Source: Hyphococcus sp. (GTDB lineage Bacteria; Pseudomonadota; Alphaproteobacteria; Caulobacterales; Parvularculaceae). From it: a stretch of 64,000 bases of DNA. How positions within the stretch are numbered: the stretch's first letter is position 1; every line of letters begins with the position of its first letter. Below the pieces are notes generated by a model. It was not told where the DNA came from, made no database searches, and worked only from the letters and a program-made list of their open reading frames with translations. The stretch is taken from contig JAJFGB010000007.1 of the NCBI GenBank assembly GCA_021776335.1, positions 124,001-188,000 of the forward strand, read 5' to 3'. Made by a program: the position numbers and the translations under genes. Of this stretch, positions 1 through 64,000 are shown piece by piece.

Positions 1-200
1 TACGTACAATGTTGTCAATATATAACAACAGAAAATCGTATACACACAAAATAGTCTCTTGATATCAGTAGTTTAAAGAATCGCGTGAGACGTGTTACGA
101 TTCTTGCCTGTGGAAAAGTACTATTTTTCAATTCGGCCGGCAATCCAGTAAAGCGTTAAATGTGACTTGGAAATACCTAGATATCACTAGACCGTCCAAA

Positions 201-221
201 TGGTGCCCAGGAGAGGACTTG
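201..221. repeat. Distal attachment-site copy of the island
   Basis: This 21-bp stretch, beginning tggtgcccagga, is identical to the last 21 nt of the tRNA-Leu gene at 17994-18014 and lies in the same orientation. No tRNA body follows it: the next bases, gcgcctagcg, diverge at once. It therefore looks like the att copy left at the far end after integration. Sequence 1-200 to its left should be chromosome, or a neighbouring element. Confidence 0.85.
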
Positions 222-284
222 CGCCTAGCGAATAGCCTTTTGATGTCAATGCTCTAAAAAATTTCGAATCACAAGACGTACCGA

Positions 285-318
285 CAAAAATACCGCCGCC
301 GCGATTTTCAGGGGCGGT
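285..318 (-). terminator. Rho-independent terminator of the hsd operon
   Basis: Read on the minus strand, an ACCGCC arm (complement of 313-318) and a GGCGGT arm (complement of 292-297) flank a loop of about 15 nt. They are followed by ATTTTTGT. It lies about 70 bp past the last stop codon of the minus-strand restriction operon (387) and before the distal att copy, where an operon terminator is expected. The stem is short, so this is a moderate call. Confidence 0.5.
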
Positions 319-386
319 TTGGGTGCTGATGGATGCCTATGGACTGATTGGGATAGTATAGCGTCATTACGGGGGAGGGCACAAAT

Positions 387-1680
387 TCATTTTCGCCTAG
401 TTTTAATGGGAAACTCCGCTGCGCCGGGAGTCGAAGCGAATTGTGATTGAAGCTGCTTTTCGTCGCCTAGAAAGAATTCCCCGCCCTGGCTCTCAAAGCG
501 ATGTTTGAAATTCTCCTTTAGGTAGTCTTCCGCGTTTTTGGCAGAATCACCTTTCGCATAACTCGTTGACCTAAGCCATATTTCCCATCTGTGTTCGGCT
601 TTGGGGGGGGATGCCCGAATTGAGATCGAGGCAGCGGCGATTAACATCATTAGAATATCCGACTTTCACGAGCGCTTTTCGGATAACTGCATGTTTATCA
701 CGGCCAAGGAACGCAGCAACGTCTCCGTTGTATCGCATCATATAGAGCCAATGTTCCCCATCTTCGTAAACGCTTTTTCTACTTCCAAAACTGGGCGTAA
801 TGCCACTCGATGGTTGGAACACTTTCTCGAACCTAATCTCTTCTGTGTCTTGCTCCGCGACCGTTGGCTCGCCCCAGACATTCACTTCGGTGACTGGCAA
901 CTGTAGAATTGCAGTGACTTCATTGGGAGAAAGCTTTGCCTGTTCCCGTCCCATGAAGCGTGCCCGCTTAGGATCATAGGTCTCTGGCAATAGGTGATAA
1001 ACCTCAATGCGTCTTTCAATTCTCCACGCGCGTCGCACGGGGAGTGCGTGGGTCCATTTTTCTTCCCACCCTTTACTGACCTTTCGCTGTCGCCCCTCAT
1101 CGGAGCACTTGTCAACATCGCGAATGGTTTCCAGATCAATTTGCAAGAATCCAAGAAGCTGGCGCCTATTTAGGCTGTCAGTTTCGGGACTCTCTGCACC
1201 ATATATCAGGAATAGATCGCCAGCAGTTGCATTTTCGGCAAACCAGTTTCGCTCAGTTTCCTTAGTCCAGCCGATGTAGCCGTCTGTTGAGGGATCAAAA
1301 CCGTAAAATGCCCGGAGCCATATGCCTGGAACACGCTCTGTTGCTACGCTTGGCGCTGGTTTCCGACTTTCCCCCGCATCTTGGCTTTCGCTGTTTCGAA
1401 AGTCCGAATAAAATCCAGTAAGAGCACTACGTAAGTGCGCAAGGCCTTCGTATATATTTTCCGTATCGAAAACTATTTTCGAAGGATTCGGGCGATTCAA
1501 ACGTTTGTCGGCTTTCGTATACTCTAGATCGCGTAATATATGCTCGAAACCGTCACGATCGAAATGCTCGTCAAGGTCGCCGTAAGCACCTTCAATACGC
1601 CGTGCTTGAGATAATTGAGTCGATACAGTTTTTTGTTCAAAATTTGATCGCAACCAATTTTCGTACTTATCTTTCTGCAT
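387..1680 (-). pseudogene. T5orf172/MUG113 (GIY-YIG-like) nuclease, frameshifted in a C8 tract
   Basis: The 5' part (571-1680) encodes 369 aa. Residues 1-95 form the YxxWL...AYGDLDEH domain often found at the N-terminus of restriction-associated nucleases. Near residue 338 a KVGYSNDVNRRC motif begins a T5orf172/MUG113 domain, a GIY-YIG-like nuclease fold. The frame then breaks inside eight consecutive C (coding strand; 603-610). With one C fewer it would read SGIPPKAEHRWEIWLRS and run on to the stop at 387, giving about 430 aa and completing the domain. The gene lies 22 bp downstream of hsdR and is probably co-transcribed. The shift may be slipped-strand phase variation, true decay or a sequencing error; all three fit a homopolymer. 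Confidence 0.75.
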
Positions 1681-1702
1681 CGCTTAATCCTGTAGCTGAT
1701 TA

Positions 1703-4700
1703 TTAAGCCGAGATACCTCTTGGCGTATCTTCTTCGGATATTCCGACGCCCGCATTATTGTTTATGCGACGTACAAGCCTAACAATTTTTGCGCTTTCTT
1801 CGTCATCAAATAGGCCAGATAGGCCCTCATGATTGATATGTGTGAAAGGCGTATCGAACATTGCTTTAGGCTCCATCGTTCCATTCTTAACGAGATAATC
1901 GATCACTTGGTCAAGGAAAGTGATCTGATCTGGGTGCAATGGTGCTCCGGATAGAAATTCTGCAAAAGCTTCCTTTGCCGCCTTGCGACTTAAACCGACC
2001 GTAGACCGCACAAGCACTCCGAGCGGCTGCTCGCCATATGTGGTGATATACTCTTTGCGTGTAAGCGGTCCATCTTCCGAGAAAAGGATATCTTCCAATG
2101 CTTTCACGTCTGCGCGCGAAATCGGTTTGTTGTTTTTGAGGCGGCTAATAGTCAGATGATCTTTATGTTCATTGACAAAGCGCTGTACGCGTTTTCGGTA
2201 CTCCGCCATATTTGCATCCGTCTTGATTAACCGATGCTCAGTACTTGGCTCCCCAAGCTCATCTTCAAAATTTGTGAAAACGTCAGTGAAGCCAGGCTCT
2301 CTATCGACGAACTTGATTAACGCGCGAAGTTTAATTCGAACTTGTTCCAGCATCGGCAGGGTCACATTCTGCCACCAGCTATCCTCTTGAATTTCGATAA
2401 TGATCTCCAGCTGCGCGCTAACTGACGGTATGGCGGTTTTGTCTTCTAGGCCCGCAGCAAGTTTTTTGACCTTGGTAATATAACCTTCTTGAGTGCTGCT
2501 GTTTTTCAAAAGCGCAAGTTGTAGGTTGATGATCAATAGATCAAACCGTCGTGCAAATTCATCATCATCGTCGGGCGATGGCAAGCCACTAAGGTTTCGC
2601 TGCAATGTGTCAATGTGTTCCGGCTTCAAGTTGTCCCAGCTATTGCGATCTGCAAATGCTTCAACATCCTTTCGTTGTCGCCGCACGATGAAATTGTCGA
2701 TATTCATCGACGCAATGACGCTCTGGAGCTGGTCTTTAAGTTTGGTGCTAAAAGATTCTTCTTGTTCTGCTTCATCCAATGCAACCACAAGTTCTAGCCG
2801 TCGTTTGAATAGTTTTTGCTTAACCGACTCCTGTGCTTTCGACTCGTAGCCATCCGGATTCGCATCAAAAAATTCCATGTTTTGGCAGTAGTCGAAAACC
2901 AAAAACTCAGTCTTGTCTTCGCCTGGCAAAAACAAATCAGGGCAGAGGCGCGTGCCCCTACCAATCATCTGCCAGAATTTTGTTTTTGAGCGGACAATTT
3001 TGAAAAAGACTAGATTTACAACTTCAGGCACGTCGATACCTGTGTCCAACATATCAACAGATACCGCGATCTGTGGGTCCTTATCCTTGATGCTAAAATC
3101 GTCGATTAGGCTTTGCGCGTATTTAACAGAATAGTCGACTTTGCGGCAGAACTTGCCCGCGAGCGCTGGGTAGTTTTTATCAAACTGCTCTACAATGAAC
3201 TCTGCATGCTTTGAATTTTTTGCGAAGATGATTGTCTTGCCAATTTTGTCACCGCCTTCGATTTTGACGCCATTCTCCATCAAGTGGGCAATGACTTTGT
3301 TGACGGTGTCTTTGTTGAAAAGCCATTTGTTCAGTGCTGACGATCCGATTTCTTCAACGAGCTCACCGGTGTCTTTGTCATAGAACTCCTCTTGAAGCTC
3401 GTATTCCTCTTGTTCCTCGGCTGATAGATCATTGTATTTGATGCCATCACGCTGAAACTTTAGAGGAACAGAAATCGCGCGCGGAGGAACGAGAAACCCG
3501 TCCGCAACAGCTTGCTCCAACTCGTAGAAAAACGTTGGCTGATGGTTATCCAATTCAAACAGTTTGTATGTGTTTCTATCCACTTCGCCGCGCGGCGTTG
3601 CCGTTAGCCCAAGCAAGAGTGAATCGAAATAATCAAAAATCGCACCGAATTTCTGATAAACCGAACGGTGCGCCTCATCGATGATGATGAGATCAAAATG
3701 CCCGGAACTGAAGAGCTGTTTTTGATCCTTCTTTGTCCCGTCGATACAATTAAGCATCGTCGGGTAAGTCGAAAACAAAATCCGCGCATCTTCTTCTTTG
3801 TCATCAAGAAGGCTAGCAACGGTCACATTAGGTAGGAGCGATTTAAAATTGCGTTTGGCCTGATTAACGAGTGAGACGCGATCAGCGAGAAACAGAATCT
3901 TGCGCACCCAGCCGGCGCGCATCAGCATATCGACAATAGAGATTGCCAATCGGGTTTTGCCGGAGCCAGTCGCCATGACGATGAGGCTTTTGCGCTTGCG
4001 TTCGTCTCCATAAGCGCTCATCACCCGAGCCGCCGCTTCCATTTGATAATGGCGTCCGGCGATTTCAGGTTTCGGCTGGATAAGGTTTAAGTCTTTGTGA
4101 GAGCTGCGTTGGTTAATTTTCCATTGCAGCTCGTCCTGGGTCGAAAATCCTTGCACTTCACGAGGGGGGTAGACCTGATCATCCCACAGCCACGTTTTAT
4201 ATCCGTTGGAATAATAGATGACGGGGCGCTGTCCGAATTCCGCTTCCAGGCAATTGGCGTAAAGCTCTGCCTGGCGCTCACCTTGCTTCGGGCTAACGCG
4301 CGTTCGTTTTGCTTCAACTATTGCAACTGGCTTGCCGTCATTTCCCCACAAGACATAGTCAACATAACCGGTTCCTGTCAGTTCGCCCGAACTTGTCGGC
4401 ATGCCTGTGACTTCATATTCTTCGACATTCTCGCCCTTGGGGTTCCAGCCCCCCTCACGCAACATGACGTCAATCATCAGCTCGCGTGTTTGCGCTTCGT
4501 CATAATCGCCTTTGGGTATCGTTTTCTGATTTGTTTGCTTGACCTCTTGGATGGCGGCGAGCTCCGCCTTCAACTTCGCGAGCTCTTCCTCGGTTTGCGA
4601 TAGTTTTTCTTTCGCCTGAAAAGCTTCAGCGTCCATATCTCGAATGAGCTTGGCGATGTTGGCTTGCTTTTCTGCATCAGATTTTGGCAAGAGCGCAGGG

Positions 4701-5107
4701 TCAAATTTCGGTGGTGTTGCCCCGCCTTTTGTATAAACGCGAGCGATCCAACCTAAAAAACGATGTAGGGCGGCGGCGGTTTTTACACCTTCTTCAACAG
4801 AGATTTGCTTGTCGTCATGAGCCGCGACATTGCCAAGTTTGTGGATAAACCTAATATCGAATTTTAGGCCGCGTCCAAGGTTTTTTGTGAATGTGCCTTC
4901 ATAAAGCATCGCCGCCAGCGATTTCTGGTAAGGCGCACGCAATGAGCTGTCATTTTCATAAAGCCACTTCATAGAAATTTCGAGCGAGCGACGCGCGTAG
5001 ATCGCCGCTGCCCTAGGGTCGCTTTGCGCATATTTTTCGGCCATCAAAGCGTCAGGGGATAGAAAATCCCATAGGCCCGTCAGGAACGAAAAATTGCTTA
5101 TCGTCAT
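1703..5107 (-). CDS. hsdR: Type I restriction endonuclease subunit R (HsdR)
   Basis: This is the motor and nuclease subunit of a type I restriction complex; it cuts unmethylated DNA after ATP-driven translocation. The 1134-aa protein starts with a DUF4145-like region (1-125), then a coiled-coil stretch (145-190). A PD-(D/E)XK nuclease core follows (D250, E265-x-K267) and a superfamily 2 helicase with ATGSGKT at 379-385, DEAH at 477-480 and a later QMIGRGTRL motif VI. Length and order match the EcoEI-type R subunits. Its ATG overlaps the stop of the upstream DUF6602 gene (5104-5107), implying coupled translation. All key residues are present, so it should be active. Confidence 0.95.
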   Translation of the reverse strand: MTISNFSFLTGLWDFLSPDALMAEKYAQSDPRAAAIYARRSLEISMKWLYENDSSLRAPYQKSLAAMLYEGTFTKNLGRGLKFDIRFIHKLGNVAAHDDKQISVEEGVKTAAALHRFLGWIARVYTKGGATPPKFDPALLPKSDAEKQANIAKLIRDMDAEAFQAKEKLSQTEEELAKLKAELAAIQEVKQTNQKTIPKGDYDEAQTRELMIDVMLREGGWNPKGENVEEYEVTGMPTSSGELTGTGYVDYVLWGNDGKPVAIVEAKRTRVSPKQGERQAELYANCLEAEFGQRPVIYYSNGYKTWLWDDQVYPPREVQGFSTQDELQWKINQRSSHKDLNLIQPKPEIAGRHYQMEAAARVMSAYGDERKRKSLIVMATGSGKTRLAISIVDMLMRAGWVRKILFLADRVSLVNQAKRNFKSLLPNVTVASLLDDKEEDARILFSTYPTMLNCIDGTKKDQKQLFSSGHFDLIIIDEAHRSVYQKFGAIFDYFDSLLLGLTATPRGEVDRNTYKLFELDNHQPTFFYELEQAVADGFLVPPRAISVPLKFQRDGIKYNDLSAEEQEEYELQEEFYDKDTGELVEEIGSSALNKWLFNKDTVNKVIAHLMENGVKIEGGDKIGKTIIFAKNSKHAEFIVEQFDKNYPALAGKFCRKVDYSVKYAQSLIDDFSIKDKDPQIAVSVDMLDTGIDVPEVVNLVFFKIVRSKTKFWQMIGRGTRLCPDLFLPGEDKTEFLVFDYCQNMEFFDANPDGYESKAQESVKQKLFKRRLELVVALDEAEQEESFSTKLKDQLQSVIASMNIDNFIVRRQRKDVEAFADRNSWDNLKPEHIDTLQRNLSGLPSPDDDDEFARRFDLLIINLQLALLKNSSTQEGYITKVKKLAAGLEDKTAIPSVSAQLEIIIEIQEDSWWQNVTLPMLEQVRIKLRALIKFVDREPGFTDVFTNFEDELGEPSTEHRLIKTDANMAEYRKRVQRFVNEHKDHLTISRLKNNKPISRADVKALEDILFSEDGPLTRKEYITTYGEQPLGVLVRSTVGLSRKAAKEAFAEFLSGAPLHPDQITFLDQVIDYLVKNGTMEPKAMFDTPFTHINHEGLSGLFDDEESAKIVRLVRRINNNAGVGISEEDTPRGISA

Positions 5108-5778
5108 GCAGCAACCTGCGGATTTGCCACAGCGTTCATCTCGCGAAGGAAATACTTCATATACGGTGGATCAAGAAAAAGCCCATACCGACCATCGAGA
5201 TGTTTTTTTATGAAAAAGGTTTTCGAATATTCGTGCCCTTTGGATATCTCGGTATCTTCATCCAAGCAGAGAACAAAGTCGATTTCTTGATATTCGAGGT
5301 CGATTGAGCTGTCAGGTATAAATCCCTCGATGTCTGCATCGAAAACGTGCCCCATGCGCTTCAGGATCGTATCCTTACGATTATGCAACTTGTAACAAAC
5401 CACGCCACAAACTGCATTTGGGCAAATCGATTTAATTCTTTGCGCTTTCTGGTTGAATTCAGTGATCTCCGTTGCTTTGGCATTTGATTTAACCTCAATG
5501 ATCCCGGAGCAGTCTTGAGCGTTAATGCGAACTTGTCCGCCAAGTTCGGTATTAACGGTTCCACGTTTGCGAATTATGACATCGTTTTGGCCAAAATTAT
5601 CTGCAGGGCCTACAACCTCACCGGTATAAATTTTAATATCATCAATTCGATCACTGAGCACTTGCACGACGAAATTTTCACGGACAGCCCCGAGTACGCC
5701 CTTATGATCATGCCGGTCGGCGGCTCGCGACTGAAGTCTGAGGAGATCGTCAAGGTATGAGTACAGGTGATCACTCAT
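5104..5778 (-). CDS. DUF6602-like putative PD-(D/E)XK nuclease inside the hsd operon
   Basis: This 224-aa protein has a GQNDVIIRKRG strand followed by a SGIIEVKSNAKA strand (D84 and E113-x-K115). That is the D...ExK arrangement of PD-(D/E)XK nucleases, and the whole resembles the DUF6602 family. No signal peptide or membrane segment is seen, so it should act in the cytoplasm. It lies 8 bp after hsdS and overlaps hsdR by 4 bp, so it is a full member of the operon. I infer an accessory nuclease or DNA-recognition role in restriction; its real function is unknown. Family assignment is from motif memory only. Confidence 0.7.
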   Translation of the reverse strand: MSDHLYSYLDDLLRLQSRAADRHDHKGVLGAVRENFVVQVLSDRIDDIKIYTGEVVGPADNFGQNDVIIRKRGTVNTELGGQVRINAQDCSGIIEVKSNAKATEITEFNQKAQRIKSICPNAVCGVVCYKLHNRKDTILKRMGHVFDADIEGFIPDSSIDLEYQEIDFVLCLDEDTEISKGHEYSKTFFIKKHLDGRYGLFLDPPYMKYFLREMNAVANPQVAA

Positions 5779-5786
5779 TGTTTCTT

Positions 5787-6905
5787 CTACGCCGCCTCAT
5801 CTTTGGAGAAAAGCTCACCGCGAAAAGCAAGAATTGAGAGTGCCGAAGAAAGATCACGCTCGTGAGCCAGAGCAGACCGAAGGTGGTTCTTACTATTGAT
5901 TATTACGTTAGCTGCGGAGTCAAAGCTCAATTGCATCTCTACAGGAGGCAGTCGTACTGGCAGCTTTCTTAAATCAATTAGATGAAGGTGCTTAATAGAA
6001 TTTCCCTTCGTATTTCTTTGGTAAAAATACTTTGAACTGCCATGATTCAGGTAGTACAGGAGATAAAGTGGCAATACCTTGCCGCGCTCATATTTAATTA
6101 AGGCCGCACTTTCAAACAAGCTAAACTCAATATCACGATCTACCAAAGCGGCAGTACCGATTGACCCGCTTTTCGATAAGACAATATCTTCGAATGCTGG
6201 ATTGCACCGCCTTGTAAGGTCAAGATGTTCCTGCCGGGTAATAAACTTCGTGTCACTCCAATTCAAACCATCTACTCTAATATTTTTTGCTGATAAGAAC
6301 TTGATTCCTTCATCAACGTATTTGGGTGTCTTATGAGTTCCATCAGTTATTTTCGTGCATATACTGGAAAGCGCCACACTATCCCATCCCTTAGGGTTGA
6401 TCACAGGGTCACCAAACATATCGAGGAAGACGGAACGCAGGAGGTCGTCTGTGAGGGCGATTGCTTTTTCGCGTTTGCGGCGCAAGGCGTCCGCTTTGTC
6501 CAATATCGCCGCAATCTGCTTTTGTTCGTCCAATGGCGGTAAGGGAAATTCAGCATCAGTAAGCATTCCAAGCTTTATATATTTGATCACCCCGCCAATG
6601 CTGAGCTCACGTAAGCGATCAACATATTTCGACATCCAGTGATAAAGATAACGAACATTCAGCACCTCACTCAACTTAACGGTTATTACATAGGTGCGTT
6701 GGTACGCATTAAATTTTCCTTGATAATGTTTGACATTCAAATCTCCATTTCCAGCGACGAGTATTGCGTCTGCATCGAAGGCATATTTGTCAATTTGCAA
6801 TGTATTGCGGGCGCATGTAAAAAATGGATATGCGCCGTCAATCGCTGCGGCATTGGCATCAAGTTTGCCCGTTTTTATTTCAACGTAATCCCCAAGCTTC
6901 GTCAT
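5787..6905 (-). CDS. hsdS: Type I restriction-modification specificity subunit S (HsdS)
   Basis: HsdS chooses the DNA target for both methylation and cleavage. The 372-aa protein has two target-recognition domains of about 100-120 aa. They are separated by a conserved helix ending PLPPLDEQKQIAAILDKADA, and a matching segment (RLPPVEMQLSFDSAA) lies near the C-terminus. The ATG at 6905 shares one base with the hsdM stop (TGATG), so translation is probably coupled; the codon just before it is a TTG and unlikely to be used. Only one hsdS is present and no inverted repeats that would allow shuffling are seen. The recognition sequence cannot be read from the protein by eye. Confidence 0.93.
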   Translation of the reverse strand: MTKLGDYVEIKTGKLDANAAAIDGAYPFFTCARNTLQIDKYAFDADAILVAGNGDLNVKHYQGKFNAYQRTYVITVKLSEVLNVRYLYHWMSKYVDRLRELSIGGVIKYIKLGMLTDAEFPLPPLDEQKQIAAILDKADALRRKREKAIALTDDLLRSVFLDMFGDPVINPKGWDSVALSSICTKITDGTHKTPKYVDEGIKFLSAKNIRVDGLNWSDTKFITRQEHLDLTRRCNPAFEDIVLSKSGSIGTAALVDRDIEFSLFESAALIKYERGKVLPLYLLYYLNHGSSKYFYQRNTKGNSIKHLHLIDLRKLPVRLPPVEMQLSFDSAANVIINSKNHLRSALAHERDLSSALSILAFRGELFSKDEAA

Positions 6906-8368
6906 CAAAGTATTCCCCGCAGTTCTTTGAGGTCAGCCTGTATCTCAGCTTCCAGTTTGTCTAACTGATCAAGAATGACCTTTGGGGGATCATACTCGGC
7001 TTCGTCATACTCAACTTCTTTGTACTGATTGATGGAGAGGTCATATTTGTTAGCCGCAATATCTTCTTTTGCAACGGCAAAGGCCTTGGCCGCCTTGTCG
7101 GCAAAATCACCTTTGCCATTTTTGAATGATTTATATTGCGCAAGGATATCGGGGATGTCGTTTGCTTTAATCTCATCACGCTTATCATCAAGGCTATAGC
7201 CATCATCCTGCATATCATAGAAAAAGACATTGTCAGTGCCCCCGCTATCGGTGCGGGTGAAAATCAACACCGCTGTTGAAACACCGGCATAAGGCTTAAA
7301 CACACCTGACGGCATGGAAATGACGGCTTCGAGCTTTTGTTTTTCGACCAGCGTCTCACGAATATCCCTATGCGCTTTTGATGAGCCAAACAGCACGCCA
7401 TCAGGCACAATTGCCGCGCACCGTCCGCCCGGTTTCAATTGCTTCAGGAACAGACTGATAAAGAGAAGCTCGGTCTTTTTTGTCTTCGCGACTTGCAGCA
7501 AATCCTTCGCCGTCGCGTCATAGTCGAGCGAACCCTTAAATGGAGGGTTGGCGAGAATGAGCGTATAAGCATTGCGGTGATCCGCATGATCTTCACTTAA
7601 GGAGTCGCGCCCTTCAATTGCCGGGTTATCAATTCCATGGAGAGTCATGTTCATTGCACCGATGCGCAACATGGAATTATCAAAGTCAGATCCGTGAAAC
7701 ATATCCTGATGAAAATGTTTCTTTAGTTTTTTGTCGACCAGGATATCGGGGTAATGATCTTCCAGATACTCCGCTGCCGCTACGAGAAAACCACAGGTGC
7801 CGCATGCTGGGTCACAAATGATATCCTTCGGCGTTGGTTCGGTGAGTTCCACCATCATTTTGATGATATGTCGCGGCGTCCTGAATTGTCCGTTTTGGCC
7901 TGCTGTCGCAATCTTTGACAGCATGTATTCATAAAGATCGCCTTTCGTGTCCCGGTCTTTCATTGGGATCGCATCAATCATATTGACGACCTTATCGAGC
8001 AGGGCGGGCGTCGGGATGATGAAAACGGCGTCGGCCATGAAACGTGTGTAAGAGCTACCAGCCGTGCCGTTCATCTCCTTGATGAAGGGGAAGACCTCGT
8101 CTTTGAACACACGAAATTTTTCTTCAGGGTCGTAATCTTTAAATCGTGACCATCTAAGTTGCTGCTGGCCCTGCCGGAAAATGGGGTTCTCGATTTTTCC
8201 GCCCAACAGGCTGGCCTGTTTTTCACGGGCCGTGTGGATGTCGTCGATGCGTTTGGCAAAGAGGAGATAGGTGATCTGCTCAATAACAGAGAGCGGATTG
8301 GATACGCCCCCGGACCAGAAAGCATTCCAGAGCTGATCGACTTTATTTTTGAGTTCCCCAGTTATCAT
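6905..8368 (-). CDS. hsdM: Type I restriction-modification DNA methyltransferase subunit M (HsdM)
   Basis: This N6-adenine methyltransferase subunit protects host DNA and forms the M2S core with HsdS. The 487-aa protein has an N-terminal helical HsdM domain (about 1-130), the AdoMet motif DPACGTCGF at 186-194 and the catalytic NPPF at 274-277, in the usual order. I place the start at the ATG at 8368 (MITGELKNKV), which is preceded by GGGAA. A GTG ten codons upstream has no better ribosome site. It is the first gene of the minus-strand operon hsdM-hsdS-DUF6602-hsdR-T5orf172 nuclease. Its upstream region contains phased repeats that may control it. Confidence 0.94.
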   Translation of the reverse strand: MITGELKNKVDQLWNAFWSGGVSNPLSVIEQITYLLFAKRIDDIHTAREKQASLLGGKIENPIFRQGQQQLRWSRFKDYDPEEKFRVFKDEVFPFIKEMNGTAGSSYTRFMADAVFIIPTPALLDKVVNMIDAIPMKDRDTKGDLYEYMLSKIATAGQNGQFRTPRHIIKMMVELTEPTPKDIICDPACGTCGFLVAAAEYLEDHYPDILVDKKLKKHFHQDMFHGSDFDNSMLRIGAMNMTLHGIDNPAIEGRDSLSEDHADHRNAYTLILANPPFKGSLDYDATAKDLLQVAKTKKTELLFISLFLKQLKPGGRCAAIVPDGVLFGSSKAHRDIRETLVEKQKLEAVISMPSGVFKPYAGVSTAVLIFTRTDSGGTDNVFFYDMQDDGYSLDDKRDEIKANDIPDILAQYKSFKNGKGDFADKAAKAFAVAKEDIAANKYDLSINQYKEVEYDEAEYDPPKVILDQLDKLEAEIQADLKELRGIL

Positions 8369-8647
8369 TTTTTGTTCCCAATATAGATCCCGCTTCACCG
8401 GTGAGATCCATCTGGCCTATTACCGGCCATCTGTTTGATTTACTTTGAAATATTTGCCGCCAAACGTCTAGATTTTTCGGCAAACCCGATAGGCACGACG
8501 ATGTAGGCGATTCTGGCGGCCCGGTGAATGACAGATTGGCATGGTCACCTCGTTTTTAGTGATAAATTCTCATTTTCGGCGCTCCTTACTCAAATTTCGC
8601 GTTTGGATCGAAAGACGCGCGAAATCCAGCTCAATTTCTGGCGCAAG

Positions 8648-8738
8648 CTTCGATTTTATCCTTCGTTTCAACCTACGATTTTGCTTCGAATTACCTTCGA
8701 TGGAACCACGTTTAATCTTCGCTTGACCTTCGATTTTT
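8648..8738. repeat. 11-bp phased degenerate repeat array (CTTCGATTTTN)
   Basis: Eight units resembling CTTCGATTTTN begin at 8648, 8661, 8673, 8684, 8695, 8706, 8717 and 8728. The last six are exactly 11 bp apart. Eleven is not a multiple of three and no convincing gene covers the stretch, so the period points to DNA structure or protein binding on one face of the helix rather than to a coding repeat. It lies about 280 bp upstream of hsdM. Confidence 0.65.
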
Positions 8739-8850
8739 CGTCTAGGGGCGTCCGCGTTCGATCAGCGCGGCTGACGATTTTGCCTGGCGTCCATTTTAGG
8801 CAAAGCATTCCGTAAAAAGCGCGGTAAATTGGTTGAATAGATACATACCC

Positions 8851-8923
8851 CGATACCCAAAATAGATAGGCAAGAGATACTTGCACATAGGAATCACATA
8901 GCTGGGGATAGGTGCGTGGATAC
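8851..8923. repeat. Second phased array of (G/C)ATA(G/C) motifs, 10-13 bp apart
   Basis: Motifs cgatac, agatag, agatac, acatag, acatag, ggatag and ggatac start at 8851, 8864, 8875, 8885, 8896, 8906 and 8918. Their spacings are 13, 11, 10, 11, 10 and 12 bp, close to one helical turn. The stretch is non-coding and lies between hsdM and the excisionase-like gene. It could be a cooperative binding region for that regulator or for integrase accessory proteins; this is inference. Confidence 0.5.
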
Positions 8924-8954
8924 TCATTAGACTGGTATCAAACACACTGGTTTG

Positions 8955-8992
8955 CAGTGAACAAACACAGAAAATTGAGTGTTCGTTCACTG
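8955..8992. promoter_or_regulatory. 14-bp inverted repeat upstream of hsdM
   Basis: Arm CAGTGAACAAACAC (8955-8968) and arm GTGTTCGTTCACTG (8979-8992) are inverted with one mismatch around a 10-bp spacer. Related half-sites recur just to the right (gcagtgaagtgcag, about 9010-9023). It lies past the stop of the excisionase-like gene and upstream of hsdM. A regulator operator or a recombinase accessory site is possible. Confidence 0.5.
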
Positions 8993-9061
8993 TAGTTTGC
9001 ACCCCATGCGCAGTGAAGTGCAGATTCCCAGAGTGTGTAAGAGCGTTTTTTCTGGCGCCAA

Positions 9062-9256
9062 TCACACGGTTTCATGAGTTTCTGCGTTTTCGTAGCTTCC
9101 GCGCCATTCTTCAGCGGCTTCAAATGATATGAAACGCATGACACCGACATTGTAAAACCGCAATCGGCCCGCTTTCATTTCGTTGTATGCGAAGCTACGC
9201 GAGACGCCGTAGGCTTTGCAGAAATCTTTAACGCGGTAAGCTTTTACTTCAGACAT
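9062..9256 (-). CDS. AlpA/excisionase-like helix-turn-helix protein
   Basis: A 64-aa protein (MSEVKAYRVKDFCKAYG...) with the pattern of AlpA or MerR-like helix-turn-helix proteins: RVKDFCKAYGVSRSFAYNEM, then a short wing with RFYNVGVMRFIS. Such proteins act as recombination directionality factors or activate the integrase in P4-like islands. The ATG at 9256 is chosen because GAGGAAAC lies about 10 nt upstream; an in-frame start eight codons earlier is poorer. It stands apart from the integrase by some 7 kb, and the structured repeats just downstream may be its binding sites. Family is fairly sure, role is inferred. Confidence 0.75.
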   Translation of the reverse strand: MSEVKAYRVKDFCKAYGVSRSFAYNEMKAGRLRFYNVGVMRFISFEAAEEWRGSYENAETHETV

Positions 9257-9633
9257 GGTGTTGTTTCCTCTTGCATCCACATGGACATGGAGGATTGTCC
9301 CTCGACGGGCACAGGAAGCCAGGGTCTGAAATACTCGATTTCAGACCAGATTGACGGACTGGCAGATCTCAGCACTGCTTTCCTGGAAATAGGGCTAGAA
9401 AAGCCCGAATGGCCATTGATGACCCATTGCAGTCGTTCCGCCTGTCGACGGCGAATGTCCGAAACATCCGAAAGCGGCTTGTGACCCTCCAAAGACAATT
9501 GTATTCGCCTGCATCAGCATCAATCTATACATGGACGATCTTGTTCCGGCGCGTCGGATCGGGCCAATTAGATGAATGCAGCGGATAATTGTCAGAATAT
9601 ATGATGAAGTTGCACAAGGATAGGAGGCTGACG
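9257..9633. other. Gene-free stretch with a 10-bp-arm palindrome
   Basis: No convincing gene is seen between the divergent excisionase-like gene (minus) and the gene starting at 9634 (plus). It contains a perfect inverted repeat, GGTCTGAAAT (9323-9332) and ATTTCAGACC (9338-9347), around a 5-bp centre, and a smaller hairpin near 9392-9407. The stretch must hold both promoters, so the palindrome may be an operator. Confidence 0.5.
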
Positions 9634-10767
9634 ATGGCGCGAGCCAGTCTACATGCCAAGGGCCTGCTTTTCGGAGGGCGAGATGAAGCGACGCCAGATG
9701 GGCCTCTTCCTATGATGGACCCGCTGGCTCCATTGCTTGAGCGTCTCTCTTGGAAATATGTCAAGTCCGATCCTGATTGGCCGCCCAATGTCATTCCGGC
9801 CGATGACGATATCGCCAAGTGGAAGGAGGAGATCGCCCACTGGGCAGGCCGCGTCTGGTGCCATGTCAATGAAATGCCCGAGGGGCCGGAGCTTCGCGCG
9901 TTTGATATAATGTCGCTGAAAGAGCAGTGTCGCGAATATCTCGAACACGAGGGCCCCATGCTATCTAAACGTGGATTGTCAATCGAAGAAATCTGGTGTT
10001 CATCCCAACTTCACGAAGCAGCACCCCTAATGCTACTGCTTAATACGCGCCACGCAGAAGCTGCTACGGAACGTGTGAACATCAAGCTTCTCTACAATGC
10101 CGACGCACTTGTCTGGTTGCTCGGAGCTATGTGCCTTCAAATGGAACTCGAAAGCCCCGGGATCAATGTGCTGGTGACAAACGGCAAGTCTGGTCACGCA
10201 ATCCAAATCTCAGGTATGAACGGCCTCGACTTTAAGCATCCGCGCGGCGTTGACGTGCGACCCGGCTGGTTCTCTTTGCATGACCCTTGGCCGGCCAAGT
10301 CATTATTGTCGCCAAGGCACGGTTATCCGATACAGGTGCTTGAGGACATCACACGTCCCCCCCTTTGGCTGGTGTCACCGCCGGACCTAGGAGAGATTAT
10401 TGTTGGCTTTATCATTCCGGTCGATGCTCTCCAAACGCTAGCCTGCTGGTTTAAGTCGTTGGACGCGATGATGCGACTGCAAAGCGAGTATGGAACGCCG
10501 CTTTGGCACGAGAATCCCGTCGACCGGGAGGCTTTGTTCCCGCTCATGCTTTCGATGACCGGCGGAACGACCGCCAGTAGTTTGGCTGGTTATCTAGGGC
10601 TAGGTCGCTATCACCTGATGACGGAAGACGTCGACTCGGCGCTGTCCAGTTTCGAGTGTGCTGTTGGTATCGACCGACCACGCGCCGTATCTGTCGCTGC
10701 TATTATGCTCAAAGAGTTCGGACACGGTGACCTGGTTAAACGGTGGGCCGTTGACTATAATGACTGA
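9634..10767 (+). CDS. Unrecognised island protein with a papain-like His...Asp signature
   Basis: I do not recognise this 377-aa protein. The start is fixed by a perfect AGGAGG six bases before the ATG at 9634. The middle has SGHAIQISGM (H188) followed by FSLHDPWP (D217), a pairing seen around the catalytic His and Asp/Asn of C39/C70-type papain-like proteases. The nucleophilic Cys is not obvious; C122, in IWCSSQLHEA, is the nearest candidate. No signal peptide or transmembrane helix is seen. The C-terminal 60 residues are helical and could be a TPR-like repeat. It is followed after 96 bp by another unknown gene on the same strand. Confidence 0.75.
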   Translation: MARASLHAKGLLFGGRDEATPDGPLPMMDPLAPLLERLSWKYVKSDPDWPPNVIPADDDIAKWKEEIAHWAGRVWCHVNEMPEGPELRAFDIMSLKEQCREYLEHEGPMLSKRGLSIEEIWCSSQLHEAAPLMLLLNTRHAEAATERVNIKLLYNADALVWLLGAMCLQMELESPGINVLVTNGKSGHAIQISGMNGLDFKHPRGVDVRPGWFSLHDPWPAKSLLSPRHGYPIQVLEDITRPPLWLVSPPDLGEIIVGFIIPVDALQTLACWFKSLDAMMRLQSEYGTPLWHENPVDREALFPLMLSMTGGTTASSLAGYLGLGRYHLMTEDVDSALSSFECAVGIDRPRAVSVAAIMLKEFGHGDLVKRWAVDYND

Positions 10768-10863
10768 TCGTTCGCATCCGCACACCCGCCCCTGGGCGGC
10801 TGCCGTCGAAGGTGCGTTGCAAAGCTAGTCGCTATGGGGCTTGCTATTGCCCCGGGGAACGTC

Positions 10864-11883
10864 ATGGGTTGGTTAGGAAGTTTGCTGGCCCGGGTCTCGG
10901 GCGAAATCGCGGAAGAGCTGACATTTATCGAAGGCTTATCCGCCAGTGAGAGCGGCAATTCGGTTCAGCTCGCTCCGGACAAGTGCTACTTAGAGCTTTA
11001 CGTGGAGTCACTCCGCATCGAGAAAGCTCGTGCATTCGCGACTCGGTTTCATGGAGTGGTTTACAGCTATGTGACGTTCGCTCGTTTGGGCGACAGCAGC
11101 TCGGTGGTCGCTGCGGTTACAAAACCCAGTAAACTAGCAGATCTTGATTCGGGTTCCGTCGGCAAAGTCATAACCATATCCCGTAAGATGATGGGAGCCG
11201 TGCCATGGCGCGGCGGAAACCTCGCTGTCGAGCTTGGCCTTTTCTCTGTTAAATCTGGTAGTCTGTTGTCGCCGCTGACAAACTTGATAACGCGCATTTC
11301 GGACGTTGCAGGGATCAGCTTCGTCGAACTAGCAAGGCCTTTCATTCCACTCCTTACGGAAGGCATGGATCTCATCGCTGGCCAGACGGCTGACGTACGC
11401 CTTGAAGTTGGAGTCGATTCAACTTTTGAACTCAACAAGCCTGTCACCTGCGCAATCATTGCGGCTCCGCGGGATTCGTTCGATCGTAGCGCACTTTCGC
11501 TAGACCCTGTTGACCGCAAGCTTCTTCACAAGGGAGAACCGCTGCAGGCGGGATATTGCGTATTCTCGATCCGAACTACGGATCGCAAGGCTGACTTTGG
11601 GGAAATTCCGGCATTGAAGGAGGCATTCGCCGCGTTTCGGAAATCAGTGTTGGAGGGACAGCCCGCGCTAGCGCGTGAAGCTCTCGCCGCCTTCCGGCGC
11701 GCGGTGTTGCTTTCGCCAGACCTTATCGCGGAGGACGCAAAGCGCCTTGCGAGCCTAGCAGAAAATATGATGTCCGAGGCCTTCGCGCCGACGGGGATTA
11801 CGTTTGGGGGCGACGAATCGCAGCGTGCCCCCACCGTCTCGCTCCCCATGAACCTCTCCGACTTGGGCCTCTACAATCCGTAA
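10864..11883 (+). CDS. Unrecognised 339-aa island protein
   Basis: No family recognised. The ATG at 10864 has GGGGAA nine bases upstream and is preferred to one ten codons earlier. The first 220 residues alternate short strands and helices, with SRKMMGAVPWRGG near residue 112 and a LTEGMDLIAGQTADVRLEV segment near 175. A SLDPVDRKLLHKGEPL segment follows (about residue 220) and the C-terminus is a long alanine-rich helix. There is no signal peptide. Position and strand suggest an operon with the 9634 gene, and both converge on the peptidase/lipoprotein pair. A partner role is plausible but unproven. Confidence 0.7.
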   Translation: MGWLGSLLARVSGEIAEELTFIEGLSASESGNSVQLAPDKCYLELYVESLRIEKARAFATRFHGVVYSYVTFARLGDSSSVVAAVTKPSKLADLDSGSVGKVITISRKMMGAVPWRGGNLAVELGLFSVKSGSLLSPLTNLITRISDVAGISFVELARPFIPLLTEGMDLIAGQTADVRLEVGVDSTFELNKPVTCAIIAAPRDSFDRSALSLDPVDRKLLHKGEPLQAGYCVFSIRTTDRKADFGEIPALKEAFAAFRKSVLEGQPALAREALAAFRRAVLLSPDLIAEDAKRLASLAENMMSEAFAPTGITFGGDESQRAPTVSLPMNLSDLGLYNP

Positions 11884-11889
11884 CTCGAT

Positions 11890-12036
11890 ATGCCGTCCAA
11901 GAAACACCGGCAATTCAAAACGCCTGGCGCGCCAAATTTAAATCTCTCCTTCTTTGATCTGAGGCCGCCTACGACAGAAAAGTCCGGCAAAGGAAACCGC
12001 GGCGACAACGCGAACAATACTGAGTGCCGTGCATGA
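11890..12036 (+). CDS. Possible small protein (48 aa) at the end of the plus-strand pair
   Basis: An ATG 6 bp after the stop of the 10864 gene opens a 48-codon frame ending in TGA at 12036. The product starts MPSKKHRQFKTPGAPNL and is basic at the N-terminus, with FFDLRPPTTEKSGKG in the middle. The tight spacing suggests translational coupling, but no clear ribosome site is seen and the coding signal is weak. I do not recognise it; it may be chance. Confidence 0.3.
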   Translation: MPSKKHRQFKTPGAPNLNLSFFDLRPPTTEKSGKGNRGDNANNTECRA

Positions 12037-12207
12037 GCCACCAAACCAATCGGGTATAGCAACCGGTTCTTGTTCGTCATTTTGCATCGTCGATCTTGTC
12101 TCGATCTGGCGGCAATGACACCAAAGAGTCTTTGCCCAACGTCATGAAGCATCTATCCGGTTGCCGACGGCGAGTCTGATATGTAAATAGAATACTCGGG
12201 CGACAAT

Positions 12208-13488
12208 CTATGAGAAGTCTCCATCGCGAATCCATTCCCAATCATACACGGTCCAAAAATCGCGAGCGAGACCGTGTTCGATATACGCCAACGGCAAATA
12301 TCCGTATCCTTCAACGCCCCAATCTAGCCCCCATGAATTGCGAATAACCAAAGACGGCACGACTTCGCCGTCCACCTCGTGATTCAAATCATAACCAACC
12401 GCGACGACCGCATGACCGCCGCTCACAGAATCAAATTCTGGGTCGGGGAAACGTATGTCGGGCTCATCGGTCAGAGAGTCAAAAACCGTAAAGCCAAACG
12501 CAAGGCAGAATCCGCTCTCCAGGGTTCGCAAGACGCGGTCAATGACTTCATCCGTTGAAATGTCGGGCGTGTCGATGCGCGCATAGTTTAACACTTGGTA
12601 GTTGGATGCATAAGAGTATAGGAAAGCGGTCGGTTCGTCTTCAAAGACGTCAACATCATAGGGCCAATGTTCTTCCGGCGGAATGCCGAACGTTACGGCC
12701 GCTTTCATGGCGGTGCGAACATAAGCGCCTGTATCACCGGTCCAGCCATGGAGGTTTCGAGTGACTTTGTAGAGGAACAGCCGCGACCCATCGATATACT
12801 GGCCGCGCCCGCGACGCATCATATATTCCATTAGACCGACGACCGCCTGCGCTGTGCAGGAGCCGAGTTGGCCCTGATCCTCGATTGGTGAGCAATAGTC
12901 AATATTCAGGTGAGAATCTGATATGGGCGCGTTTGTCACAAGCGGCGACATTTTATCGCGCAAGACTCGCAGCAGGTTTTCATCACGCTTGTTTCGCACG
13001 TGATCGCAACTGTCACAGGCATCGCTCGCGAATGGCGGCAAAACGCGATCGCGATAATCTGGAAGGTCAGGATGCCACCCAAGAGTTACAACGCGCCCGC
13101 TCCGATAATTCCTCGGCATGCCAAGCGCGCTCAGTCTTGATGTCAATTTCTGCCCGCGCCGGCCTACAGAAACTGCTGCGCTCATACGCCAGCTCTCGTC
13201 GTCTTGGCGCCAATCCTCATCGTCGCTCCGCCACTTGTCTCGACGGCGCCGTATTCTTCTTTGGCGTCGACGTGATGCCATTAGCGCCGCCTCTCGCCAT
13301 CCTGGGTTCTTATGCCAATCTCTCTCGCACAAGGGCGAGTCTTCATCATCAGGCGCGGCGCCGTCCTTAATCATAAAATGTGTTGTGAGCAGATCGATGC
13401 CGCCAGACGGCTGTGTATCTTTTGATTGCTCGTCTGAATCGGATTTCTTGTCATTCGGCGGACGATTATCTTTGTTCTTCTTGGCCAT
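12208..13488 (-). CDS. C1-family (papain-like) cysteine peptidase
   Basis: A 426-aa papain-family peptidase. Catalytic residues are complete: Q205 of the oxyanion hole, C211 in QGQLGSCTAQA, H359 in SGGHAVVAVGYD and N384 in IRNSWGLDWG. A GWHPDLPDYRDR motif (137-147) precedes the core, as in other bacterial C1 peptidases. The first 100 residues are highly charged, with a lysine/aspartate-rich start and an RRRQRRIRRRRDKWR stretch near 75-87. No signal peptide is seen, so it is probably cytoplasmic, or exported by a non-Sec route. It lies 71 bp downstream of the lipoprotein gene on the same strand. Target proteins are unknown. Confidence 0.9.
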   Translation of the reverse strand: MAKKNKDNRPPNDKKSDSDEQSKDTQPSGGIDLLTTHFMIKDGAAPDDEDSPLCERDWHKNPGWREAALMASRRRQRRIRRRRDKWRSDDEDWRQDDESWRMSAAVSVGRRGQKLTSRLSALGMPRNYRSGRVVTLGWHPDLPDYRDRVLPPFASDACDSCDHVRNKRDENLLRVLRDKMSPLVTNAPISDSHLNIDYCSPIEDQGQLGSCTAQAVVGLMEYMMRRGRGQYIDGSRLFLYKVTRNLHGWTGDTGAYVRTAMKAAVTFGIPPEEHWPYDVDVFEDEPTAFLYSYASNYQVLNYARIDTPDISTDEVIDRVLRTLESGFCLAFGFTVFDSLTDEPDIRFPDPEFDSVSGGHAVVAVGYDLNHEVDGEVVPSLVIRNSWGLDWGVEGYGYLPLAYIEHGLARDFWTVYDWEWIRDGDFS

Positions 13489-13559
13489 GGCAGCGCTCTC
13501 CCGTTAAATTCAGCTTTCCGCAGGCTTGAGGCTCTGTCAGCACGTCAAATCAGCAGGAC

Positions 13560-15431
13560 CTACGGAGCAGGCTTGTCGTCCTTCCAAGCTTTTATCCTGG
13601 TGAGTAGATTTTCGGCTTTCGGCACAAAAACCGTGAACCGGGACTCGTTCTCCTTGTATTTCTTTTCAGCGATTTCCGCGTCAAGCGCGTTCGCCTGGAT
13701 CTCCGCCTGAGCCTTTCGGTGCTCAAGCGTCCCGCCGGTTGCGTTTGTGAGTTTGGTCATCAGCCGGACATGAGTGTTCTCAATCACCTCTAACTTTGGC
13801 CTTTCAGCAGCGGCAAAAGCTGGATCGGTGTCGGTCTTGATTTTTGCGCCTTCGGCAATCAAGGCGTCATACTCTTTTTTGAGCGCTTCGCCGGCTACAC
13901 GGTATTCGCGTTGCTTGGGTTTTTCACCAGTCGCCGGTGCTGGATCCACTGTGAAGGCGCCGCTTGTCAGCTTTTGCTTTGCAGTGTCAAACGCCGTTCT
14001 CTCTAGCGCAGCGCTGTCATAGACAATCGTTGGCAATGGCTGTGACTGCGGCGACGGCGGTTGTTGCGCACGAAATTGAGCAAAATTCCCAGCAACTGTG
14101 GATGGGTCGCCCGTCCGCAACGCTTCGGCTGCCGCAAGACACGTCTTTTTCTCATTTTTCTCAGTGGCGCTATCGAACTTTTGACACTTATCAATCAGGG
14201 CGTTGTATTGCTTAAAGACTTCAACACTTGCCGCTGCTTTGCGCGCTATAACATCCGCACGATCCACCTCCAGCTGGTAGCCCTTAAGCGAAAGCGCTTT
14301 TTCCTGCGCGAGCGCCAATACATGCGTAAGATTTTTGCGGCAATAGTCTGCAAGTCCCGAAACTCGCGTCAATTGAGTCGAAATAGCCAGCCCGCGTGCG
14401 TCGTCTGGGTCGGCAAAATCTTGCCTCTTAACATAGTTGTTGACGACCGCTTCATGGAAGCGCTCATCAAGTGCGCTGCTTAGGTTAACGTTCGCCATCT
14501 CAACAGCACAAGCGTCAATGACCGCGTCAAGCGGGTCGCGATCTAAAAACGCCGACTGCATTTTTCGAATCTCGATTGCGACATCGGCGCTTACAGACGA
14601 TGTGATGCTCCCGGCCGCCGTCACTGTCGTAAACTCGCCCTCGGCCTCCGTCGCCGTTTTGATTTCGCCTTTCAACAACTCGCGCATGGTCCTATGCTCC
14701 GCTTCGGCTTTCGTGACCTCCCCTTGCAGGACCGTCACTTTTTCTGCGTCGCGTTGATCATCAGGCTTTGCATTTTCTTCCGCAAGCTTCGCTTTTGCTT
14801 CGAAAACTTTTGCTTCAGCCTCGGCAAGTTTGCTGCTTGCTTCCCCAATATCTTCGATAGCGCTCGCAAATCCGGTAAGGGAAGCCTCTGCGCTGCTCGA
14901 CGCTTTTGAGCCGAGAGCCGCCAGCGATCGGCCGAAGCGGCCTGCGGCATTCTCGCCGAGATTGGTGGTTACCAGTTCGCGCCCGATGCCATTCATTAGC
15001 AACGTATAGCTCGTGCCGGTGATCGCGCCGTTTGAATAGGCTTCACAGGCCCGGAACATTCTCTCGCGCAGAAGCTGGATCGATGCAGTGCGTTCAGCCA
15101 GTTGCGCAATCCCCTCAATAGTTTCGCCGGAGATCGAACCCGATCCCTTCCCAAGAACGCTGATCGCCGCGCCAAAAGAGTTTGCAACGGCAGCGGCTAC
15201 ATCAGGACTTGGCTCCGTGCAAACAATGCGAGAGGGCGTCACCAACCCGGGGCGGGTCATCAGATTGGGATCGTGATTTAGAATTACGCGCTGCCGAGCG
15301 CCAGTCGTTATCGATTTGCCGCCGCCATATTTATTCTTGTGGAGATCAAATTGGTTGAAGATTTCGCCGGGGGCGGTTGAGCACGCGCTAAGCAGAACAA
15401 ACAATATCGCTGCCCGGGCAATTTTCAACAT
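13560..15431 (-). CDS. Large alanine-rich lipoprotein with coiled coil, function unknown
   Basis: A 623-aa protein starting MLKIARAAILFVLLSAC, a signal peptide with lipobox LSAC (C17), so it should be anchored in an envelope membrane facing the periplasm. The ATG at 15431 has GGGGGATCC just upstream; the codons before it lack a signal-peptide n-region. A heptad-rich coiled coil rich in A/E/K lies around residues 195-260, and a proline-rich linker (QQPPSPQSQPLP) near 480. I do not recognise a domain. It precedes the C1 peptidase gene and may be co-transcribed with it. If so, peptidase and lipoprotein could work together, though their predicted compartments differ. Confidence 0.8.
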   Translation of the reverse strand: MLKIARAAILFVLLSACSTAPGEIFNQFDLHKNKYGGGKSITTGARQRVILNHDPNLMTRPGLVTPSRIVCTEPSPDVAAAVANSFGAAISVLGKGSGSISGETIEGIAQLAERTASIQLLRERMFRACEAYSNGAITGTSYTLLMNGIGRELVTTNLGENAAGRFGRSLAALGSKASSSAEASLTGFASAIEDIGEASSKLAEAEAKVFEAKAKLAEENAKPDDQRDAEKVTVLQGEVTKAEAEHRTMRELLKGEIKTATEAEGEFTTVTAAGSITSSVSADVAIEIRKMQSAFLDRDPLDAVIDACAVEMANVNLSSALDERFHEAVVNNYVKRQDFADPDDARGLAISTQLTRVSGLADYCRKNLTHVLALAQEKALSLKGYQLEVDRADVIARKAAASVEVFKQYNALIDKCQKFDSATEKNEKKTCLAAAEALRTGDPSTVAGNFAQFRAQQPPSPQSQPLPTIVYDSAALERTAFDTAKQKLTSGAFTVDPAPATGEKPKQREYRVAGEALKKEYDALIAEGAKIKTDTDPAFAAAERPKLEVIENTHVRLMTKLTNATGGTLEHRKAQAEIQANALDAEIAEKKYKENESRFTVFVPKAENLLTRIKAWKDDKPAP

Positions 15432-15731
15432 TGGATCCCCCAATAGATAGATCACGAACCCATTTATTGTTTATCTTTGTTGTAGTAATGTCTAGAGCGA
15501 CTTCAATACTATTATTTATTGAAAGCGACAGGGCGAATTTTCCAGCACTTTCAACTGTTTGCTGGGAAATAGGATAACTGCGCACTGCTCTCTGTCGTTT
15601 TGCGACCGTGAAACCGGTAGTTCATGTTGGATCTTCGTTCGGGTGTGCTCCATTGCAGTCATCTTGTGAGCATTGCCGAAAGTCGGTTTTTGGCGAGAAA
15701 TGTCCAGATTAGATGTGGACCTAAGTTAAGG
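15432..15731. other. 300-bp gene-free stretch upstream of the lipoprotein gene
   Basis: It probably carries the promoter of the lipoprotein/peptidase pair. I see no convincing gene, RNA or long palindrome in it. Confidence 0.4.
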
Positions 15732-16433
15732 TCACTCAGCTTTAGATTCCTTGATTATTGTTTTCAATGCTTTCGAAATTGCACCCCAGCCGCGTTTTGT
15801 GAACCGCTCTGCGAGAGTATCGGCTGAGGGGCATTCTATACCTTGAACTTCAAAGCGTTCAGCAACTATTGCCGCTGCATCGTCGATCGATGTTCCGGAA
15901 ATGTTGAGACCAAGAATCTGATTCATCGCGTTGCTTTCTGTTTTCAGTTTGCGACTTTCTTTTATGATCGGTTGTGTGCCTTGGCCGCGTTTTGCCTTGA
16001 GCAACTTTGCAAGGTCTTCTTCCTCGCTTGAGGTTAGATAATTTGCGAACGCATCATACAGCCAATCGAGCACCCAGCGCGGCGGATACAAACCCAAATG
16101 ATGCGCCGTTACGAAAGCCTCCATTGCATATAGCGGGTTGTCTTTCGTCGCTTCGTATATGCCTCTGAACAACTGGTTTTGCGTATTGCTCAGTAAGATT
16201 GACATAAATACCGCATCTTCTTCGTGTTGTTCTTGTGAACTGTCCAATTGCCTCTTTTGAAAATCTTTGAACCAGCCTTCTAACTCAGACTCAGTTATAC
16301 ATGGATCAAATTTTGAGAGCTCCTCTTCAGAAATCTCACAACTAGGTGGTTGCTCAACGCCAACGATGCGCGCCATGCGAGAGCGTTGACTCCGCCTAAT
16401 TGCTTTCTTCGGCGTGTCGCGTTTTTTGTTCAT
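15732..16433 (-). CDS. Hypothetical protein beside the integrase
   Basis: A 233-aa protein I do not recognise. The ATG at 16433 (MNKKRDTPKKAIRRSQRS) lies 16 bp past the integrase stop, so the two may share a transcript; a start 15 codons earlier would overlap the integrase. The N-terminus is strongly basic, followed by an acidic helical region and a segment (AMEAFVTAHHLGLYPPRWVLDWL, about 104-126) where hydrophobic residues and Pro-Pro-Arg-Trp stand out. No signal peptide is seen. Proteins with a similar HHxGLYPPxWVLDWL stretch occur near phage-type integrases, so it may be an island accessory; the function is unknown. Confidence 0.7.
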   Translation of the reverse strand: MNKKRDTPKKAIRRSQRSRMARIVGVEQPPSCEISEEELSKFDPCITESELEGWFKDFQKRQLDSSQEQHEEDAVFMSILLSNTQNQLFRGIYEATKDNPLYAMEAFVTAHHLGLYPPRWVLDWLYDAFANYLTSSEEEDLAKLLKAKRGQGTQPIIKESRKLKTESNAMNQILGLNISGTSIDDAAAIVAERFEVQGIECPSADTLAERFTKRGWGAISKALKTIIKESKAE

Positions 16434-16449
16434 GTCAATCACAAGTAAC

Positions 16450-17649
16450 TTATCGTGGGGTTTGCCGCCACAACTCATCCAGATAATCCGCCCAAACCTG
16501 CATCATCTTCACCCGCTCATCCCAATATTCGGCGGCGTGAGTGTAAGCGCGGCGAACCGTATTTGCTTCCTGGTGTGCGAGTTGTCTTTCGATCGCGTCA
16601 GGCGACCATTTACCCATTTCATTGAGGCGCGTCGCGGCCATAGACCGGAAACCGTGTGCAGTCATTTCATCCCCAGAATATCCTAATCGCCTCAGCGCGC
16701 CTGTCATGGTATTGTCTGACATTGCGCGATGGGAATTGTTGACGGCGGGAAAAAGCAAAGGGCCTTTTCCGGTTAGCCGTTGCAGATCGCTTAAGATATC
16801 GAGCGTTTGTTTTGCGAGCGGTACGCGGTGCGGGCGGCGCATTTTCATTTTCTTTGCGGGGATTTCCCAAACCGCCGCCTTTAAATCGAACTCTTCCCAT
16901 TCGGCGTGGCGCAACTCGCCAGGACGCACGAAGGTACGCGCCAAAAACTGTAACGCGAGCTTTGTTGTCAGATGTCCCGTGAAGCCATCAATCGCACGGA
17001 GGAGGGCGCCGATTTCTTTCGGGTCGACGATCGCGGCGTGATGTTTGACCTTTGGTGTGGTAATGGCGCCGCGTAGATCAGCTGTTGGGTCGCGTTCAGC
17101 GCGACCGGTTGCTATTGCCAGTCGAAAGACTTGACCAACTTTACTACACAACCGTCGCGCCGTTTCATATTTGCCGCGTGCTTCAACGGATTTCAGCGCA
17201 ACTAAAATTTCAGGCGCGGTGATCTCAGCGATGGGCAGATCGCCAAAATAGGGATAAGCGAATTCAAAAATCCACTTCGTTTTCTCGATCGTTACTTCAG
17301 CGCGTTCTTCGCGGGCCATTTTGGCTATGAGTTCTTCGGCCACAAAGCGAAAGGTATTTTCGGCGCTTGCTGCTCCGGCTAGTTTTTCAATTTTTCTGAC
17401 ATGGCCGGGGTCGTTTCCACCGGCCATTTGACGTTTTGCGGCGCCGCGTTTTTCGCGTGCATCTTTCAGCGATACGCCCGGATAGACGCCAAGCGCGAGC
17501 GTTTTCCGTTTGCTGTGAAATCGGTAATCCATACGCCAGTATCGTTTACCGTCCGGCTTGACGAGCAGATACATGCCAGCGCCGTCGGCAAGCTTGTAGG
17601 CTTTGCTGCGCGGTTTTGCGGTACGCACCGCGATGTCAGACAATTTCAT
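16450..17649 (-). CDS. P4-type tyrosine-recombinase integrase
   Basis: This site-specific recombinase would insert and excise the island at tRNA-Leu. The 399-aa length is usual for the P4 family. It has the N-terminal DUF4102-like arm-binding domain (MKLSDIAVRTAKP...), a core-binding domain (about 95-190) and a catalytic domain with R242 (VRPGELR), H332-x-x-R335, H359 and the nucleophile Y369 (RRAYTHAAEY). The ATG at 17649 is preferred because it gives the canonical P4 start and has AGAGAGG upstream. An in-frame extension of 67 codons is not expected in the family. It lies 344 bp from the tRNA att copy, reading away from it. Confidence 0.95.
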   Translation of the reverse strand: MKLSDIAVRTAKPRSKAYKLADGAGMYLLVKPDGKRYWRMDYRFHSKRKTLALGVYPGVSLKDAREKRGAAKRQMAGGNDPGHVRKIEKLAGAASAENTFRFVAEELIAKMAREERAEVTIEKTKWIFEFAYPYFGDLPIAEITAPEILVALKSVEARGKYETARRLCSKVGQVFRLAIATGRAERDPTADLRGAITTPKVKHHAAIVDPKEIGALLRAIDGFTGHLTTKLALQFLARTFVRPGELRHAEWEEFDLKAAVWEIPAKKMKMRRPHRVPLAKQTLDILSDLQRLTGKGPLLFPAVNNSHRAMSDNTMTGALRRLGYSGDEMTAHGFRSMAATRLNEMGKWSPDAIERQLAHQEANTVRRAYTHAAEYWDERVKMMQVWADYLDELWRQTPR

Positions 17650-17993
17650 CGATTTCGCCTCTCTAAAGGAGCGGCGCAAGTCTCGCGCCGCCGCCATTGT
17701 CGGTATCGCCTGACGGTATCCGCCGGGCGGGTGTTCAAAGTGAGCGGCGGTTTCAGTCCAAATGCAGAAATCGAGAAATCCGATCACCGATTTCAACGAC
17801 TTAAGGCGCGCTGTCGGTACCTTGCGTGTTTTTCGTCGGTACAATTTCATCCGATGCCAATTATGCCGACAAAACTACCGACATTTTGACGGTATGCGCG
17901 TGGATGTGCATGAACGCGTCTGGAATACCTTTCTATCAACTCACTGATTTCATGGTATTTTTAGACGACTATCGATGTCAATGGATGGTCACT

Positions 17994-18014
17994 TGGTGCC
18001 CAGGAGAGGACTTG
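17994..18014. repeat. tRNA-proximal attachment-site copy
   Basis: The last 21 nt of the tRNA-Leu gene (including the encoded CCA) are repeated exactly at 201-221. The core thus covers the acceptor 3' strand and part of the T-arm, a common target for tyrosine integrases, and leaves the tRNA intact. Confidence 0.85.
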
Positions 18015-18080
18015 AACCTCCACGTCCATACAGACACCAGCACCTGAAGCTGGCGCGTCTACCAATTCCGCCACCTGGGC
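17994..18080 (-). tRNA. tRNA-Leu (anticodon CAG)
   Basis: Minus strand, 87 nt including an encoded CCA. It begins GCCCAGGTGGCGGAATTGG and has the long variable arm typical of tRNA-Leu. The anticodon stem CCAGC/GCTGG encloses loop TTCAGGT, giving anticodon CAG for codon CUG. Acceptor strands GCCCAGG and CCTGGGC (18074-18080 and 17998-18004 on the plus strand) pair fully. It is the target of the neighbouring island. Confidence 0.96.
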
Positions 18081-18511
18081 AGGTGAAGGACGGCTGACTT
18101 ACGGTCGCGCGGGTTTGATGTCAATTCTCAGGGAATGCACTGAAAAGAGGGGCGAATGAGATCCCGGGCCGCCCAGCCAGTGGGCGCCGCGCGAGGATCG
18201 CGCGCATTGCGGGCGGGCTTCGGTTGCCGCGCAAGGCCGTTGTCGCCCCCCATTGGACCGTTCAGCATAAGCCCTCTCGGGCCAGCTGGATCCCTGACGC
18301 TTTCGGCGCGCCCGTCCCACCAATTGGTGTCCGGACTGATCCCCCAATAGGCGTGATAAAGAGCAAAGACGGCGCCATTTGCCGGCAGGACTGAATAAAT
18401 GCCGCCAGCATATTCGGTGCGCTATAGAGCCTGATTGTGTGGGTCAATAAATTCGGATAGGCGTTCGCAATTGAAAAAAACACGCCGTAATCAGAGCAAA
18501 AGGGCCACGCC
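18081..18511. other. Intergenic region between tRNA-Leu and the NDUFA9-like gene
   Basis: About 430 bp of core-like sequence that must hold the promoters of the tRNA (minus) and of the gene at 18512 (plus). Frames in it look like chance. I see no further RNA or repeat. Confidence 0.4.
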
Positions 18512-19492
18512 ATGAATGGCAAATTTTCCAGCAAACTAGCGGTTGTATTTGGCGGGTCGGGCTTTATCGGCCGCAATGTGGTGCGTGAACTGGCAAAGCG
18601 AGGCTGGCGTGTGCGCGTGGCAGTGCGCCGTCCCCATTTGGCGCAGTTTCTGCGGCCCATGGGCGCCGTTGGTCAGGTTCAGCTGGCACAAGCAAATATC
18701 CGCTATCCAAATTCGATCGCAGACGCGCTCAAGGGCGCCGACGCTGTGGTTAATCTCGTCGGCATACTTTCGCAGAGCGGGCGGCAGAATTTTGAGGCGG
18801 TACAGGCAAATGGCGTTGCCGCCGTCGCGGCGCTGGCGGCTGAGGCGGGGATTGAGCACTTTGTCCAGATTTCGGCCATTGGCGCCGATCCCCTCAGCAA
18901 AAGTCACTATGCGCGCACAAAAGGCGAAGGCGAAAAGGCGGTGCGGGCAGCGCTCCCGACGGCGACGATCTTGCGGCCGTCGGTTGTTTTCGGGCAGGAA
19001 GACGCATTCTTTAACAAGTTTGCCGTCATGGCTAATTTCTCGCCGGTGTTGCCACTCATTGGCGGTGGCAAGCCAAAGTTCCAGCCGATCTATGTGGATG
19101 ATGTCGCGGACGCTGTATGTGAAGCGCTTGCACGTCCGGCGGCAATGGGCCGGGTTTTTGAGCTTGGCGGCCCGCGCGTCTATTCATTCAAAGAGCTTCT
19201 TCAGTTGATGCTGGATGAAACCGAACGCAAGCGCGTTCTCGCGCCAGTTCCATTCCCGCTGGCCTCTCTGATTGGGCTTTTTGGCGAAATCGCTGCGTGG
19301 GCCCCGTTTGTGACGCCGCCCCTGACGCGTGATCAGGTGAAATTGCTACAGCGGGACAATATTGTCGACAGTGATCCAGCTATCGGCACCCTTGCGGATT
19401 TGGAGATTAATCCGCAGACGGTGGAATCGATCCTGCCGTCATACATGGTGCGCTACCGCAAATACGGACAATTTACAGAACGGACAGCTTAA
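18512..19492 (+). CDS. Complex I NDUFA9-subunit-family protein (atypical SDR)
   Basis: A 326-aa NAD(P)-binding protein of the atypical short-chain dehydrogenase group. The Rossmann motif GGSGFIGRNVV stands at residues 14-24. YARTKGEGE (about 133) is the YxxxK equivalent, and FQPIYVDDVADAV (about 192) is typical of the NDUFA9/NmrA-like group. Relatives include the accessory NDUFA9 subunit of complex I and ubiquinone-biosynthesis helpers; no nuo genes lie nearby. AAAAGGG upstream fits the chosen ATG. Its stop overlaps that of the convergent galE by 4 bp. The family is fairly sure, the exact reaction unknown. Confidence 0.88.
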   Translation: MNGKFSSKLAVVFGGSGFIGRNVVRELAKRGWRVRVAVRRPHLAQFLRPMGAVGQVQLAQANIRYPNSIADALKGADAVVNLVGILSQSGRQNFEAVQANGVAAVAALAAEAGIEHFVQISAIGADPLSKSHYARTKGEGEKAVRAALPTATILRPSVVFGQEDAFFNKFAVMANFSPVLPLIGGGKPKFQPIYVDDVADAVCEALARPAAMGRVFELGGPRVYSFKELLQLMLDETERKRVLAPVPFPLASLIGLFGEIAAWAPFVTPPLTRDQVKLLQRDNIVDSDPAIGTLADLEINPQTVESILPSYMVRYRKYGQFTERTA

Positions 19493-20535
19493 GCCTTGTA
19501 CCCATCGGGATTCTGGCTTTGCCAGCGCCAGTGATCTGCGCACATATTCTCGAGGGTTTTTTCTGCGCGCCAGCCGAGAAGTTTTTCTGCACGATCGGCA
19601 TTGGCGTAAATCTCGGCAATATCACCATCGCGCCGTGGCGCGATTTCATAGGGAATGTCACGGTTTGACGCGCGCTTGAACGCGGCGACTGCTTCCAGCA
19701 CCGAAAATCCTTTGCCGGTTCCAAGATTGATATCTACTGCGCCGCCGGTTTTTTGTGTTGTGAGATAATTGAGCGCCGCCGCATGGCCCCGCGCCAAATC
19801 TACAACGTGAATATAATCGCGCACGCCGGTGCCGTCCGGGGTCGAATAGTCATCGCCAAAAATCTGCAGCTTATCGCGGCGTCCTACGGCAACCTGAGCG
19901 ATAAACGGGAAAAGATTATTCGGAATGTCGTTGGGGTCCTCGCCGATGCGTCCAGAGGGATGTGCACCCACCGGATTGAAATAGCGCAAATTGACGACCC
20001 TCCATTCATCATCACTGCGTGCAATGTCCTTCGCGATATCCTCGATGAATAATTTTGTGCGGCCATAAGGGTTAGTCGCGCCAGTGAGACCGGACTCGTC
20101 AACCGGACTTTGATTGCGGTCGCCATAGACGGTGGCTGACGACGAGAAAACCAATTTCTTGGCGTCTGCCGCTTCCAGCGCTTCGATCAGCGTGAGAGCG
20201 GCGCCGAGATTGACCCGATAATAGCGCGCTGGTTGTTCGACGGATTCACCAACGGCTTTAAGGCCCGCCAGATGCACGGCGCCGTCGGGTCTGAAATTTT
20301 TGACTGCGCCAATGATTGTATCTTTCTGGGCCGGGTCTGCGAGGTCGCACTCCAGAAATTCGAGATCTCCCGACGCCAACTCCCGAATACGATTGAGGGC
20401 TTCCGGGTGAGCATTTGAAAAGTTATCGATGACCAGCGCCGATGCGCCGCCGGTGAGCAATTCAACGCAAACATGGCTGCCAATGTATCCGGCGCCTCCA
20501 GCCACAACGATTCGTTTTGTCATCTTATTCGCCAT
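19489..20535 (-). CDS. galE: UDP-glucose 4-epimerase
   Basis: Interconverts UDP-glucose and UDP-galactose in the cytoplasm for surface polysaccharides or galactose use. The 348-aa protein has the NAD-binding GGAGYIGSHV near residue 12, SSSATVYGD (about 130) with the catalytic Ser/Thr, and NPYGRTK (about 155) with the YxxxK pair. YFNPVGAHPSGRIGEDP follows near 190, as in GalE. Two near ATGs (20535 and 20523) have equally weak ribosome sites; the longer is kept. It is the last gene of an operon glmS-AGE-manC-galE, 21 bp after the guanylyltransferase gene. Confidence 0.95.
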   Translation of the reverse strand: MANKMTKRIVVAGGAGYIGSHVCVELLTGGASALVIDNFSNAHPEALNRIRELASGDLEFLECDLADPAQKDTIIGAVKNFRPDGAVHLAGLKAVGESVEQPARYYRVNLGAALTLIEALEAADAKKLVFSSSATVYGDRNQSPVDESGLTGATNPYGRTKLFIEDIAKDIARSDDEWRVVNLRYFNPVGAHPSGRIGEDPNDIPNNLFPFIAQVAVGRRDKLQIFGDDYSTPDGTGVRDYIHVVDLARGHAAALNYLTTQKTGGAVDINLGTGKGFSVLEAVAAFKRASNRDIPYEIAPRRDGDIAEIYANADRAEKLLGWRAEKTLENMCADHWRWQSQNPDGYKA

Positions 20536-20556
20536 CTTATTTCGCCAAACATCGCG

Positions 20557-21609
20557 TCAAAGTAAATCTGCGCGTCCGCGTTTCTTCAGCTCTTCGACAA
20601 TCGCGCGTACTTCCTGTGCATTGTCGCGCCGCGCCACCAGAACAGCGTCGCTGGTTGCGACTATAATCAGGTTGTCGACACCGGCTACGCCGACCATGGG
20701 GCCGTCGCTTCGGATCACACAGTTTTCACTTCCAATAGCCACCACATTTTCACCGGTCAGCAAAGCATCGAGCTCACTCCAGCTTCCGATATCCGTCCAG
20801 CCAACATCGACAGGCGCCACGATTGCGGCTTTTTCGGTCTTTTCCATCACCGCATAGTCAATGGAATTTGACGGGCACAATTCGAACGCCGGTTCATCAA
20901 GGCGCAGGGCGGCGCCTGACATGGCGCTTTCCTCCAGCGCTTTGCTTGCAGATTTTCTGATGTCAGGTGCGTGGCGTTCTAACTCATCAAGCATCGCTTT
21001 AGCGCTGAACAGAAATATGCCTGCATTCCAGAAATAGCCGCCATCATCGATATATTTCTCCGCCGTCTTGAGTTCTGGTTTTTCCTTAAATGCGGCGACC
21101 TCGAAGACAGATGTGCGCAGTTTTGCACCGGTTTGAATATAGCCATATCCCGTATGCGGGCTTTCAGGCTTGATGCCAAACGTAACAATATACCCATCTT
21201 CGGCCGCCTTCGCACCAGCATCGACGGCACGGCGAAACTCTCCGGCGTCGGCAATATGGTGATCAGCCGGCATTAAGAGAACGAGTGTGTCTTCTTCGCC
21301 GCGCGCGACCCAGCACGCAGCGACTGCAGCGACCGCCGCGGTGTTGCGCGGGCATGGTTCCAGAATGATTTCGGCTGGTTCAATGCCGATTTCGGTGAGT
21401 TGCTCAGCGACAATCGCGCCATGTTTGCGGCCTGCTATGATCACGGGATTTTGGTAGGCGCCGGTTTCATCATGCACGCGCAAGGCGGTTTCCTGAAACA
21501 TGGATTTGTCCGTTACCAATTTCAAAAACTGTTTTGGCCGAGCGGTGCGAGACAGTGGCCACAGCCGTGTTCCTGAACCGCCGGACATGATGACGGGTTG
21601 AATTTTCAT
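20557..21609 (-). CDS. manC: Mannose-1-phosphate guanylyltransferase (single-domain)
   Basis: Makes GDP-mannose from mannose-1-phosphate and GTP. The 350-aa protein begins MKIQPVIMSGGSGTRLWPLSR, the nucleotidyltransferase signature, and has PADHHI (about 115) and VGWTDIGSWSEL (about 268), as in the ManC/GMP family. It lacks the C-terminal cupin isomerase domain of the bifunctional enzymes of about 470 aa, so isomerisation must come from another protein. The AGE-family gene, whose stop overlaps its start by 4 bp (21606-21609), fits. Expected product use is GDP-mannose or GDP-fucose in envelope glycans. Confidence 0.92.
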   Translation of the reverse strand: MKIQPVIMSGGSGTRLWPLSRTARPKQFLKLVTDKSMFQETALRVHDETGAYQNPVIIAGRKHGAIVAEQLTEIGIEPAEIILEPCPRNTAAVAAVAACWVARGEEDTLVLLMPADHHIADAGEFRRAVDAGAKAAEDGYIVTFGIKPESPHTGYGYIQTGAKLRTSVFEVAAFKEKPELKTAEKYIDDGGYFWNAGIFLFSAKAMLDELERHAPDIRKSASKALEESAMSGAALRLDEPAFELCPSNSIDYAVMEKTEKAAIVAPVDVGWTDIGSWSELDALLTGENVVAIGSENCVIRSDGPMVGVAGVDNLIIVATSDAVLVARRDNAQEVRAIVEELKKRGRADLL

Positions 21610-22769
21610 GATGCATCCATCGTGTTTGTGGAATTGACAGCTTCCACGACAGCTTCAAATATATGGTAAAGAATGCTTGCCGGTACATGTGGCGCAATAG
21701 CCGCGCCGGATTTGTCGTATTCATCAATCCAAAGACCTGGTGTTGATGTCTTGAGGTATGTCTTGAAGAGGTCGTTAATAAGTTGCGCCGCTCTCTGACC
21801 CGCCTCGGCGTCACCGTCTGCGGCTTCTGTGAGGCATGCCTTAATATATTCAGTCTGTGGCCAAAGCCTCTTATCGGTTCTCGCGGTATTTGCGGCAATC
21901 GTGATTTCGTTGCCGATAAATCCGTAAAAATTCGAATCTTCACCCAATTCGGCGCCGCGACGGAGCAAGACGCGCCGTTGGTTAGCCAAATTGGCTTGCG
22001 TGTGGCGCTCATACTTTTTTAGGAGCCAGACCCATTCAAACATGTGTCCGGGCTGAACCGCAGAACGGCGCTCCAAGAATTTCATTTCGTCATCGAAGAA
22101 TTCGCGAATGACGCCGCTTTTAGAGTCAAAGAAAACAGAGCGCATGAGCTCCAGGGTCTTGCCTGCGTAATCAATATAGCGCTTGTTGCCGGTCGCCTCG
22201 TAAAGCGCCGTGAACGCTTCGAATAGATGCATATGGGGGTTTTGCCGGCGTGGAAGCGTTTCCTTGTCGTCTTCGGCCCACCCGCCAAAAGGGGACGCAA
22301 GTTCGTGGTCCAGAAATCCGATCACCCTTTCCGCAAGGTTTATCGCACGCTTGTCTCTTGCCGCCTTCCAGCGCGAGGCGCAGGCAAGCAATAGAAATGC
22401 CTGATCATAAAGATCACGGCGATCATCGATAATGTTTCCCTCTGGGGATAGCGTATGAACGCAGCCACGAGCGCCTTCATCGGGGCATGCGGTGTCTAGT
22501 AAATAATCAAAACCCCTGGCAGCCAGCGCTTCGGCGTCGTCATGCCATCCATGAAGTCCCACCTGGGTGAAGACATAGATTTGGCGTGACTGAACACGCA
22601 CGCGTCGTGTCAGACCTGCGGCGGGGGTTCCGTCGAAATTCAGCGCCTCAAAAAAACCGCCATGATCATAATCGTAACTTTGAGCAACCCACAGTGGAAG
22701 CGCATCCGCGACGAACCAGTCTTTGAGGCGCAATAAGGATTGCTGCGGCTTATCCGGATCACAAGGCAT
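21606..22769 (-). CDS. AGE-family sugar isomerase, probably mannose-6-phosphate isomerase
   Basis: A 387-aa (alpha/alpha)6-barrel protein of the N-acylglucosamine 2-epimerase (AGE) family. Conserved pieces are RVQSRQIYVFTQVG (about 56), RRDLYDQAF (about 115), NPHMHLFEA (about 177), QPGHMFEW (about 240) and a final SILYHIFEA (about 368), which carry the catalytic histidines of the family. Members act as epimerases or as mannose-6-phosphate isomerases. Because it is translationally coupled to a guanylyltransferase lacking an isomerase domain, I infer it converts fructose-6-phosphate and mannose-6-phosphate. The substrate is not proven by sequence. Confidence 0.88.
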   Translation of the reverse strand: MPCDPDKPQQSLLRLKDWFVADALPLWVAQSYDYDHGGFFEALNFDGTPAAGLTRRVRVQSRQIYVFTQVGLHGWHDDAEALAARGFDYLLDTACPDEGARGCVHTLSPEGNIIDDRRDLYDQAFLLLACASRWKAARDKRAINLAERVIGFLDHELASPFGGWAEDDKETLPRRQNPHMHLFEAFTALYEATGNKRYIDYAGKTLELMRSVFFDSKSGVIREFFDDEMKFLERRSAVQPGHMFEWVWLLKKYERHTQANLANQRRVLLRRGAELGEDSNFYGFIGNEITIAANTARTDKRLWPQTEYIKACLTEAADGDAEAGQRAAQLINDLFKTYLKTSTPGLWIDEYDKSGAAIAPHVPASILYHIFEAVVEAVNSTNTMDAS

Positions 22770-22840
22770 GTCGATTGGCGTTTCCTGTTACGTGGCGCCT
22801 ATAGCGCGTTGCTAATCCCGTCAAACGGCGCATCGATGGT

Positions 22841-24667
22841 CTACTCGACGGTGACTGACTTTGCGAGATTGCGTGGCTGGTCCACATCCGTGCCTTTTGT
22901 GGTTGCGGTGAAATAAGCGAGGAGCTGCACAGGCACAGCGTAAACGATTGGCGCCAACATTGGGTCGGTTTCGGGAACCTCGATTGACGCCCAAAGATTG
23001 TCGCCTGCAAGGGCGACGCCTTTTGCTGATGAAATCAATAGCGCCTTGCCATCACGCGCCATTACTTCCTGCATGTTTGACAAGGTCTTTTCAAAATGCG
23101 CGTCTTTCGGCGCAATAACGACCACGGGCAGGGTTTCGTCGATCAGCGCAATGGGCCCATGTTTTAGCTCCCCTGCGGCGTAGCCTTCGGCATGAATATA
23201 GGAAATTTCCTTAAGCTTAAGCGCCCCTTCAAGCGCAATCGGGTAGGAAACGCCGCGCCCGATATAAAGAATGTCTGTCGCCTTTGCGATGTCATGGGCG
23301 ATTTTTTCAATTGCGTCGCTCGCTTTGAGCGCTTCGGAAATTTTCCTTGGCGTCTCGAGCAGAGCATCAACCAGTCGCTTTTCTTCTTCGCGGGAAAGAC
23401 GCCCACGCGTGCGTCCGGCTGCAATCGCGATGCAGGCAAGGGCAACAAGCTGGCAAGTAAAAGCCTTGGTGGAGGCAACGCCGATCTCAGGACCCGCAGC
23501 CATAGGAAAGATGATGTCGGCTTCCCGTGCGATGGAGGATTCGGCGACATTGACGACGGTCGCAATCTTCTGGCCATTGGCATGCGCTTCGCGCAGCGCC
23601 GCAAGCGTGTCGGCGGTTTCGCCTGATTGCGAAATGAAAAGCGCGCCGCCATTGGCCGTCCATGGAACATCGCGGTAACGCAGCTCCGACGCGATGTCGA
23701 TTTCGACTGGAAGCCCCGCCCATTTTTCGAACCAGTATTTGGCGGTGAGCGCTGCGTAAAAGGCCGTGCCGCAGGCCGATATTGTCAACCGGTCGAGGGC
23801 GGCAAAATCGAACGAACCATTGGGCAGACGAATTTCTTTAGTTGTGGGGTCGACATAACGCGAGATCGTATGGCCGATCACTTCAGGTTGTTCGTGAATT
23901 TCTTTTGCCATGAAATGGCGGTGGCCGTCCTTGCCGACGGCGCCCTGGGCCGCTGATGAAATCACTTCCGGCCGCTCTGCTTTTGCGCCTGTTTCGTCGC
24001 AAATATCGATTGATGATCGTGAGAGAACCGCCCAGTCGCCTTCCTCAAGATAGATGACGCGATTGGTGAAGGGCGACAGCGCATAGGCGTCTGAGCCAAG
24101 ATACATTTCGCCGTCGCCGCGACCGATCGCCAGCGGGCTTCCCTTTCGTCCGCAGATCATCAAATCGTCTTCGCCTGAAAAGATAGCCGCAAACGCAAAT
24201 GCGCCACGCATGCGGGCAATCGATTTCTTAAAGGCTTCCGCCGGCGTGCAATTTTCCGATTGCAGATAATAAGTGATCAATTGCGGACAGACTTCCGCAT
24301 CCGTTTCTGATTCGAAGACAACGCCTTTGTCGATGAGTTCCTGACGCAGTTCAGCGTAATTTTCGATGATCCCGTTGTGAACAACCGCGACGCGTTCGGT
24401 TGCATGAGGATGGGCGTTTTGTTCATTCGGGCTGCCATGGGTCGCCCATCTCGTGTGGCCAATGCCGATAGCGCCGGGCAGGGCATTTCCGTTCAGAACC
24501 GCTTCAAGCGCCGTGAGCTTGCCGGGCGCGCGCCGCCGGGCGATGACGCCGTCATGGACAGTCGCAACACCTGCCGAATCATAACCGCGATATTCCAGCC
24601 GTCTGAGCCCTGCAACGATGGCGGGGGTGACGTCACCTGTCCCGAGAATGCCGATAATACCGCACAT
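22841..24667 (-). CDS. glmS: Glutamine--fructose-6-phosphate aminotransferase
   Basis: Makes glucosamine-6-phosphate from fructose-6-phosphate and glutamine, the first step to UDP-GlcNAc for peptidoglycan and LPS. The 608-aa protein begins MCGIIGILG with the catalytic C2 of the class II glutaminase domain (1-220), including HTRWATHGSPNEQNAHPH. Two SIS sugar-binding domains follow, with SQSGETADTLAALREA (about 350) and EGYAAGELKHGPIALID (about 490). The C-terminus NLAKSVTVE is canonical, so the protein is complete. It is the first gene of the minus-strand sugar-nucleotide operon; the AGE gene follows after 71 bp. No glmU or glmM is in the window. Confidence 0.97.
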   Translation of the reverse strand: MCGIIGILGTGDVTPAIVAGLRRLEYRGYDSAGVATVHDGVIARRRAPGKLTALEAVLNGNALPGAIGIGHTRWATHGSPNEQNAHPHATERVAVVHNGIIENYAELRQELIDKGVVFESETDAEVCPQLITYYLQSENCTPAEAFKKSIARMRGAFAFAAIFSGEDDLMICGRKGSPLAIGRGDGEMYLGSDAYALSPFTNRVIYLEEGDWAVLSRSSIDICDETGAKAERPEVISSAAQGAVGKDGHRHFMAKEIHEQPEVIGHTISRYVDPTTKEIRLPNGSFDFAALDRLTISACGTAFYAALTAKYWFEKWAGLPVEIDIASELRYRDVPWTANGGALFISQSGETADTLAALREAHANGQKIATVVNVAESSIAREADIIFPMAAGPEIGVASTKAFTCQLVALACIAIAAGRTRGRLSREEEKRLVDALLETPRKISEALKASDAIEKIAHDIAKATDILYIGRGVSYPIALEGALKLKEISYIHAEGYAAGELKHGPIALIDETLPVVVIAPKDAHFEKTLSNMQEVMARDGKALLISSAKGVALAGDNLWASIEVPETDPMLAPIVYAVPVQLLAYFTATTKGTDVDQPRNLAKSVTVE

Positions 24668-24855
24668 AGAACGTCCAATTCTCCCTTTTGGTCCCGGATT
24701 CTAGCAGCCTGACCGGTAAGGCTGTATTAAAGCAAAATCGCGGCCGGAGAAGGCCGGTGGTGAGGCAAACAATGCAAAATGGCTGGGCTTGACGCCGCAG
24801 TCTAATCGCACCTTAATCTGGGGGCCGGAAGCACCTGTGTCGCTTGCCAAACCCA

Positions 24856-25758
24856 TCAGGCGCCGCCGCGAATGGTGTTTTCGAGAAACTCGATAAAAAC
24901 ACGTATCTTCGCAGGTAAATGCGCGCGGTGGGGATAGATGGCGTAAAGGCCGAGCGGTTCCTGCTCAAAATCTTCCAGGACGATTTCGAGGTTGCCAGCG
25001 GCAACCTCTTTTTCGCAGGCAAATAACGGCAACCGTGTTACGCCAATGCCTGCGACCGCGAGTTCTGTTTCCAGCTCTGCGCTATTGCATTGGGCGGCAA
25101 GATTGAGAGAGACTTTAATTGGGTCGGATTTGTCATTAAATTCCCACACTGACGGGTTTGCCATATTTGAGTAACTGATACATTTGTGGGCATTCAATTC
25201 GCTTGGATGAGCGGGTCGGCCATGCTGGTTCCAGTAAGATGGCGCCCCGACAATGACACCGCGATAATCTGCCAGTTTCCTGGCGATGAGCGATGAATCC
25301 TGCAGGCGTCCGATCCGGATCGCGACATCGATACCCTCATCAACAATGTTGACCATTCGATCGTTGAACTCAACATCGAGCCGGATATCCGGAAACGCCT
25401 TGATGAATTGAGGCAGGGTGTGACGCAACTGTCCTAATCCAAAACTCACCGGCGCCGTGATGCGCAAGGACCCGCTTGGTGACGCCTGGCCTTCCGCTGC
25501 AACACTTTCAGCTTCCTGCACGGTCTCCAAAATCAGCCGACAACGATCATAGTAAGCTTGACCTTCATCTGTGAGGTGAATTGACCGCGTTGATCGGTTG
25601 AGGAGCCGCACGTCGAGGCGTTGCTCAAGCTTCGTCACTTCCTTGCTGATATGAGATGGAGAATGCCCCAGCCGTTTTGCGGCGGCGCTAAATCCATTTT
25701 CCTCCACCACAGAGGCAAAAACGGCGATGCCATCGAGAGTATTACTATTATAACTCAT
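24856..25758 (-). CDS. LysR-family transcriptional regulator
   Basis: A 300-aa regulator with an N-terminal winged helix-turn-helix (FASVVEENGFSAAAKRLGHS, then SKEVTKLEQRLDVRLLNRSTR). The substrate-binding domain from about residue 90 carries GSLRITAPVSFGLGQL and FNDRMVNIVDEGIDVAIRIG, a close match to the AaeR/DmlR-like branch. It is divergent from the isochorismatase-like gene (98 bp apart), so it probably controls that gene and the VOC gene, and itself, from the A+T-rich region 25759-25856. The inducer is unknown. Confidence 0.93.
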   Translation of the reverse strand: MSYNSNTLDGIAVFASVVEENGFSAAAKRLGHSPSHISKEVTKLEQRLDVRLLNRSTRSIHLTDEGQAYYDRCRLILETVQEAESVAAEGQASPSGSLRITAPVSFGLGQLRHTLPQFIKAFPDIRLDVEFNDRMVNIVDEGIDVAIRIGRLQDSSLIARKLADYRGVIVGAPSYWNQHGRPAHPSELNAHKCISYSNMANPSVWEFNDKSDPIKVSLNLAAQCNSAELETELAVAGIGVTRLPLFACEKEVAAGNLEIVLEDFEQEPLGLYAIYPHRAHLPAKIRVFIEFLENTIRGGA

Positions 25759-25856
25759 ATGGAAACAATCATTTTCTATATTAATGGATTATCTATCATT
25801 CCAGTCATAATTACAATCATCGGGTCAACATAATTCTTCAACAAAGGACCCGCTCC

Positions 25857-26615
25857 ATGAAACTGCAACACCGCCTTATTGGCGCTTTCGCCGCTGCCTT
25901 TTTCGCTGCGGCGCCGGCACATGCCGAGGCCACACCCACTGAGATCAAAACCGTCAACGGCGTCGCGCAATATCCAGACGATTATCAAGGCACGCCGCAT
26001 CGCGCAGCTGACGAAGACCCGTTTCTCTCACCCTCAAATTCAGCGCTCATTCTGATTGACTATCAGCCGCATATTTTGATGGGCGTTAGAAACATTGATC
26101 ACGCAGACCTCATGAACAACACAACAGCGCTAATCAAATCGGCAGTGCATTTCGATATACCGATTATTTTTTCCCATGTAGGCGTTGGCCTAAACGGATC
26201 GCAGCCCTTCATCGAGGAGCTGCGCGCGTTGGCGCCGAATGCCGTAATCATCGACCGAACAAATGTGAATGCGTGGGAAGAAAAAGAATTTGTCGACGCT
26301 GTTAAAGCAACTGGTCGCAACAAGCTGATCATGGGCGGGTTATGGACAGACGTTTGCCTTGCTTATCCAGCGATTGAGGCGGCAAATGCCGGCTTTGACG
26401 TCTATGTGCCTGAGGATGTCATCGGCAGTATCACGCAGCTTTCACATGAAAATGGCATGAAGCGAATGATTGCTGCCGGCGTGCAACCTGTTACCTGGAA
26501 TGTCGTTCTCGCAGAATTGCAGCGCGATCATGCGCGGGCGGGCACCGTCGAAGAGACCACACGTATTTTTCTTGAATATCTTTTCAAGATGGATCCAGAC
26601 CAAGGCTGGCAGTAA
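25857..26615 (+). CDS. Isochorismatase-like (YcaC-type) hydrolase with signal peptide
   Basis: A 252-aa cysteine hydrolase of the isochorismatase superfamily. A Sec signal peptide (KLQHRLIGAFAAAFFAA..AHAEA, cleavage near residue 23) predicts a periplasmic protein. The core has LILIDYQPHIL (catalytic Asp about 62), NVNAWEEKEF (about 141) and GGLWTDVCLAYPAIEA with the nucleophilic Cys (about 164), which is the YcaC layout. AAAGGACCC upstream supports the start. It is followed after 29 bp by a VOC protein and is divergent from a LysR regulator. Substrate unknown. Confidence 0.88.
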   Translation: MKLQHRLIGAFAAAFFAAAPAHAEATPTEIKTVNGVAQYPDDYQGTPHRAADEDPFLSPSNSALILIDYQPHILMGVRNIDHADLMNNTTALIKSAVHFDIPIIFSHVGVGLNGSQPFIEELRALAPNAVIIDRTNVNAWEEKEFVDAVKATGRNKLIMGGLWTDVCLAYPAIEAANAGFDVYVPEDVIGSITQLSHENGMKRMIAAGVQPVTWNVVLAELQRDHARAGTVEETTRIFLEYLFKMDPDQGWQ

Positions 26616-26644
26616 GCGGCGCCCTCAATAAAGGAACTAACATC

Positions 26645-27103
26645 ATGCTTGCGATTGAAAAAATTGACCATATCGGCATTCGCGTCAGCGATAAAAAGCG
26701 TTCGATTGAGTTCTACGACGGGCTCGGCTTTGCGCTAATTACTGATGTGGGGTTTGAAAAGGGCCACCCTGTGATCATGCAGCACACGTCCGGTGTTGTC
26801 CTCAATCTGTTGGGGCCGAGCACTACTCAAACGGGCGAAAATATCCTGATGGATGTGGACGACAAACATCCCGGCATCACTCATGTCTCGTTCAAAGTCG
26901 CATCATTGGTCGACGCCAAAGCTTTCTTAAAAGAACAGGGCATCGCTTTGACCGGCGAATTTTCTTTCAAGGGCATGGATGCGATCTTTATCCGCGATCC
27001 CGATCGCAATGTGATTGAGCTCGACGCTTATGCAGGCGAAGAGCCCAAAACCCGCACGCAGAATGACAACGATCGCGGCGCTGGTTACGATTCGCATCTA
27101 TAA
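26645..27103 (+). CDS. VOC-family (glyoxalase/dioxygenase fold) protein
   Basis: A 152-aa protein with one vicinal-oxygen-chelate domain. It opens IEKIDHIGIRVSDKKRSIEFYDGLGF and ends IRDPDRNVIELDAYAG, with the metal-ligand His near residue 9 and Glu near 128. GKHPGITH-like residues in the middle (KHPGITHVSFKV) carry a further His. AAAGGAAC precedes the ATG. It probably forms an operon with the isochorismatase-like gene under the divergent LysR. Reaction unknown: lyase, dioxygenase and resistance proteins all share this fold. Confidence 0.88.
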   Translation: MLAIEKIDHIGIRVSDKKRSIEFYDGLGFALITDVGFEKGHPVIMQHTSGVVLNLLGPSTTQTGENILMDVDDKHPGITHVSFKVASLVDAKAFLKEQGIALTGEFSFKGMDAIFIRDPDRNVIELDAYAGEEPKTRTQNDNDRGAGYDSHL

Positions 27104-27201
27104 TGCCACGAAACGCTGTCCCGGGATTCGTGAGACTGAAATTCCGGGACCGCGCTTTGTTAAAGAAATCAAAAAGCCAATAGTGGTCGTTAAACGACTT
27201 G

Positions 27202-29106
27202 TTATTCAGCGGCGTGTTTGTGGTCACCGAACTGCAAATCGGCGAGCCGCGCATAAAGCCCGCCGCGAGCGAGCAATTCTTCATGGGAGCCCTGGTCGAT
27301 AATCCGGCCATCTTCCATCACTGCAATAATGTCGGCGCTCAAAACCGTCGCCAGACGGTGCGCAATAACCACCGTCGTGCGGTCGGCGGAGATCGTCGCA
27401 AAGGCTTCCTGAATGGCGCGCTCGCTTTCAGAATCGAGTGCGCTGGTGGCTTCATCCAACAGCAAGATTGGCGCGTCGCGCAAAATCGCGCGGGCGATCG
27501 CCAGCCGTTGACGTTGACCGCCGGAAAGAGTTGCAGCGCTTTCACCGAGCTGGGTGTCATAGCCTTCTGGCAGCGCTGAAATGAAGTCGTGGGCGTTTGC
27601 CGCGCGCGCCGCATCGCGGACCTCTTCGTCGCTCGCTGACGGTCGGCCGAAGCGGATATTGTCTGCGGCGGAGCCCGCAAAAAGGGGCGCGTTTTGCTGC
27701 ACAACCGCGATAGCGCCGCGCAGCTCTGTCGGATCGAGCTCCTTGATGTCAACGTTGTCGACTTGGATGGCGCCGCTGCGGGGATCGTAAAACCGCAACA
27801 TCAGCTGAAACATCGTGCTTTTACCGGCGCCCGATGGGCCGACAAGGGCTACAGTCTGGCCGGGCGCAACGCGCAGGGAAACATCGCGCAATGTCTGCGT
27901 ATCAGGGCGGGCCGGGTAATAAAAATCAACCCGGTCGAGCTTGATCTCACCGCGGATCGGCGCCGGAAGCGTTTTTGGCGCTGCGGGCGCCGTAATATCG
28001 GACTTTGCCGCAAGAAGTTCCATCAGCCGTTCAGTAGCGCCGGCCGCGCGCATCACTTCAGCATAGGTTTCGGTCAAAAGACCAACACCGCTCACCGAGA
28101 CGAAAGCGTACATTACAAATTGTGTCATGGCGCCCGGCGTGATGGCGCCGCCTTTCACCTGAACGGCGCCGAACCACAAAACAGCGATCAGACCCGAGAG
28201 AATGAAGGAGAAAATAATGCCGGTCATATAAGAGCGGACGCGCACACGGCGCAGCGCGACATCAAAAGTTGCCTCCACGGCGTCGGCGAAGTTTGACTTT
28301 TCTTCATTTTCGCGTGTGAACGCCTGCACTGTCTCCACCGCGCGAAGGCTCTCGCTGGCGCGCGCCGAGGCGTCAGCAAGGCTGTCTTGGCTTGACCTCG
28401 AAAGTCTTTGTACGCGTTGGCCGAACAGCAATATGGGTCCCAGGATCAGCGGGCCGACGGCTAACACCATGAGCGCCAGCTTCCAGCTGACAACAAGCAT
28501 TAAAATGAGCGCCCCGAGCGTGGTGGCGATCGTCCGTAATGCAACGGATATGGAAGAGCCGACGACCGTTTGGATGAGGGTCGTATCGGTCGTTAGTCGC
28601 GACAAGACTTCGCCGGTGCGCACATTGGCGTAAAAGCCGGGGCTAAGATCAACAAGGTGATCATAGACCGCCCGCCGCAAATCAGCGACGACACGCTCAC
28701 CAAGGCGGCTGATAAAATAATATCGCAGCGCGCTGGCGATTCCCAATAGCAGCGCCACGATGATCCCCACGCCGAAATAACCGGCAAGCTGGTCGCCGAA
28801 CGCAAAGCGCGTGCACAGTTCGGATGTTGCTGCGCCGGAAAAACCACAATCGACAACAAGACGAAATGCGGCGGGCAATAAAAGCGTCAGCCCGGCAGCC
28901 AGCGTCAGAAAAACGGTAAAGGCAAATATGAGGCCGGGATAATTGAGGATAAACGGGATAAGCCGGCGCAAGGGTTTTGTGCTTCGGGCTTTTTCCCGAT
29001 GGGCGCGATCGCGTTCAATCTCAGATGCGAAAGACGATCCGCGATCCGCATCGGCGCGCGTGCTCGATATGTCGCTGTTTGAACTGTTCGGCAGGCCCTG
29101 CGCCAT
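27202..29106 (-). CDS. ABC transporter, fused permease and ATPase (exporter type)
   Basis: A 634-aa half-transporter of the MsbA/lipid-multidrug type. The first 45 residues are a polar extension. A six-helix ABC type-1 membrane domain (about 55-350) follows, then the ATPase with GPSGAGKST Walker A (about 430), LSGGQRQRLAIARA signature, ILLLDEATSALD Walker B and IAHRLATV switch region. I choose the ATG at 29106, which has GGAG nearby; the reading frame extends 37 codons further without support. It would work as a homodimer in the inner membrane. The substrate cannot be told from sequence. Confidence 0.92.
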   Translation of the reverse strand: MAQGLPNSSNSDISSTRADADRGSSFASEIERDRAHREKARSTKPLRRLIPFILNYPGLIFAFTVFLTLAAGLTLLLPAAFRLVVDCGFSGAATSELCTRFAFGDQLAGYFGVGIIVALLLGIASALRYYFISRLGERVVADLRRAVYDHLVDLSPGFYANVRTGEVLSRLTTDTTLIQTVVGSSISVALRTIATTLGALILMLVVSWKLALMVLAVGPLILGPILLFGQRVQRLSRSSQDSLADASARASESLRAVETVQAFTRENEEKSNFADAVEATFDVALRRVRVRSYMTGIIFSFILSGLIAVLWFGAVQVKGGAITPGAMTQFVMYAFVSVSGVGLLTETYAEVMRAAGATERLMELLAAKSDITAPAAPKTLPAPIRGEIKLDRVDFYYPARPDTQTLRDVSLRVAPGQTVALVGPSGAGKSTMFQLMLRFYDPRSGAIQVDNVDIKELDPTELRGAIAVVQQNAPLFAGSAADNIRFGRPSASDEEVRDAARAANAHDFISALPEGYDTQLGESAATLSGGQRQRLAIARAILRDAPILLLDEATSALDSESERAIQEAFATISADRTTVVIAHRLATVLSADIIAVMEDGRIIDQGSHEELLARGGLYARLADLQFGDHKHAAE

Positions 29107-29287
29107 TTCTTGCTCCAATGGTGGATGCGGTGAAACCGCGCGCATCAGCGGCCGATATAGGCGCTGGGTGAGGGCAGTACAATATTGAGGGTGTAATTCA
29201 GCTGAGATGGGCGCCAACCCACCTTATTTGTCGGTGTGTGCAGCCGACAAGGTCGCACCAGCGATGTTGGGCGTCGTTGATGCAAAG

Positions 29288-29325
29288 AAAAGCCTCCATC
29301 TCAGCGAAGAGATGGAGGCTTTTTT
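29288..29325. terminator. Strong rho-independent terminator between DUF885 and ABC genes
   Basis: A 15-bp perfect stem, AAAAGCCTCCATCTC (29288-29302) and GAGATGGAGGCTTTT (29309-29323), with a 6-nt loop and T tracts on both strands. It lies 34 bp past the DUF885 stop on the minus strand, so it should end that transcript before the ABC gene. Confidence 0.85.
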
Positions 29326-29358
29326 AAACGCGAGGAATGCTGCCAAAAAGGCAAATGT

Positions 29359-31227
29359 TTAGCCCGCATTCACTTCGGCAATCCAGTCATCGACCCGCCG
29401 TTCTAAAATAGTCAGCGGCATGGCGCCGCCGCTGAGTATGGTGTCGTGGAAGGCGCGAATATCAAACTTGTCGCCAAGTTCGCCTTCTGCTTTCTGGCGC
29501 AGTTCCAATATTTTCAGCATACCAATCTTATAACTGGTTGCCTGTCCTGGCAGCACCATGTAGCGACGTATTTCAGATTTCACCTGACCGTCGGGCGCTG
29601 CTGAATTACCTTGAAAATAATCAATGGCCTCCTGCTCGGTCCAGCCTTTGGCGTGAAGGCCTGTATCAACGACAAGCCGGATAGCGCGCCACATTTCAGA
29701 ACCGAGGCGTCCGAAATCAGAGAGCGGGTCCTCATAGGTGCCCGGAATTTCCTTGGCCAGCAATTCGGAATAAAGACCCCAGCCTTCTGAATAGGCGGTA
29801 AAATTCGCCTGGGTACGGAAGATGGGAATGCCCTCCAGTTCTTGTGCAATCGAAATCTGCATATGGTGGCCGGGCAGACCTTCATGATAAGCGATCACTT
29901 CAAGCTCGCGCTTTGGCATCGACTTCATGTCAGAAAGATGGGCGTAATAAACACCGGGACGCGAACCATCGGGTGTCGGCGGGAAATAATGTTGCGCGGC
30001 GCCGTCCTGCTCGCGGAATGGCTCAACGCGCTTTACCTCCAGATCCGCTTTCGGCAACAGGCCGAAATAGTCAGGCAAGACTGCCTTAATTTTGTCGATT
30101 GCCGCGGTCGCGTCATCGACATAGCCCTGTCGGCCTTCATCGGTGTTTGGATAGTAAAGACGTTCATCGTCTTTTTCGTTGCGCAAAAAAGCGAAAAACT
30201 CCTGCAACGTACCGTCAAAGCCAAACTCCTCCTTAACGCCTTCCATTTCACCGCGCAGGCGCGCGACTTCGGCAAGGCCGATCTCGTGGATTTCATCAGA
30301 GGTCAGGTTGGTTGTGGTCTGGTTCGCCAGGCGTTCGTTATAATAGGCGCCGCCATTGGGCAGAGCGCCGACGCCCTCAGCGATTTCGGGCGCATTGACA
30401 CGATCTTCTTCCTGCCAGGCAATCAGCCTTTGATAAGCGGGCTGCCAATCATTAATCAGGGTTGTGCGAATGTCTGTAGTCAGCTGGTCCGCCTTGGCTT
30501 GATCAATCACACCGCCATCGAGCAAACCTGCGATCTTTGCCTGCGCGTCACCCCAGATCGCGCTGTCTTCGCCACTGTCATCAAACGGCGCACCGGTAAT
30601 GATCTTTTGTGACTCTTCAATAACCTGTGCGAATGCAAAATGAGGTGGACGAACGCCCGTCGCGGCATTCATCTTTGAAAGAACAATCAATTGATCGATG
30701 CCTCTGGCCGACTCGCTAATGCGTGAGAGGTAATTATCCATATCCTCACCGTCTTCGACCTTGTGGAAGGCAATTAGCAATTGTGGGAAGAACCCGTGCA
30801 CGGCCTGCATTTGATCAAAGGTGTAGCCATTGGTTCTAAAAGGCAGCGCTGCTTCCTGCTGCTCCAGCTGATAAACCGCAATATCCCACGAAGTTTTCGC
30901 CTCGCGGGTCAGTTTGTCATAATCAAAATTCGCCTGCATTTCAGCGGTCGCAGCTCTCGTCCACTCAAGTTGCTCGTCCTGCGCTTCAATCGAGAAATCA
31001 TCGATTTTGTCCTGATCCGTATCGCGACCCAGGAAAGTCTTCGTTATCGGACTGAATTGAAGGTTTTCTTCAAACTTTTCATCGAACCAGACATTAAGCC
31101 GGTCCGTCTCGGCCTGGACCTCTTCGGCGGTGTAGGCGATGGCGGCCGGCTCGGAAGAAGTGTTCGCGCCCTGTTCGCAGGCGGTAAAGGCAAAAATAGT
31201 CAATAAAGCTGTCAGCGTCAGACGCAT
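29359..31227 (-). CDS. DUF885-family lipoprotein (putative metal-dependent hydrolase)
   Basis: A 622-aa envelope lipoprotein. The signal peptide MRLTLTALLTIFAFTAC ends in a lipobox with C17. The C-terminal half is the DUF885 domain; its metal site motif YHEGLPGHHMQ has H448, E449 and H454, an HExxxxH pattern reminiscent of zinc peptidases. PNGGAYYNERLA (about 290) and GVYYAHLSDM (about 425) also belong to the family. Some relatives are carboxypeptidase-like, but no activity can be asserted. GGAGATC upstream fits the start, and a strong terminator follows the gene. Confidence 0.9.
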   Translation of the reverse strand: MRLTLTALLTIFAFTACEQGANTSSEPAAIAYTAEEVQAETDRLNVWFDEKFEENLQFSPITKTFLGRDTDQDKIDDFSIEAQDEQLEWTRAATAEMQANFDYDKLTREAKTSWDIAVYQLEQQEAALPFRTNGYTFDQMQAVHGFFPQLLIAFHKVEDGEDMDNYLSRISESARGIDQLIVLSKMNAATGVRPPHFAFAQVIEESQKIITGAPFDDSGEDSAIWGDAQAKIAGLLDGGVIDQAKADQLTTDIRTTLINDWQPAYQRLIAWQEEDRVNAPEIAEGVGALPNGGAYYNERLANQTTTNLTSDEIHEIGLAEVARLRGEMEGVKEEFGFDGTLQEFFAFLRNEKDDERLYYPNTDEGRQGYVDDATAAIDKIKAVLPDYFGLLPKADLEVKRVEPFREQDGAAQHYFPPTPDGSRPGVYYAHLSDMKSMPKRELEVIAYHEGLPGHHMQISIAQELEGIPIFRTQANFTAYSEGWGLYSELLAKEIPGTYEDPLSDFGRLGSEMWRAIRLVVDTGLHAKGWTEQEAIDYFQGNSAAPDGQVKSEIRRYMVLPGQATSYKIGMLKILELRQKAEGELGDKFDIRAFHDTILSGGAMPLTILERRVDDWIAEVNAG

Positions 31228-31403
31228 GGTTGATCTCCAAAAAGGCGGGAATTTAATTGGCGATCATTCGCAGTTCTCGTCTTATTCTGCAAGCTGCGCA
31301 GTGTAAGGAAAAGGTCAATAATAGCTGAGCGCCCTCCTGCAGGACGCGGAAATTCGGTTTTTGACAATCCGATGATGCGCTCAGGCGGGCGCCACAAATA
31401 TCG

Positions 31404-31430
31404 CAGGCGTCGCAAATGTTGCGACGCCTG
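31404..31430. other. Perfect 12-bp hairpin between two lipoprotein genes
   Basis: CAGGCGTCGCAA (31404-31415) and TTGCGACGCCTG (31419-31430) pair perfectly around ATG. It lies between the VWA gene's stop (31484) and the start of DUF885 (31227). No T tract follows on either strand, so it may be a transcript-end stabiliser or an operator rather than a classic terminator. Confidence 0.5.
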
Positions 31431-31483
31431 ATTGAGACCGCCTGTACTATCTTTCAGACTACATGTCGTCGTCGTGGAGTGGT

Positions 31484-32131
31484 CTAGCGCCACATGACGT
31501 CGAGACTTTCCACATCATTGATGACCTGCCATTCGCCGCCGCCATTTTCCACGCGGTCGCGCCAGTCATCGATGCGGCTCATATATTCGCGGGGGTCGAT
31601 ATTATCGCTTCTGAGTTTTGTAACGTTGAGGGCAATGACGTCAAAGCCGTCAAGGGTCAGGGGGATGTCTCTTATATAGCCTTCCTGAAGATCTTCCTTG
31701 AGGTCGGAAAAGATGAAGATGATTTTCCGGCCGGTGTTTTTTTCAGTCAGAAATTCAGAGGCCTGGAGAACGCCGCCCGTAATGTCCGTATAAGAGGATG
31801 GCTTCACCTCGCTGACGAAAGCATCGATCGTCTCCCGGAATTGACGTTTTTGCTGGTTCGTTACTGAAGGGCGGTCGTCGAACTGCATCTTCGCAACAAT
31901 GTCACGTTCTGAAAAGCTGCCGGTATCGACCCGTGCGACGGCAAAGGCATCGCTCGGTTCGAGGCGCGCCAGGATCACATTGATGATCTGCTGGGCCTGG
32001 TCGACCTCTTCGGTGTAGGTTCCCGAAGTATCGATCAGCATATAGACGCCGGTATTGCGGGGCTGGGGTTCGGAACAGCTCGTAGCAAATATTGCTGCGG
32101 CGGCGCCTAACGCGAGGGATGTTTTTTTCAT
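31484..32131 (-). CDS. VWA-domain lipoprotein
   Basis: A 215-aa protein. MKKTSLALGAAAAIFATSC is a lipoprotein signal with C19. A von Willebrand A domain follows at once, with the metal-site DTSGT at 34-38 and TDITGGVLQAS (about 137) carrying the second and third MIDAS loops. I choose the ATG at 32131, which has GGGAG seven bases upstream. It lies 32 bp after the membrane-protein gene and is probably co-transcribed with it. VWA lipoproteins usually mediate protein-protein contact; the partner is likely the membrane protein. Confidence 0.88.
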   Translation of the reverse strand: MKKTSLALGAAAAIFATSCSEPQPRNTGVYMLIDTSGTYTEEVDQAQQIINVILARLEPSDAFAVARVDTGSFSERDIVAKMQFDDRPSVTNQQKRQFRETIDAFVSEVKPSSYTDITGGVLQASEFLTEKNTGRKIIFIFSDLKEDLQEGYIRDIPLTLDGFDVIALNVTKLRSDNIDPREYMSRIDDWRDRVENGGGEWQVINDVESLDVMWR

Positions 32132-32163
32132 GATCGTCTCCCAATGATTGGCTAACAGTCGCC

Positions 32164-33630
32164 TCAACTTGCAAGACGTTCTTCAACGTCTTGCATCATC
32201 GCTTTGGCGCCGACCGGCGCCGTTTTGCGGTGGGCGGCTTTTGCTTCGCTGTCACCGGCGCCCGTCAGGCGTTTTTCCACCCACAAAGGTGCAAAAATGA
32301 CGACGTCATATAGTTGGGCGAGCACCGCGGCGCCTTCATCAAAGCCTTGTGCAAGCAAACGGAGCATAAAGCTGGTGGTGAGCAGCAGGCCAGCCGCCGC
32401 CCAGCCAAGCACGGCACGCAGGGAGTGGACGAAAGTTTCCAGCGGGATCGCCACAAAAGTCAGCGCGAAAGGCAGAATAAAGCCCATGCCCATTTGCGCC
32501 GCCGTCGTGATCCACAAAAACGACGTCCCTGCAGCGATGCCGTCGCCGCGCAACAACGCGGCGGTGGCGAGTTCATCCTGCAATAACAGCTCACGCATAT
32601 AGGCAAGCCCGGCTTCAACGCAGGCAAGTGAAAACAAAAGGCCGAATGCGGTTATCGCCAGCTTCTGGCGAACGTGGTCAGGCAAGGCGCTGACCGCCGG
32701 AAACAGATTGGTGATGCGCAGACATTCCATTACGAAAAGACCCATGGAAAGCTCGACGAGAATGATTACCAGCGCCGCGATATCGGCCATTTGAAAGGCG
32801 CCGACATAGGCGTTGCCGCCAACCATTTCGGACATCGGTCGTGCGATCAGGTGAAAGTTTACAACGGCGCCGCCGGCGGCGACGATGAGCACAAGGCCGG
32901 CGATGAAAAATTGAACCAGCGCCGATGATTGTAGCGAAGCAGCGGCGCGGTCGGTGTCAGCACTGATCTCTTCATATTTTTTCATGTGTTGATCGACGGA
33001 CGCGGCGCGTGCATTTGTTGTTTCAAGGCGCGACTTCACCTCGCTGAGCAGCTTTAACGCCTCCCGCCAGGATGGCGCCATATCATTGAGGTGTTTGTGC
33101 CTCGTGCGGCAGTCTTTTCGGTAATCGTCACTCGCTTCATCGGCAGCGTCCTTAAACGAGCCATGAATGCTTTCGAGCACCTGGCGCAGCACGGGGTCGG
33201 CTTTGGCCGGAACCGCAGCGACGGCCTCGACGGCCTCCGCCCACCCTGGAGGAGCGGGCGGTGTCGCGGTGCTTTCAGCGTAATCATTGTCGAGATTGGT
33301 CGCTCGTTCGGCCAGCGCCTGGTGCAAGGACGGATATTGGCCGAGATCGCGGCGCACGGTGTCGCCGAAGCGTTCAAATTCGCGTTCGACCATGCGCGCG
33401 GCTGCGTCGCGCCCGGCTGCAAGAAGGACTTCGCGATTTCTCGCGGTCAAATTGGTGCGTGCGTCGATCAGCGACTGTGACGCAAAACGCAGCCCCTGTG
33501 CGATGGCGCGGCACATGGAAGCGATCAGGCCGCGCATGGGCGCGCGCGCAAAATACAAGGCGGCGACCGCGATCGCGATCAGGGCAAGCGTGTTCATCAG
33601 CTCTCCTCCGAAAAGTTCGGCGACTGTCAT
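32164..33630 (-). CDS. Multi-pass membrane protein with long cytoplasmic/periplasmic helix region
   Basis: A 488-aa protein I do not recognise. One hydrophobic segment near the N-terminus (MNTLALIAIAVAALYFA) is followed by about 220 largely polar residues with coiled-coil character. Five or so membrane segments follow between about 245 and 430 (for example SALVQFFIAGLVLIVAAGG). The ATG at 33630 has GAGGAGGGG upstream; a second start at 33597 also has GGAGGAG. It is followed by the VWA lipoprotein, and the two look like a two-gene unit at the cell envelope. Confidence 0.8.
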   Translation of the reverse strand: MTVAELFGGELMNTLALIAIAVAALYFARAPMRGLIASMCRAIAQGLRFASQSLIDARTNLTARNREVLLAAGRDAAARMVEREFERFGDTVRRDLGQYPSLHQALAERATNLDNDYAESTATPPAPPGWAEAVEAVAAVPAKADPVLRQVLESIHGSFKDAADEASDDYRKDCRTRHKHLNDMAPSWREALKLLSEVKSRLETTNARAASVDQHMKKYEEISADTDRAAASLQSSALVQFFIAGLVLIVAAGGAVVNFHLIARPMSEMVGGNAYVGAFQMADIAALVIILVELSMGLFVMECLRITNLFPAVSALPDHVRQKLAITAFGLLFSLACVEAGLAYMRELLLQDELATAALLRGDGIAAGTSFLWITTAAQMGMGFILPFALTFVAIPLETFVHSLRAVLGWAAAGLLLTTSFMLRLLAQGFDEGAAVLAQLYDVVIFAPLWVEKRLTGAGDSEAKAAHRKTAPVGAKAMMQDVEERLAS

Positions 33631-33780
33631 GACGCCCCTCCTCAATATTGATCATGCGTGTCGTTTCCGGCGTTGCGGTTTGCCGGATGCACATTGAGTG
33701 ATGGTATGAACCCCTCAGTATTCTCAAATTGCAAAAAGATTGGCGAGAAAGATCGACAAATTTTGACTATTCAATTGACA

Positions 33781-33838
33781 TAGTATGTATACAAACTAAA
33801 ATTAAATAGATTAAACTTTAGTTCCATGTGGAACTAAA
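33781..33838. promoter_or_regulatory. Two palindromes in the A+T-rich region upstream of the membrane-protein/VWA pair
   Basis: An imperfect 18-bp palindrome (33781-33798) is centred on TGTATACA, the GntR-like style of operator. A second palindrome has perfect 10-bp arms, TTTAGTTCCA (33817-33826) and TGGAACTAAA (33829-33838). On the plus strand TTGACA (33774-33779) and TAAAAT lie 16 bp apart across the first palindrome and could form a promoter, although no gene follows on that strand. No regulator gene is adjacent. Confidence 0.5.
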
Positions 33839-33918
33839 TCAAACTGTGATAAACTGGCTGGTTTGGTTGTTAAGGAGAGCCATCGGCGACGCTCGTCAGG
33901 CGCCTGTGAGAAACGCGC

Positions 33919-35538
33919 TTAATTCGCCGCTTTTATCATTGTCGCTGCTTTCTCGGCAATCATGATGGTTGGCGCGTTAGTGTTGCCCGATACAAGAAAC
34001 GGCATGATTGACGCGTCAACGACGCGCAATCCCGTCACACCATTTACACGCAACTCGGTATCCAGCACGGCGTCTGTATCGGACCCCATGCGACAGGTTC
34101 CAACCGGGTGATAAATAGTATCAGAACGCGCGCGAATATCGGCTTCGAGGGCCGCATCATCAGCATCATCCGCTACATAGAGCGCTTCGCCTTTGAAAGG
34201 CGCGAGGGCGGGGGCGCCGAAGATACGCTGAACCACCCGGGCGCCTTTTTTTAGCCGTGCGAGATCATCCTCGTGGTCCAGAAAATTTGGATCAATGGCG
34301 GGGGGCGCGGCGGGATCATTGCTTGCCAGTGTCACGCTGCCGCGGCTTTTCGGGCGTAAGACGCAGACGTGGCAGGAAATCCCGCTGCCAAGATGTTTTT
34401 TGCGCCCATGATCATCAACAAGCCCCGGCACGAAATGAAATTGTATATCGGCCTCGGTCTCGGCCGGGTCGGTTTTTAAAAACCCGCCCGCTTCAGCAAG
34501 GACCGATGTGAAAGGGCCTTCGCCTTTTTTGCGATAGGCGGAGAGCGCCGGGAAAAACTTACGCACCATTCCCAAATTTATGCCAACTGATTCAGACGAC
34601 GATGTTTTATAGAGCGCGGTCCAGTCGAGATGATCCTGTAGATTTTGGCCGACTGCTGGCAATTCATGGACGATGTCGATGCCGTGGTTGCGCAGATGCG
34701 TTGCCGGGCCGACGCCCGACAGCATCAGAAGCTGTGGTGATTGAAATGCGCCAGCGGAAAGAACAACCTCGCGTCTGGCGGCGACCGCCGCTGGCGTTTT
34801 ACCATGGCGAAACGCAACGCCGGAGGCGCGTTTTCCGTCAAACATGACTTTTTCAGCATGAGCGTCAGAAATCACCGTGAGATTTGCGCGTTCTTTTGCC
34901 GGATTGAGGTAAGCAACGGCGGTCGAACAGCGTCGGCCGTCACGCTGTGTCACCTGATAGTAACCCATGCCTTCCTGGTTCCCGGCGTTGAAGTCGCCAT
35001 TGACCGGCAGCTGCAGTTCGGCGGCAGCTTCAAGGAAGCTTTGCGAAAGCGGATTTTTATAACGTTGATCGGAAACGGTGAGCGGTCCGCCAGTGGCGTG
35101 ATACGCGTCTTCTCCCCGTTGATTGTCTTCGGCTTTCTTGAAAAATGGCAGGACATCGTCATAGGACCAGCCTGTCGCGCCATTGGCCGCCCAGCCGTCA
35201 TAATCTGCTTTTGATCCGCGAATGTAGATCATCGCGTTGATCGAACTCGATCCGCCCAGAACGCGCCCGCGCGGCTGATAGCACACGCGATTATCTAAAT
35301 GTTTTTGCGGAAGGGTGTCGAAGCGCCAGTTGGTCGGTGACCAGTCGGGAACGAAGGCAAAGCCCATAGGCGCGTGAATCAAGGGATCCTTGTCGGCGCC
35401 GCCTGCCTCCAGGAGGCAAACTGAAACAGAAGGGTCTTCCGACAAGCGGTTTGCCAGCACGCACCCAGCCGAGCCCGCGCCGACGATTACATAATCAAAT
35501 TCGCCAAGCGGTTCGCTTGCGCCATTTTCTGTTGTCAT
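33919..35538 (-). CDS. GMC-family FAD oxidoreductase (choline dehydrogenase-like)
   Basis: A 539-aa flavoenzyme that oxidises an alcohol. It has the FAD motif [18 protein letters not shown] (14-31), the GMC signature 1 around [20 protein letters not shown] (about 88), signature 2 around [17 protein letters not shown] (about 260), and the C-terminal HPVGTCRMG (about 477) with the catalytic His. It is the second gene of a pair with an aldehyde dehydrogenase 6 bp upstream, so the pair could oxidise an alcohol via its aldehyde to the acid. The order is typical for alcohol or polyethylene-glycol-type catabolism; the substrate is unknown. Confidence 0.93.
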
Positions 35539-35544
35539 GATGCC

Positions 35545-36993
35545 CTAGAGGATTTTGCGCAGAAAGGAGAGAATCTTGTCGGTTTTCTCCGTATAAGGTG
35601 GATGTAGCAGCGCGGTGCCAGCAAATTTGCTCTGATAAAAGACCGGTTTCATGTGGGAAAAGGTCTCAAAACCTGTTTCGCCATGATAGGCGCCAACGCC
35701 GCTTTTGCCGACACCGCCAAAGGGGAGGTTTTCCTGTGCAAAGTGCCACAGCACATCATTGACCGTGACGCCGCCAGAAACAGTTTTTTCCAGCACGCGG
35801 TCACGCGCTACGCGGTCGTTGCCGAACCAGTATAGCGCCAGCGGTCGATCACCCTCATTGATCCGCGAAATCGCGTCATCCTGAGTTTTTGCCGACAGAA
35901 TGGGGAGGATCGGTCCGAAGATTTCTTCTTTCATGATGCCAATGTCTTCGGGCGGATCGACGACCAGCGTCAGCGGCAGCTTCCTCTGGGGGTGAAGGGC
36001 GTTTGCTGAACCCACCTCGATGATTTTCGCGCCGCGATCGCGTGCTTCTTCCACAAGGGTTTTCAGACGCGCAAAATGCCGGTCGGAAATAATCGACGTA
36101 TAATCTGCCGTTGTATCAATTTCCGGGTAGAGCGTCCGCGCCGCGTTCGCAATATCTTCGGCAACGGCATCGACTTTGTCGGGAGACGCCAGCACATAAT
36201 CCGGCGCGATACAGGTCTGGCCCGCATTGAGCATCTTGCCTTGCGCAATTGATGTTGCAGCCTTGGCGGTATCGGCGCTGTCATCGATGATAACCGGCGA
36301 CTTGCCGCCAAGCTCCAGCGTCACCGGCGTCAGGTTTTTTGCAGCGGCTTGCGCGACGCGAATGCCGACAGGGGTAGAGCCGGTAAAAAGCAGATGATCA
36401 AACGGCGTTTCAGTAAAAGCCTGACCGGTCTCAACGCCGCCGGTAATGACAGCGCATACGGTCTCGTCAAACTCCGATGCGATCGCTGCCCGCATTGCTT
36501 CGCTCGCATGAGGCGTTAACTCGCTTGGCTTGATCATCACGCGATTGCCGGCGGCAAGCGCAGCGATGACCGGCGTCAGCGCTAATTGTATGGGGTAGTT
36601 CCATGGGGATATGATCCCGATGACACCCAGCGGCTGCGGTTCGAGGCGGCTTTTCGCCGGCAGCATATGAGCGGGTGTCGCCACACCGCGCGGGCGTATC
36701 CATTTTTTGAGGTTTTTCTTCGCGAGTTTGGCGCCGGAGACCGTGATGACGATCTCAGACATGATGGTTTCGTGCCGTGCGCGATTGCCAAAATCTGCGT
36801 TGATCGCGTCGATGAATTTCTGCTCATTGGCCTCGGTCAGCCGAATGATTTTGTCGAGACTGGCCATGCGCTGATCATAGGAGATAAACGGCGCCGCGGC
36901 GTAAGCCTTCTTTTGCAGCGCAAAGACGCGATCAAGTTCCAGTTCGCCATCAGTTTTATTGGCGTCAAGAGGGCGGGCGGTGTCTGCAGCCAT
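35545..36993 (-). CDS. Aldehyde dehydrogenase (coniferyl-aldehyde dehydrogenase-like)
   Basis: A 482-aa NAD(P)-dependent aldehyde dehydrogenase. ISPWNYPIQLALTPVIAALAAG (about 129) and FTGSTPVGIRVAQAAA (about 204) form the cofactor site. LELGGKSP (about 226) carries the general base Glu, and NAGQTCIAPDYV (about 257) carries the nucleophilic Cys. KPVFYQSKFAGTALLHPPY near the C-terminus matches the membrane-leaning class 3/CALDH branch. AAAGGAAC precedes the ATG at 36993. It leads a two-gene operon with the GMC oxidoreductase. Confidence 0.93.
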   Translation of the reverse strand: MAADTARPLDANKTDGELELDRVFALQKKAYAAAPFISYDQRMASLDKIIRLTEANEQKFIDAINADFGNRARHETIMSEIVITVSGAKLAKKNLKKWIRPRGVATPAHMLPAKSRLEPQPLGVIGIISPWNYPIQLALTPVIAALAAGNRVMIKPSELTPHASEAMRAAIASEFDETVCAVITGGVETGQAFTETPFDHLLFTGSTPVGIRVAQAAAKNLTPVTLELGGKSPVIIDDSADTAKAATSIAQGKMLNAGQTCIAPDYVLASPDKVDAVAEDIANAARTLYPEIDTTADYTSIISDRHFARLKTLVEEARDRGAKIIEVGSANALHPQRKLPLTLVVDPPEDIGIMKEEIFGPILPILSAKTQDDAISRINEGDRPLALYWFGNDRVARDRVLEKTVSGGVTVNDVLWHFAQENLPFGGVGKSGVGAYHGETGFETFSHMKPVFYQSKFAGTALLHPPYTEKTDKILSFLRKIL

Positions 36994-37077
36994 GGGGCGT
37001 TCCTTTGAGGAGTAGGGATTTGCGCTGAAGTCTAGGATATGTGCCGCCCAAGTCTACTGTCTTAGGCGCCTGGGGTT

Positions 37078-37236
37078 AGCGCATTTCCGGAAAAGTGTGG
37101 CGCGGTTTTCCGATAAGAAATGCGCTAGATAATAATCTGGGGCGTTTCCCGCGCGCAAAGGCGCGCTAAGCAATATCTTGACCGCGTTTGCGGTCGGGAA
37201 CGATAAACCGGGAACCACTTTATCTCGGAAACGCCC
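37078..37236. repeat. Composite palindromic (REP-like) element, copy 1
   Basis: Hairpin A runs from AGCGCATTTC (37078-37087) to GAAATGCGCT (37117-37126), with an inner CGGAAAA/TTTTCCG pair. After a 13-nt spacer, hairpin B runs from GGGCGTTTCC (37140-37149) to GGAAACGCCC (37227-37236), with about 48 bp inserted in its middle. The same A-spacer-B composite occurs in the opposite orientation at 45588-45699. Its right edge touches the stop codon of the DUF1295 gene. Confidence 0.8.
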
Positions 37237-38027
37237 TAGGCCTTGGGCGGCATCGGAATGAATCCGCTAACGCGGCGTCTATAGTCTGCATATTCCGGAT
37301 ATTTCTTTTCCATAAAGCGTTCGGTCAGCGCTTTGCCCGAAATCTTGATCAGGAAAAATGCCATCACACCCGGTGAAAGAATGGCCCAGATGCCAAAAGG
37401 GCTTTCGAGGGCAATCAATGTGAGGCCCGCCCAGACCATGGCGTCGCCGAAATAATTCGGGTGCCGCGTCAGCGCCCAAAGCCCGTTTGTCATCAGCTTA
37501 CCCTTATTGGCGGGATAAGATTTGAAGACGCGCAATTGCCAATCGCCAATCGTCTCAAAGCCAAGACCGACCGCAAAAATGAAAATACCGCATGATGCAA
37601 GCAACCCGAATCCGTCGCTGCCGAACTGGCCGAGCTGAACGGGCAGGGAAACAAACCAGGCAATCAGTCCCTGGAGCCAGAAAATATTGGGCAGCGATCC
37701 GCGGGCGAAGGCCGCATCGGACCCCGCTTTGGCGCGCATTTTTTGATAACGATAATCTTCGCCAGCACCCAGATTGCGTTTGGCGAGATAGAGCCCGAGT
37801 CGCGCCGCCCACAGCGAGACCAGCACTGTCAGAATAAGCGCCCTCGGATCGGCGCCGTCCGTTCTGAAAAATGTCAGCAAAGCTGGCGTCGCGCAGGCCG
37901 GCCCCCAGAAAATGTCAATAATACTGGCGTCTTTGATGCGGGTGCTGACAAACCAGAGGCCCGTGAGCAGCGCCAGAAGAATGGCGAGATTTGTCAGAGC
38001 CAAATGTATGAGATCGAGAAAAGTCAT
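37236..38027 (-). CDS. DUF1295 membrane protein (steroid 5-alpha-reductase-like)
   Basis: A 263-aa integral membrane protein with about six helices. The C-terminal half is the DUF1295/ICMT-like fold: GLWALTRHPNYFGDAMVWAG (about 182) is the cofactor-site signature of the family, followed by LTERFMEKKYPEYADYRRR, as in steroid 5-alpha-reductase-like proteins. It probably reduces or methylates a lipid using NADPH or AdoMet, but the substrate is not known. The stop codon touches a REP-like element. It stands between two unrelated transcription units. Confidence 0.88.
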   Translation of the reverse strand: MTFLDLIHLALTNLAILLALLTGLWFVSTRIKDASIIDIFWGPACATPALLTFFRTDGADPRALILTVLVSLWAARLGLYLAKRNLGAGEDYRYQKMRAKAGSDAAFARGSLPNIFWLQGLIAWFVSLPVQLGQFGSDGFGLLASCGIFIFAVGLGFETIGDWQLRVFKSYPANKGKLMTNGLWALTRHPNYFGDAMVWAGLTLIALESPFGIWAILSPGVMAFFLIKISGKALTERFMEKKYPEYADYRRRVSGFIPMPPKA

Positions 38028-38098
38028 CGCGCAGCTCGGGTTGCTCGAAGGCCATTACGCCGATTCATGTTGCAGAGATCAACTGGCGCGAGCAGCAG

Positions 38099-38770
38099 CT
38101 ACGCCGCTGCCTCTGAAAAGGTTGTACAGGCAAGCCACTTGCTGACCGTTTTCGTCAGGGAACCATCGCCGACAATTGTCAATTCGTTTGCGCGAATTGC
38201 GTCTTTGTAGGTTCTGTGACCAAGCCATACATCGGTCATCGTGCGCACTGTCGAGCTGAAATAGACATCCACGTCCTGTCCCGGGTTCTTTTCACATACC
38301 TCCACATTGTGCTCGTTCACAATGAGCCACCACAGACGCAGCTGTTTGAGATCGCTGAATTCGAATTGTAGAATGGTTTGCGGGCCGGGCAGCATTTCCC
38401 GTACGACGCTGCGCTCCAAATACAACATCAAAAGCTCGACATCGTAATCTTCATCCACCAGATTGTCTTTCGCCCAGCGCATGCCCCATCCGCCAAGCGA
38501 AACGATAATCGGCAACAGCTCTTTGCAGGCCGGTGATGGAAAATACTCATAGCCGCGCATGCCGGTCAGTTTTCGTCGAACGATCAATCCATTGCCCGCC
38601 ATCGATTTGAGCCGCTCGGTTAAAACAGCTGTGGAGATGGATCCAAGACCGCGTTGCAGCTCATTGAACCGGCTGGCGCCCATCAGAATTTCCCTCGCAA
38701 TGAGAAATGTCCATCTGTCGCCGAGGACCTCGGTGGCCTTCGCAATGGGGCAAAACTGGCTGTATTTCAC
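38099..38770 (-). CDS. HxlR-family regulator with C-terminal SCP2-like domain
   Basis: A 223-aa regulator. The N-terminal HxlR winged helix begins CPIAKATEVLGDRWTFLIAREI and contains FNELQRGLGSISTAVLTERLKSM, with C7 as the conserved N-terminal cysteine. Residues from about 125 resemble the sterol-carrier-type extension seen on some HxlR proteins. It is divergent from the AhpD-like gene, and two palindromes lie in the shared 153-bp promoter region, so it likely controls both. HxlR members often sense electrophiles or oxidants through the cysteine, which fits the neighbours. Confidence 0.9.
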   Translation of the reverse strand: MKYSQFCPIAKATEVLGDRWTFLIAREILMGASRFNELQRGLGSISTAVLTERLKSMAGNGLIVRRKLTGMRGYEYFPSPACKELLPIIVSLGGWGMRWAKDNLVDEDYDVELLMLYLERSVVREMLPGPQTILQFEFSDLKQLRLWWLIVNEHNVEVCEKNPGQDVDVYFSSTVRTMTDVWLGHRTYKDAIRANELTIVGDGSLTKTVSKWLACTTFSEAAA

Positions 38771-38797
38771 GGGTTCACTCCTTTTGAGGCAACCCTA

Positions 38798-38836
38798 ACT
38801 TCGATTTACGAAGTCGTATACTTCGGAATCCGAAGT
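38798..38836. promoter_or_regulatory. Twin operator palindromes between the HxlR and AhpD-like genes
   Basis: Two 17-bp palindromes with the same arms: ACTTCG-ATTTA-CGAAGT (38798-38814) and ACTTCGGAATCCGAAGT (38820-38836). Their starts are 22 bp apart, two helical turns, so dimers would bind the same face. They are the only strong symmetry in the divergent promoter and are the likely HxlR-protein binding sites. Confidence 0.75.
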
Positions 38837-38923
38837 GGTTTGCTCTGGATCGCGAAGTATTGCCGCCATCGCGCCGCGCCTAAGCCTTTTTCATCAACAA
38901 GATTGAAAAAGGAGACCGGTGAA

Positions 38924-39493
38924 ATGACCGAATTTGCCGTAAATACCATCGCCTCTGCGCCAGACGCGTCACGCGATATTTTGGGCGCAATTGAAGACGG
39001 GCTGGGGTTCGTTCCAAATATCTATGGCGTCTTTGCCGGCGTACCCGTCGCGTTGACGGGGCTGGCGTCACTCAATGCCGCGTTTGATGAAACGTCATTT
39101 TCACCTGCGGAGCGTGAAATTATCGCGCTTACGACCAGCGTCTATAATCAATGCCCCTATTGTGTCGCTGGCCACTCAACATTTGCACTCCAGCACGGTG
39201 TCGATCCTGAAACGGTAGCGGCCATTCGCGCCGGCGGATTGAGTGATGATCCACAGCTGCAGGCGCTTGGTCAGATAACGCTCCGTATTCTCGAAAACAA
39301 AGGCGCCATCGGCGCCGCAGAAATCCGGCCGTTTCTCAACGCCGGTTTTCACACATCGCAAATCCTCGAGCTTTTGATCGGGATTGCGGCGAAAATAATT
39401 ACGAATTTCGCCAGCAAGATCGCAGGCGTCCCGCTTGACGACGCGTTTGCCGAACATGCCTGGACATCAAGCGATAGATCGAACGCGGCATAA
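38924..39493 (+). CDS. AhpD-like carboxymuconolactone decarboxylase-family protein
   Basis: A 189-aa all-helical protein of the AhpD/CMD group. The active site NQCPYCVAGHS (about 78) has the redox Cys-x-x-Cys with the following His, as in alkylhydroperoxidase-like members. The start at 38924 is supported by AAAGGAGACC; upstream in-frame codons overlap the regulator's gene and operators. It heads a plus-strand series with a small membrane protein and a nitronate monooxygenase-like protein and is probably controlled by the divergent HxlR protein. A paralogue lies at 49101. Confidence 0.9.
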   Translation: MTEFAVNTIASAPDASRDILGAIEDGLGFVPNIYGVFAGVPVALTGLASLNAAFDETSFSPAEREIIALTTSVYNQCPYCVAGHSTFALQHGVDPETVAAIRAGGLSDDPQLQALGQITLRILENKGAIGAAEIRPFLNAGFHTSQILELLIGIAAKIITNFASKIAGVPLDDAFAEHAWTSSDRSNAA

Positions 39494-39506
39494 AGGGAAT
39501 TTTGAA

Positions 39507-39890
39507 ATGTCATCTGCAGTAAAAGCAAAATTTCTGAAACATACGCTCGTCGCCTTTGGGATTGTCTGTTTTCTGCTCTATCCGCTCGCCTGGATATGGC
39601 CCGCCGGATGGGTCTGGCATGGCGGCGAGGGCGTTTATTATTTTCAGATGATTGCCGGGCTATATGCGGTGCTTGGGGTGTTTTTAATCATCGCTTCCAG
39701 AAACCCGGAGCGTCATCGCAGTTTGATCTGGTTCACGATCATCTCATGCATTGCCCATGCGGCGATCATGTTTGTGCAGGCGTCTTTTAGTCACCATGAA
39801 CGCGGTCATTTGATCGGCGACGTGCCGGCATTGCTCATCACTGCGTTTGTGCTGTGGTATCTGCTGCCGCCCGAAAATCAGGCGGCATGA
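39507..39890 (+). CDS. Small membrane protein (four helices), HxlR-linked operon
   Basis: A 127-aa protein with four predicted membrane helices, starting HTLVAFGIVCFLLYPLAWIW and ending in ALLITAFVLWYLLPP. It lies 13 bp after the AhpD-like gene and has AAAGGG upstream, so it is translated from the same transcript. Such small membrane proteins, possibly of the DUF6632 type, are found beside redox-regulated genes, but the role is unknown. Confidence 0.75.
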   Translation: MSSAVKAKFLKHTLVAFGIVCFLLYPLAWIWPAGWVWHGGEGVYYFQMIAGLYAVLGVFLIIASRNPERHRSLIWFTIISCIAHAAIMFVQASFSHHERGHLIGDVPALLITAFVLWYLLPPENQAA

Positions 39891-39971
39891 CAACACGCCT
39901 GATTAACCAAGCGAATTTCATTTTCAAATATTATTCAAGGTCCGCCCGCCGGCGGCGTATGGAGATACACC

Positions 39972-41078
39972 ATGACAACCGTCACAAAAAACGAACCCTC
40001 ACGAAGAAATTTTCTTAAAAAAAGCGCGGTTCTAGGCCTCGGTCTGTCCGCAGCGCCCATGTCAACTGGCGCGGCCCATGAAGGCGAAAAGAATAACACG
40101 GGCAGGGGCAAACTGAACGAGCAAAGCAAAAAGCTGATAAAGCTCTTTGGCCTGAAATATCCGATCTTTCAGGCGGCGCCGGGCGGGGAAGAGCTGGCGG
40201 TTGCCATCGCCAATGCTGGCGCCATGGGCGCTGTTTCATTGAGCTGGTCGTCTCCCGAAGGCGCGTTTGATGTTGTCACCAGAATGAATGCAGCGACCAA
40301 GGGCAATTTTTACGCAAACTATGTTTTGCATTTTGATCCGGTTTCACTTGATGCGGCATTGGAAGCCGGTTGCCCCACTGTTCAATTTTCGTGGGGACTG
40401 CCGAGTGAGGCAATGGTCTCCAAAATTCGCAACGCCGGCGCGCGGCTGGGCATTCAGGTTTCAAGCAAACAAGGCGCTCAAAAAGCGCTGAATCTCAATC
40501 CCGATTTCCTCATTGCCCAGGGGCTGGAAGCGGGCGGCCATATTCAGGCCACGTCGCCGCTTGTTCATGCGATGCAGGAGGTTTTGGAGTTAGCAGGGGA
40601 CGTGCCGGTGATTGCGTCCGGCGGCATTTCTACCGGGCATGACATAAGAGACGCCATCGATGCCGGCGCATCAGCGGCGATACTCGGCACGAGGTTCATG
40701 GCGACCAGGGAAAGTAACGGTCATGCGGTTTATAAAAACGCATTGGTCGGCGCTGGCGACAACGCCACGACTTATACGAATTGTTTCAACCGCGATTGGG
40801 ATGCTACGCATCGCGTATTGAGAAACGACACTTTCCTCAATTGGGAAGCAGAGGGTTGTCCGACCAAAGGCAAAAAGCCTGGCGAGGACGACATTGTGGC
40901 CACGCATCCGCAGATGGGCGCCACTGCAAGATATTCAATTATGTATCCCGTGAAAGGTCATGAAGGAACGCTGGAAGATCTCGCGATGTATGCAGGGCAG
41001 GGCGCGAAAAATATCATGGACCTGCCATCCGCAGGCGATTTAATCAAACGGCTTTGGTCGGAGTTTGAGAACGGGTAA
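39972..41078 (+). CDS. Nitronate monooxygenase-like FMN protein with Tat signal
   Basis: A 368-aa FMN-binding barrel of the nitronate monooxygenase/2-nitropropane dioxygenase family. It has FGLKYPIFQAAPGG (about 56), NAGAMGAVSLSW (about 76), QGLEAGGHIQ (about 183) with the catalytic His, and VIASGGIS plus AILGTRFMAT for phosphate binding. A twin-arginine leader (RRNFLKKSAVLGLGLSAAP) suggests export of the folded flavoprotein, which is unusual for this normally cytoplasmic family. It follows the small membrane protein by 81 bp and may share its control by HxlR. Confidence 0.88.
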   Translation: MTTVTKNEPSRRNFLKKSAVLGLGLSAAPMSTGAAHEGEKNNTGRGKLNEQSKKLIKLFGLKYPIFQAAPGGEELAVAIANAGAMGAVSLSWSSPEGAFDVVTRMNAATKGNFYANYVLHFDPVSLDAALEAGCPTVQFSWGLPSEAMVSKIRNAGARLGIQVSSKQGAQKALNLNPDFLIAQGLEAGGHIQATSPLVHAMQEVLELAGDVPVIASGGISTGHDIRDAIDAGASAAILGTRFMATRESNGHAVYKNALVGAGDNATTYTNCFNRDWDATHRVLRNDTFLNWEAEGCPTKGKKPGEDDIVATHPQMGATARYSIMYPVKGHEGTLEDLAMYAGQGAKNIMDLPSAGDLIKRLWSEFENG

Positions 41079-41239
41079 GGAGTGCAAAAGCAAAAAACAG
41101 GCGAAGGTTGGTAGAGCTAAACGAACAAACATTGAACCAACTGTTTGATGTCTTGCAGGATTGAAAAGCAGATCTCCAAGGCGTCGCTGATATCGCACCA
41201 GTTAACGCGAAAACTGTTGTACGATTTTCGCTCGGCGCG

Positions 41240-42472
41240 TCAGTCGCGGGTAATATCAAATATATAGGCTGAGCCCGATTCAGTGCCCTTGTCATCGTTG
41301 CGCGTGGCTCCGATCAGCGCGGTACTGCCAAAGAGCGCCGCGCTCCAACCGAAGACATCATCAGTTGCGCCGTCGGTAGCGGTAAGCTTGGTCTGATGGC
41401 TCCAGATGTCGCCGGCGCGGGTGAATATATAGGCGGAACCAGCATTGTCGCCCTTGTCGTCTTGAAACATGGCGCCAATCACAGCGGTGTCACCTGCAAG
41501 GGCGACGCTGCGGCCAAACCTGTCATCGGCCGCGCCATCAGGCGCAGTGAGCTTTGCCTGCTGGCGCCATGTTATCCCTGTACGGACAAACACATAAGCC
41601 GAACCAGCGTCAACGCCCATCAAATCATCATCATCCCGGCGCGCCGAGATTAAGGCGGTGTCGCCGGATAGAGCGACCCTGACACCGAAAATGTCCGTCT
41701 CTGCGCCGTCCGCAGCGGTAAGTTTTTCCTGCAGGCGCCAGCCGCTTTCAGAGCGCGTGTAGACATACGCTGCGCCCGCATTCAGGGCTTTTGCATCATG
41801 CAGGTCGGCCCCGACAAGGATGGTGTCACCTGAAAGGGCGACGTCGATGCCGAAGACGTCGCCTTCCACGCCATCGACGGGTGTGAGCTTGGCTTGTTGG
41901 CGCCAGACCGTTCCGGTGCGCGTGAACACATAGACCGAGCCTGAGCTGTCGCCCTTGTCGTCATCGTGCGGGGCGCCGATCACGAGCGTGTCGCCGGAGA
42001 GCGCATTACTCTGGCCGAAGGCGTCGCCCTCTGCGGTATCGGCGCCGGTGATCTTGGCCTGCTGACTCCAGATATCGTCAGAGCGACTGAACACGTAGAC
42101 CGAGCCGGAGTCATCACCCTTGTCATCATCGCGAATGGCGCCAATCACAGCGGTATCGCCGGAAAGCGCAACGTTGCCTCCAAAAGTATCATTCGCGGCG
42201 CCATCTATGGCGGTGAGCTTGGCCTGCTGGCGCCAGATTTTTTCGGAACGCGTGAAAACATAGGCCGAACCCGCATCAACGCCCATCACATCATCGTCAT
42301 CTTTAAAGGCGCCAATCAATGCCGTGTCGCCGGAGAGAGCAACACTGTAACCGAAGAAGTCGTCGGGCGCCCCATCTCCGGCGAGAAGCTTTTCCTGCTC
42401 GCGCGGTGTCGTCGCACAAGCTGACACAGCAAAAAATAAAAGCAGGCTTGCGATGGCGAAACGGTTCCTCAT
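41240..42472 (-). CDS. FG-GAP repeat lipoprotein
   Basis: A 410-aa envelope protein. MRNRFAIASLLLFFAVSAC is a lipoprotein signal with C19. The rest is seven repeats of about 51-57 residues, each with FGxSVALSGDTALIGA, a calcium-style DDDxGxxSG loop and a SAYVFTR strand, as in FG-GAP or integrin-like beta-propellers. Seven blades would close one propeller. The gene is divergent from the small secreted-protein gene at 42559. The repeat units are also recognisable at DNA level. Function unknown; surface binding is a typical role. Confidence 0.88.
   Translation of the reverse strand: MRNRFAIASLLLFFAVSACATTPREQEKLLAGDGAPDDFFGYSVALSGDTALIGAFKDDDDVMGVDAGSAYVFTRSEKIWRQQAKLTAIDGAANDTFGGNVALSGDTAVIGAIRDDDKGDDSGSVYVFSRSDDIWSQQAKITGADTAEGDAFGQSNALSGDTLVIGAPHDDDKGDSSGSVYVFTRTGTVWRQQAKLTPVDGVEGDVFGIDVALSGDTILVGADLHDAKALNAGAAYVYTRSESGWRLQEKLTAADGAETDIFGVRVALSGDTALISARRDDDDLMGVDAGSAYVFVRTGITWRQQAKLTAPDGAADDRFGRSVALAGDTAVIGAMFQDDKGDNAGSAYIFTRAGDIWSHQTKLTATDGATDDVFGWSAALFGSTALIGATRNDDKGTESGSAYIFDITRD
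41270..42400 (-). repeat. Tandem coding repeats of about 155-170 bp within the FG-GAP gene
   Basis: Seven head-to-tail units each encode one propeller blade. Phrases such as ctggcgccag and gtgtcgccgga recur at regular spacing. The units are similar but not identical, so recent copy-number change is not evident. Confidence 0.6.
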
Positions 42473-42558
42473 AAGTTAAAAACTCACTGTACAATGCATA
42501 GATTTATTGTGTCGTAAGTATTGTATCACCATTTATTTACTGATGTAAGGAAATCGAA

Positions 42559-42885
42559 ATGCTAAAGAAAATATCAGCCATTGTTTTTTCGGTGTTTGTA
42601 TTGTTCGTGGGCTCAGCAAATGCGGAAAGCGTGGCGGGCGTACCTACCGCGTGGCGGTTGCAAAATATTGTAAACGCAACGCCCAACTACGTCTCGACTT
42701 ATTTTACCGGCTCATCTTGCGCCAATGGATTGTTGGCTTTTGACACCCAGGCTTCGCCTGAATCGGTCAATCGGTATTGGTCCTTGGTAATGACAGCGAA
42801 AGTTGCGAAGCAACCCATACGAGTTTATTATAGTGTCACAGGTGGTCAGTGCATTATTACTTCTTTTCTTTTGGCGGAAGAGTGA
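42559..42885 (+). CDS. Small secreted protein, unknown function
   Basis: A 108-aa protein with a clear Sec signal (MLKKISAIVFSVFVLFVGSANA, cleavage near 22). The mature part has two cysteines (in SSCANG and GGQCIITS) that could form one disulfide, and a YFTGSSCANGLLAFD stretch. AAGGAAA precedes the ATG. Similar small secreted proteins with a Y-x-GSxCANG motif occur in several proteobacteria, but no function is known to me. It shares a promoter region with the divergent FG-GAP lipoprotein gene. Confidence 0.8.
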   Translation: MLKKISAIVFSVFVLFVGSANAESVAGVPTAWRLQNIVNATPNYVSTYFTGSSCANGLLAFDTQASPESVNRYWSLVMTAKVAKQPIRVYYSVTGGQCIITSFLLAEE

Positions 42886-43240
42886 TGGCTTTGACCCAAT
42901 CTCTTTGAACGCAACCGCATTGAGATAGTAAAACGGCAACGTGCCCAAGTTCCAGATATGTGCAGGATGGCCTGATTTAGTTTTCAGCATCTGCACCATG
43001 TGCAAACGCGGACTTTGGGTTTAACTCTCGGAACGTCCGCCTTTGCTAAAGCGCCGGCGGGACAGCTTTTTGCCCGGCGTCCGTGTGGAGCATCGAATTA
43101 CTGTGATCCTGTTCGGCTGGTGGAGCTAGCCTATGACGGGCGTTGGGTGCTTTAGCGGATGCAGGTGATGATGACGCGATTGAATGGGCTCGTGATAAAA
43201 GACTTAACCCGTCATTCTTCGATAAATCGTAGATTGCACA
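42886..43240. other. 355-bp gene-free stretch containing a decayed repeat copy
   Basis: No convincing gene. It contains a diverged copy (43035-43126) of the sequence that lies at 44341-44432 next to the tRNA-Ala gene, described separately. Confidence 0.55.
43035..43126. repeat. Diverged copy A of the GIY-YIG-linked palindromic element
   Basis: This begins gtccgcctttgctaaag, aligns with 44341-44432 over about 92 bp and ends ctggtggagc, which in the other copy is the 3' end of tRNA-Ala. Both copies contain TCCGCC...GGCGgGA-type inverted arms. The match is clear but imperfect. Confidence 0.65.
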
Positions 43241-44068
43241 TCAGGCGAGTTTAACGGGATTACCGTTTGCCGTGACGGCCAGATCGCCCTCGTCAGAAAA
43301 TGTCAGCGCGATGTATGAATAATTCCCGTTATCTTGGAACAAGTGTGCGTATTTGTCGAGGATCGCGTCGGCGGCAATTTGTGTTGTCGCTCTCGCATAT
43401 TCTTCTCCAAAGGATGCAGATTTTTGCATTCCAACATAATGGCTGGTCAGGGCGTTGATGGTGCTCATCTCACTTTCGAGGCCTGGGGTTTTTTCAAACG
43501 CCTGCATTAATTCATCTGTATAAGCATAATCTGTGGGAAGCAGCATTTTCCCATCATAGCCAAAGGTGATCTGTGCTGGCGCATCTGGGATGCCATACTC
43601 TTTCAGCATATCTTTGAAGCGTGCCGAGGCATGCTCTGTGAGCGCCACTATATTGTCCGCATTGGGTAAAAGAATCGGAACATCTTCAAGATTAAAGTAT
43701 CTTGGCCCCGGTTTGCCAGAGAAGTGTTCGTCAAGGTTGACATCCATCTGGCCCTTGCTGGTGCCGAGTGTAGTTGTTGCTTTTTGTGAGGCGTCTGATT
43801 GCGCTTTGTTTGTTGCAGATTCTATAAAGATGGTGGCAGCGTTTTGGGCGTTGCCGACCTTATTAGAAAGCGCAAAAGCGGTGAAGGTTTCAGAATTGAG
43901 CTTCCCGGACTGCGTGGCAGAAGTAGTTAGATTTTCTGATGTGTTCCTTGCAATGGCGGCATATTCTTCTGTTTTTGGCAGCGACGCTGAGGGGAGTGGC
44001 GATCTAACGGTTTGCTGATGCAAATTCTTATGATTCCAGCTGGCATTAGCATTTAGTGTACTGACCAT
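43241..44068 (-). CDS. Hypothetical protein between the two repeat copies
   Basis: A 275-aa protein I do not recognise. It starts MVSTLNANASWNHKNLHQQT and the first 100 residues are Ser/Thr/Ala-rich and probably unstructured. The C-terminal 150 residues look folded, with ITFGYDGKMLLPTDYAYTD (about 168) and YSYIALTFSDEGDLAVTANG near the end. There is no signal peptide or membrane segment. It is alone on its strand between copies A and B of a repeat next to tRNA-Ala, which may mean it came with a small insertion. Confidence 0.7.
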   Translation of the reverse strand: MVSTLNANASWNHKNLHQQTVRSPLPSASLPKTEEYAAIARNTSENLTTSATQSGKLNSETFTAFALSNKVGNAQNAATIFIESATNKAQSDASQKATTTLGTSKGQMDVNLDEHFSGKPGPRYFNLEDVPILLPNADNIVALTEHASARFKDMLKEYGIPDAPAQITFGYDGKMLLPTDYAYTDELMQAFEKTPGLESEMSTINALTSHYVGMQKSASFGEEYARATTQIAADAILDKYAHLFQDNGNYSYIALTFSDEGDLAVTANGNPVKLA

Positions 44069-44214
44069 TATATGTGTCTCATTGGATGATTTCAGCGCAT
44101 TGAAATCAAATTACAACCATAAGTTTTAGAATCCGTTACCATATGTTGAGTTTCGATAAACGCTTTCCGCGAGGGTTTGTCCGGCTTGTATGGTGTGCCG
44201 CGCAGGGGAGTAGC

Positions 44215-44334
44215 TCAAAAACCCGCGCCTTGCTGAGCATTGTGTTTGTTTAGACGCTTGGCAATATCATCCGTCACGCCGGTGTAGTGACGGTCCGGGT
44301 CATTTTCGCTTTGTAGAATGTAAACGTATCTCAT
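44215..44334 (-). pseudogene. GIY-YIG endonuclease, 5' fragment
   Basis: The ATG at 44334 opens MRYVYILQSENDPDRHYTG, the start of a stand-alone GIY-YIG nuclease, then continues DDIAKRLNKHN before diverging; the stop is at 44215 after 39 aa. Intact members have about 90-100 aa. Further downstream, weak similarity to a C-terminal piece (about 44140-44200) suggests internal deletion. It lies directly beside repeat copy B and the tRNA-Ala gene. Confidence 0.7.
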
Positions 44335-44340
44335 CGTTTC

Positions 44341-44423
44341 GTCCGCCTTCGCTAAAGCTCCGGCGTGACAGCCTTCGCCCGGCGATAAAGTTGCACGCAG
44401 AATTATTGTTGCCGTTTTAGCGC

Positions 44424-44432
<9 letters not shown>
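44341..44432. repeat. Copy B of the GIY-YIG-linked palindromic element, adjoining tRNA-Ala
   Basis: This starts gtccgccttcgctaaagc only 6 bp upstream of the GIY-YIG fragment's ATG and runs into the 3' end of the tRNA-Ala gene. It matches copy A at 43035-43126. The TCCGCC/CGGCG-type inverted arms resemble short elements seen next to GIY-YIG genes in other alphaproteobacteria (from memory). Confidence 0.6.
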
Positions 44433-44499
<67 letters not shown>

Positions 44500-44604
44500 T
44501 ATTTTCCAGCGGTTTGGGAAGCTGCGATTTAAGACTTGCCCCTGATCGCTGTCAATCACGGCGCCGCCGCGATAGACTAGGCAAGGGGCGTGAAGGAAAC
44601 CGCC

Positions 44605-45003
44605 ATGCTGAAGCTATTACTCGCTGCCATCATGACGACGTCACCGGCCGAAATTCCGCCCGACGCCTGGACGTGCAATAATCAAATAGAGGTTTGGTGC
44701 ACCGCGGATGGTTGCGCGGCGACCGAGGAAGACGAGACCACGCCTCTTGATGTCTGGGCCAGTCGCGGTGGCCGGTTTTCGGTCTGCGCCTATTCGGGCT
44801 GCTGGGAGGGTGAAACGGCGCTTGTTGAGACCGGCGGCCGCCTCCTTTGGGCCGCGGACAATGTACCCTTTCTCTCTGGACGCGGTGGCCCGAATGTCAA
44901 CGTCACGCTGGTGATTATTGAAAAAGAAGGGGTCGGCTTTGTCCGCGCCGGCGGCTTTGCAACGCCGCTCCTGTGTACTCGAGCCACACCAGATGCCGGC
45001 TGA
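44605..45003 (+). CDS. Small secreted cysteine-containing protein
   Basis: A 132-aa protein starting MLKLLLAAIMTTSPAEIPPDAWTC, a short Sec signal. The mature part has six to seven cysteines (in WTCNN, VWCTADGCAA, SVCAYSGCWEG and LLCTRA), which suggests disulfides in the periplasm. The ATG at 44605 has AAGGAAAC eight bases upstream; an in-frame ATG five codons earlier is less likely. I do not recognise a family. It stands between tRNA-Ala and yggT. Confidence 0.75.
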   Translation: MLKLLLAAIMTTSPAEIPPDAWTCNNQIEVWCTADGCAATEEDETTPLDVWASRGGRFSVCAYSGCWEGETALVETGGRLLWAADNVPFLSGRGGPNVNVTLVIIEKEGVGFVRAGGFATPLLCTRATPDAG

Positions 45004-45094
45004 GCGCCGGTCCAACGGGATTTATGCTATCGGTTGCAAGTGGCGGCGACTGCGCTTAAGTGCAGCGCCATAGCCAATCAGGAGCTTTGCGCCA

Positions 45095-45391
45095 ATGATT
45101 CCGATGCCCTTTTTCATGCTTATTGACGCGGTCCTGGGACTTTATACCCTCGTTATCTTTGTAATGGTGATCATGTCCTGGCTGATCAATTTTAATGTCA
45201 TCAACAGGCACAACCAGTTTGTCGACATGATCTGGCGTACGGTCATTGCATTGACGGAACCAGCATTAGGCCCGATCCGCCGCAAGATGCCGAGCTTGGG
45301 CGGATTGGATCTCTCTCCAATCATTCTTCTGTTCGGCGTCATGTTCTTGCGCTGGATGAATCAGTGGGTCAGCGTCAGGATTGGCGTCTGA
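45095..45391 (+). CDS. yggT: YggT-family membrane protein
   Basis: A 98-aa protein with two membrane helices around a conserved loop, as in YggT. The N-terminal IDAVLGLYTLVIFVMVIMSWLI and central DMIWRTVIALTEPALGPIRR are diagnostic, and the C-terminal helix follows LGGLDLSPIILL. AGGAGC precedes the ATG. YggT proteins are linked to osmotic tolerance and cell-shape maintenance. It is followed at once by the yggU remnant, the usual order yggT-yggU, then folD, so the three probably formed one operon. Confidence 0.93.
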   Translation: MIPMPFFMLIDAVLGLYTLVIFVMVIMSWLINFNVINRHNQFVDMIWRTVIALTEPALGPIRRKMPSLGGLDLSPIILLFGVMFLRWMNQWVSVRIGV

Positions 45392-45399
45392 TCACTTGT

Positions 45400-45840
45400 G
45401 TGAGTGGCAGAGATCTTTTTAACATTATCGAGGACGGCATTCTCGTTCAGTTGCGGGCGACGCCTGGCGCAGCTTCCAACGGGATTGCCGGCTATGGAAA
45501 GATGCGGCGGGCGGCGCGCGTCTAGCCGTCAAGGTGACTGCGCCACCCGATAAGGGCAAAGCAAATGCTGCCATCCTAAAACTCACAGGGCGTTTTCGAG
45601 ATAAAGTGGTTCCCGGTTTATCGTCCGGAAACGCCCCAGTTATAATAATTAGCGCATTTCTGGTCGGAAAACCGCTCCACACTTTTCCGGAAATGCGCTG
45701 GCCAAAAAAGACTCAGCTTGCCGAAATCGGCGCTGTCGGTTAGGGCGGGGGAGACATCACGGCTGAAAATTATCCATATCAATGGCGAGCCAGCGGTGCT
45801 CGCTGCTATACTCGAAAAACTTGTGGGAGAGTCATTATGA
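45400..45840 (+). pseudogene. yggU: yggU (DUF167) gene broken by a 112-bp REP-like insertion and a frameshift
   Basis: Three pieces of one DUF167 protein are readable. The N-part starts with GTG at 45400 (DGILVQLRATPGAAS). The middle part in another frame has ARLAVKVTAPPDKGKANAA. The C-part has [17 protein letters not shown] and ends with TGA at 45838-45840, overlapping folD. A composite palindromic repeat (45588-45699) sits between middle and C-part; its 112 bp length is 1 modulo 3. Removing it joins ILKLT to GQKRLSLPKSALS in frame, so the insertion alone explains that shift. One further single-base loss near 45491-45500 separates the first two parts; that may be decay or a sequencing error. 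Confidence 0.85.
45588..45699. repeat. Composite palindromic (REP-like) element, copy 2, inside yggU
   Basis: Hairpin B (GGGCGTTTTC at 45588 to GGAAACGCCC at 45627-45636), a spacer rich in A/T (tataataatt), then hairpin A (AGCGCATTTC at 45651-45660 to GAAATGCGCT at 45690-45699). It is the reverse complement of copy 1 at 37078-37236 in order and sequence, but without copy 1's internal 48-bp insert. Confidence 0.85.
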
Positions 45841-46718
45841 GTGCGGATATAATTGACGGAAAAGCGGCTGCGGCAACTTTGCGGGAAACGATTGCCGTCG
45901 CCGTTGCAGCGATGAAAGCTGACCATGAGCTTCAGCCCGGTCTTGCCGTGGTGTTGGTGGGCGAAGACCCTGCGAGCCAGGTTTATGTCAGGAATAAGGG
46001 CGTTGCGACGGAAAAAGCCGGCATGCGCTCCATCGAACACCGCTTGCCTGCTGACGCAACTGAAGAAGCGGTCACCGACCTCGTGCGGCGCCTCAATGCA
46101 GACGACACGGTAGACGGCATTTTGGTGCAATTGCCGCTGCCTGACCATATCAACTCTGCGCGGGTCATCGAAGAGATCGATCCGGCAAAAGATGTCGACG
46201 GATTGACCGAGGCGAATGCCGGCCGGTTGATGCTGGGAAAGCCCGGACTTGTTCCGTGTACGCCTCAAGGGTCAATCATTCTGGCGAAATCGGTGCGCGG
46301 TAATCTATCCGGTCTTCACGCGGTCGTCGTCGGACGTTCTATTTTGGTGGGCAAACCGTTGGCAATGCTGTTGCTTGCTGAAAACTGCACAGTCACCATG
46401 GCCCACTCGCGCACAAAAAATCTCGCCGAAGTCTGTCGCGGCGCCGATATCTTGTGTGCGGCTGTGGGTCGTCCGCGGATGATTGGCGGCGATTGGGTAA
46501 AGGAAGGCGCGATCATCATTGATGTGGGCATCAACCGTATTGAAGAGGACGGGAAAAACCGTCTGGTTGGCGATGTCGATTTCGACGCGGCGAAAGTGCG
46601 CGCCAGTGCGATTACACCGGTGCCTGGCGGTGTTGGGCCCATGACCATTGCCTGCCTTTTGCGCAATACGGTGATTGCCGCGGCGCGGCGGCGCGGGTTT
46701 AGCGATCCAGCAGTCTAA
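45837..46718 (+). CDS. folD: Bifunctional methylenetetrahydrofolate dehydrogenase/cyclohydrolase
   Basis: Interconverts methylene-, methenyl- and formyl-tetrahydrofolate in one-carbon metabolism. The 293-aa protein has [20 protein letters not shown] (about 40), with the catalytic Tyr and Lys. [10 protein letters not shown] (about 98) is the substrate-site motif, and [19 protein letters not shown] (about 161) the NADP site. The C-terminal [13 protein letters not shown] is family-specific. The ATG overlaps the stop of the yggU remnant, and GGGAGA precedes it. All key residues are present. Confidence 0.97.
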
Positions 46719-46802
46719 AGACTGTCTCTCAATCGTTCAATTTCTTGATGCGCGTCAATGTTTCTTGCCGTGAGCTATGCCTAGTTCCGTAGCGGAACCG
46801 CA

Positions 46803-47267
46803 ATGAAACAGGAGCATGTAGTGGACAAAGCGCTGAGGGATCAGATCATCTCGATCATCGATGACGTTGACGATATGACTATCGCAACAGTTCGTGCGGA
46901 TGGCTTTCCGCAGGCGACTACCGTCAGCTATATGAATGATGGTCTCAACATCTATTTTATGACCGTGGCAGATGGGCAAAAAACGCGCAACATCGCCCGT
47001 AACAACAAAGTCTCTCTTACCATTAACCGCGATTACAAAGACTGGAACGATATTGAGGGGCTATCCATGGGCGCCTTGGCAACCGCTGTTTTAGATCCAC
47101 AGGAAAAAGAAAAAATCGGCACGCTTCTTCTGAAGAAATTTCCCGAGGCCGCGCAATATGAGCCGGGCGATGATATCGACCTGACTTTTTTTCGCTTAGA
47201 GCCGAAAGTTATTTCTGTGCTCGATTACAAAAAGGGCTTTGGCCACACAGAGCTGGTCGAAGTTTAG
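46803..47267 (+). CDS. Pyridoxamine 5'-phosphate oxidase-like (PPOX-class) protein
   Basis: A 154-aa flavin-binding split-barrel protein with one domain. MTIATVRADGFPQATTVSY opens the barrel, then GLNIYFMTVADGQKTRNI and NKVSLTIN follow, as in the PPOX class. An in-frame GTG at 46821 has CAGGAG upstream and could be the real start; the ATG at 46803 has little support. It is followed after 1 bp by a membrane-protein gene. FMN, F420 or haem ligands all occur in this class, so function is open. Confidence 0.85.
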   Translation: MKQEHVVDKALRDQIISIIDDVDDMTIATVRADGFPQATTVSYMNDGLNIYFMTVADGQKTRNIARNNKVSLTINRDYKDWNDIEGLSMGALATAVLDPQEKEKIGTLLLKKFPEAAQYEPGDDIDLTFFRLEPKVISVLDYKKGFGHTELVEV

Positions 47268-47268
47268 A

Positions 47269-47766
47269 ATGACGGTGAAAGCGTCAAAGCATCCCGCGGC
47301 TCGGCAGGCGCCAAAGGATGCCGGCTTTTGGTTGTTACAAATTTCCGGATGGCTGTTGGTGCTCTACTTTGTTTATGCGCAGGCGATTCCCGCTTTCGAC
47401 TATGATCTCGGCATCGCGATGGGAACTCAGGAGCCCACAACACAGATTACTGGGGTTGGCGTTGCCTTCTGGAAGGGGTTCGCTATCGGCGACACCCTCA
47501 CTTACATCCCGTTGCTGATCGCCGGGCTGATCGGGCATTTGATGCAAAAATCCTGGGGGCGGCTCGCGTTCGCGGCGGCGCTTGGCATTACAATCTACTG
47601 GCCAGCTGTTGTGCTTTCAGCTGTGGTCGCGGCGCAAGGCGCTGAAGGTTGGAATCTCACCCCTGAAACCGCTTATTGGATTGTTCTGCCGATGCTGGCG
47701 TTGTGGGGCGCCTGGGGCCTGTGGCGGCTCTCCTATGAGAATGCCCGGTGTCAATCACCAGACTAA
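47269..47766 (+). CDS. Four-helix membrane protein, unknown function
   Basis: A 165-aa protein with four predicted membrane helices: WLLQISGWLLVLYFVYAQ, then FWKGFAIGDTLTYIPLLIAG, LAFAAALGITIYWPAVVL and YWIVLPMLALWGAWGLW. It starts one base after the stop of the PPOX-class gene (TAGAATG), so the two are co-translated. I do not recognise a family. Confidence 0.8.
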   Translation: MTVKASKHPAARQAPKDAGFWLLQISGWLLVLYFVYAQAIPAFDYDLGIAMGTQEPTTQITGVGVAFWKGFAIGDTLTYIPLLIAGLIGHLMQKSWGRLAFAAALGITIYWPAVVLSAVVAAQGAEGWNLTPETAYWIVLPMLALWGAWGLWRLSYENARCQSPD

Positions 47767-47865
47767 TCCATCAGCTTTAGCGTGAATTTAAGGTTGCGCG
47801 GGCGCGCCGGGCGCCTATCTTCCCACTCTTTGCGAAAATCCCAACTTAATTGGAAAGACGAACAG

Positions 47866-48993
47866 ATGGAACAGCTCAGTGCATTTTGGGATCAGGTGGT
47901 TGCGGTTTGGCAGATGTCCCTGCTGGGCGTGCGTGTTGATCGTCTGATTACGGCCGCAGGGATTTTCTTGTTCTTTGTTCTCCTTCGCAAATTGCTGGCG
48001 CATTTTGTTGTCGGCGCCCTCAAGCGCATCGTCAAACGCACCAAAACATCCATCGACGATGTGGTGCTCGACGCGATCGAACAGCCCTTGACCTATGTGC
48101 CGATTGCATTCGGTGTTTTTCTCGCAGCCCAGGCTTTGCATTTGCAGGGCAGCGCCGCCAGCGCGACGGAAAAGCTTGTGGAGACCCTCATCGCGGTGAC
48201 GATTTTCTGGGCGCTTTATCGCCTCGTTGATCCTTTTGCACGCTTGTTAAAACCTCTTGAAAAAATATTCACCCGGACGTTGGTCGACTGGATCCGCAAA
48301 GCGCTCAAAGTTTTCTTCGTCTTTGTCGGCGCCGTGGCGGTGCTCACAATTTGGGGCATTCCGGTGATGCCGGTGCTGGCCAGTCTGTCGCTTTTGTCCG
48401 TCGCCGTCGCACTGGGCGCGCAGGATTTTTTCAAAAACCTCATTGGCGGCATTCTGGTTATCGCCGAACGCCGTTTCAAGCCCGGGGATTGGGTGCTTGT
48501 TGACGGCGTTGTCGAAGGCACTGTTGAGAAAATAGATTTTCGCTCAACTTCGGTGCGCCGTTTCGACAAGGCACTGGTGAATGTGCCCAATGCGACCTTT
48601 TCAGAAAGCGCAGTCACCAATTATTCTGAGATGACCCATCGCCGGATCTATTGGAAGTTGGGCGTTGAATACAGCACCAGCGTTAATCAGCTGCGCGCCA
48701 TTCGCGACGGCATCGAAAACTATGTTCTTGGCAGCGATGAATTCGCGCACCCGCCGGAAGTCTCGACCTTCGTGCGTATCGATGCGTTTAATGATTCATC
48801 GATCGACATCATGCTCTACTGTTTCACGCGCACGACCAATTGGGGCGAATGGCTCGAGATCAAGGAGCGGCTTGCCTACAAGATCAAGGAGATCGTTGAG
48901 GGCGCCGGCTCCGGTTTCGCGTTTCCATCGCGTACGATCTATGTGCAAGGCGCTGATGCGCCGGAAATCTTTTCCCCGCCCGCGAACGACTAG
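47866..48993 (+). CDS. MscS-family mechanosensitive channel
   Basis: A 375-aa inner-membrane protein. About four N-terminal helices (first near residue 20-45) precede the MscS core: VLASLSLLSVAVALGAQDFFKNLIGGI is the pore-lining TM3 region with its Gly/Ala pattern, followed by the beta domain (RFKPGDWVLVDGVVEGTVEKI) and RRFDKALVNVPNATFSESAVTNYS. It would relieve osmotic pressure. The ATG at 47866 has GGAAAGA upstream; an upstream in-frame GTG at 47782 is unlikely. The protein is complete. Confidence 0.92.
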   Translation: MEQLSAFWDQVVAVWQMSLLGVRVDRLITAAGIFLFFVLLRKLLAHFVVGALKRIVKRTKTSIDDVVLDAIEQPLTYVPIAFGVFLAAQALHLQGSAASATEKLVETLIAVTIFWALYRLVDPFARLLKPLEKIFTRTLVDWIRKALKVFFVFVGAVAVLTIWGIPVMPVLASLSLLSVAVALGAQDFFKNLIGGILVIAERRFKPGDWVLVDGVVEGTVEKIDFRSTSVRRFDKALVNVPNATFSESAVTNYSEMTHRRIYWKLGVEYSTSVNQLRAIRDGIENYVLGSDEFAHPPEVSTFVRIDAFNDSSIDIMLYCFTRTTNWGEWLEIKERLAYKIKEIVEGAGSGFAFPSRTIYVQGADAPEIFSPPAND

Positions 48994-49100
48994 ATTTTCT
49001 GCGGTGTTCCTGCATCGGTGTTGGCTTGGAGGTGTGCAATTATTGTTTGCAGACGTCAATGATTGGCTGTTTAGTGGCGGGATAAAGGGGAGAAGCCGCC

Positions 49101-49658
49101 ATGGTGTTTACGACACACACAATCGACACGGTACCGGATGAGAGCAAAGCACTCATGGAAGACAGTCAGAAGCGCTTTCAGTTCGTTCCCAATTTACACG
49201 GCGTGATGGCGGAGAGCCCGATTTTGTTTGAGGCGTACAAGACTGTGGGTGCGCTTTTTGGCAAGGCCGGGATGAGTGCGCTGGAGCGCCAGATCGTGCT
49301 GCTCGCCATCAATTTCGAAAATCAATGCCACTATTGCATGGCGGCACATTCGGTGATTGCCCAAATGGAACAGATGCCGCCGGAGATTTTGACCGCTTTG
49401 CGCGACGGCGCGCCTCTTGCCGACGCCAAGCTTGAAACATTACGGAGCTTTGCCGCCAAGCTGACCCGCAGTCGTGGCTGGGTCGACGAGAGTGATCTCA
49501 AGGCGATGCATGATGCCGGCTATACGAACCGCACGATACAGGAAATAATTGTCGCGATCGGTTTTAAAGTGATGTCCAACTATATGAACCATGTGGCGGA
49601 AACGCCGGTGGATGCCGGGTTTCAGGGACAGGCCTGGACAAGACCGGATGCGGCATAG
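49101..49658 (+). CDS. AhpD-like carboxymuconolactone decarboxylase-family protein (second copy)
   Basis: A 185-aa protein of the same family as the one at 38924, sharing FVPNLHGVMAESP, ENQCHYCMAAHS with the redox CxxC-xxxH site, and a C-terminal FQGQAWTR. A strong GGAGAAGCC precedes the ATG. It is alone, convergent with parE (10 bp between stops). Likely a peroxide- or electrophile-reducing protein; partner unknown. Confidence 0.9.
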   Translation: MVFTTHTIDTVPDESKALMEDSQKRFQFVPNLHGVMAESPILFEAYKTVGALFGKAGMSALERQIVLLAINFENQCHYCMAAHSVIAQMEQMPPEILTALRDGAPLADAKLETLRSFAAKLTRSRGWVDESDLKAMHDAGYTNRTIQEIIVAIGFKVMSNYMNHVAETPVDAGFQGQAWTRPDAA

Positions 49659-49668
49659 GGGCGCCGCC

Positions 49669-51669
49669 TCAAATATCCAGTGCATCGCCGATAAATTCAG
49701 CATTCTCTTGAATGAACTGAAACCGCGCTTCGGGTTTTTTGCCCATCAGGCGATCAACAAGGTTGGCGCTCTCGGCGAGTTTATCCTCGGCAATGACGAC
49801 CCGGGCGAGCGTCCGCGTTGCCGGATTCATCGTGGTCTCTTTCAGTTGCGCCGGCATCATTTCGCCAAGACCTTTAAAGCGTGAGACCTCGACCTTTTGG
49901 TTTGCCTTGAATGCCGACTTCAATAGTTTGTCACGCGCGGCTTCATCCATGGCGTAGACGGACTTGCCGCCTGCGGTGAGGCGAAAGAGCGGCGGTTGCG
50001 CCATATAGAGCTGTCCTGCACGGATCAGCTCCGGCATTTCCTGATGAAAAAACGTAATGAGAAGCGCAGCGATATGAGCGCCGTCCACATCGGCGTCAGT
50101 CATGATGATGACTTTTTCATAACGCAGATTTTCAATGTCGAACTTGACGCCGAGCCCCGCGCCGAGCGCCTGGGTCATGTCGGCGATTTCCTGATTGGCG
50201 AGGATTTTATCGCGCGCTGCCGAGGCGACATTTAAGATCTTGCCGCGCAGGGGAAGGATCGCTTGCGTCGCGCGATGGCGCGCTTGTTTCGCAGACCCGC
50301 CGGCGCTGTCACCCTCGACGAGGAATATCTCTGTGCCGGTGCGATCTTTCTGAGAACAATCGGCGAGCTTGCCGGGAAGGCGCAGCTTGCGCGTTGCGGC
50401 GGCTCTTGAAACTTCTTTTTCCTTGCGCCGACGTTGGCGTTCATCACTGCGGTCGACAACCCATTCAACAAGCAACCCCGCTTGTTTTGGGTTCGACGCC
50501 AGCCAATGGTCGAAGGCCGGGCGCACGGTGTTTTCAACAATGCGCTGGGCTTCAGCGGTGGCGAGCTTGTCTTTCGTTTGCCCCTGAAATTCCGGATTGC
50601 GTACAAAAACGGACATCAAGGCGCCCGCCGTGCCGAGAACATCTTCGGCAGTGACATTGGCGGCTTTTTTAACGCCAGCGAGTTCCCCATAGGCTTTGAG
50701 GCCTTTGGTCAGCGCTGCGCGCAGGCCCGCTTCATGGGTGCCGCCTTCAGCGGTCGGCACTGTGTTACAATAGGAGTGAACGAAGCCATCGCTCTCCTGG
50801 CCTTTCTCGCCAAAGCCAGCCGCGCCCCAAACGACTGCCCACTCCACATTGCCGTGGCCGCCATCTTCTTTGCGTTCCACCCGGCCGGCGAAGATATCGT
50901 CGGTCACGGTGGGCTTCGCGCCGACCAGCGACTGCAAATAATCTGTTAACCCGCGTTCAAAATGAAAGACGGCTTCGGCTGGTGTCGCGTCTTTGATCAG
51001 CGAGGGCGCGCATTTCCAGCGGATCTCAACGCCGCCAAAAAGATAGGCTTTTGAGCGGGCCATCTTAAACAGGCGCTTTGGTTTGAACGCTACTTTCGCG
51101 CCAAAGATTTTTGGATCAGGATGGAACATCACCATCGTGCCGCGCTTGTTCGGCGCGGGCCCGACTTTTTCCAGCTTGCTGCGCGGCTTTCCTTCCGCAT
51201 AGGTCTGACGCCACATCGTTTGCTTGCGACAGACCTCAACGATCAAATCGTCGGACAGCGCATTGACCACAGAAACACCGACGCCATGCAGCCCGCCTGA
51301 CGTGACATAAGCCTTGCCGTCAAACTTGCCGCCGGAATGGAGTGTCGTCATGATCACTTCAAGAGCGGATTTATTTTTAAACTTTGGGTGCGGGTCGACC
51401 GGTACGCCGCGGCCATTGTCGGTGACGGAAAGATAACCGTCATCATGGAACTCAACTTCAATACGGCTGGCGAATCCCGCGACTGCCTCGTCCATGGCGT
51501 TATCAAGGACTTCAGCAAAGAGGTGATGCAGCGCCTTTTCGTCGGTGCCGCCAATATACATGCCTGGCCGCTTGCGCACGGGCTCCAGCCCCTCAAGAAC
51601 CTCGATGTCCTTTGCGGTGTAATCGCCGAAGAGATCGACGTCCTTTTTTGCGGCAGCTCGTTTCGCCAT
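49669..51669 (-). CDS. parE: DNA topoisomerase IV subunit B
   Basis: The ATPase subunit of topoisomerase IV, which decatenates daughter chromosomes. The 666-aa protein has the GHKL ATP site (EVLDNAMDEA about 54, DNGRGVPVD about 83, GGLHGVGVSVVNAL about 118) and the transducer. The Toprim domain has EIFLVEGDSAGGSAKQAR (about 438) and MTDADVDGAHI (about 515). The start at 51669 (MAKRAAAKKDVDLFGDY) matches the family; in-frame codons upstream are not expected. parC is not in the window, so the two subunits are unlinked here. Confidence 0.96.
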   Translation of the reverse strand: MAKRAAAKKDVDLFGDYTAKDIEVLEGLEPVRKRPGMYIGGTDEKALHHLFAEVLDNAMDEAVAGFASRIEVEFHDDGYLSVTDNGRGVPVDPHPKFKNKSALEVIMTTLHSGGKFDGKAYVTSGGLHGVGVSVVNALSDDLIVEVCRKQTMWRQTYAEGKPRSKLEKVGPAPNKRGTMVMFHPDPKIFGAKVAFKPKRLFKMARSKAYLFGGVEIRWKCAPSLIKDATPAEAVFHFERGLTDYLQSLVGAKPTVTDDIFAGRVERKEDGGHGNVEWAVVWGAAGFGEKGQESDGFVHSYCNTVPTAEGGTHEAGLRAALTKGLKAYGELAGVKKAANVTAEDVLGTAGALMSVFVRNPEFQGQTKDKLATAEAQRIVENTVRPAFDHWLASNPKQAGLLVEWVVDRSDERQRRRKEKEVSRAAATRKLRLPGKLADCSQKDRTGTEIFLVEGDSAGGSAKQARHRATQAILPLRGKILNVASAARDKILANQEIADMTQALGAGLGVKFDIENLRYEKVIIMTDADVDGAHIAALLITFFHQEMPELIRAGQLYMAQPPLFRLTAGGKSVYAMDEAARDKLLKSAFKANQKVEVSRFKGLGEMMPAQLKETTMNPATRTLARVVIAEDKLAESANLVDRLMGKKPEARFQFIQENAEFIGDALDI

Positions 51670-51888
51670 ACTGTTACGTGGTCTCTTTCTCGTTCGTGAT
51701 GCGCATCGGGCCAGCTTGTGCCTGATTCGCTGATCTCGCGCCCGGCTCTGTACCGGTGATTGGTGCTTTCCAGCGCCTTGTCGCTGATGCAGCGCGCGCA
51801 GGCAAGCGGTCAACAGCTCGGTAATTGCAGCCCGACGGTAAACATGAGCATGATTGTCTGAATAAATTATCATTGCTGTGGAAAACTT

Positions 51889-53181
51889 ATGATCGGCATT
51901 CTCGATAAGCCGCTGACGCTGCCAAATGGCGTGATGCTAAAAAATCGCATAGCCAAGGCAGCGATGACCGAGGGGCTTGCGGACGATCATAATCGCGCGA
52001 CCAGGCGCCATGCAGTGATCTATCGCCGTTGGGCCGAGGGCGGGGCGGGGATGTTGCTCACTGGCAATGTCATGGTCGATCAGCGCTATCTTGAGCGGCC
52101 GGGCAATGTGGTGATTGACGGCCCGCAGTCAGAGGAACAACTCGCGCGCCTGAGCGAATGGTCGAGCGCTGCACGCGAGGGCGGCGCCGATATCTGGATG
52201 CAGATTTCTCACGCCGGTCGGCAATCGCCCAAGATTGTCGCGACGGCACCGGTGGCGCCGTCAGCCATTGAACTGGGTCTGCCCGGCGGGACATTTGCAA
52301 AACCGCGCGCGCTTAACACGCTCGAAGTCGAAGCAGTTGTTCAGAAATTTGTCCATGCCGCGTCGATTGCAAAACAGACCGGCTTTACCGGCGTGCAAAT
52401 CCATGCAGCGCACGGCTATCTCATTTCGGAATTTCTCAACCCGCTGGTCAATCAACGCGACGATGAGTGGGGCGGTGATCTTGGAAACCGCGCAAGGCTG
52501 TTGATGCGGGTCGTCACTGAAGTGCGCGCGCAGGTCGGCTCAGGTTTTCCGATTTCCGTGAAGCTTAATTCATCGGACTTTCAAAAAGGCGGTTTTGGCC
52601 CGGCGGACAGCCTACAGGTTGCAGAATGGTTGAATGACGCTGAAATCGATCTTCTTGAAATTTCCGGCGGTTCTTATGAGCAGCCCGCAATGATGGATAT
52701 CGAAGGCATGGAGGCGCGCCATGAGGAGACAAAACGTGCATCGACCCGGGCGCGCGAGGCTTATTTCCTGACCTATGCAGAGGAGATCAGAAAAGTCGCG
52801 ACCATGCCGCTGATGGTGACCGGTGGGTTTCGCTCTGGCCCCGGGATGGAAGACGCAATCACTTCGGGCGCCTGCGATATTTGCGGCATTGCGCGGCCGC
52901 TTTGTGTTGATCCGGCGGTTCCGGAAAAACTCATCAGCGGCGAGATGGCGACAGCGCCGTCCTGGGAAAAGACATTGCGCATCGGTCCGGGCATCTTCGG
53001 GCCGAATTCAAAAGTCGATCTGATCAAAGCGCTTAACGGCTTTAGTGTGATGGCGTTTTTCTATGAGAATATCTATCGCCTGGCCGACGGCCTGCAGGCC
53101 AAAGCTAAAATTACGCTTCTGCCGGCCTTTATCAAATTGCAGATCAATGAAGCAAAAGCGGCAAAAGCACTGAAGCGATAA
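51889..53181 (+). CDS. Old Yellow Enzyme-type NADH:flavin oxidoreductase
   Basis: A 430-aa FMN barrel of the OYE family. The N-terminus IGILDKPLTLPNGVMLKNRIAKAAM is diagnostic, QISHAGRQSP (about 106) binds flavin, and VQIHAAHGYLISEFLNPLVNQR (about 170) carries the catalytic His and Tyr region. LEISGGSYEQP and VTGGFRSGPGM form the phosphate end. No fused iron-sulfur or reductase domain follows, so it is the short OYE form. It is divergent from parE. Substrate probably an alpha,beta-unsaturated carbonyl. Confidence 0.93.
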   Translation: MIGILDKPLTLPNGVMLKNRIAKAAMTEGLADDHNRATRRHAVIYRRWAEGGAGMLLTGNVMVDQRYLERPGNVVIDGPQSEEQLARLSEWSSAAREGGADIWMQISHAGRQSPKIVATAPVAPSAIELGLPGGTFAKPRALNTLEVEAVVQKFVHAASIAKQTGFTGVQIHAAHGYLISEFLNPLVNQRDDEWGGDLGNRARLLMRVVTEVRAQVGSGFPISVKLNSSDFQKGGFGPADSLQVAEWLNDAEIDLLEISGGSYEQPAMMDIEGMEARHEETKRASTRAREAYFLTYAEEIRKVATMPLMVTGGFRSGPGMEDAITSGACDICGIARPLCVDPAVPEKLISGEMATAPSWEKTLRIGPGIFGPNSKVDLIKALNGFSVMAFFYENIYRLADGLQAKAKITLLPAFIKLQINEAKAAKALKR

Positions 53182-53226
53182 AGGGCGTTGTTCGATTAGA
53201 ACGCACGTATGCTGCGTCGACAAATT

Positions 53227-53796
53227 TCAAACAATAAGGCTGATCGCCATATAGCTTGCCATGCCATAAACCGAAATCAGGCTTAAGCTCATGAACAGCC
53301 CGCGAATGTCGTCATTGCCAACGAGATAACTGAACGTATAGCCAAGCCGGGCAGCGGCAAAACCAATTATCCAGACATAAGCGGCAAGCGTTGTCGGCGA
53401 CGCCATGGCGAGCAGCAAAGCCAGGATAACAAAATAAACGACATTCTCAGTTGTGTTGCGGTGCGCATTGTGCCGGCGTTCCAATTCTTCCAACCCGGTC
53501 TGAGACGCCTCCTGGCGGCTGAATTTGCTTGCAGCCCATTCCTCGGGGGTCGCAAACATGTTGAATCGAAGGCGCGTCAACTCCGTGGTGGTCATCAACC
53601 ATGTATGATTGATGATGAGGAGAACGACGGCGATAACGAGAGCAACATAGATCTCCGCCGAGGGCAGCGCCAAAATGGGAGGTTTCACGCCAAAAACAAA
53701 CAGGTTCAATGCGGTGCTTATCAGCAGCAGAGCAAATGGATAGGCCAGCACAATAAGTTGAACGCGTCGTTTTCGCGGCTCGTTTTTCGCACTCAT
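53227..53796 (-). CDS. MAPEG-family membrane protein
   Basis: A 189-aa protein with four membrane helices. The conserved loop LERRHNAHRNTTENVVYFV (about 107) is the glutathione-site signature of the MAPEG family (microsomal glutathione transferase-like), and WIIGFAAARLGYTFSYL follows as expected. The N-terminus is basic and cytoplasmic. It likely conjugates glutathione or reduces lipid peroxides at the membrane. It stands alone. Confidence 0.87.
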   Translation of the reverse strand: MSAKNEPRKRRVQLIVLAYPFALLLISTALNLFVFGVKPPILALPSAEIYVALVIAVVLLIINHTWLMTTTELTRLRFNMFATPEEWAASKFSRQEASQTGLEELERRHNAHRNTTENVVYFVILALLLAMASPTTLAAYVWIIGFAAARLGYTFSYLVGNDDIRGLFMSLSLISVYGMASYMAISLIV

Positions 53797-53932
53797 ATTA
53801 AAGGCTCGTCCTCTGCAGTTTCACGCGTCGTTACGCCGTATAACAAATCTACCGTTGCAGGAAGTATTTTCGGACCGGATACGCAAATGGCAAACGAGTT
53901 AAAACTGATGATGTCTGGGTTTCACAGGGATT

Positions 53933-54370
53933 CTACGCCAACCACGCTCTACCCTTCGCAAAAGTCGAAAACCAAACGAGAAATATGCCGATGGCGGCGA
54001 TCACAGCCGGCATGATCAGCGCGCCTGCACCCATCACCGAAACAATATTCGCGCCGAGAATGGTGTAACTCATCTGTGCGACAATGGCCGCGAGCGATGC
54101 GCTAAAAATAGAAACTGACCAGCTTTTGCGCAGCATCAACGCGATGCTGCCGATAAAGCCGCCAAAGACAGCAACGGCAAATGCAGCGGTCGCCCAGATC
54201 GGTGTTGTTTCATAGAGCACACGCTGTGCATCCGGCAGGGCGGCAAGGGCTTCTTCACTCTTCATGGTTTCGGCAAAAAAAGCGCCGACGCCCGCGAGGT
54301 TCCAGACAAGCGCGACGGCGGCGATGATCCAGAACCAAATCGGTAATTTTGTTTCCTGAGTATTGGACAA
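53933..54370 (-). CDS. Four-helix membrane protein at the end of the ArsR operon
   Basis: A 145-aa protein with four helices (WFWIIAAVALVWNLAGVGAFF first). I place the start at the TTG at 54370 because an ideal AGGAGG lies seven bases upstream; a longer frame from an ATG at 54412 overlaps the preceding gene but has no ribosome site of its own. It is the last of four genes under an ArsR-type regulator. Function unknown; similar proteins accompany SRPBCC genes. Confidence 0.78.
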   Translation of the reverse strand: MSNTQETKLPIWFWIIAAVALVWNLAGVGAFFAETMKSEEALAALPDAQRVLYETTPIWATAAFAVAVFGGFIGSIALMLRKSWSVSIFSASLAAIVAQMSYTILGANIVSVMGAGALIMPAVIAAIGIFLVWFSTFAKGRAWLA

Positions 54371-54408
54371 GGTTTCCTCCTGATACTTTTTTGCAGTGGT
54401 TTTCGTGA

Positions 54409-54975
54409 TCACGCTTGCGCGTAGGCTTTTTTGAGCCAGGTTTTCACGTCCTTATCGACATCGCCTGGTTTTTCGAGTTTCACGCGATGAGAGACCATCG
54501 CATTGAAACTGCCGGATTTTTCAAGGCGGCCAGCGGGCGCTTCGCCTTTGAGATTGATCCCGAGATCGACCCGCGTTTTTGTGGATGGCTGGATCAGCGC
54601 GAATTGTTTATTTCGCCGCAGGCTGACATAGGTTTTTTTCGGTGAAATCTCGACATCTTTGCCAAGCGCCTTTGCGGCTTTGATCAGCGCATCATAGACC
54701 GGTTTCAAGTCAGATTTCGGCCCGGCATATTGCGCGGCGACAAGGTCACCGGCGCCGCTGATGCTGCCGGCGTCGCTCTTTAGGGTTTTGTGCGCCACAA
54801 GATTGGCAAACCCATGGGTCATGCCGTGATCGGTTTTGAGGAACTTGACCAATCCCCCATGTTTTTCCGCGCCGGATTTTTTTGCGATCGCGATCCATTG
54901 CGCAAGCGTTTTTCCGGTCTTTTCCTTCATATTGGCGATCATCGACGCCGCCATTTCATCCGGTGACTGTGCCAT
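54409..54975 (-). CDS. DUF4287 protein with C-terminal DUF5655-like domain
   Basis: A 188-aa cytoplasmic protein. The N-terminal 60 residues are DUF4287 (KTGKTLAQWIAIAKKSG, then TDHGMTHGFANLVAHKTL). The rest resembles the DUF5655 domain (YDALIKAAKALGKDVEISPKKTYVSLRRNKQFALIQ). The pair is common in this fusion. It lies 15 bp after the SRPBCC gene in the ArsR operon. Both domains are of unknown function; the operon setting hints at stress or small-molecule handling. Confidence 0.88.
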   Translation of the reverse strand: MAQSPDEMAASMIANMKEKTGKTLAQWIAIAKKSGAEKHGGLVKFLKTDHGMTHGFANLVAHKTLKSDAGSISGAGDLVAAQYAGPKSDLKPVYDALIKAAKALGKDVEISPKKTYVSLRRNKQFALIQPSTKTRVDLGINLKGEAPAGRLEKSGSFNAMVSHRVKLEKPGDVDKDVKTWLKKAYAQA

Positions 54976-54990
54976 GGGATCCTCCGTTGT

Positions 54991-55524
54991 TTATTGATGT
55001 TTACCGTGCGGCCAGTTTTCGATGCGCGTTGCTTTCGGCATCATCGCGCCCATGAGAGACATCATGCCGAGCATCATGCGCGCACCGAAGGTAACTTTGC
55101 CGGTTTCCACATAGGCTTTGAAGTTTTCGGTAATCCATTTGCCGCCGTCGGCCATGGATTTTTCGGATTTAGAGCCAGCGACAATATTTTCCGTAATCAG
55201 GGAAAACTCAACGTGATCGTCTTTCTCTTTCAACGTGTATGTGACTTTGCATGGCGGATCGTCATTCGTTGTGAATTTGAAAGTCTGTGAATAAAGATGC
55301 GGCGGTTTGAATTCGAGAACCTCACCGACAACGAATGCGTTCTTTTTATCTTTTGACACCATGCGATAAGATCCACCAGGCGCTAATTGATCGGCATCGC
55401 ACAGCGCATCGTAAAAGAAGGGACGGGGAGAGGCTGTGCTGACCAGTTCTGACCAGACGGTTTCGATCGGCGCTTTGATCAAGACGCGATAGATTTGCTT
55501 TTCCGAATGTGTTTTGTCGCTCAT
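54991..55524 (-). CDS. SRPBCC-family (AHSA1-like) protein
   Basis: A 177-aa ligand-binding START-like protein. It opens VLIKAPIETVWSELVSTAS and has the strand pattern of AHSA1 proteins, such as GGSYRMVSKDKKNAFVVGEVLE and DGGKWITENFKAYVE. It overlaps the ArsR gene by 4 bp, a pairing very common for this family. It probably binds a small hydrophobic molecule; the ligand is unknown. Confidence 0.9.
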   Translation of the reverse strand: MSDKTHSEKQIYRVLIKAPIETVWSELVSTASPRPFFYDALCDADQLAPGGSYRMVSKDKKNAFVVGEVLEFKPPHLYSQTFKFTTNDDPPCKVTYTLKEKDDHVEFSLITENIVAGSKSEKSMADGGKWITENFKAYVETGKVTFGARMMLGMMSLMGAMMPKATRIENWPHGKHQ

Positions 55525-55886
55525 GATTTTGCCCTTCGGGTTTTCGTCTTTTTCGTATGTTCCTGCGCTTCAGCGAGATATTTGATTCGGGTGAGCTGAC
55601 CCGCCCAATAGGCGCTGTATTCAGTAGTCCATCGATCATGGATCATTTGAATGGGCGCTGCGTTGAAATAAAGCCGGCGCGTGCGCCCGTCCTTTTCCGA
55701 GACGACGAGATTGGCTTCCTCAAGGACGCTGAGATGCTTCATCACTGCAATGCGCGAGACGTCAAAATCGCTGGCGAGCGCGCCAACTCCAATCCCCGGT
55801 TCCTCTTTTACGATGTCGAGCATGCGTCTGCGGCTTTCATGAGCAAGCGCCTGAAAAATGGCGTCCATATTTTGGTCATTCGTCAT
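55521..55886 (-). CDS. ArsR-family winged-helix regulator
   Basis: A 121-aa regulator: QALAHESRRRMLDIVKEEPG begins the ArsR wing, with DFDVSRIAVMKHLSVLEEA as the recognition helix. No metal-binding Cys pair is seen, so it is the non-metal type that accompanies SRPBCC genes. The ATG at 55886 lies inside an operator-like palindrome and has no ribosome site upstream, so it may be read from a leaderless message; a TTG three codons earlier is no better. It heads a four-gene operon. Confidence 0.9.
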   Translation of the reverse strand: MTNDQNMDAIFQALAHESRRRMLDIVKEEPGIGVGALASDFDVSRIAVMKHLSVLEEANLVVSEKDGRTRRLYFNAAPIQMIHDRWTTEYSAYWAGQLTRIKYLAEAQEHTKKTKTRRAKS

Positions 55887-55908
55887 ATGTAACAAATAGG
55901 TTACATAT
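55885..55908. promoter_or_regulatory. Operator-like palindrome over the ArsR start codon
   Basis: Arms ATATGTAAC (55885-55893) and GTTACATAT (55900-55908) flank a 6-bp centre. It overlaps the ArsR start and lies within the short region shared with the divergent AraC gene, a natural place for ArsR autorepression that could affect both genes. Confidence 0.75.
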
Positions 55909-55930
55909 TAAATGTTGCCTGTCAACACTC

Positions 55931-57034
55931 TTGTTGGCGTTGACAGAAATCGTCGCGCACCCCAGCGTCCGGCGCATGTTTGATCAAGGCGATATTCTGG
56001 AAGCCATGCTGCGCGGCGTGGCTGCGGGTTTTACGCTGATCGTGTTTGTGGGCTTTGCCGCCCATATCAAAAGCGGGTGGCGTGCGCGTCTTGGCGCTTT
56101 GTTCGCTTTTGCGACATCGGTATGGGTAATTTTTTCCGGCGCAATGACAGCTCCCTTGTTCGGTTCGCTGGCGCCGGCGGGTTATTTCTTTTCGCTGTTT
56201 AACGGCGTTTTCTTCTGGTGGTTTGCGACGGCGCTTTTCGATGATGAGTTTCGCTGGCGGTTTTGGCGCTTTGCGCCTTTTGTGTTGATCGGCGCCGCTG
56301 CGTTAGCGCGGCAATTCGCTCCTGACTCGATCCTGGGGGCAATTGGTCTCTATTCGCACCAGCCGCTTGTTTTGGCGATGATGGGTCATGCGATGTATCT
56401 GGCGTTGTCCGAGGTTCCGAATGACCTGATCGAGCAGCGAAGGCAATTTCGGGTTGTTTTCGCCGTGGTTGTCGCGACAACGGGCATTGCCATTTCCCTC
56501 ACTGAAATGGTCGACTGGTTTGCACCGGTCATCGAGCAGCTGTCCTGGTTACAGGCACTCGCCATTGTGACGCCGTCGGCGGTTTTTGCGTCCTGGCTGC
56601 TGTCGATGCGAACATCGCTTTTGGCTGACCCGCCGCCAGCAGATGCGCCAAATGCGCCACCGCCGGGCCATTCGCCGACTTTGCGTGCAGCCGACCGGCC
56701 GCTTTTCGAAAAGCTCATCGCTTTAATGGATGAAGGCGCCTATCGCCGGGAAGGCTTGAGCGTGGCGCAAATGGCGAGTGAGGTGGGAACGCCCGAACAT
56801 GTTTTGCGACGCTTGATCAATCAGGAACTCGGCTATCGAAATTTTTCCTCATTTTTGAACCGCTGGCGCATCGCAGAGGCAAAAAGAGCGCTAAGCGATC
56901 CCGTCAGAGCACGCGAACAAGTCCTGCAGATCGCCCTGGACGTTGGTTATGGCTCTATCGCGCCCTTTAACCGCGCATTCAAGGAAGCGACCAGCCAGAC
57001 ACCAAGCGAATTTCGAAAAACCGCACTCGATTAG
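55931..57034 (+). CDS. AraC-family regulator with membrane-spanning N-terminal half
   Basis: A 352- to 367-aa protein. The N-terminal 230 residues have about seven hydrophobic segments, then a proline-rich linker (ADPPPADAPNAPPPGHSP), then two AraC helix-turn-helix motifs (VAQMASEVGTPEHVLRRLIN and ALDVGYGSIAPFNRAFKE). It should be an inner-membrane sensor with the DNA-binding part in the cytoplasm. The start is unsure: a TTG at 55931 or an ATG at 55976, neither with a good ribosome site. It is divergent from the ArsR gene. Confidence 0.87.
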   Translation: MLALTEIVAHPSVRRMFDQGDILEAMLRGVAAGFTLIVFVGFAAHIKSGWRARLGALFAFATSVWVIFSGAMTAPLFGSLAPAGYFFSLFNGVFFWWFATALFDDEFRWRFWRFAPFVLIGAAALARQFAPDSILGAIGLYSHQPLVLAMMGHAMYLALSEVPNDLIEQRRQFRVVFAVVVATTGIAISLTEMVDWFAPVIEQLSWLQALAIVTPSAVFASWLLSMRTSLLADPPPADAPNAPPPGHSPTLRAADRPLFEKLIALMDEGAYRREGLSVAQMASEVGTPEHVLRRLINQELGYRNFSSFLNRWRIAEAKRALSDPVRAREQVLQIALDVGYGSIAPFNRAFKEATSQTPSEFRKTALD

Positions 57035-57035
57035 A

Positions 57036-57136
57036 GCGCATTCACAAAAAGTGTACGCGGTTTTTGGGGTCGAATGCGCGAAAAACAAAAACTAGACCAG
57101 TTTCGCCGGATCAATGGCGTGAGAAGCTGGTCTAGT
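57036..57136. repeat. Pair of hairpins following the AraC gene (REP-like)
   Basis: The first hairpin has arms GCGCATTC (57036-57043) and GAATGCGC (57072-57079), with an aaaagtgtacgcggttttt-type interior like hairpin A of the other copies. The second has arms ACTAGACCAG (57091-57100) and CTGGTCTAGT (57127-57136). They begin 2 bp past the AraC stop codon and may also end its transcript. Confidence 0.7.
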
Positions 57137-57253
57137 CTGATCAATTTTGAAAATCATTTGCCGGTTTCAAAAAAGGCCGAAGATTTTCAGGATCGAGGCG
57201 ACATTTCGCGGTGAATTCACAATGTAGGGCCAAGCCACAAGGAGGTTTGCGCC

Positions 57254-58252
57254 ATGCACGACATTATTGCTGTTCTCGCCAACGGCATTGGATTTGTCTC
57301 TGAGACCTATCCCGGTATCTGGATATTCGACACGGCTCGGTATCTTATTGGCGCCGGCAGCGTTTACGTGATTGTGAACATTGCTTTGGCGCACGCCCTG
57401 CGTAATCGGAAAATTCGTGAGAGGTCGCCTGATTGGACGCAGAAGCGCCGGGAAATACTGGCCTCTCTTCGAACGGCGGCGATTTTTGCCGGCGTTGGCG
57501 GGTTGTCGATTGCTGGGCTGATGGCCGCCGGCTTTGATGTCGTTTATGGCGATCCGCTGGCGCGGGGATGGCCTTATCTGATCTTTTCAACAGTGATGTT
57601 GATCGTCCTGCATGATGCATGGTTTTACTGGACCCATCGCCTGATCCATTGTCCAAAACTGTTCCGCCGCTTTCATCGTGAACATCATAAATCACACAAT
57701 CCAAGCCCCTGGGCGGCCTATTCGTTTGACCCCGGTGAGGCGGTGGTCAATGCGATTTATCTGCCGCTGGTCTTGTTATTCATTCCGTCAGCGGGGCTCG
57801 CGATCTTTATTTTTATCAATCATATGATGATCCGCAACGCTATCGGCCATAGCGGTTACGAGCTGTTTCCGTCCGCGCGAAATGGACGGCCGATGTTCGA
57901 CTGGATGACGTCTGTCACCCACCATGATTTGCATCATGCGCAGGCGGGCTGGAATTATGGCCTCTATTTTTCCTGGTGGGACCGGCTGATGGGCACGGAG
58001 CACCCGCTTTATCATGAAAAATTTGCTGAAGCGGTGCGCAAGCCATTGGATGGGTCAGCGATACAGGCACGCAAAAATCCGTTAGCGCACACACTCGCCG
58101 CCGTTGGTTTTCTTGTTGTGTCGTCTTCCTGTGTGTTGGAGACGGCAACGGTGAGTATGCAGCAAACACTGGGAAGAGCGCATGATATGATCGATGTTCT
58201 TGCTCAAGCGGCGCCCGACAAAGCTGCACATCAAATAATGCAGGCACAATAA
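57254..58252 (+). CDS. Sterol desaturase/fatty acid hydroxylase-family protein
   Basis: A 332-aa membrane di-iron enzyme. The histidine clusters HDAWFYWTHRLIH (about 119), FHREHHKSHNP (about 140) and HHDLHHAQ (about 225) are complete and correctly spaced. Several membrane helices precede and separate them. A strong AAGGAGG lies nine bases before the ATG. It likely hydroxylates or desaturates a lipid. The C-terminal 60 residues after the domain are variable. A terminator follows. Confidence 0.92.
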   Translation: MHDIIAVLANGIGFVSETYPGIWIFDTARYLIGAGSVYVIVNIALAHALRNRKIRERSPDWTQKRREILASLRTAAIFAGVGGLSIAGLMAAGFDVVYGDPLARGWPYLIFSTVMLIVLHDAWFYWTHRLIHCPKLFRRFHREHHKSHNPSPWAAYSFDPGEAVVNAIYLPLVLLFIPSAGLAIFIFINHMMIRNAIGHSGYELFPSARNGRPMFDWMTSVTHHDLHHAQAGWNYGLYFSWWDRLMGTEHPLYHEKFAEAVRKPLDGSAIQARKNPLAHTLAAVGFLVVSSSCVLETATVSMQQTLGRAHDMIDVLAQAAPDKAAHQIMQAQ

Positions 58253-58277
58253 AAAGGCCGGGTTTTACCCGGCCTTT
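58251..58277. terminator. Bidirectional terminator between the desaturase-like gene and glnA
   Basis: AAAGGCCGGG and CCCGGCCTTT arms around TTTTA, with A and T runs at the ends. It lies right after the stop of the plus-strand gene and 22 bp past the glnA stop on the other strand, so it can serve both. Confidence 0.85.
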
Positions 58278-58298
58278 CCGTTGCAAATGATCTATTGC

Positions 58299-59705
58299 TT
58301 ACGCCGAATAATACATCGCAAATTCTACCGGATGCGGCGTTGTTTCAAAACGCAGGACTTCTTCCATCTTCAGATCGATATAGGCGTCGATCTGGTCGTC
58401 ATTAAAGACATTGCCTTTGTTCAGGAATTCACGGTCGCGATCGAGCGCCGTCAGTGCGTCGCGAAGCGAGGCGCATACAGTTGGGATGTCTTTCAGTTCC
58501 GCTGGCGGCAGGTCGTAGAGATCTTTATCCATCGGATCGCCGGGATGAATTTTGTTTTCAATGCCATCAAGGCCTGCCATCAACAGCGCCGCGAAAGTCA
58601 AATAAGGATTGCCTGCAGCATCAGGGAAGCGCGTTTCAATGCGTTTTCCTTTCGGTGATGCGACCCAGGGGATACGCACTGAGGCGGAGCGATTGCGTGC
58701 AGAATAAGCAAGCAGCACCGGCGCCTCGAAGCCCGGCACCAGGCGTTTGTAGCTGTTTGTGCTTGCGTTGGCGAAAGCGTTGATTGCTTTTGCGTGCTTG
58801 ATGATGCCGCCAATGTAATAAAGGCAGGTTTCGGAAAGGTCGGCATAACGGTCGCCGGCAAAAAGCGGCTGGCCGTCCTTCCAGATTGACTGGTGCACAT
58901 GCATGCCTGATCCGTTGTCGCCATAAATCGGCTTCGGCATGAAGGTTGCCGATTTTCCGTAGCCGGCGGCAACCTGATGGGTGATATATTTATAAATCTG
59001 CAGCCGGTCAGCCATTGTCGTTAGCGTCGAAAACTTCATGCCGAGTTCGTGCTGAGATGGCGCAACTTCATGGTGGTGCTTTTCGGGCTCAATGCCCATT
59101 TCGTTCATGACGGTCAGCATTTCCGAACGCATGTCCTGGCAGCTGTCGACCGGGGGCACAGGGAAGTAACCGCCTTTTGGTCCCGGCCGGTGCCCGAGAT
59201 TGCCGGCCTCGTAATCCGTTGATGAGTTATAGGGTCCTTCAACGGAGTCTACGGCAAAGCCGGTATTGTTCTGGTCCGTTGACCAGCGGACATCATCAAA
59301 AACAAAAAACTCCGCTTCCGGACCAAAATATGCCGTGTCGCCGGCGCCGGAAGAAGCGAGATAGGTCTCAGCTGCCTTGGCGGTTGAGCGCGGGTCACGT
59401 CCATAGGGCTGTCCGGTCGAGGGTTCGAGAATGTCACAGAAAATCGTCAATGTCGGTTGCGCAAAAAATGGGTCAAGAACCGCTGTCGTGGTATCCGGCA
59501 TCAACACCATGTCGGATTCATTAATGGCCTTCCAGCCGCCGATGGATGAGCCGTCGAACATCGTCCCTTCAGAAAACAAATCCTCATCGACCATCGATTG
59601 ATCAAAGGTGACATGTTGCCATTTGCCTTTGGGATCGGTGAAACGGAGGTCGACGAATTTCAGTTTTTCGTCTTTGATTTTTTTCAGTAGGGCGTCTGCG
59701 CTCAT
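58299..59705 (-). CDS. glnA: Glutamine synthetase type I
   Basis: Makes glutamine from glutamate, ammonia and ATP. The 468-aa length and order are type I-beta: [16 protein letters not shown] (about 51), [13 protein letters not shown] (about 128), [15 protein letters not shown] (about 264), and the adenylylation Tyr Y397 in [10 protein letters not shown]. The start at 59705 ([14 protein letters not shown]) matches the family and has GGAG upstream; an in-frame start 21 codons earlier is rejected. Regulation by adenylylation is expected from the intact site. The P-II gene lies 2 kb away rather than adjacent. Confidence 0.97.
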
Positions 59706-59815
59706 GGGAGAAATGCTCCTGTTCGGGGTCCTGGCGACGACCACAGCGCTTTCTGCAATGTTATTCACTGCGCGTCACCTGACTGTGCGTTACGATTCGG
59801 GCTCAACGCAAGAAA

Positions 59816-59835
59816 ATATTGCACTGCAGCAATAT
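59816..59835. promoter_or_regulatory. 20-bp palindrome upstream of glnA
   Basis: Arms ATATTGC (59816-59822) and GCAATAT (59829-59835) flank ACTGCA. It lies 110 bp upstream of the glnA start. It contains TGCAC- and GC-type features loosely like NtrC sites but does not match the consensus well, so the regulator is open. Confidence 0.4.
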
Positions 59836-59963
59836 ATTTGACGATAGAGACGCATATATCTAAATGTGGCGGCCTAATTAGTATATTCGGCTAATTCTTA
59901 TGAGAAATACGAACCCAGCTGGAAATGCCTGCAGAATAGACATAACCAGCCGGACCTGATCCC

Positions 59964-60986
59964 ATGGTTTTTTCGCGGCTGCAGCATGAAGAGGCCCGTT
60001 TGGCTCAACTCGACAATCAAAGAGGCGGTGTGTTGGCGCCGACGGTTTGGGTCCTGACCGACGGCAAGGTCGGCGATGATGTTCAATGTTTGGCGGTTGC
60101 CTCGGCCCTGACGCCGGCATTCAAAAAGAAGATCGTTGCGCCGGGAGCGCCATGGTCCTGGCTGGCGCCATGGGGCCCGGTTGATCCGCGTGACAACCCA
60201 ACAAAACCGACAAGCCCGATCAATGGAGCGCCGCCCGATGTGGTGATTGCATCGGGACGGCGCGCAATTCCCTATGCACGGTCTGTCAAAGCCAGGAGCG
60301 GTGGACGAACGCTGGTCGTGATTTTGAAAGACCCGCGCATGGGCCGCGCGATGGCGGATATAATCTGGACGCCGGCCCATGACCGGCTCGTTGGCGCAAA
60401 TATTTTCTCAACACTGACGTCGCCGCATGAAGTTTCTGCAAAAATTGATCGGGCAAAACGCGAGCCCGCCAAAGCGTTTGCTGATCTGCCGCATCCGTTG
60501 CTCGGGGTCGTTCTTGGCGGCCCGAGCGGCGGTGCGCGCTATGGTGTAACGGACGCGTCGGCCCTTGCCGCCCGCCTTCGATTGGCGGCGAAAGATTTTG
60601 CATCGCTCGCGATAACGCCTTCGCGACGTACGCCCGACGCATTTTTGCGCACGTTGAGCAGGGAACTTTCTTCCAGCAATTTATTTGTCTGGGACCGGAA
60701 GGGCGAAAACCCGTATTTCAATATTTTGGCGAGCGCAGACGCCCTTGTTGTTGCTGCTGATTCTCACAACATGATGAGTGAAGCGATGGCGACGGGGACC
60801 GGGATTTACGCCTATCGCCCGCCGGGTCTCGCTTCCAAGATTGAGTGGTTTGTTACAGAGCTTGAAAAAAGCGGCGCCATTCGCGCGCTTAGCGACGGGT
60901 TAGAGCCTTTCAACACGGCCCCCGTAGATGCAACACCAGCGATCATTGATGAAATCAAAAAGCGTCTTGGACTGGCGCCGCGTTAA
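59964..60986 (+). CDS. Mitochondrial fission ELM1-family protein
   Basis: A 340-aa protein of the ELM1 (DUF1022) family, bacterial relatives of the plant fission factor. It has VWVLTDGKVGDDVQCLAVASAL (28-49), PPDVVIASGRRAIPYARSVK, KDPRMGRAMADIIWTPAHD, GGPSGGARYG and ADALVVAADSHNMMSEAMATG in the family order, with the GT-B-like fold expected. No signal peptide; possibly membrane-associated. Its bacterial role is unknown. It overlaps the convergent oxygenase gene by 4 bp. Confidence 0.9.
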   Translation: MVFSRLQHEEARLAQLDNQRGGVLAPTVWVLTDGKVGDDVQCLAVASALTPAFKKKIVAPGAPWSWLAPWGPVDPRDNPTKPTSPINGAPPDVVIASGRRAIPYARSVKARSGGRTLVVILKDPRMGRAMADIIWTPAHDRLVGANIFSTLTSPHEVSAKIDRAKREPAKAFADLPHPLLGVVLGGPSGGARYGVTDASALAARLRLAAKDFASLAITPSRRTPDAFLRTLSRELSSSNLFVWDRKGENPYFNILASADALVVAADSHNMMSEAMATGTGIYAYRPPGLASKIEWFVTELEKSGAIRALSDGLEPFNTAPVDATPAIIDEIKKRLGLAPR

Positions 60987-61651
60987 GTCGATGAAACGGG
61001 TTGATCAGGAAAAGCCAGCTGTTCGCGGTCGCGCCATTCCGTGGTGACATAATTCAGGATCAGTGATTTGCGGACACCATTGATCGGTCTTTTTTCAAAT
61101 CCGTGAAAAGTGTTGTCGCCAGGTACAAAAGCCATCGCGATATTCGGCGCAAAAGACGAACGCGCCGCCCATTGATCTTTTGCTGCATATATATCTGTGC
61201 CGAGCGTGTCGTGATCCGGCCCGTCGGACAGATAGAGCAGGACGGTCAGCTTTTTGACGCCTAGATCAGTATGTGGTTCCAGCCAGAATCCGGTCATGTC
61301 CTGTGCATATTCAATGCGCAGCAATGTACCCGCGAGATCCGTCGAAAAGAACTTTTCGATCGTGGCAATCATGTTCGGCTGTTGGAATGTGTTGGCGATA
61401 GCCGCGACGACAGGGAAATCAGCGATGTTCCTCTGGTCAAAATAATGCCGCGTGTCGTTGTGAAGTTCGCGCTTGCCCGAAACGCCATCGAGCGGCGCGA
61501 CCGGGAAATCGACAGATTTCAGACCGCTTAGAACGTCATCAGGAAGAAGGCCGGCAATATTCCAGTGACGGTACGGCGCATCGCTGCTGTCAGCGCTTGC
61601 TAACGCGCCGGTGAAGCACTCGAATATCCGTCGTTCAGTATCTGCGTTCAT
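60983..61651 (-). CDS. 2-oxoglutarate/Fe(II)-dependent oxygenase
   Basis: A 222-aa jelly-roll oxygenase. The iron triad is visible: H127 and D129 in LEPHTDLGVKKLTVLLYLSD, H183 in GDNTFHGFEKRP, with R194 as the likely 2-oxoglutarate anchor. It lies 25 bp after the P-II gene on the same strand and may be co-transcribed with it. The substrate is unknown; similar proteins hydroxylate proline or other small groups. Confidence 0.87.
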   Translation of the reverse strand: MNADTERRIFECFTGALASADSSDAPYRHWNIAGLLPDDVLSGLKSVDFPVAPLDGVSGKRELHNDTRHYFDQRNIADFPVVAAIANTFQQPNMIATIEKFFSTDLAGTLLRIEYAQDMTGFWLEPHTDLGVKKLTVLLYLSDGPDHDTLGTDIYAAKDQWAARSSFAPNIAMAFVPGDNTFHGFEKRPINGVRKSLILNYVTTEWRDREQLAFPDQPVSST

Positions 61652-61676
61652 TATTTAGCGCCTCTGATCTGCATAA

Positions 61677-62027
<351 letters not shown>

Positions 62028-62063
62028 TCATTTTGGCATGAGCAATTCTCTGCTATAGCGCTG

Positions 62064-62158
62064 GGCGAAAAGGTGGAGCCCTGTTTTCCGCTAAATCCGA
62101 CGCACAGCAAAGAATCTAGATCATCAGGCGATTTCATTTGATCGCTCGATGATTTAGA
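62064..62158. repeat. Hairpin pair upstream of the NAD(P)H-hydrate repair gene (REP-like)
   Basis: A degenerate inner hairpin (GCGAAAAGG...GTTTTCCGC, 62064-62091) is followed by a longer one starting TCTAGATCATC (62115) and ending GATGATTTAGA (62148-62158). The design resembles the other hairpin pairs in the window, though the sequences differ. It lies 20 bp upstream of the next gene's start. Confidence 0.55.
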
Positions 62159-62178
62159 CAGAGCGCGACGTATGAAAG

Positions 62179-63708
62179 GTGTCAAGGTTGGCGGGCTTTA
62201 TTATTCTTTCATCAGACCAGATGCGGGCGGTTGAAGCCGCCGCGATCAGTCAGGGTATCGCCGCCGCGAGTTTGATGGCGACAGCGGGCAAACAGACCGC
62301 TGAAATCGCGATGCGCGCATGGTCGCAAAGACCGGTCATTGTGCTTTGCGGCCCTGGCAATAATGGCGGTGACGGATTTGTCGCAGCGCGTGTGCTCTCT
62401 GAGGCAGGTTGGCCGGTAAAAGTCGCCTTGATGGGCGAGCGCGAAGCCTTGGCGGGTGACGCACGGCTGATGGCTGACCTGTATGAAGGCGATATCGGCC
62501 CATTCAACCCTGAGGTGCTTAATGGCGCCGGTCTCATCATTGACGCCCTTTTTGGGACGGGGTTGTCGCGTCCCGTGGTCGGCGTTCCGGCGGCGGTGAT
62601 TGATGCGATAAATGCGCAAGCGGCGCCGGTGCTTGCGGTTGATATTCCGTCCGGCATTCACTCGGATACCGGCGCCATTCTAGGCGTTGCGGTTAATGCG
62701 GCGCGCACGGTTACGTTTTTTCAAAAAAAACCTGGCCATGTTCTTTATCCGGGCAGGGCTCATTGCGGCGCCATTGATGTTGTCGATATCGGCATAACGG
62801 CTGACCACGCGCGTGATCTCAAGCCGGACATCTTTGAAAATCAGCCTGCATTTTGGGGGCGGTATTTTCGCCGCCCTTCGCCGATGGCGCACAAATATCA
62901 TCGCGGGTCAGTGATGGCGGTTAGCGGCGGGCCGATGAATAGCGGCGCGGCAAGGCTTGCGGCGCGGGGCGCTTTACGGATTGGCGCGGGTCTGGTCACC
63001 GTCCTGTCTCCGCGTGATGCAGCAATGGTGAATGCGGCGCATCTCACGGCGATCATGCTGCGCTCAGTTGATAGTGCGGCAGAAATTTCCAAATTGCTGG
63101 AAGGCGCAGGAAAATACCCAATGATAGGCATCATTGGTCCGGCGTCGGGCGTTGGCGCCGAGACCCGTGAAAAGACGTTGGCGATCCTCAAGAGCAACGC
63201 CGGCGCCGTTCTCGACGCCGATGCGTTGACTAGCTTTGCGGACAAACCGGCTGATTTATTTCAGGCGCTTCGGGGCGATGATGTTTTAACGCCCCATAGC
63301 GGTGAATTTTCCAGGCTCTTTCCTGATATTGATTTGGCTGCTGGGAAACTGTCGGCAACGCGGGCGGCGAGCGCCAGAGCAGGCGCTATTGTGATCCTCA
63401 AGGGACCTGACACCGTTATTGCTGCGCCTGATGGACGGGCGGCGATTAATGTCAACGCACCACCTGAGCTGGCGTCCGCTGGATCCGGTGACGTTCTTGC
63501 TGGCTTCGTCGCAGGACTACGCGCTCAGGCCATGCCCGGTTTTGAGGCGGCTTGCGCCGGGGTCTGGTTTCATGGCGCCTGCGGTCAGGCCGCTGGACCC
63601 GGCCTCATTGCCGAAGATTTGCCTGAGGCTGTTCCAACGGTTTTGCGCGCGCTCCTCACGCCGCCGGCTGCGCCCACCAAACCTGAAACCGGGATCCGAG
63701 ATGGATAG
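62179..63708 (+). CDS. nnr: Bifunctional NAD(P)H-hydrate epimerase/dehydratase
   Basis: Repairs hydrated NADH and NADPH. The 509-aa protein fuses the YjeF N-terminal epimerase (about 10-210; GPGNNGGDGFVAARVL near 58, VDIPSGIHSD near 154) to the ribokinase-like ADP-dependent dehydratase (about 220-500; KYHRGSVMAVSGG, TPHSGEFSRLFP, SAGSGDVLAGFVAGL). The start is probably the GTG at 62179; no ATG fits in the frame before residue 15, and no strong ribosome site is visible. A tRNA-Leu follows. Confidence 0.93.
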   Translation: MSRLAGFIILSSDQMRAVEAAAISQGIAAASLMATAGKQTAEIAMRAWSQRPVIVLCGPGNNGGDGFVAARVLSEAGWPVKVALMGEREALAGDARLMADLYEGDIGPFNPEVLNGAGLIIDALFGTGLSRPVVGVPAAVIDAINAQAAPVLAVDIPSGIHSDTGAILGVAVNAARTVTFFQKKPGHVLYPGRAHCGAIDVVDIGITADHARDLKPDIFENQPAFWGRYFRRPSPMAHKYHRGSVMAVSGGPMNSGAARLAARGALRIGAGLVTVLSPRDAAMVNAAHLTAIMLRSVDSAAEISKLLEGAGKYPMIGIIGPASGVGAETREKTLAILKSNAGAVLDADALTSFADKPADLFQALRGDDVLTPHSGEFSRLFPDIDLAAGKLSATRAASARAGAIVILKGPDTVIAAPDGRAAINVNAPPELASAGSGDVLAGFVAGLRAQAMPGFEAACAGVWFHGACGQAAGPGLIAEDLPEAVPTVLRALLTPPAAPTKPETGIRDG

Positions 63709-63924
63709 GGTTCCATTGGGGCTTCGGGTGCTGAGATCCGGCCCGGTCGGTCGCCATGCAATACGCTTGTGGCGACCTCGAACGAGATCGGCCGCAAATT
63801 TGGCGGCTTCCATAATGTGATGTGGTTCGAAAAACGCCTTTAGAGCGCTCGACAGGGTGGTTTTGTCTGTTATAGAAGCCCGCCTTGAAGGGGTCGCAGC
63901 GTCCGCAGCGGCCCGTTTATATTT

Positions 63925-64000
63925 GCGGATGTGGCGGAATTGGTAGACGCACTGGATTTAGGTTCCAGCGGGGTGACCCGTGGAGGTTCGAGTCCTCTCA
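63925..64000 (+). tRNA. tRNA-Leu (anticodon TAG), cut by the window end
   Basis: It begins GCGGATGTGGCGGAATTGG, and the anticodon stem CTGGA/TCCAG encloses TTTAGGT, giving anticodon TAG for codon CUA. The long variable arm (GCGGGGTGACCCGT) is typical of tRNA-Leu. The window ends within the T-arm/acceptor 3' strand, so the 3' end is missing. Confidence 0.94.

Follow-up and report, generated by a model that had tools for sequence, protein, structure and literature searches.

The element at the tRNA-Leu(CAG) gene

What occupies the 3′ side of the tRNA-Leu(CAG) gene in this Hyphococcus genome, and did the genes found there arrive as one unit? Within the window (the whole stretch analysed, 64,000 nucleotides), an earlier note had read a complete integrated island of about 17.8 kb, bounded by a 21-bp repeat of the tRNA 3′ end and holding both attachment sites. 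Exact copies of this repeat, TGGTGCCCAGGAGAGGACTTG, were found at 201–221 and 17994–18014. ARAGORN placed the right copy at the 3′ end of the tRNA gene, with the island on the 3′ side; together with the integrase described below, this supports the reading. Measured repeat to repeat, the element spans 17,793 bp; the interval 201–18014 includes both copies. Shuffled controls gave a mean of 0.00 such repeats in 100 shuffles, and no further copy was seen, at up to 3 mismatches, elsewhere in the window or in the 40 kb to its left. A candidate second att copy inside the element was rejected, the best internal match having 6 mismatches. The borders and the genes linked to them are:

201–221, + strand: left attachment-site copy (attL-type), exact 21-bp repeat of the tRNA-Leu 3′ end (repeat search)
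222–362, + strand: conserved inner left end (homologues: one left end in G037, two in G017); ACCGACAAAAATACCG at 280–295 is a candidate arm site for the integrase
9062–9280, − strand: excisionase-like HTH_17 gene, likely start ATG near 9256 (relatives in G037 and at an Erythrobacter tRNA-Leu locus, L062)
15732–16478, − strand: 248-aa gene beside the integrase (kept beside the integrase in G037, 64% identity)
16450–17850, − strand: integrase ORF of tyrosine-recombinase type (Pfam), probably starting near 17652 to give 400 aa
17865–17880, + strand: candidate arm site between integrase and tRNA, 2 mismatches to the left-end 16-mer
17994–18014, + strand: right attachment-site copy (attR-type), inside the tRNA gene (repeat search)
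17994–18080, − strand: tRNA-Leu(CAG), intact target gene (ARAGORN)

The integrase, which the earlier note had called P4-type, was confirmed by Pfam as a tyrosine recombinase, in which the arm-binding, central and catalytic domains were all recognised. Its gene adjoins tRNA-Leu and reads away from it. In 43 of the 54 named-genome loci examined (57 were found), integrase relatives lay 150–450 bp on the 3′ side of a tRNA or tmRNA gene, within 500 bp; the other 11 had no such gene within 500 bp upstream. Relatives 3′ of tRNA-Leu(CAG) itself were found in G037 (71%), G009 (55%), G038 (55%), G006 (49%) and G029 (46%). The proposed excisionase-like gene was upheld in part: the match in the window is weak (HTH_17, E 5.7e-5, 23.7 bits, under the Pfam cutoff of 27; phrog_66, ‘excisionase and transcriptional regulator’, E 5.1e-4), and the G037 relative passes the HTH_17 cutoff (31.6 bits, E 2e-7).

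A conserved frame with exchanged cargo

At the same tRNA gene, G037, a genome of the same genus, carries the same left end, HTH_17 gene, 248-aa gene and integrase around a different cargo, a type III-like restriction cluster composed of a SNF2-type helicase, DUF4391, an N6_N4 methylase and a ResIII/RE_endonuc gene. Since its mobile frame recurs in this relative around other cargo, the island is of an ordinary kind, although its payload is unusual. The G037 copy was the only relative found for the 248-aa gene, a search of 385 genomes of the class returning its own genome alone. Two left ends of the island type are present in G017, the closest relative, and the 16-mer ACCGACAAAAATACCG was invariant in all four left ends compared. 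The right end is identical to that of G005 (100% over 54 bp) despite a neighbouring SDR gene that is only 72% identical, and this shared end therefore suggests a recent transfer.

The earlier note had proposed computing G+C and codon bias as a check and had taken the genes to have arrived together. The G+C content of the restriction module (0.47) differs from that of the core (0.545), whereas that of the second cargo (0.545) equals it. This equality, along with the sub-cutoff HTH_17 score, was counted as a point against the island reading. A joint arrival was not borne out, given the G037 frame with other cargo and the G+C difference between modules; in the two islands compared, these results point to cargo modules exchanged within a conserved frame, with an order of acquisition that we infer rather than observe.

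We conclude that the 17,793-bp stretch is very probably an integrative genomic island with two slots for interchangeable cargo, set in a conserved frame made up of the left end, the HTH and 248-aa genes and the integrase; the two-slot model is based on the islands of this genome and G037. Recombining within the 21-bp identity, the recombinase would insert a circular form at the 3′ end of tRNA-Leu(CAG); the tRNA would stay whole, and the far end would receive a duplicate of the core. To judge from their positions just inside both ends, the arm-like sites may serve for integrase binding, and the HTH_17 protein, from its resemblance to excisionases, would probably switch the reaction to excision. 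In slot 1, adjoining the left end, lies a type I restriction-modification locus along with a DUF6602 gene and a 369-aa gene; slot 2, flanked by the HTH and 248-aa genes, contains two orphan genes together with those for a lipoprotein and a papain-type peptidase. No transfer or replication genes were recognised in the island.

Occupancy of the site in relatives

The tRNA-Leu site could be measured in 8 of 28 genomes of the genus. It is empty in G004 and holds 13–43 kb in the other seven, this one included; the distance from the tRNA to the next conserved flank is 9 bp in G004, about 33 kb in this genome, and 13.2, 17.1, 17.8, 23.5, 26.2 and 42.8 kb in the remaining six. The site is thus an insertion hotspot. 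In six further genomes (G003, G010, G011, G012, G032 and G035) the SDR gene neighbours the flank genes, and no tRNA match lies in between.

An empty site joining 18015 directly to about 200 with one copy of the core, as had been predicted, was not found among the other 27 genomes of the genus. The empty tRNA-Leu site of G004 has a different junction: there the tRNA adjoins sequence whose counterpart in this genome is found some 17 kb to the left of the window. The full insertion relative to this empty site is thus about 35 kb, with another layer left of the window. Of the relatives searched, G017 alone also has the left flank (L021: RND pump, LuxR/LuxI, MucR) next to the same flank genes, and for this reason the left flank probably represents a later layer in its own right. 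In a search at the DNA level only, the cargo had no match in the other 27 genomes at E 1e-6, and the whole island had none to plasmid DNA.

A composite or relic origin was considered, in which the left end was inherited since the common ancestor with G017, the integrase end is a later insertion, and 201–17993 never moved as a unit. The left end is 75–79% identical to G017, like the core (79%), the same MucR gene adjoins it there, and the G+C steps between modules would also be accommodated. However, the element holds no internal copy of the core (best match, 6 mismatches), its two outer repeats match exactly, whereas at least one base has been lost from those of G037 and of G017, and in G037 both ends, left and integrase, occur together as a unit at this tRNA. 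We regard a composite origin as unlikely. Far less probable still, and disfavoured, is a defective prophage or P4-like satellite in place of a cargo island. The integrase and the excisionase-like protein do match phage families (phrog_1 and phrog_66), but they were the only ones to match a named integration or excision family among the 8 proteins compared with PHROGs, a set that left out hsdR, hsdS, hsdM and the C1 peptidase. Pfam scans showed no primase, capsid or packaging gene, and neither Pfam nor PHROGs scans matched P4-like satellite genes (primase/replication, capsid-size).

Restriction cargo

The restriction locus claimed in the earlier note proved to be of type I: hsdR, hsdM and hsdS are present with diagnostic domains (Pfam) and strong PADLOC matches, accompanied by a DUF6602 gene, a domain on which no literature was found.

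387–650, − strand: short ORF that may continue the 571–1680 gene in another frame (by eye only; no Pfam match)
571–1680, − strand: 369-aa gene downstream of hsdR, C-terminus GIY-YIG-like by eye
1703–5107, − strand: hsdR, type I restriction subunit (1134 aa) (Pfam/PADLOC)
5104–5778, − strand: DUF6602 protein between hsdS and hsdR, PD-(D/E)xK-like
5787–6908, − strand: hsdS specificity subunit, two specificity domains
6905–8398, − strand: hsdM methyltransferase

The 369-aa protein had no match in Pfam, NCBIfam, PADLOC or PHROGs. A putative GIY-YIG identity for 571–1680 and a possible frameshift near 571–650 were read by eye only; Pfam and NCBIfam were empty for the separately searched pieces.

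A peptidase cluster as second cargo

The cargo at 9.6–15.5 kb is the least ordinary content of the island.

9589–10767, + strand: 392-aa orphan gene, same strand as 10834–11883
10834–11883, + strand: 349-aa gene of an unnamed family, adjoining peptidases in several loci
12208–13488, − strand: papain-type (C1) cysteine peptidase (Cys, His and Asn positions kept in alignment to 3ois)
13560–15455, − strand: 631-aa putative lipoprotein, relatives on plasmids (lipobox by eye)

The Cys, His and Asn positions of the peptidase we take to be its catalytic residues. Neither the 392-aa protein nor the 349-aa family had a match in Pfam, NCBIfam, PADLOC or PHROGs, and neither protein matched plasmid proteins. 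Viral contigs scanned with an alignment of the 349-aa family (A1) and with the 631-aa and 392-aa proteins yielded no relatives. A five-member alignment of the family (A2), three members of which share a VP[YW]RGGN motif, gave nothing below E 0.5 against PDB. No peptidase link is claimed for the 631-aa family, since in its annotated neighbourhoods a trypsin-family peptidase (Pfam 1.7e-20) is nearby only in Nitrosospira.

The neighbour of the 349-aa family is a papain-type peptidase here and in Sporomusa, a caspase in Pseudanabaena and a CHAT protein in Rhizobium; two of the eight loci have no adjacent peptidase. Neighbours in G678 (CHAT) and G518 (trypsin) were counted as motif-level only. The former had no Pfam, NCBIfam or PDB match and reached a CHAT protein by BLASTP at E 0.28, and the latter shows GDSG by eye with no Pfam, NCBIfam or significant PDB match; neither identity was accepted.

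The cluster may, tentatively, be an undescribed peptidase-based anti-phage or conflict module, in which a 349-aa partner works with interchangeable peptidases (perhaps trypsin-like in G518) and which the island would pass from species to species as one of two exchangeable slots for defence. This island has the peptidase and no NTPase or named effector, and a defensive role would follow from the company that the family keeps elsewhere, beside such peptidases. We give about an even chance to a cargo unrelated to defence, a housekeeping or peptide-maturation module acquired by the island: PADLOC and NCBIfam matched none of its genes, a lanthipeptide synthetase in Sinorhizobium medicae adjoins a relative of the C1 peptidase, and two of the eight loci of the 349-aa family lack an adjacent peptidase. 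Set against this, family members elsewhere adjoin a caspase in a MoxR/SAV_2336 cluster, a CHAT protein and an nSTAND1 NTPase, and comparable contexts are described as conflict systems in PMC7159879.

Comparison with known systems

At one tRNA gene, the two islands compared here share a conserved mobile frame and have swapped their restriction-type cargo, so that the exchange of modules can be tested directly. Islands that target tRNA genes with P4-type tyrosine integrases have the integrase beside the tRNA and pointing away from it, a repeat of the tRNA 3′ end, an excisionase-like gene and variable cargo. The present element has all of these, and its site is empty or otherwise occupied in relatives. 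It differs in that its scaffold, seen in two related genomes, includes a conserved 248-aa gene, and in the lack of recognised transfer genes. Its restriction locus has hsdM, hsdS and hsdR in one operon-like run, as in type I systems, but with a DUF6602 gene between hsdS and hsdR and the 369-aa gene after hsdR. Defence islands and hotspots of E. coli reportedly combine a conserved integration site and an integrase with exchanged restriction and other modules. The same features are described for Pseudomonas island hotspots (PMC12629846), and the present locus resembles both sets, although it lies in other bacteria and slot 2 is a peptidase cluster without a database name. Slot 2 differs from the peptidase-based conflict systems of PMC7159879 in that its peptidase is papain-type without an adjacent NTPase and its partner family is absent from Pfam, NCBIfam, PADLOC and PHROGs; it is like them in pairing a peptidase with a co-occurring partner gene, relatives of which stand in caspase, STAND or MoxR contexts. 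Peptidase-based immunity in bacteria may have a new component in the 349-aa family, a concrete candidate found beside several peptidase types.

Borders, target and integrase of the island

The island was bounded by an exact 21-bp repeat, TGGTGCCCAGGAGAGGACTTG, with copies at 201–221 and 17994–18014, and spans 17,793 bp from one copy to the next. The right copy coincides with the 3' terminus of tRNA-Leu(CAG), which places the island 3' of an intact tRNA gene and confirms the bounded tRNA-Leu island of the earlier note. Allowing up to three mismatches, no third copy was found elsewhere in the window and none at all in 100 shuffles, and the 40 kb to the left of the window held no further copy. 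A second tRNA-Leu-like sequence (74% identity) was seen on the minus strand at ∼63931–64000, running past the right window end.

9062–9280, minus, HTH_17 gene, excisionase-like
10834–11883, plus, gene for a 349-aa protein
12208–13488, papain-type peptidase (C1); Cys, His and Asn positions kept in alignment to PDB 3ois
15732–16478, minus, 248-aa gene adjoining the integrase
16450–17850, minus, integrase ORF with the arm-binding, central and catalytic domains of tyrosine recombinases
17994–18080, minus, tRNA-Leu(CAG), 3' end, CCA included, forming the right repeat copy

The integrase gene probably starts near 17652, because its nearest relatives align from about residue 61–69. A scan of the named genomes revealed integrase relatives at 57 loci. 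Three short partial matches were excluded from a count by script, and at 43 of the 54 loci counted a same-strand tRNA or tmRNA lay 150–450 bp upstream (13 tRNA-Leu, 12 tmRNA and 18 other tRNAs); the other 11 had neither within 500 bp upstream. Within the genus and order, relatives with 46–71% identity were located 3' of tRNA-Leu(CAG) in G037, G009, G038, G006 and G029, while the integrase-type gene recognized by eye at tRNA-Leu(CAG) of G017 was not related to the island integrase. The island is a further example of an already known kind, the tRNA-targeting elements, and an ordinary representative of a large family of these.

The 16-mer ACCGACAAAAATACCG was present just inside both island ends, exactly at 280–295 and with two mismatches at 17865–17880. 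Exact copies also occurred in homologous left ends, one in G037 and two in G017, and we regard all of these 16-mer sites as candidate integrase arm sites. Two more sites with three mismatches each (16198 and 31732) appear fortuitous (0.43 matches expected by chance). Alignment of ∼289–318 with the homologous left ends revealed by eye a short inverted repeat, ccgcc ... ggcgg, adjoining the arm-like site.

The outer repeats, exact in the window island, had lost at least one base in G037 and G017. At the right end, 54 bp (47 outside the tRNA) were identical in G005 (L032:1–54, contig C221), the comparison being limited to those 54 bp as the contig stops at the right island end; the nearby SDR gene was 72% identical. 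A 58-bp stretch of G033 resembles the right end (86%); the tRNA matches of that genome are on another contig. Recent movement of the island appears likely from such comparisons.

A common frame with different cargo

DNA matches to window positions 1–18000 at E 1e-6 were obtained in nine of 28 genus genomes, own genome included. In G037, three segments matched the island: 15778–17620 (integrase and 248-aa gene, 69%), 9088–9350 (HTH_17 gene, 73%) and 201–354 (left end, 77%). They occurred in window order in an element of ∼16.7 kb at the G037 tRNA-Leu. Of the two HTH genes, only that of G037 reached the Pfam HTH_17 cutoff. The left end of this element lay ∼400 bp from sequence matching L021, a locus of the source genome (G000), to position 4650; the L021 gene matched there encodes GAF and histidine-kinase domains. 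Between the 248-aa and HTH genes, G037 carried SNF2/helicase, DUF4391, N6_N4 methylase and ResIII/RE_endonuc genes (L115:7517–16757, contig C5), which together resemble a type III restriction cluster. This slot spans 9589–15455 in the window, where a type I restriction locus fills the second slot, from the HTH gene to the left end. The two islands compared have a common frame but different cargo.

PADLOC type I models gave strong matches to hsdM (E 2.9e-190), hsdS (2.6e-66) and hsdR (7.1e-172), with a DUF6602 gene between hsdS and hsdR (PADLOC PD_DExK, E 1.5e-10). The 369-aa gene after hsdR (387–1680 region) had no profile match; its C-terminal residues are GIY-YIG-like by eye, continuing in another frame at 387–650, and the gene looks interrupted by a frameshift.

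The G+C content was 0.470 in 387–8398, 0.480 in 8399–9588, 0.545 in 9589–15455 and 0.513 in 15732–17850, as compared with 0.545 in the part of the window right of the tRNA and 0.527 in the left flank. The island is a compositional mosaic, which fits modules of differing origin and argues against acquisition as one block. With modules ranging from 0.470 to 0.545, the earlier proposal that the genes arrived together was not borne out.

The tRNA-Leu site in the genus

The site was measurable in eight of 28 genus genomes; in the remainder, tRNA and flank were on separate contigs or one of them was not found. Distances from tRNA to flank, obtained by coordinate subtraction between linked matches, were 13.2 kb (G031), 17.1 kb (G037), 17.8 kb (G014), 23.5 kb (G009), 26.2 kb (G034) and 42.8 kb (G038); in the own genome the distance was ∼33 kb, measured as far as the kinase gene. 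One site, in G004, was empty: on a single contig, 7 bp separate the tRNA from the end of an ORF that resembles an acyl-CoA ligase by eye, and the counterpart of this ORF's sequence in the source genome is at ∼G000:C8 106,832, ∼17 kb left of the window. The exact empty site predicted by the earlier note was not seen in the genus genomes compared. In six genomes (G003, G010, G011, G012, G032 and G035) the SDR gene is the direct neighbour of the flank genes and no tRNA match separates them; the tRNA is therefore not at this place genus-wide.

The insertion in G000 consists of two layers, the 17.8-kb island and a block to its left carrying an RND pump, a MoxR/DUF58 block, LuxR and LuxI genes and a MucR gene. 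The LuxR, LuxI and MucR genes (Pfam) lie directly at the island left end (L021:16992–19948, equal to G000:C8:120992–123948). The pump, LuxR/LuxI and MucR also occurred beside matching flank in G017, where two left ends of island type adjoin the MucR gene; these tandem ends are remains of two insertions. An NTP-transferase/HEPN protein (Pfam) is encoded between them (L043:11361–13480, G017 contig C31).

A peptidase and its possible partner family

The point of greatest interest in the island is its peptidase cargo and the partner family, which has no name. The Cys, His and Asn of the papain-type peptidase are presumably the catalytic residues. Matches to this peptidase were found in 18 of 150 order genomes (own included), and in none of the other genus genomes among those drawn for that sample. 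The gene is convergent with that of the 349-aa protein, whose family had no match in Pfam, NCBIfam, PADLOC or PHROGs. The only other family match among 385 genomes of the class sample was in G518; further relatives were found in G678 (among 398 genomes of the phylum sample), in G921 (among 274 genomes) and on plasmids of Sporomusa, Pseudanabaena, Prosthecochloris and Rhizobium, the last being weak (best E 3e-5). A match in G784, weak and full of stops, was dropped.

Neighbours of the 349-aa gene and its relatives
Own island: C1 peptidase, profile-verified
Sporomusa plasmid: C1 peptidase, profile-verified
Pseudanabaena plasmid: C14 caspase, Pfam 1.1e-17
Rhizobium plasmid: CHAT, 1.3e-18
G518: neighbour with GDSG, motif level only
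G678: candidate His/Cys pair in the neighbour, motif level only; an nSTAND1 NTPase lies alongside
Prosthecochloris plasmid and G921: no peptidase-fold neighbour

A peptidase-fold neighbour was verified by profile at four of the eight loci (own included), a raw count without matched control in which two loci are not independent, our own island being the starting point and Sporomusa having been found by the C1-peptidase search. The six loci found via the 349-aa family itself comprised two verified, two at motif level and two lacking a peptidase neighbour. On Sinorhizobium medicae pSymA (L127:2714–6927), a related C1 peptidase adjoins a LanM lanthipeptide synthetase.

Partner genes that co-occur with peptidases are described for conflict systems in PMC7159879, and by analogy the 349-aa family could be a partner of this sort.
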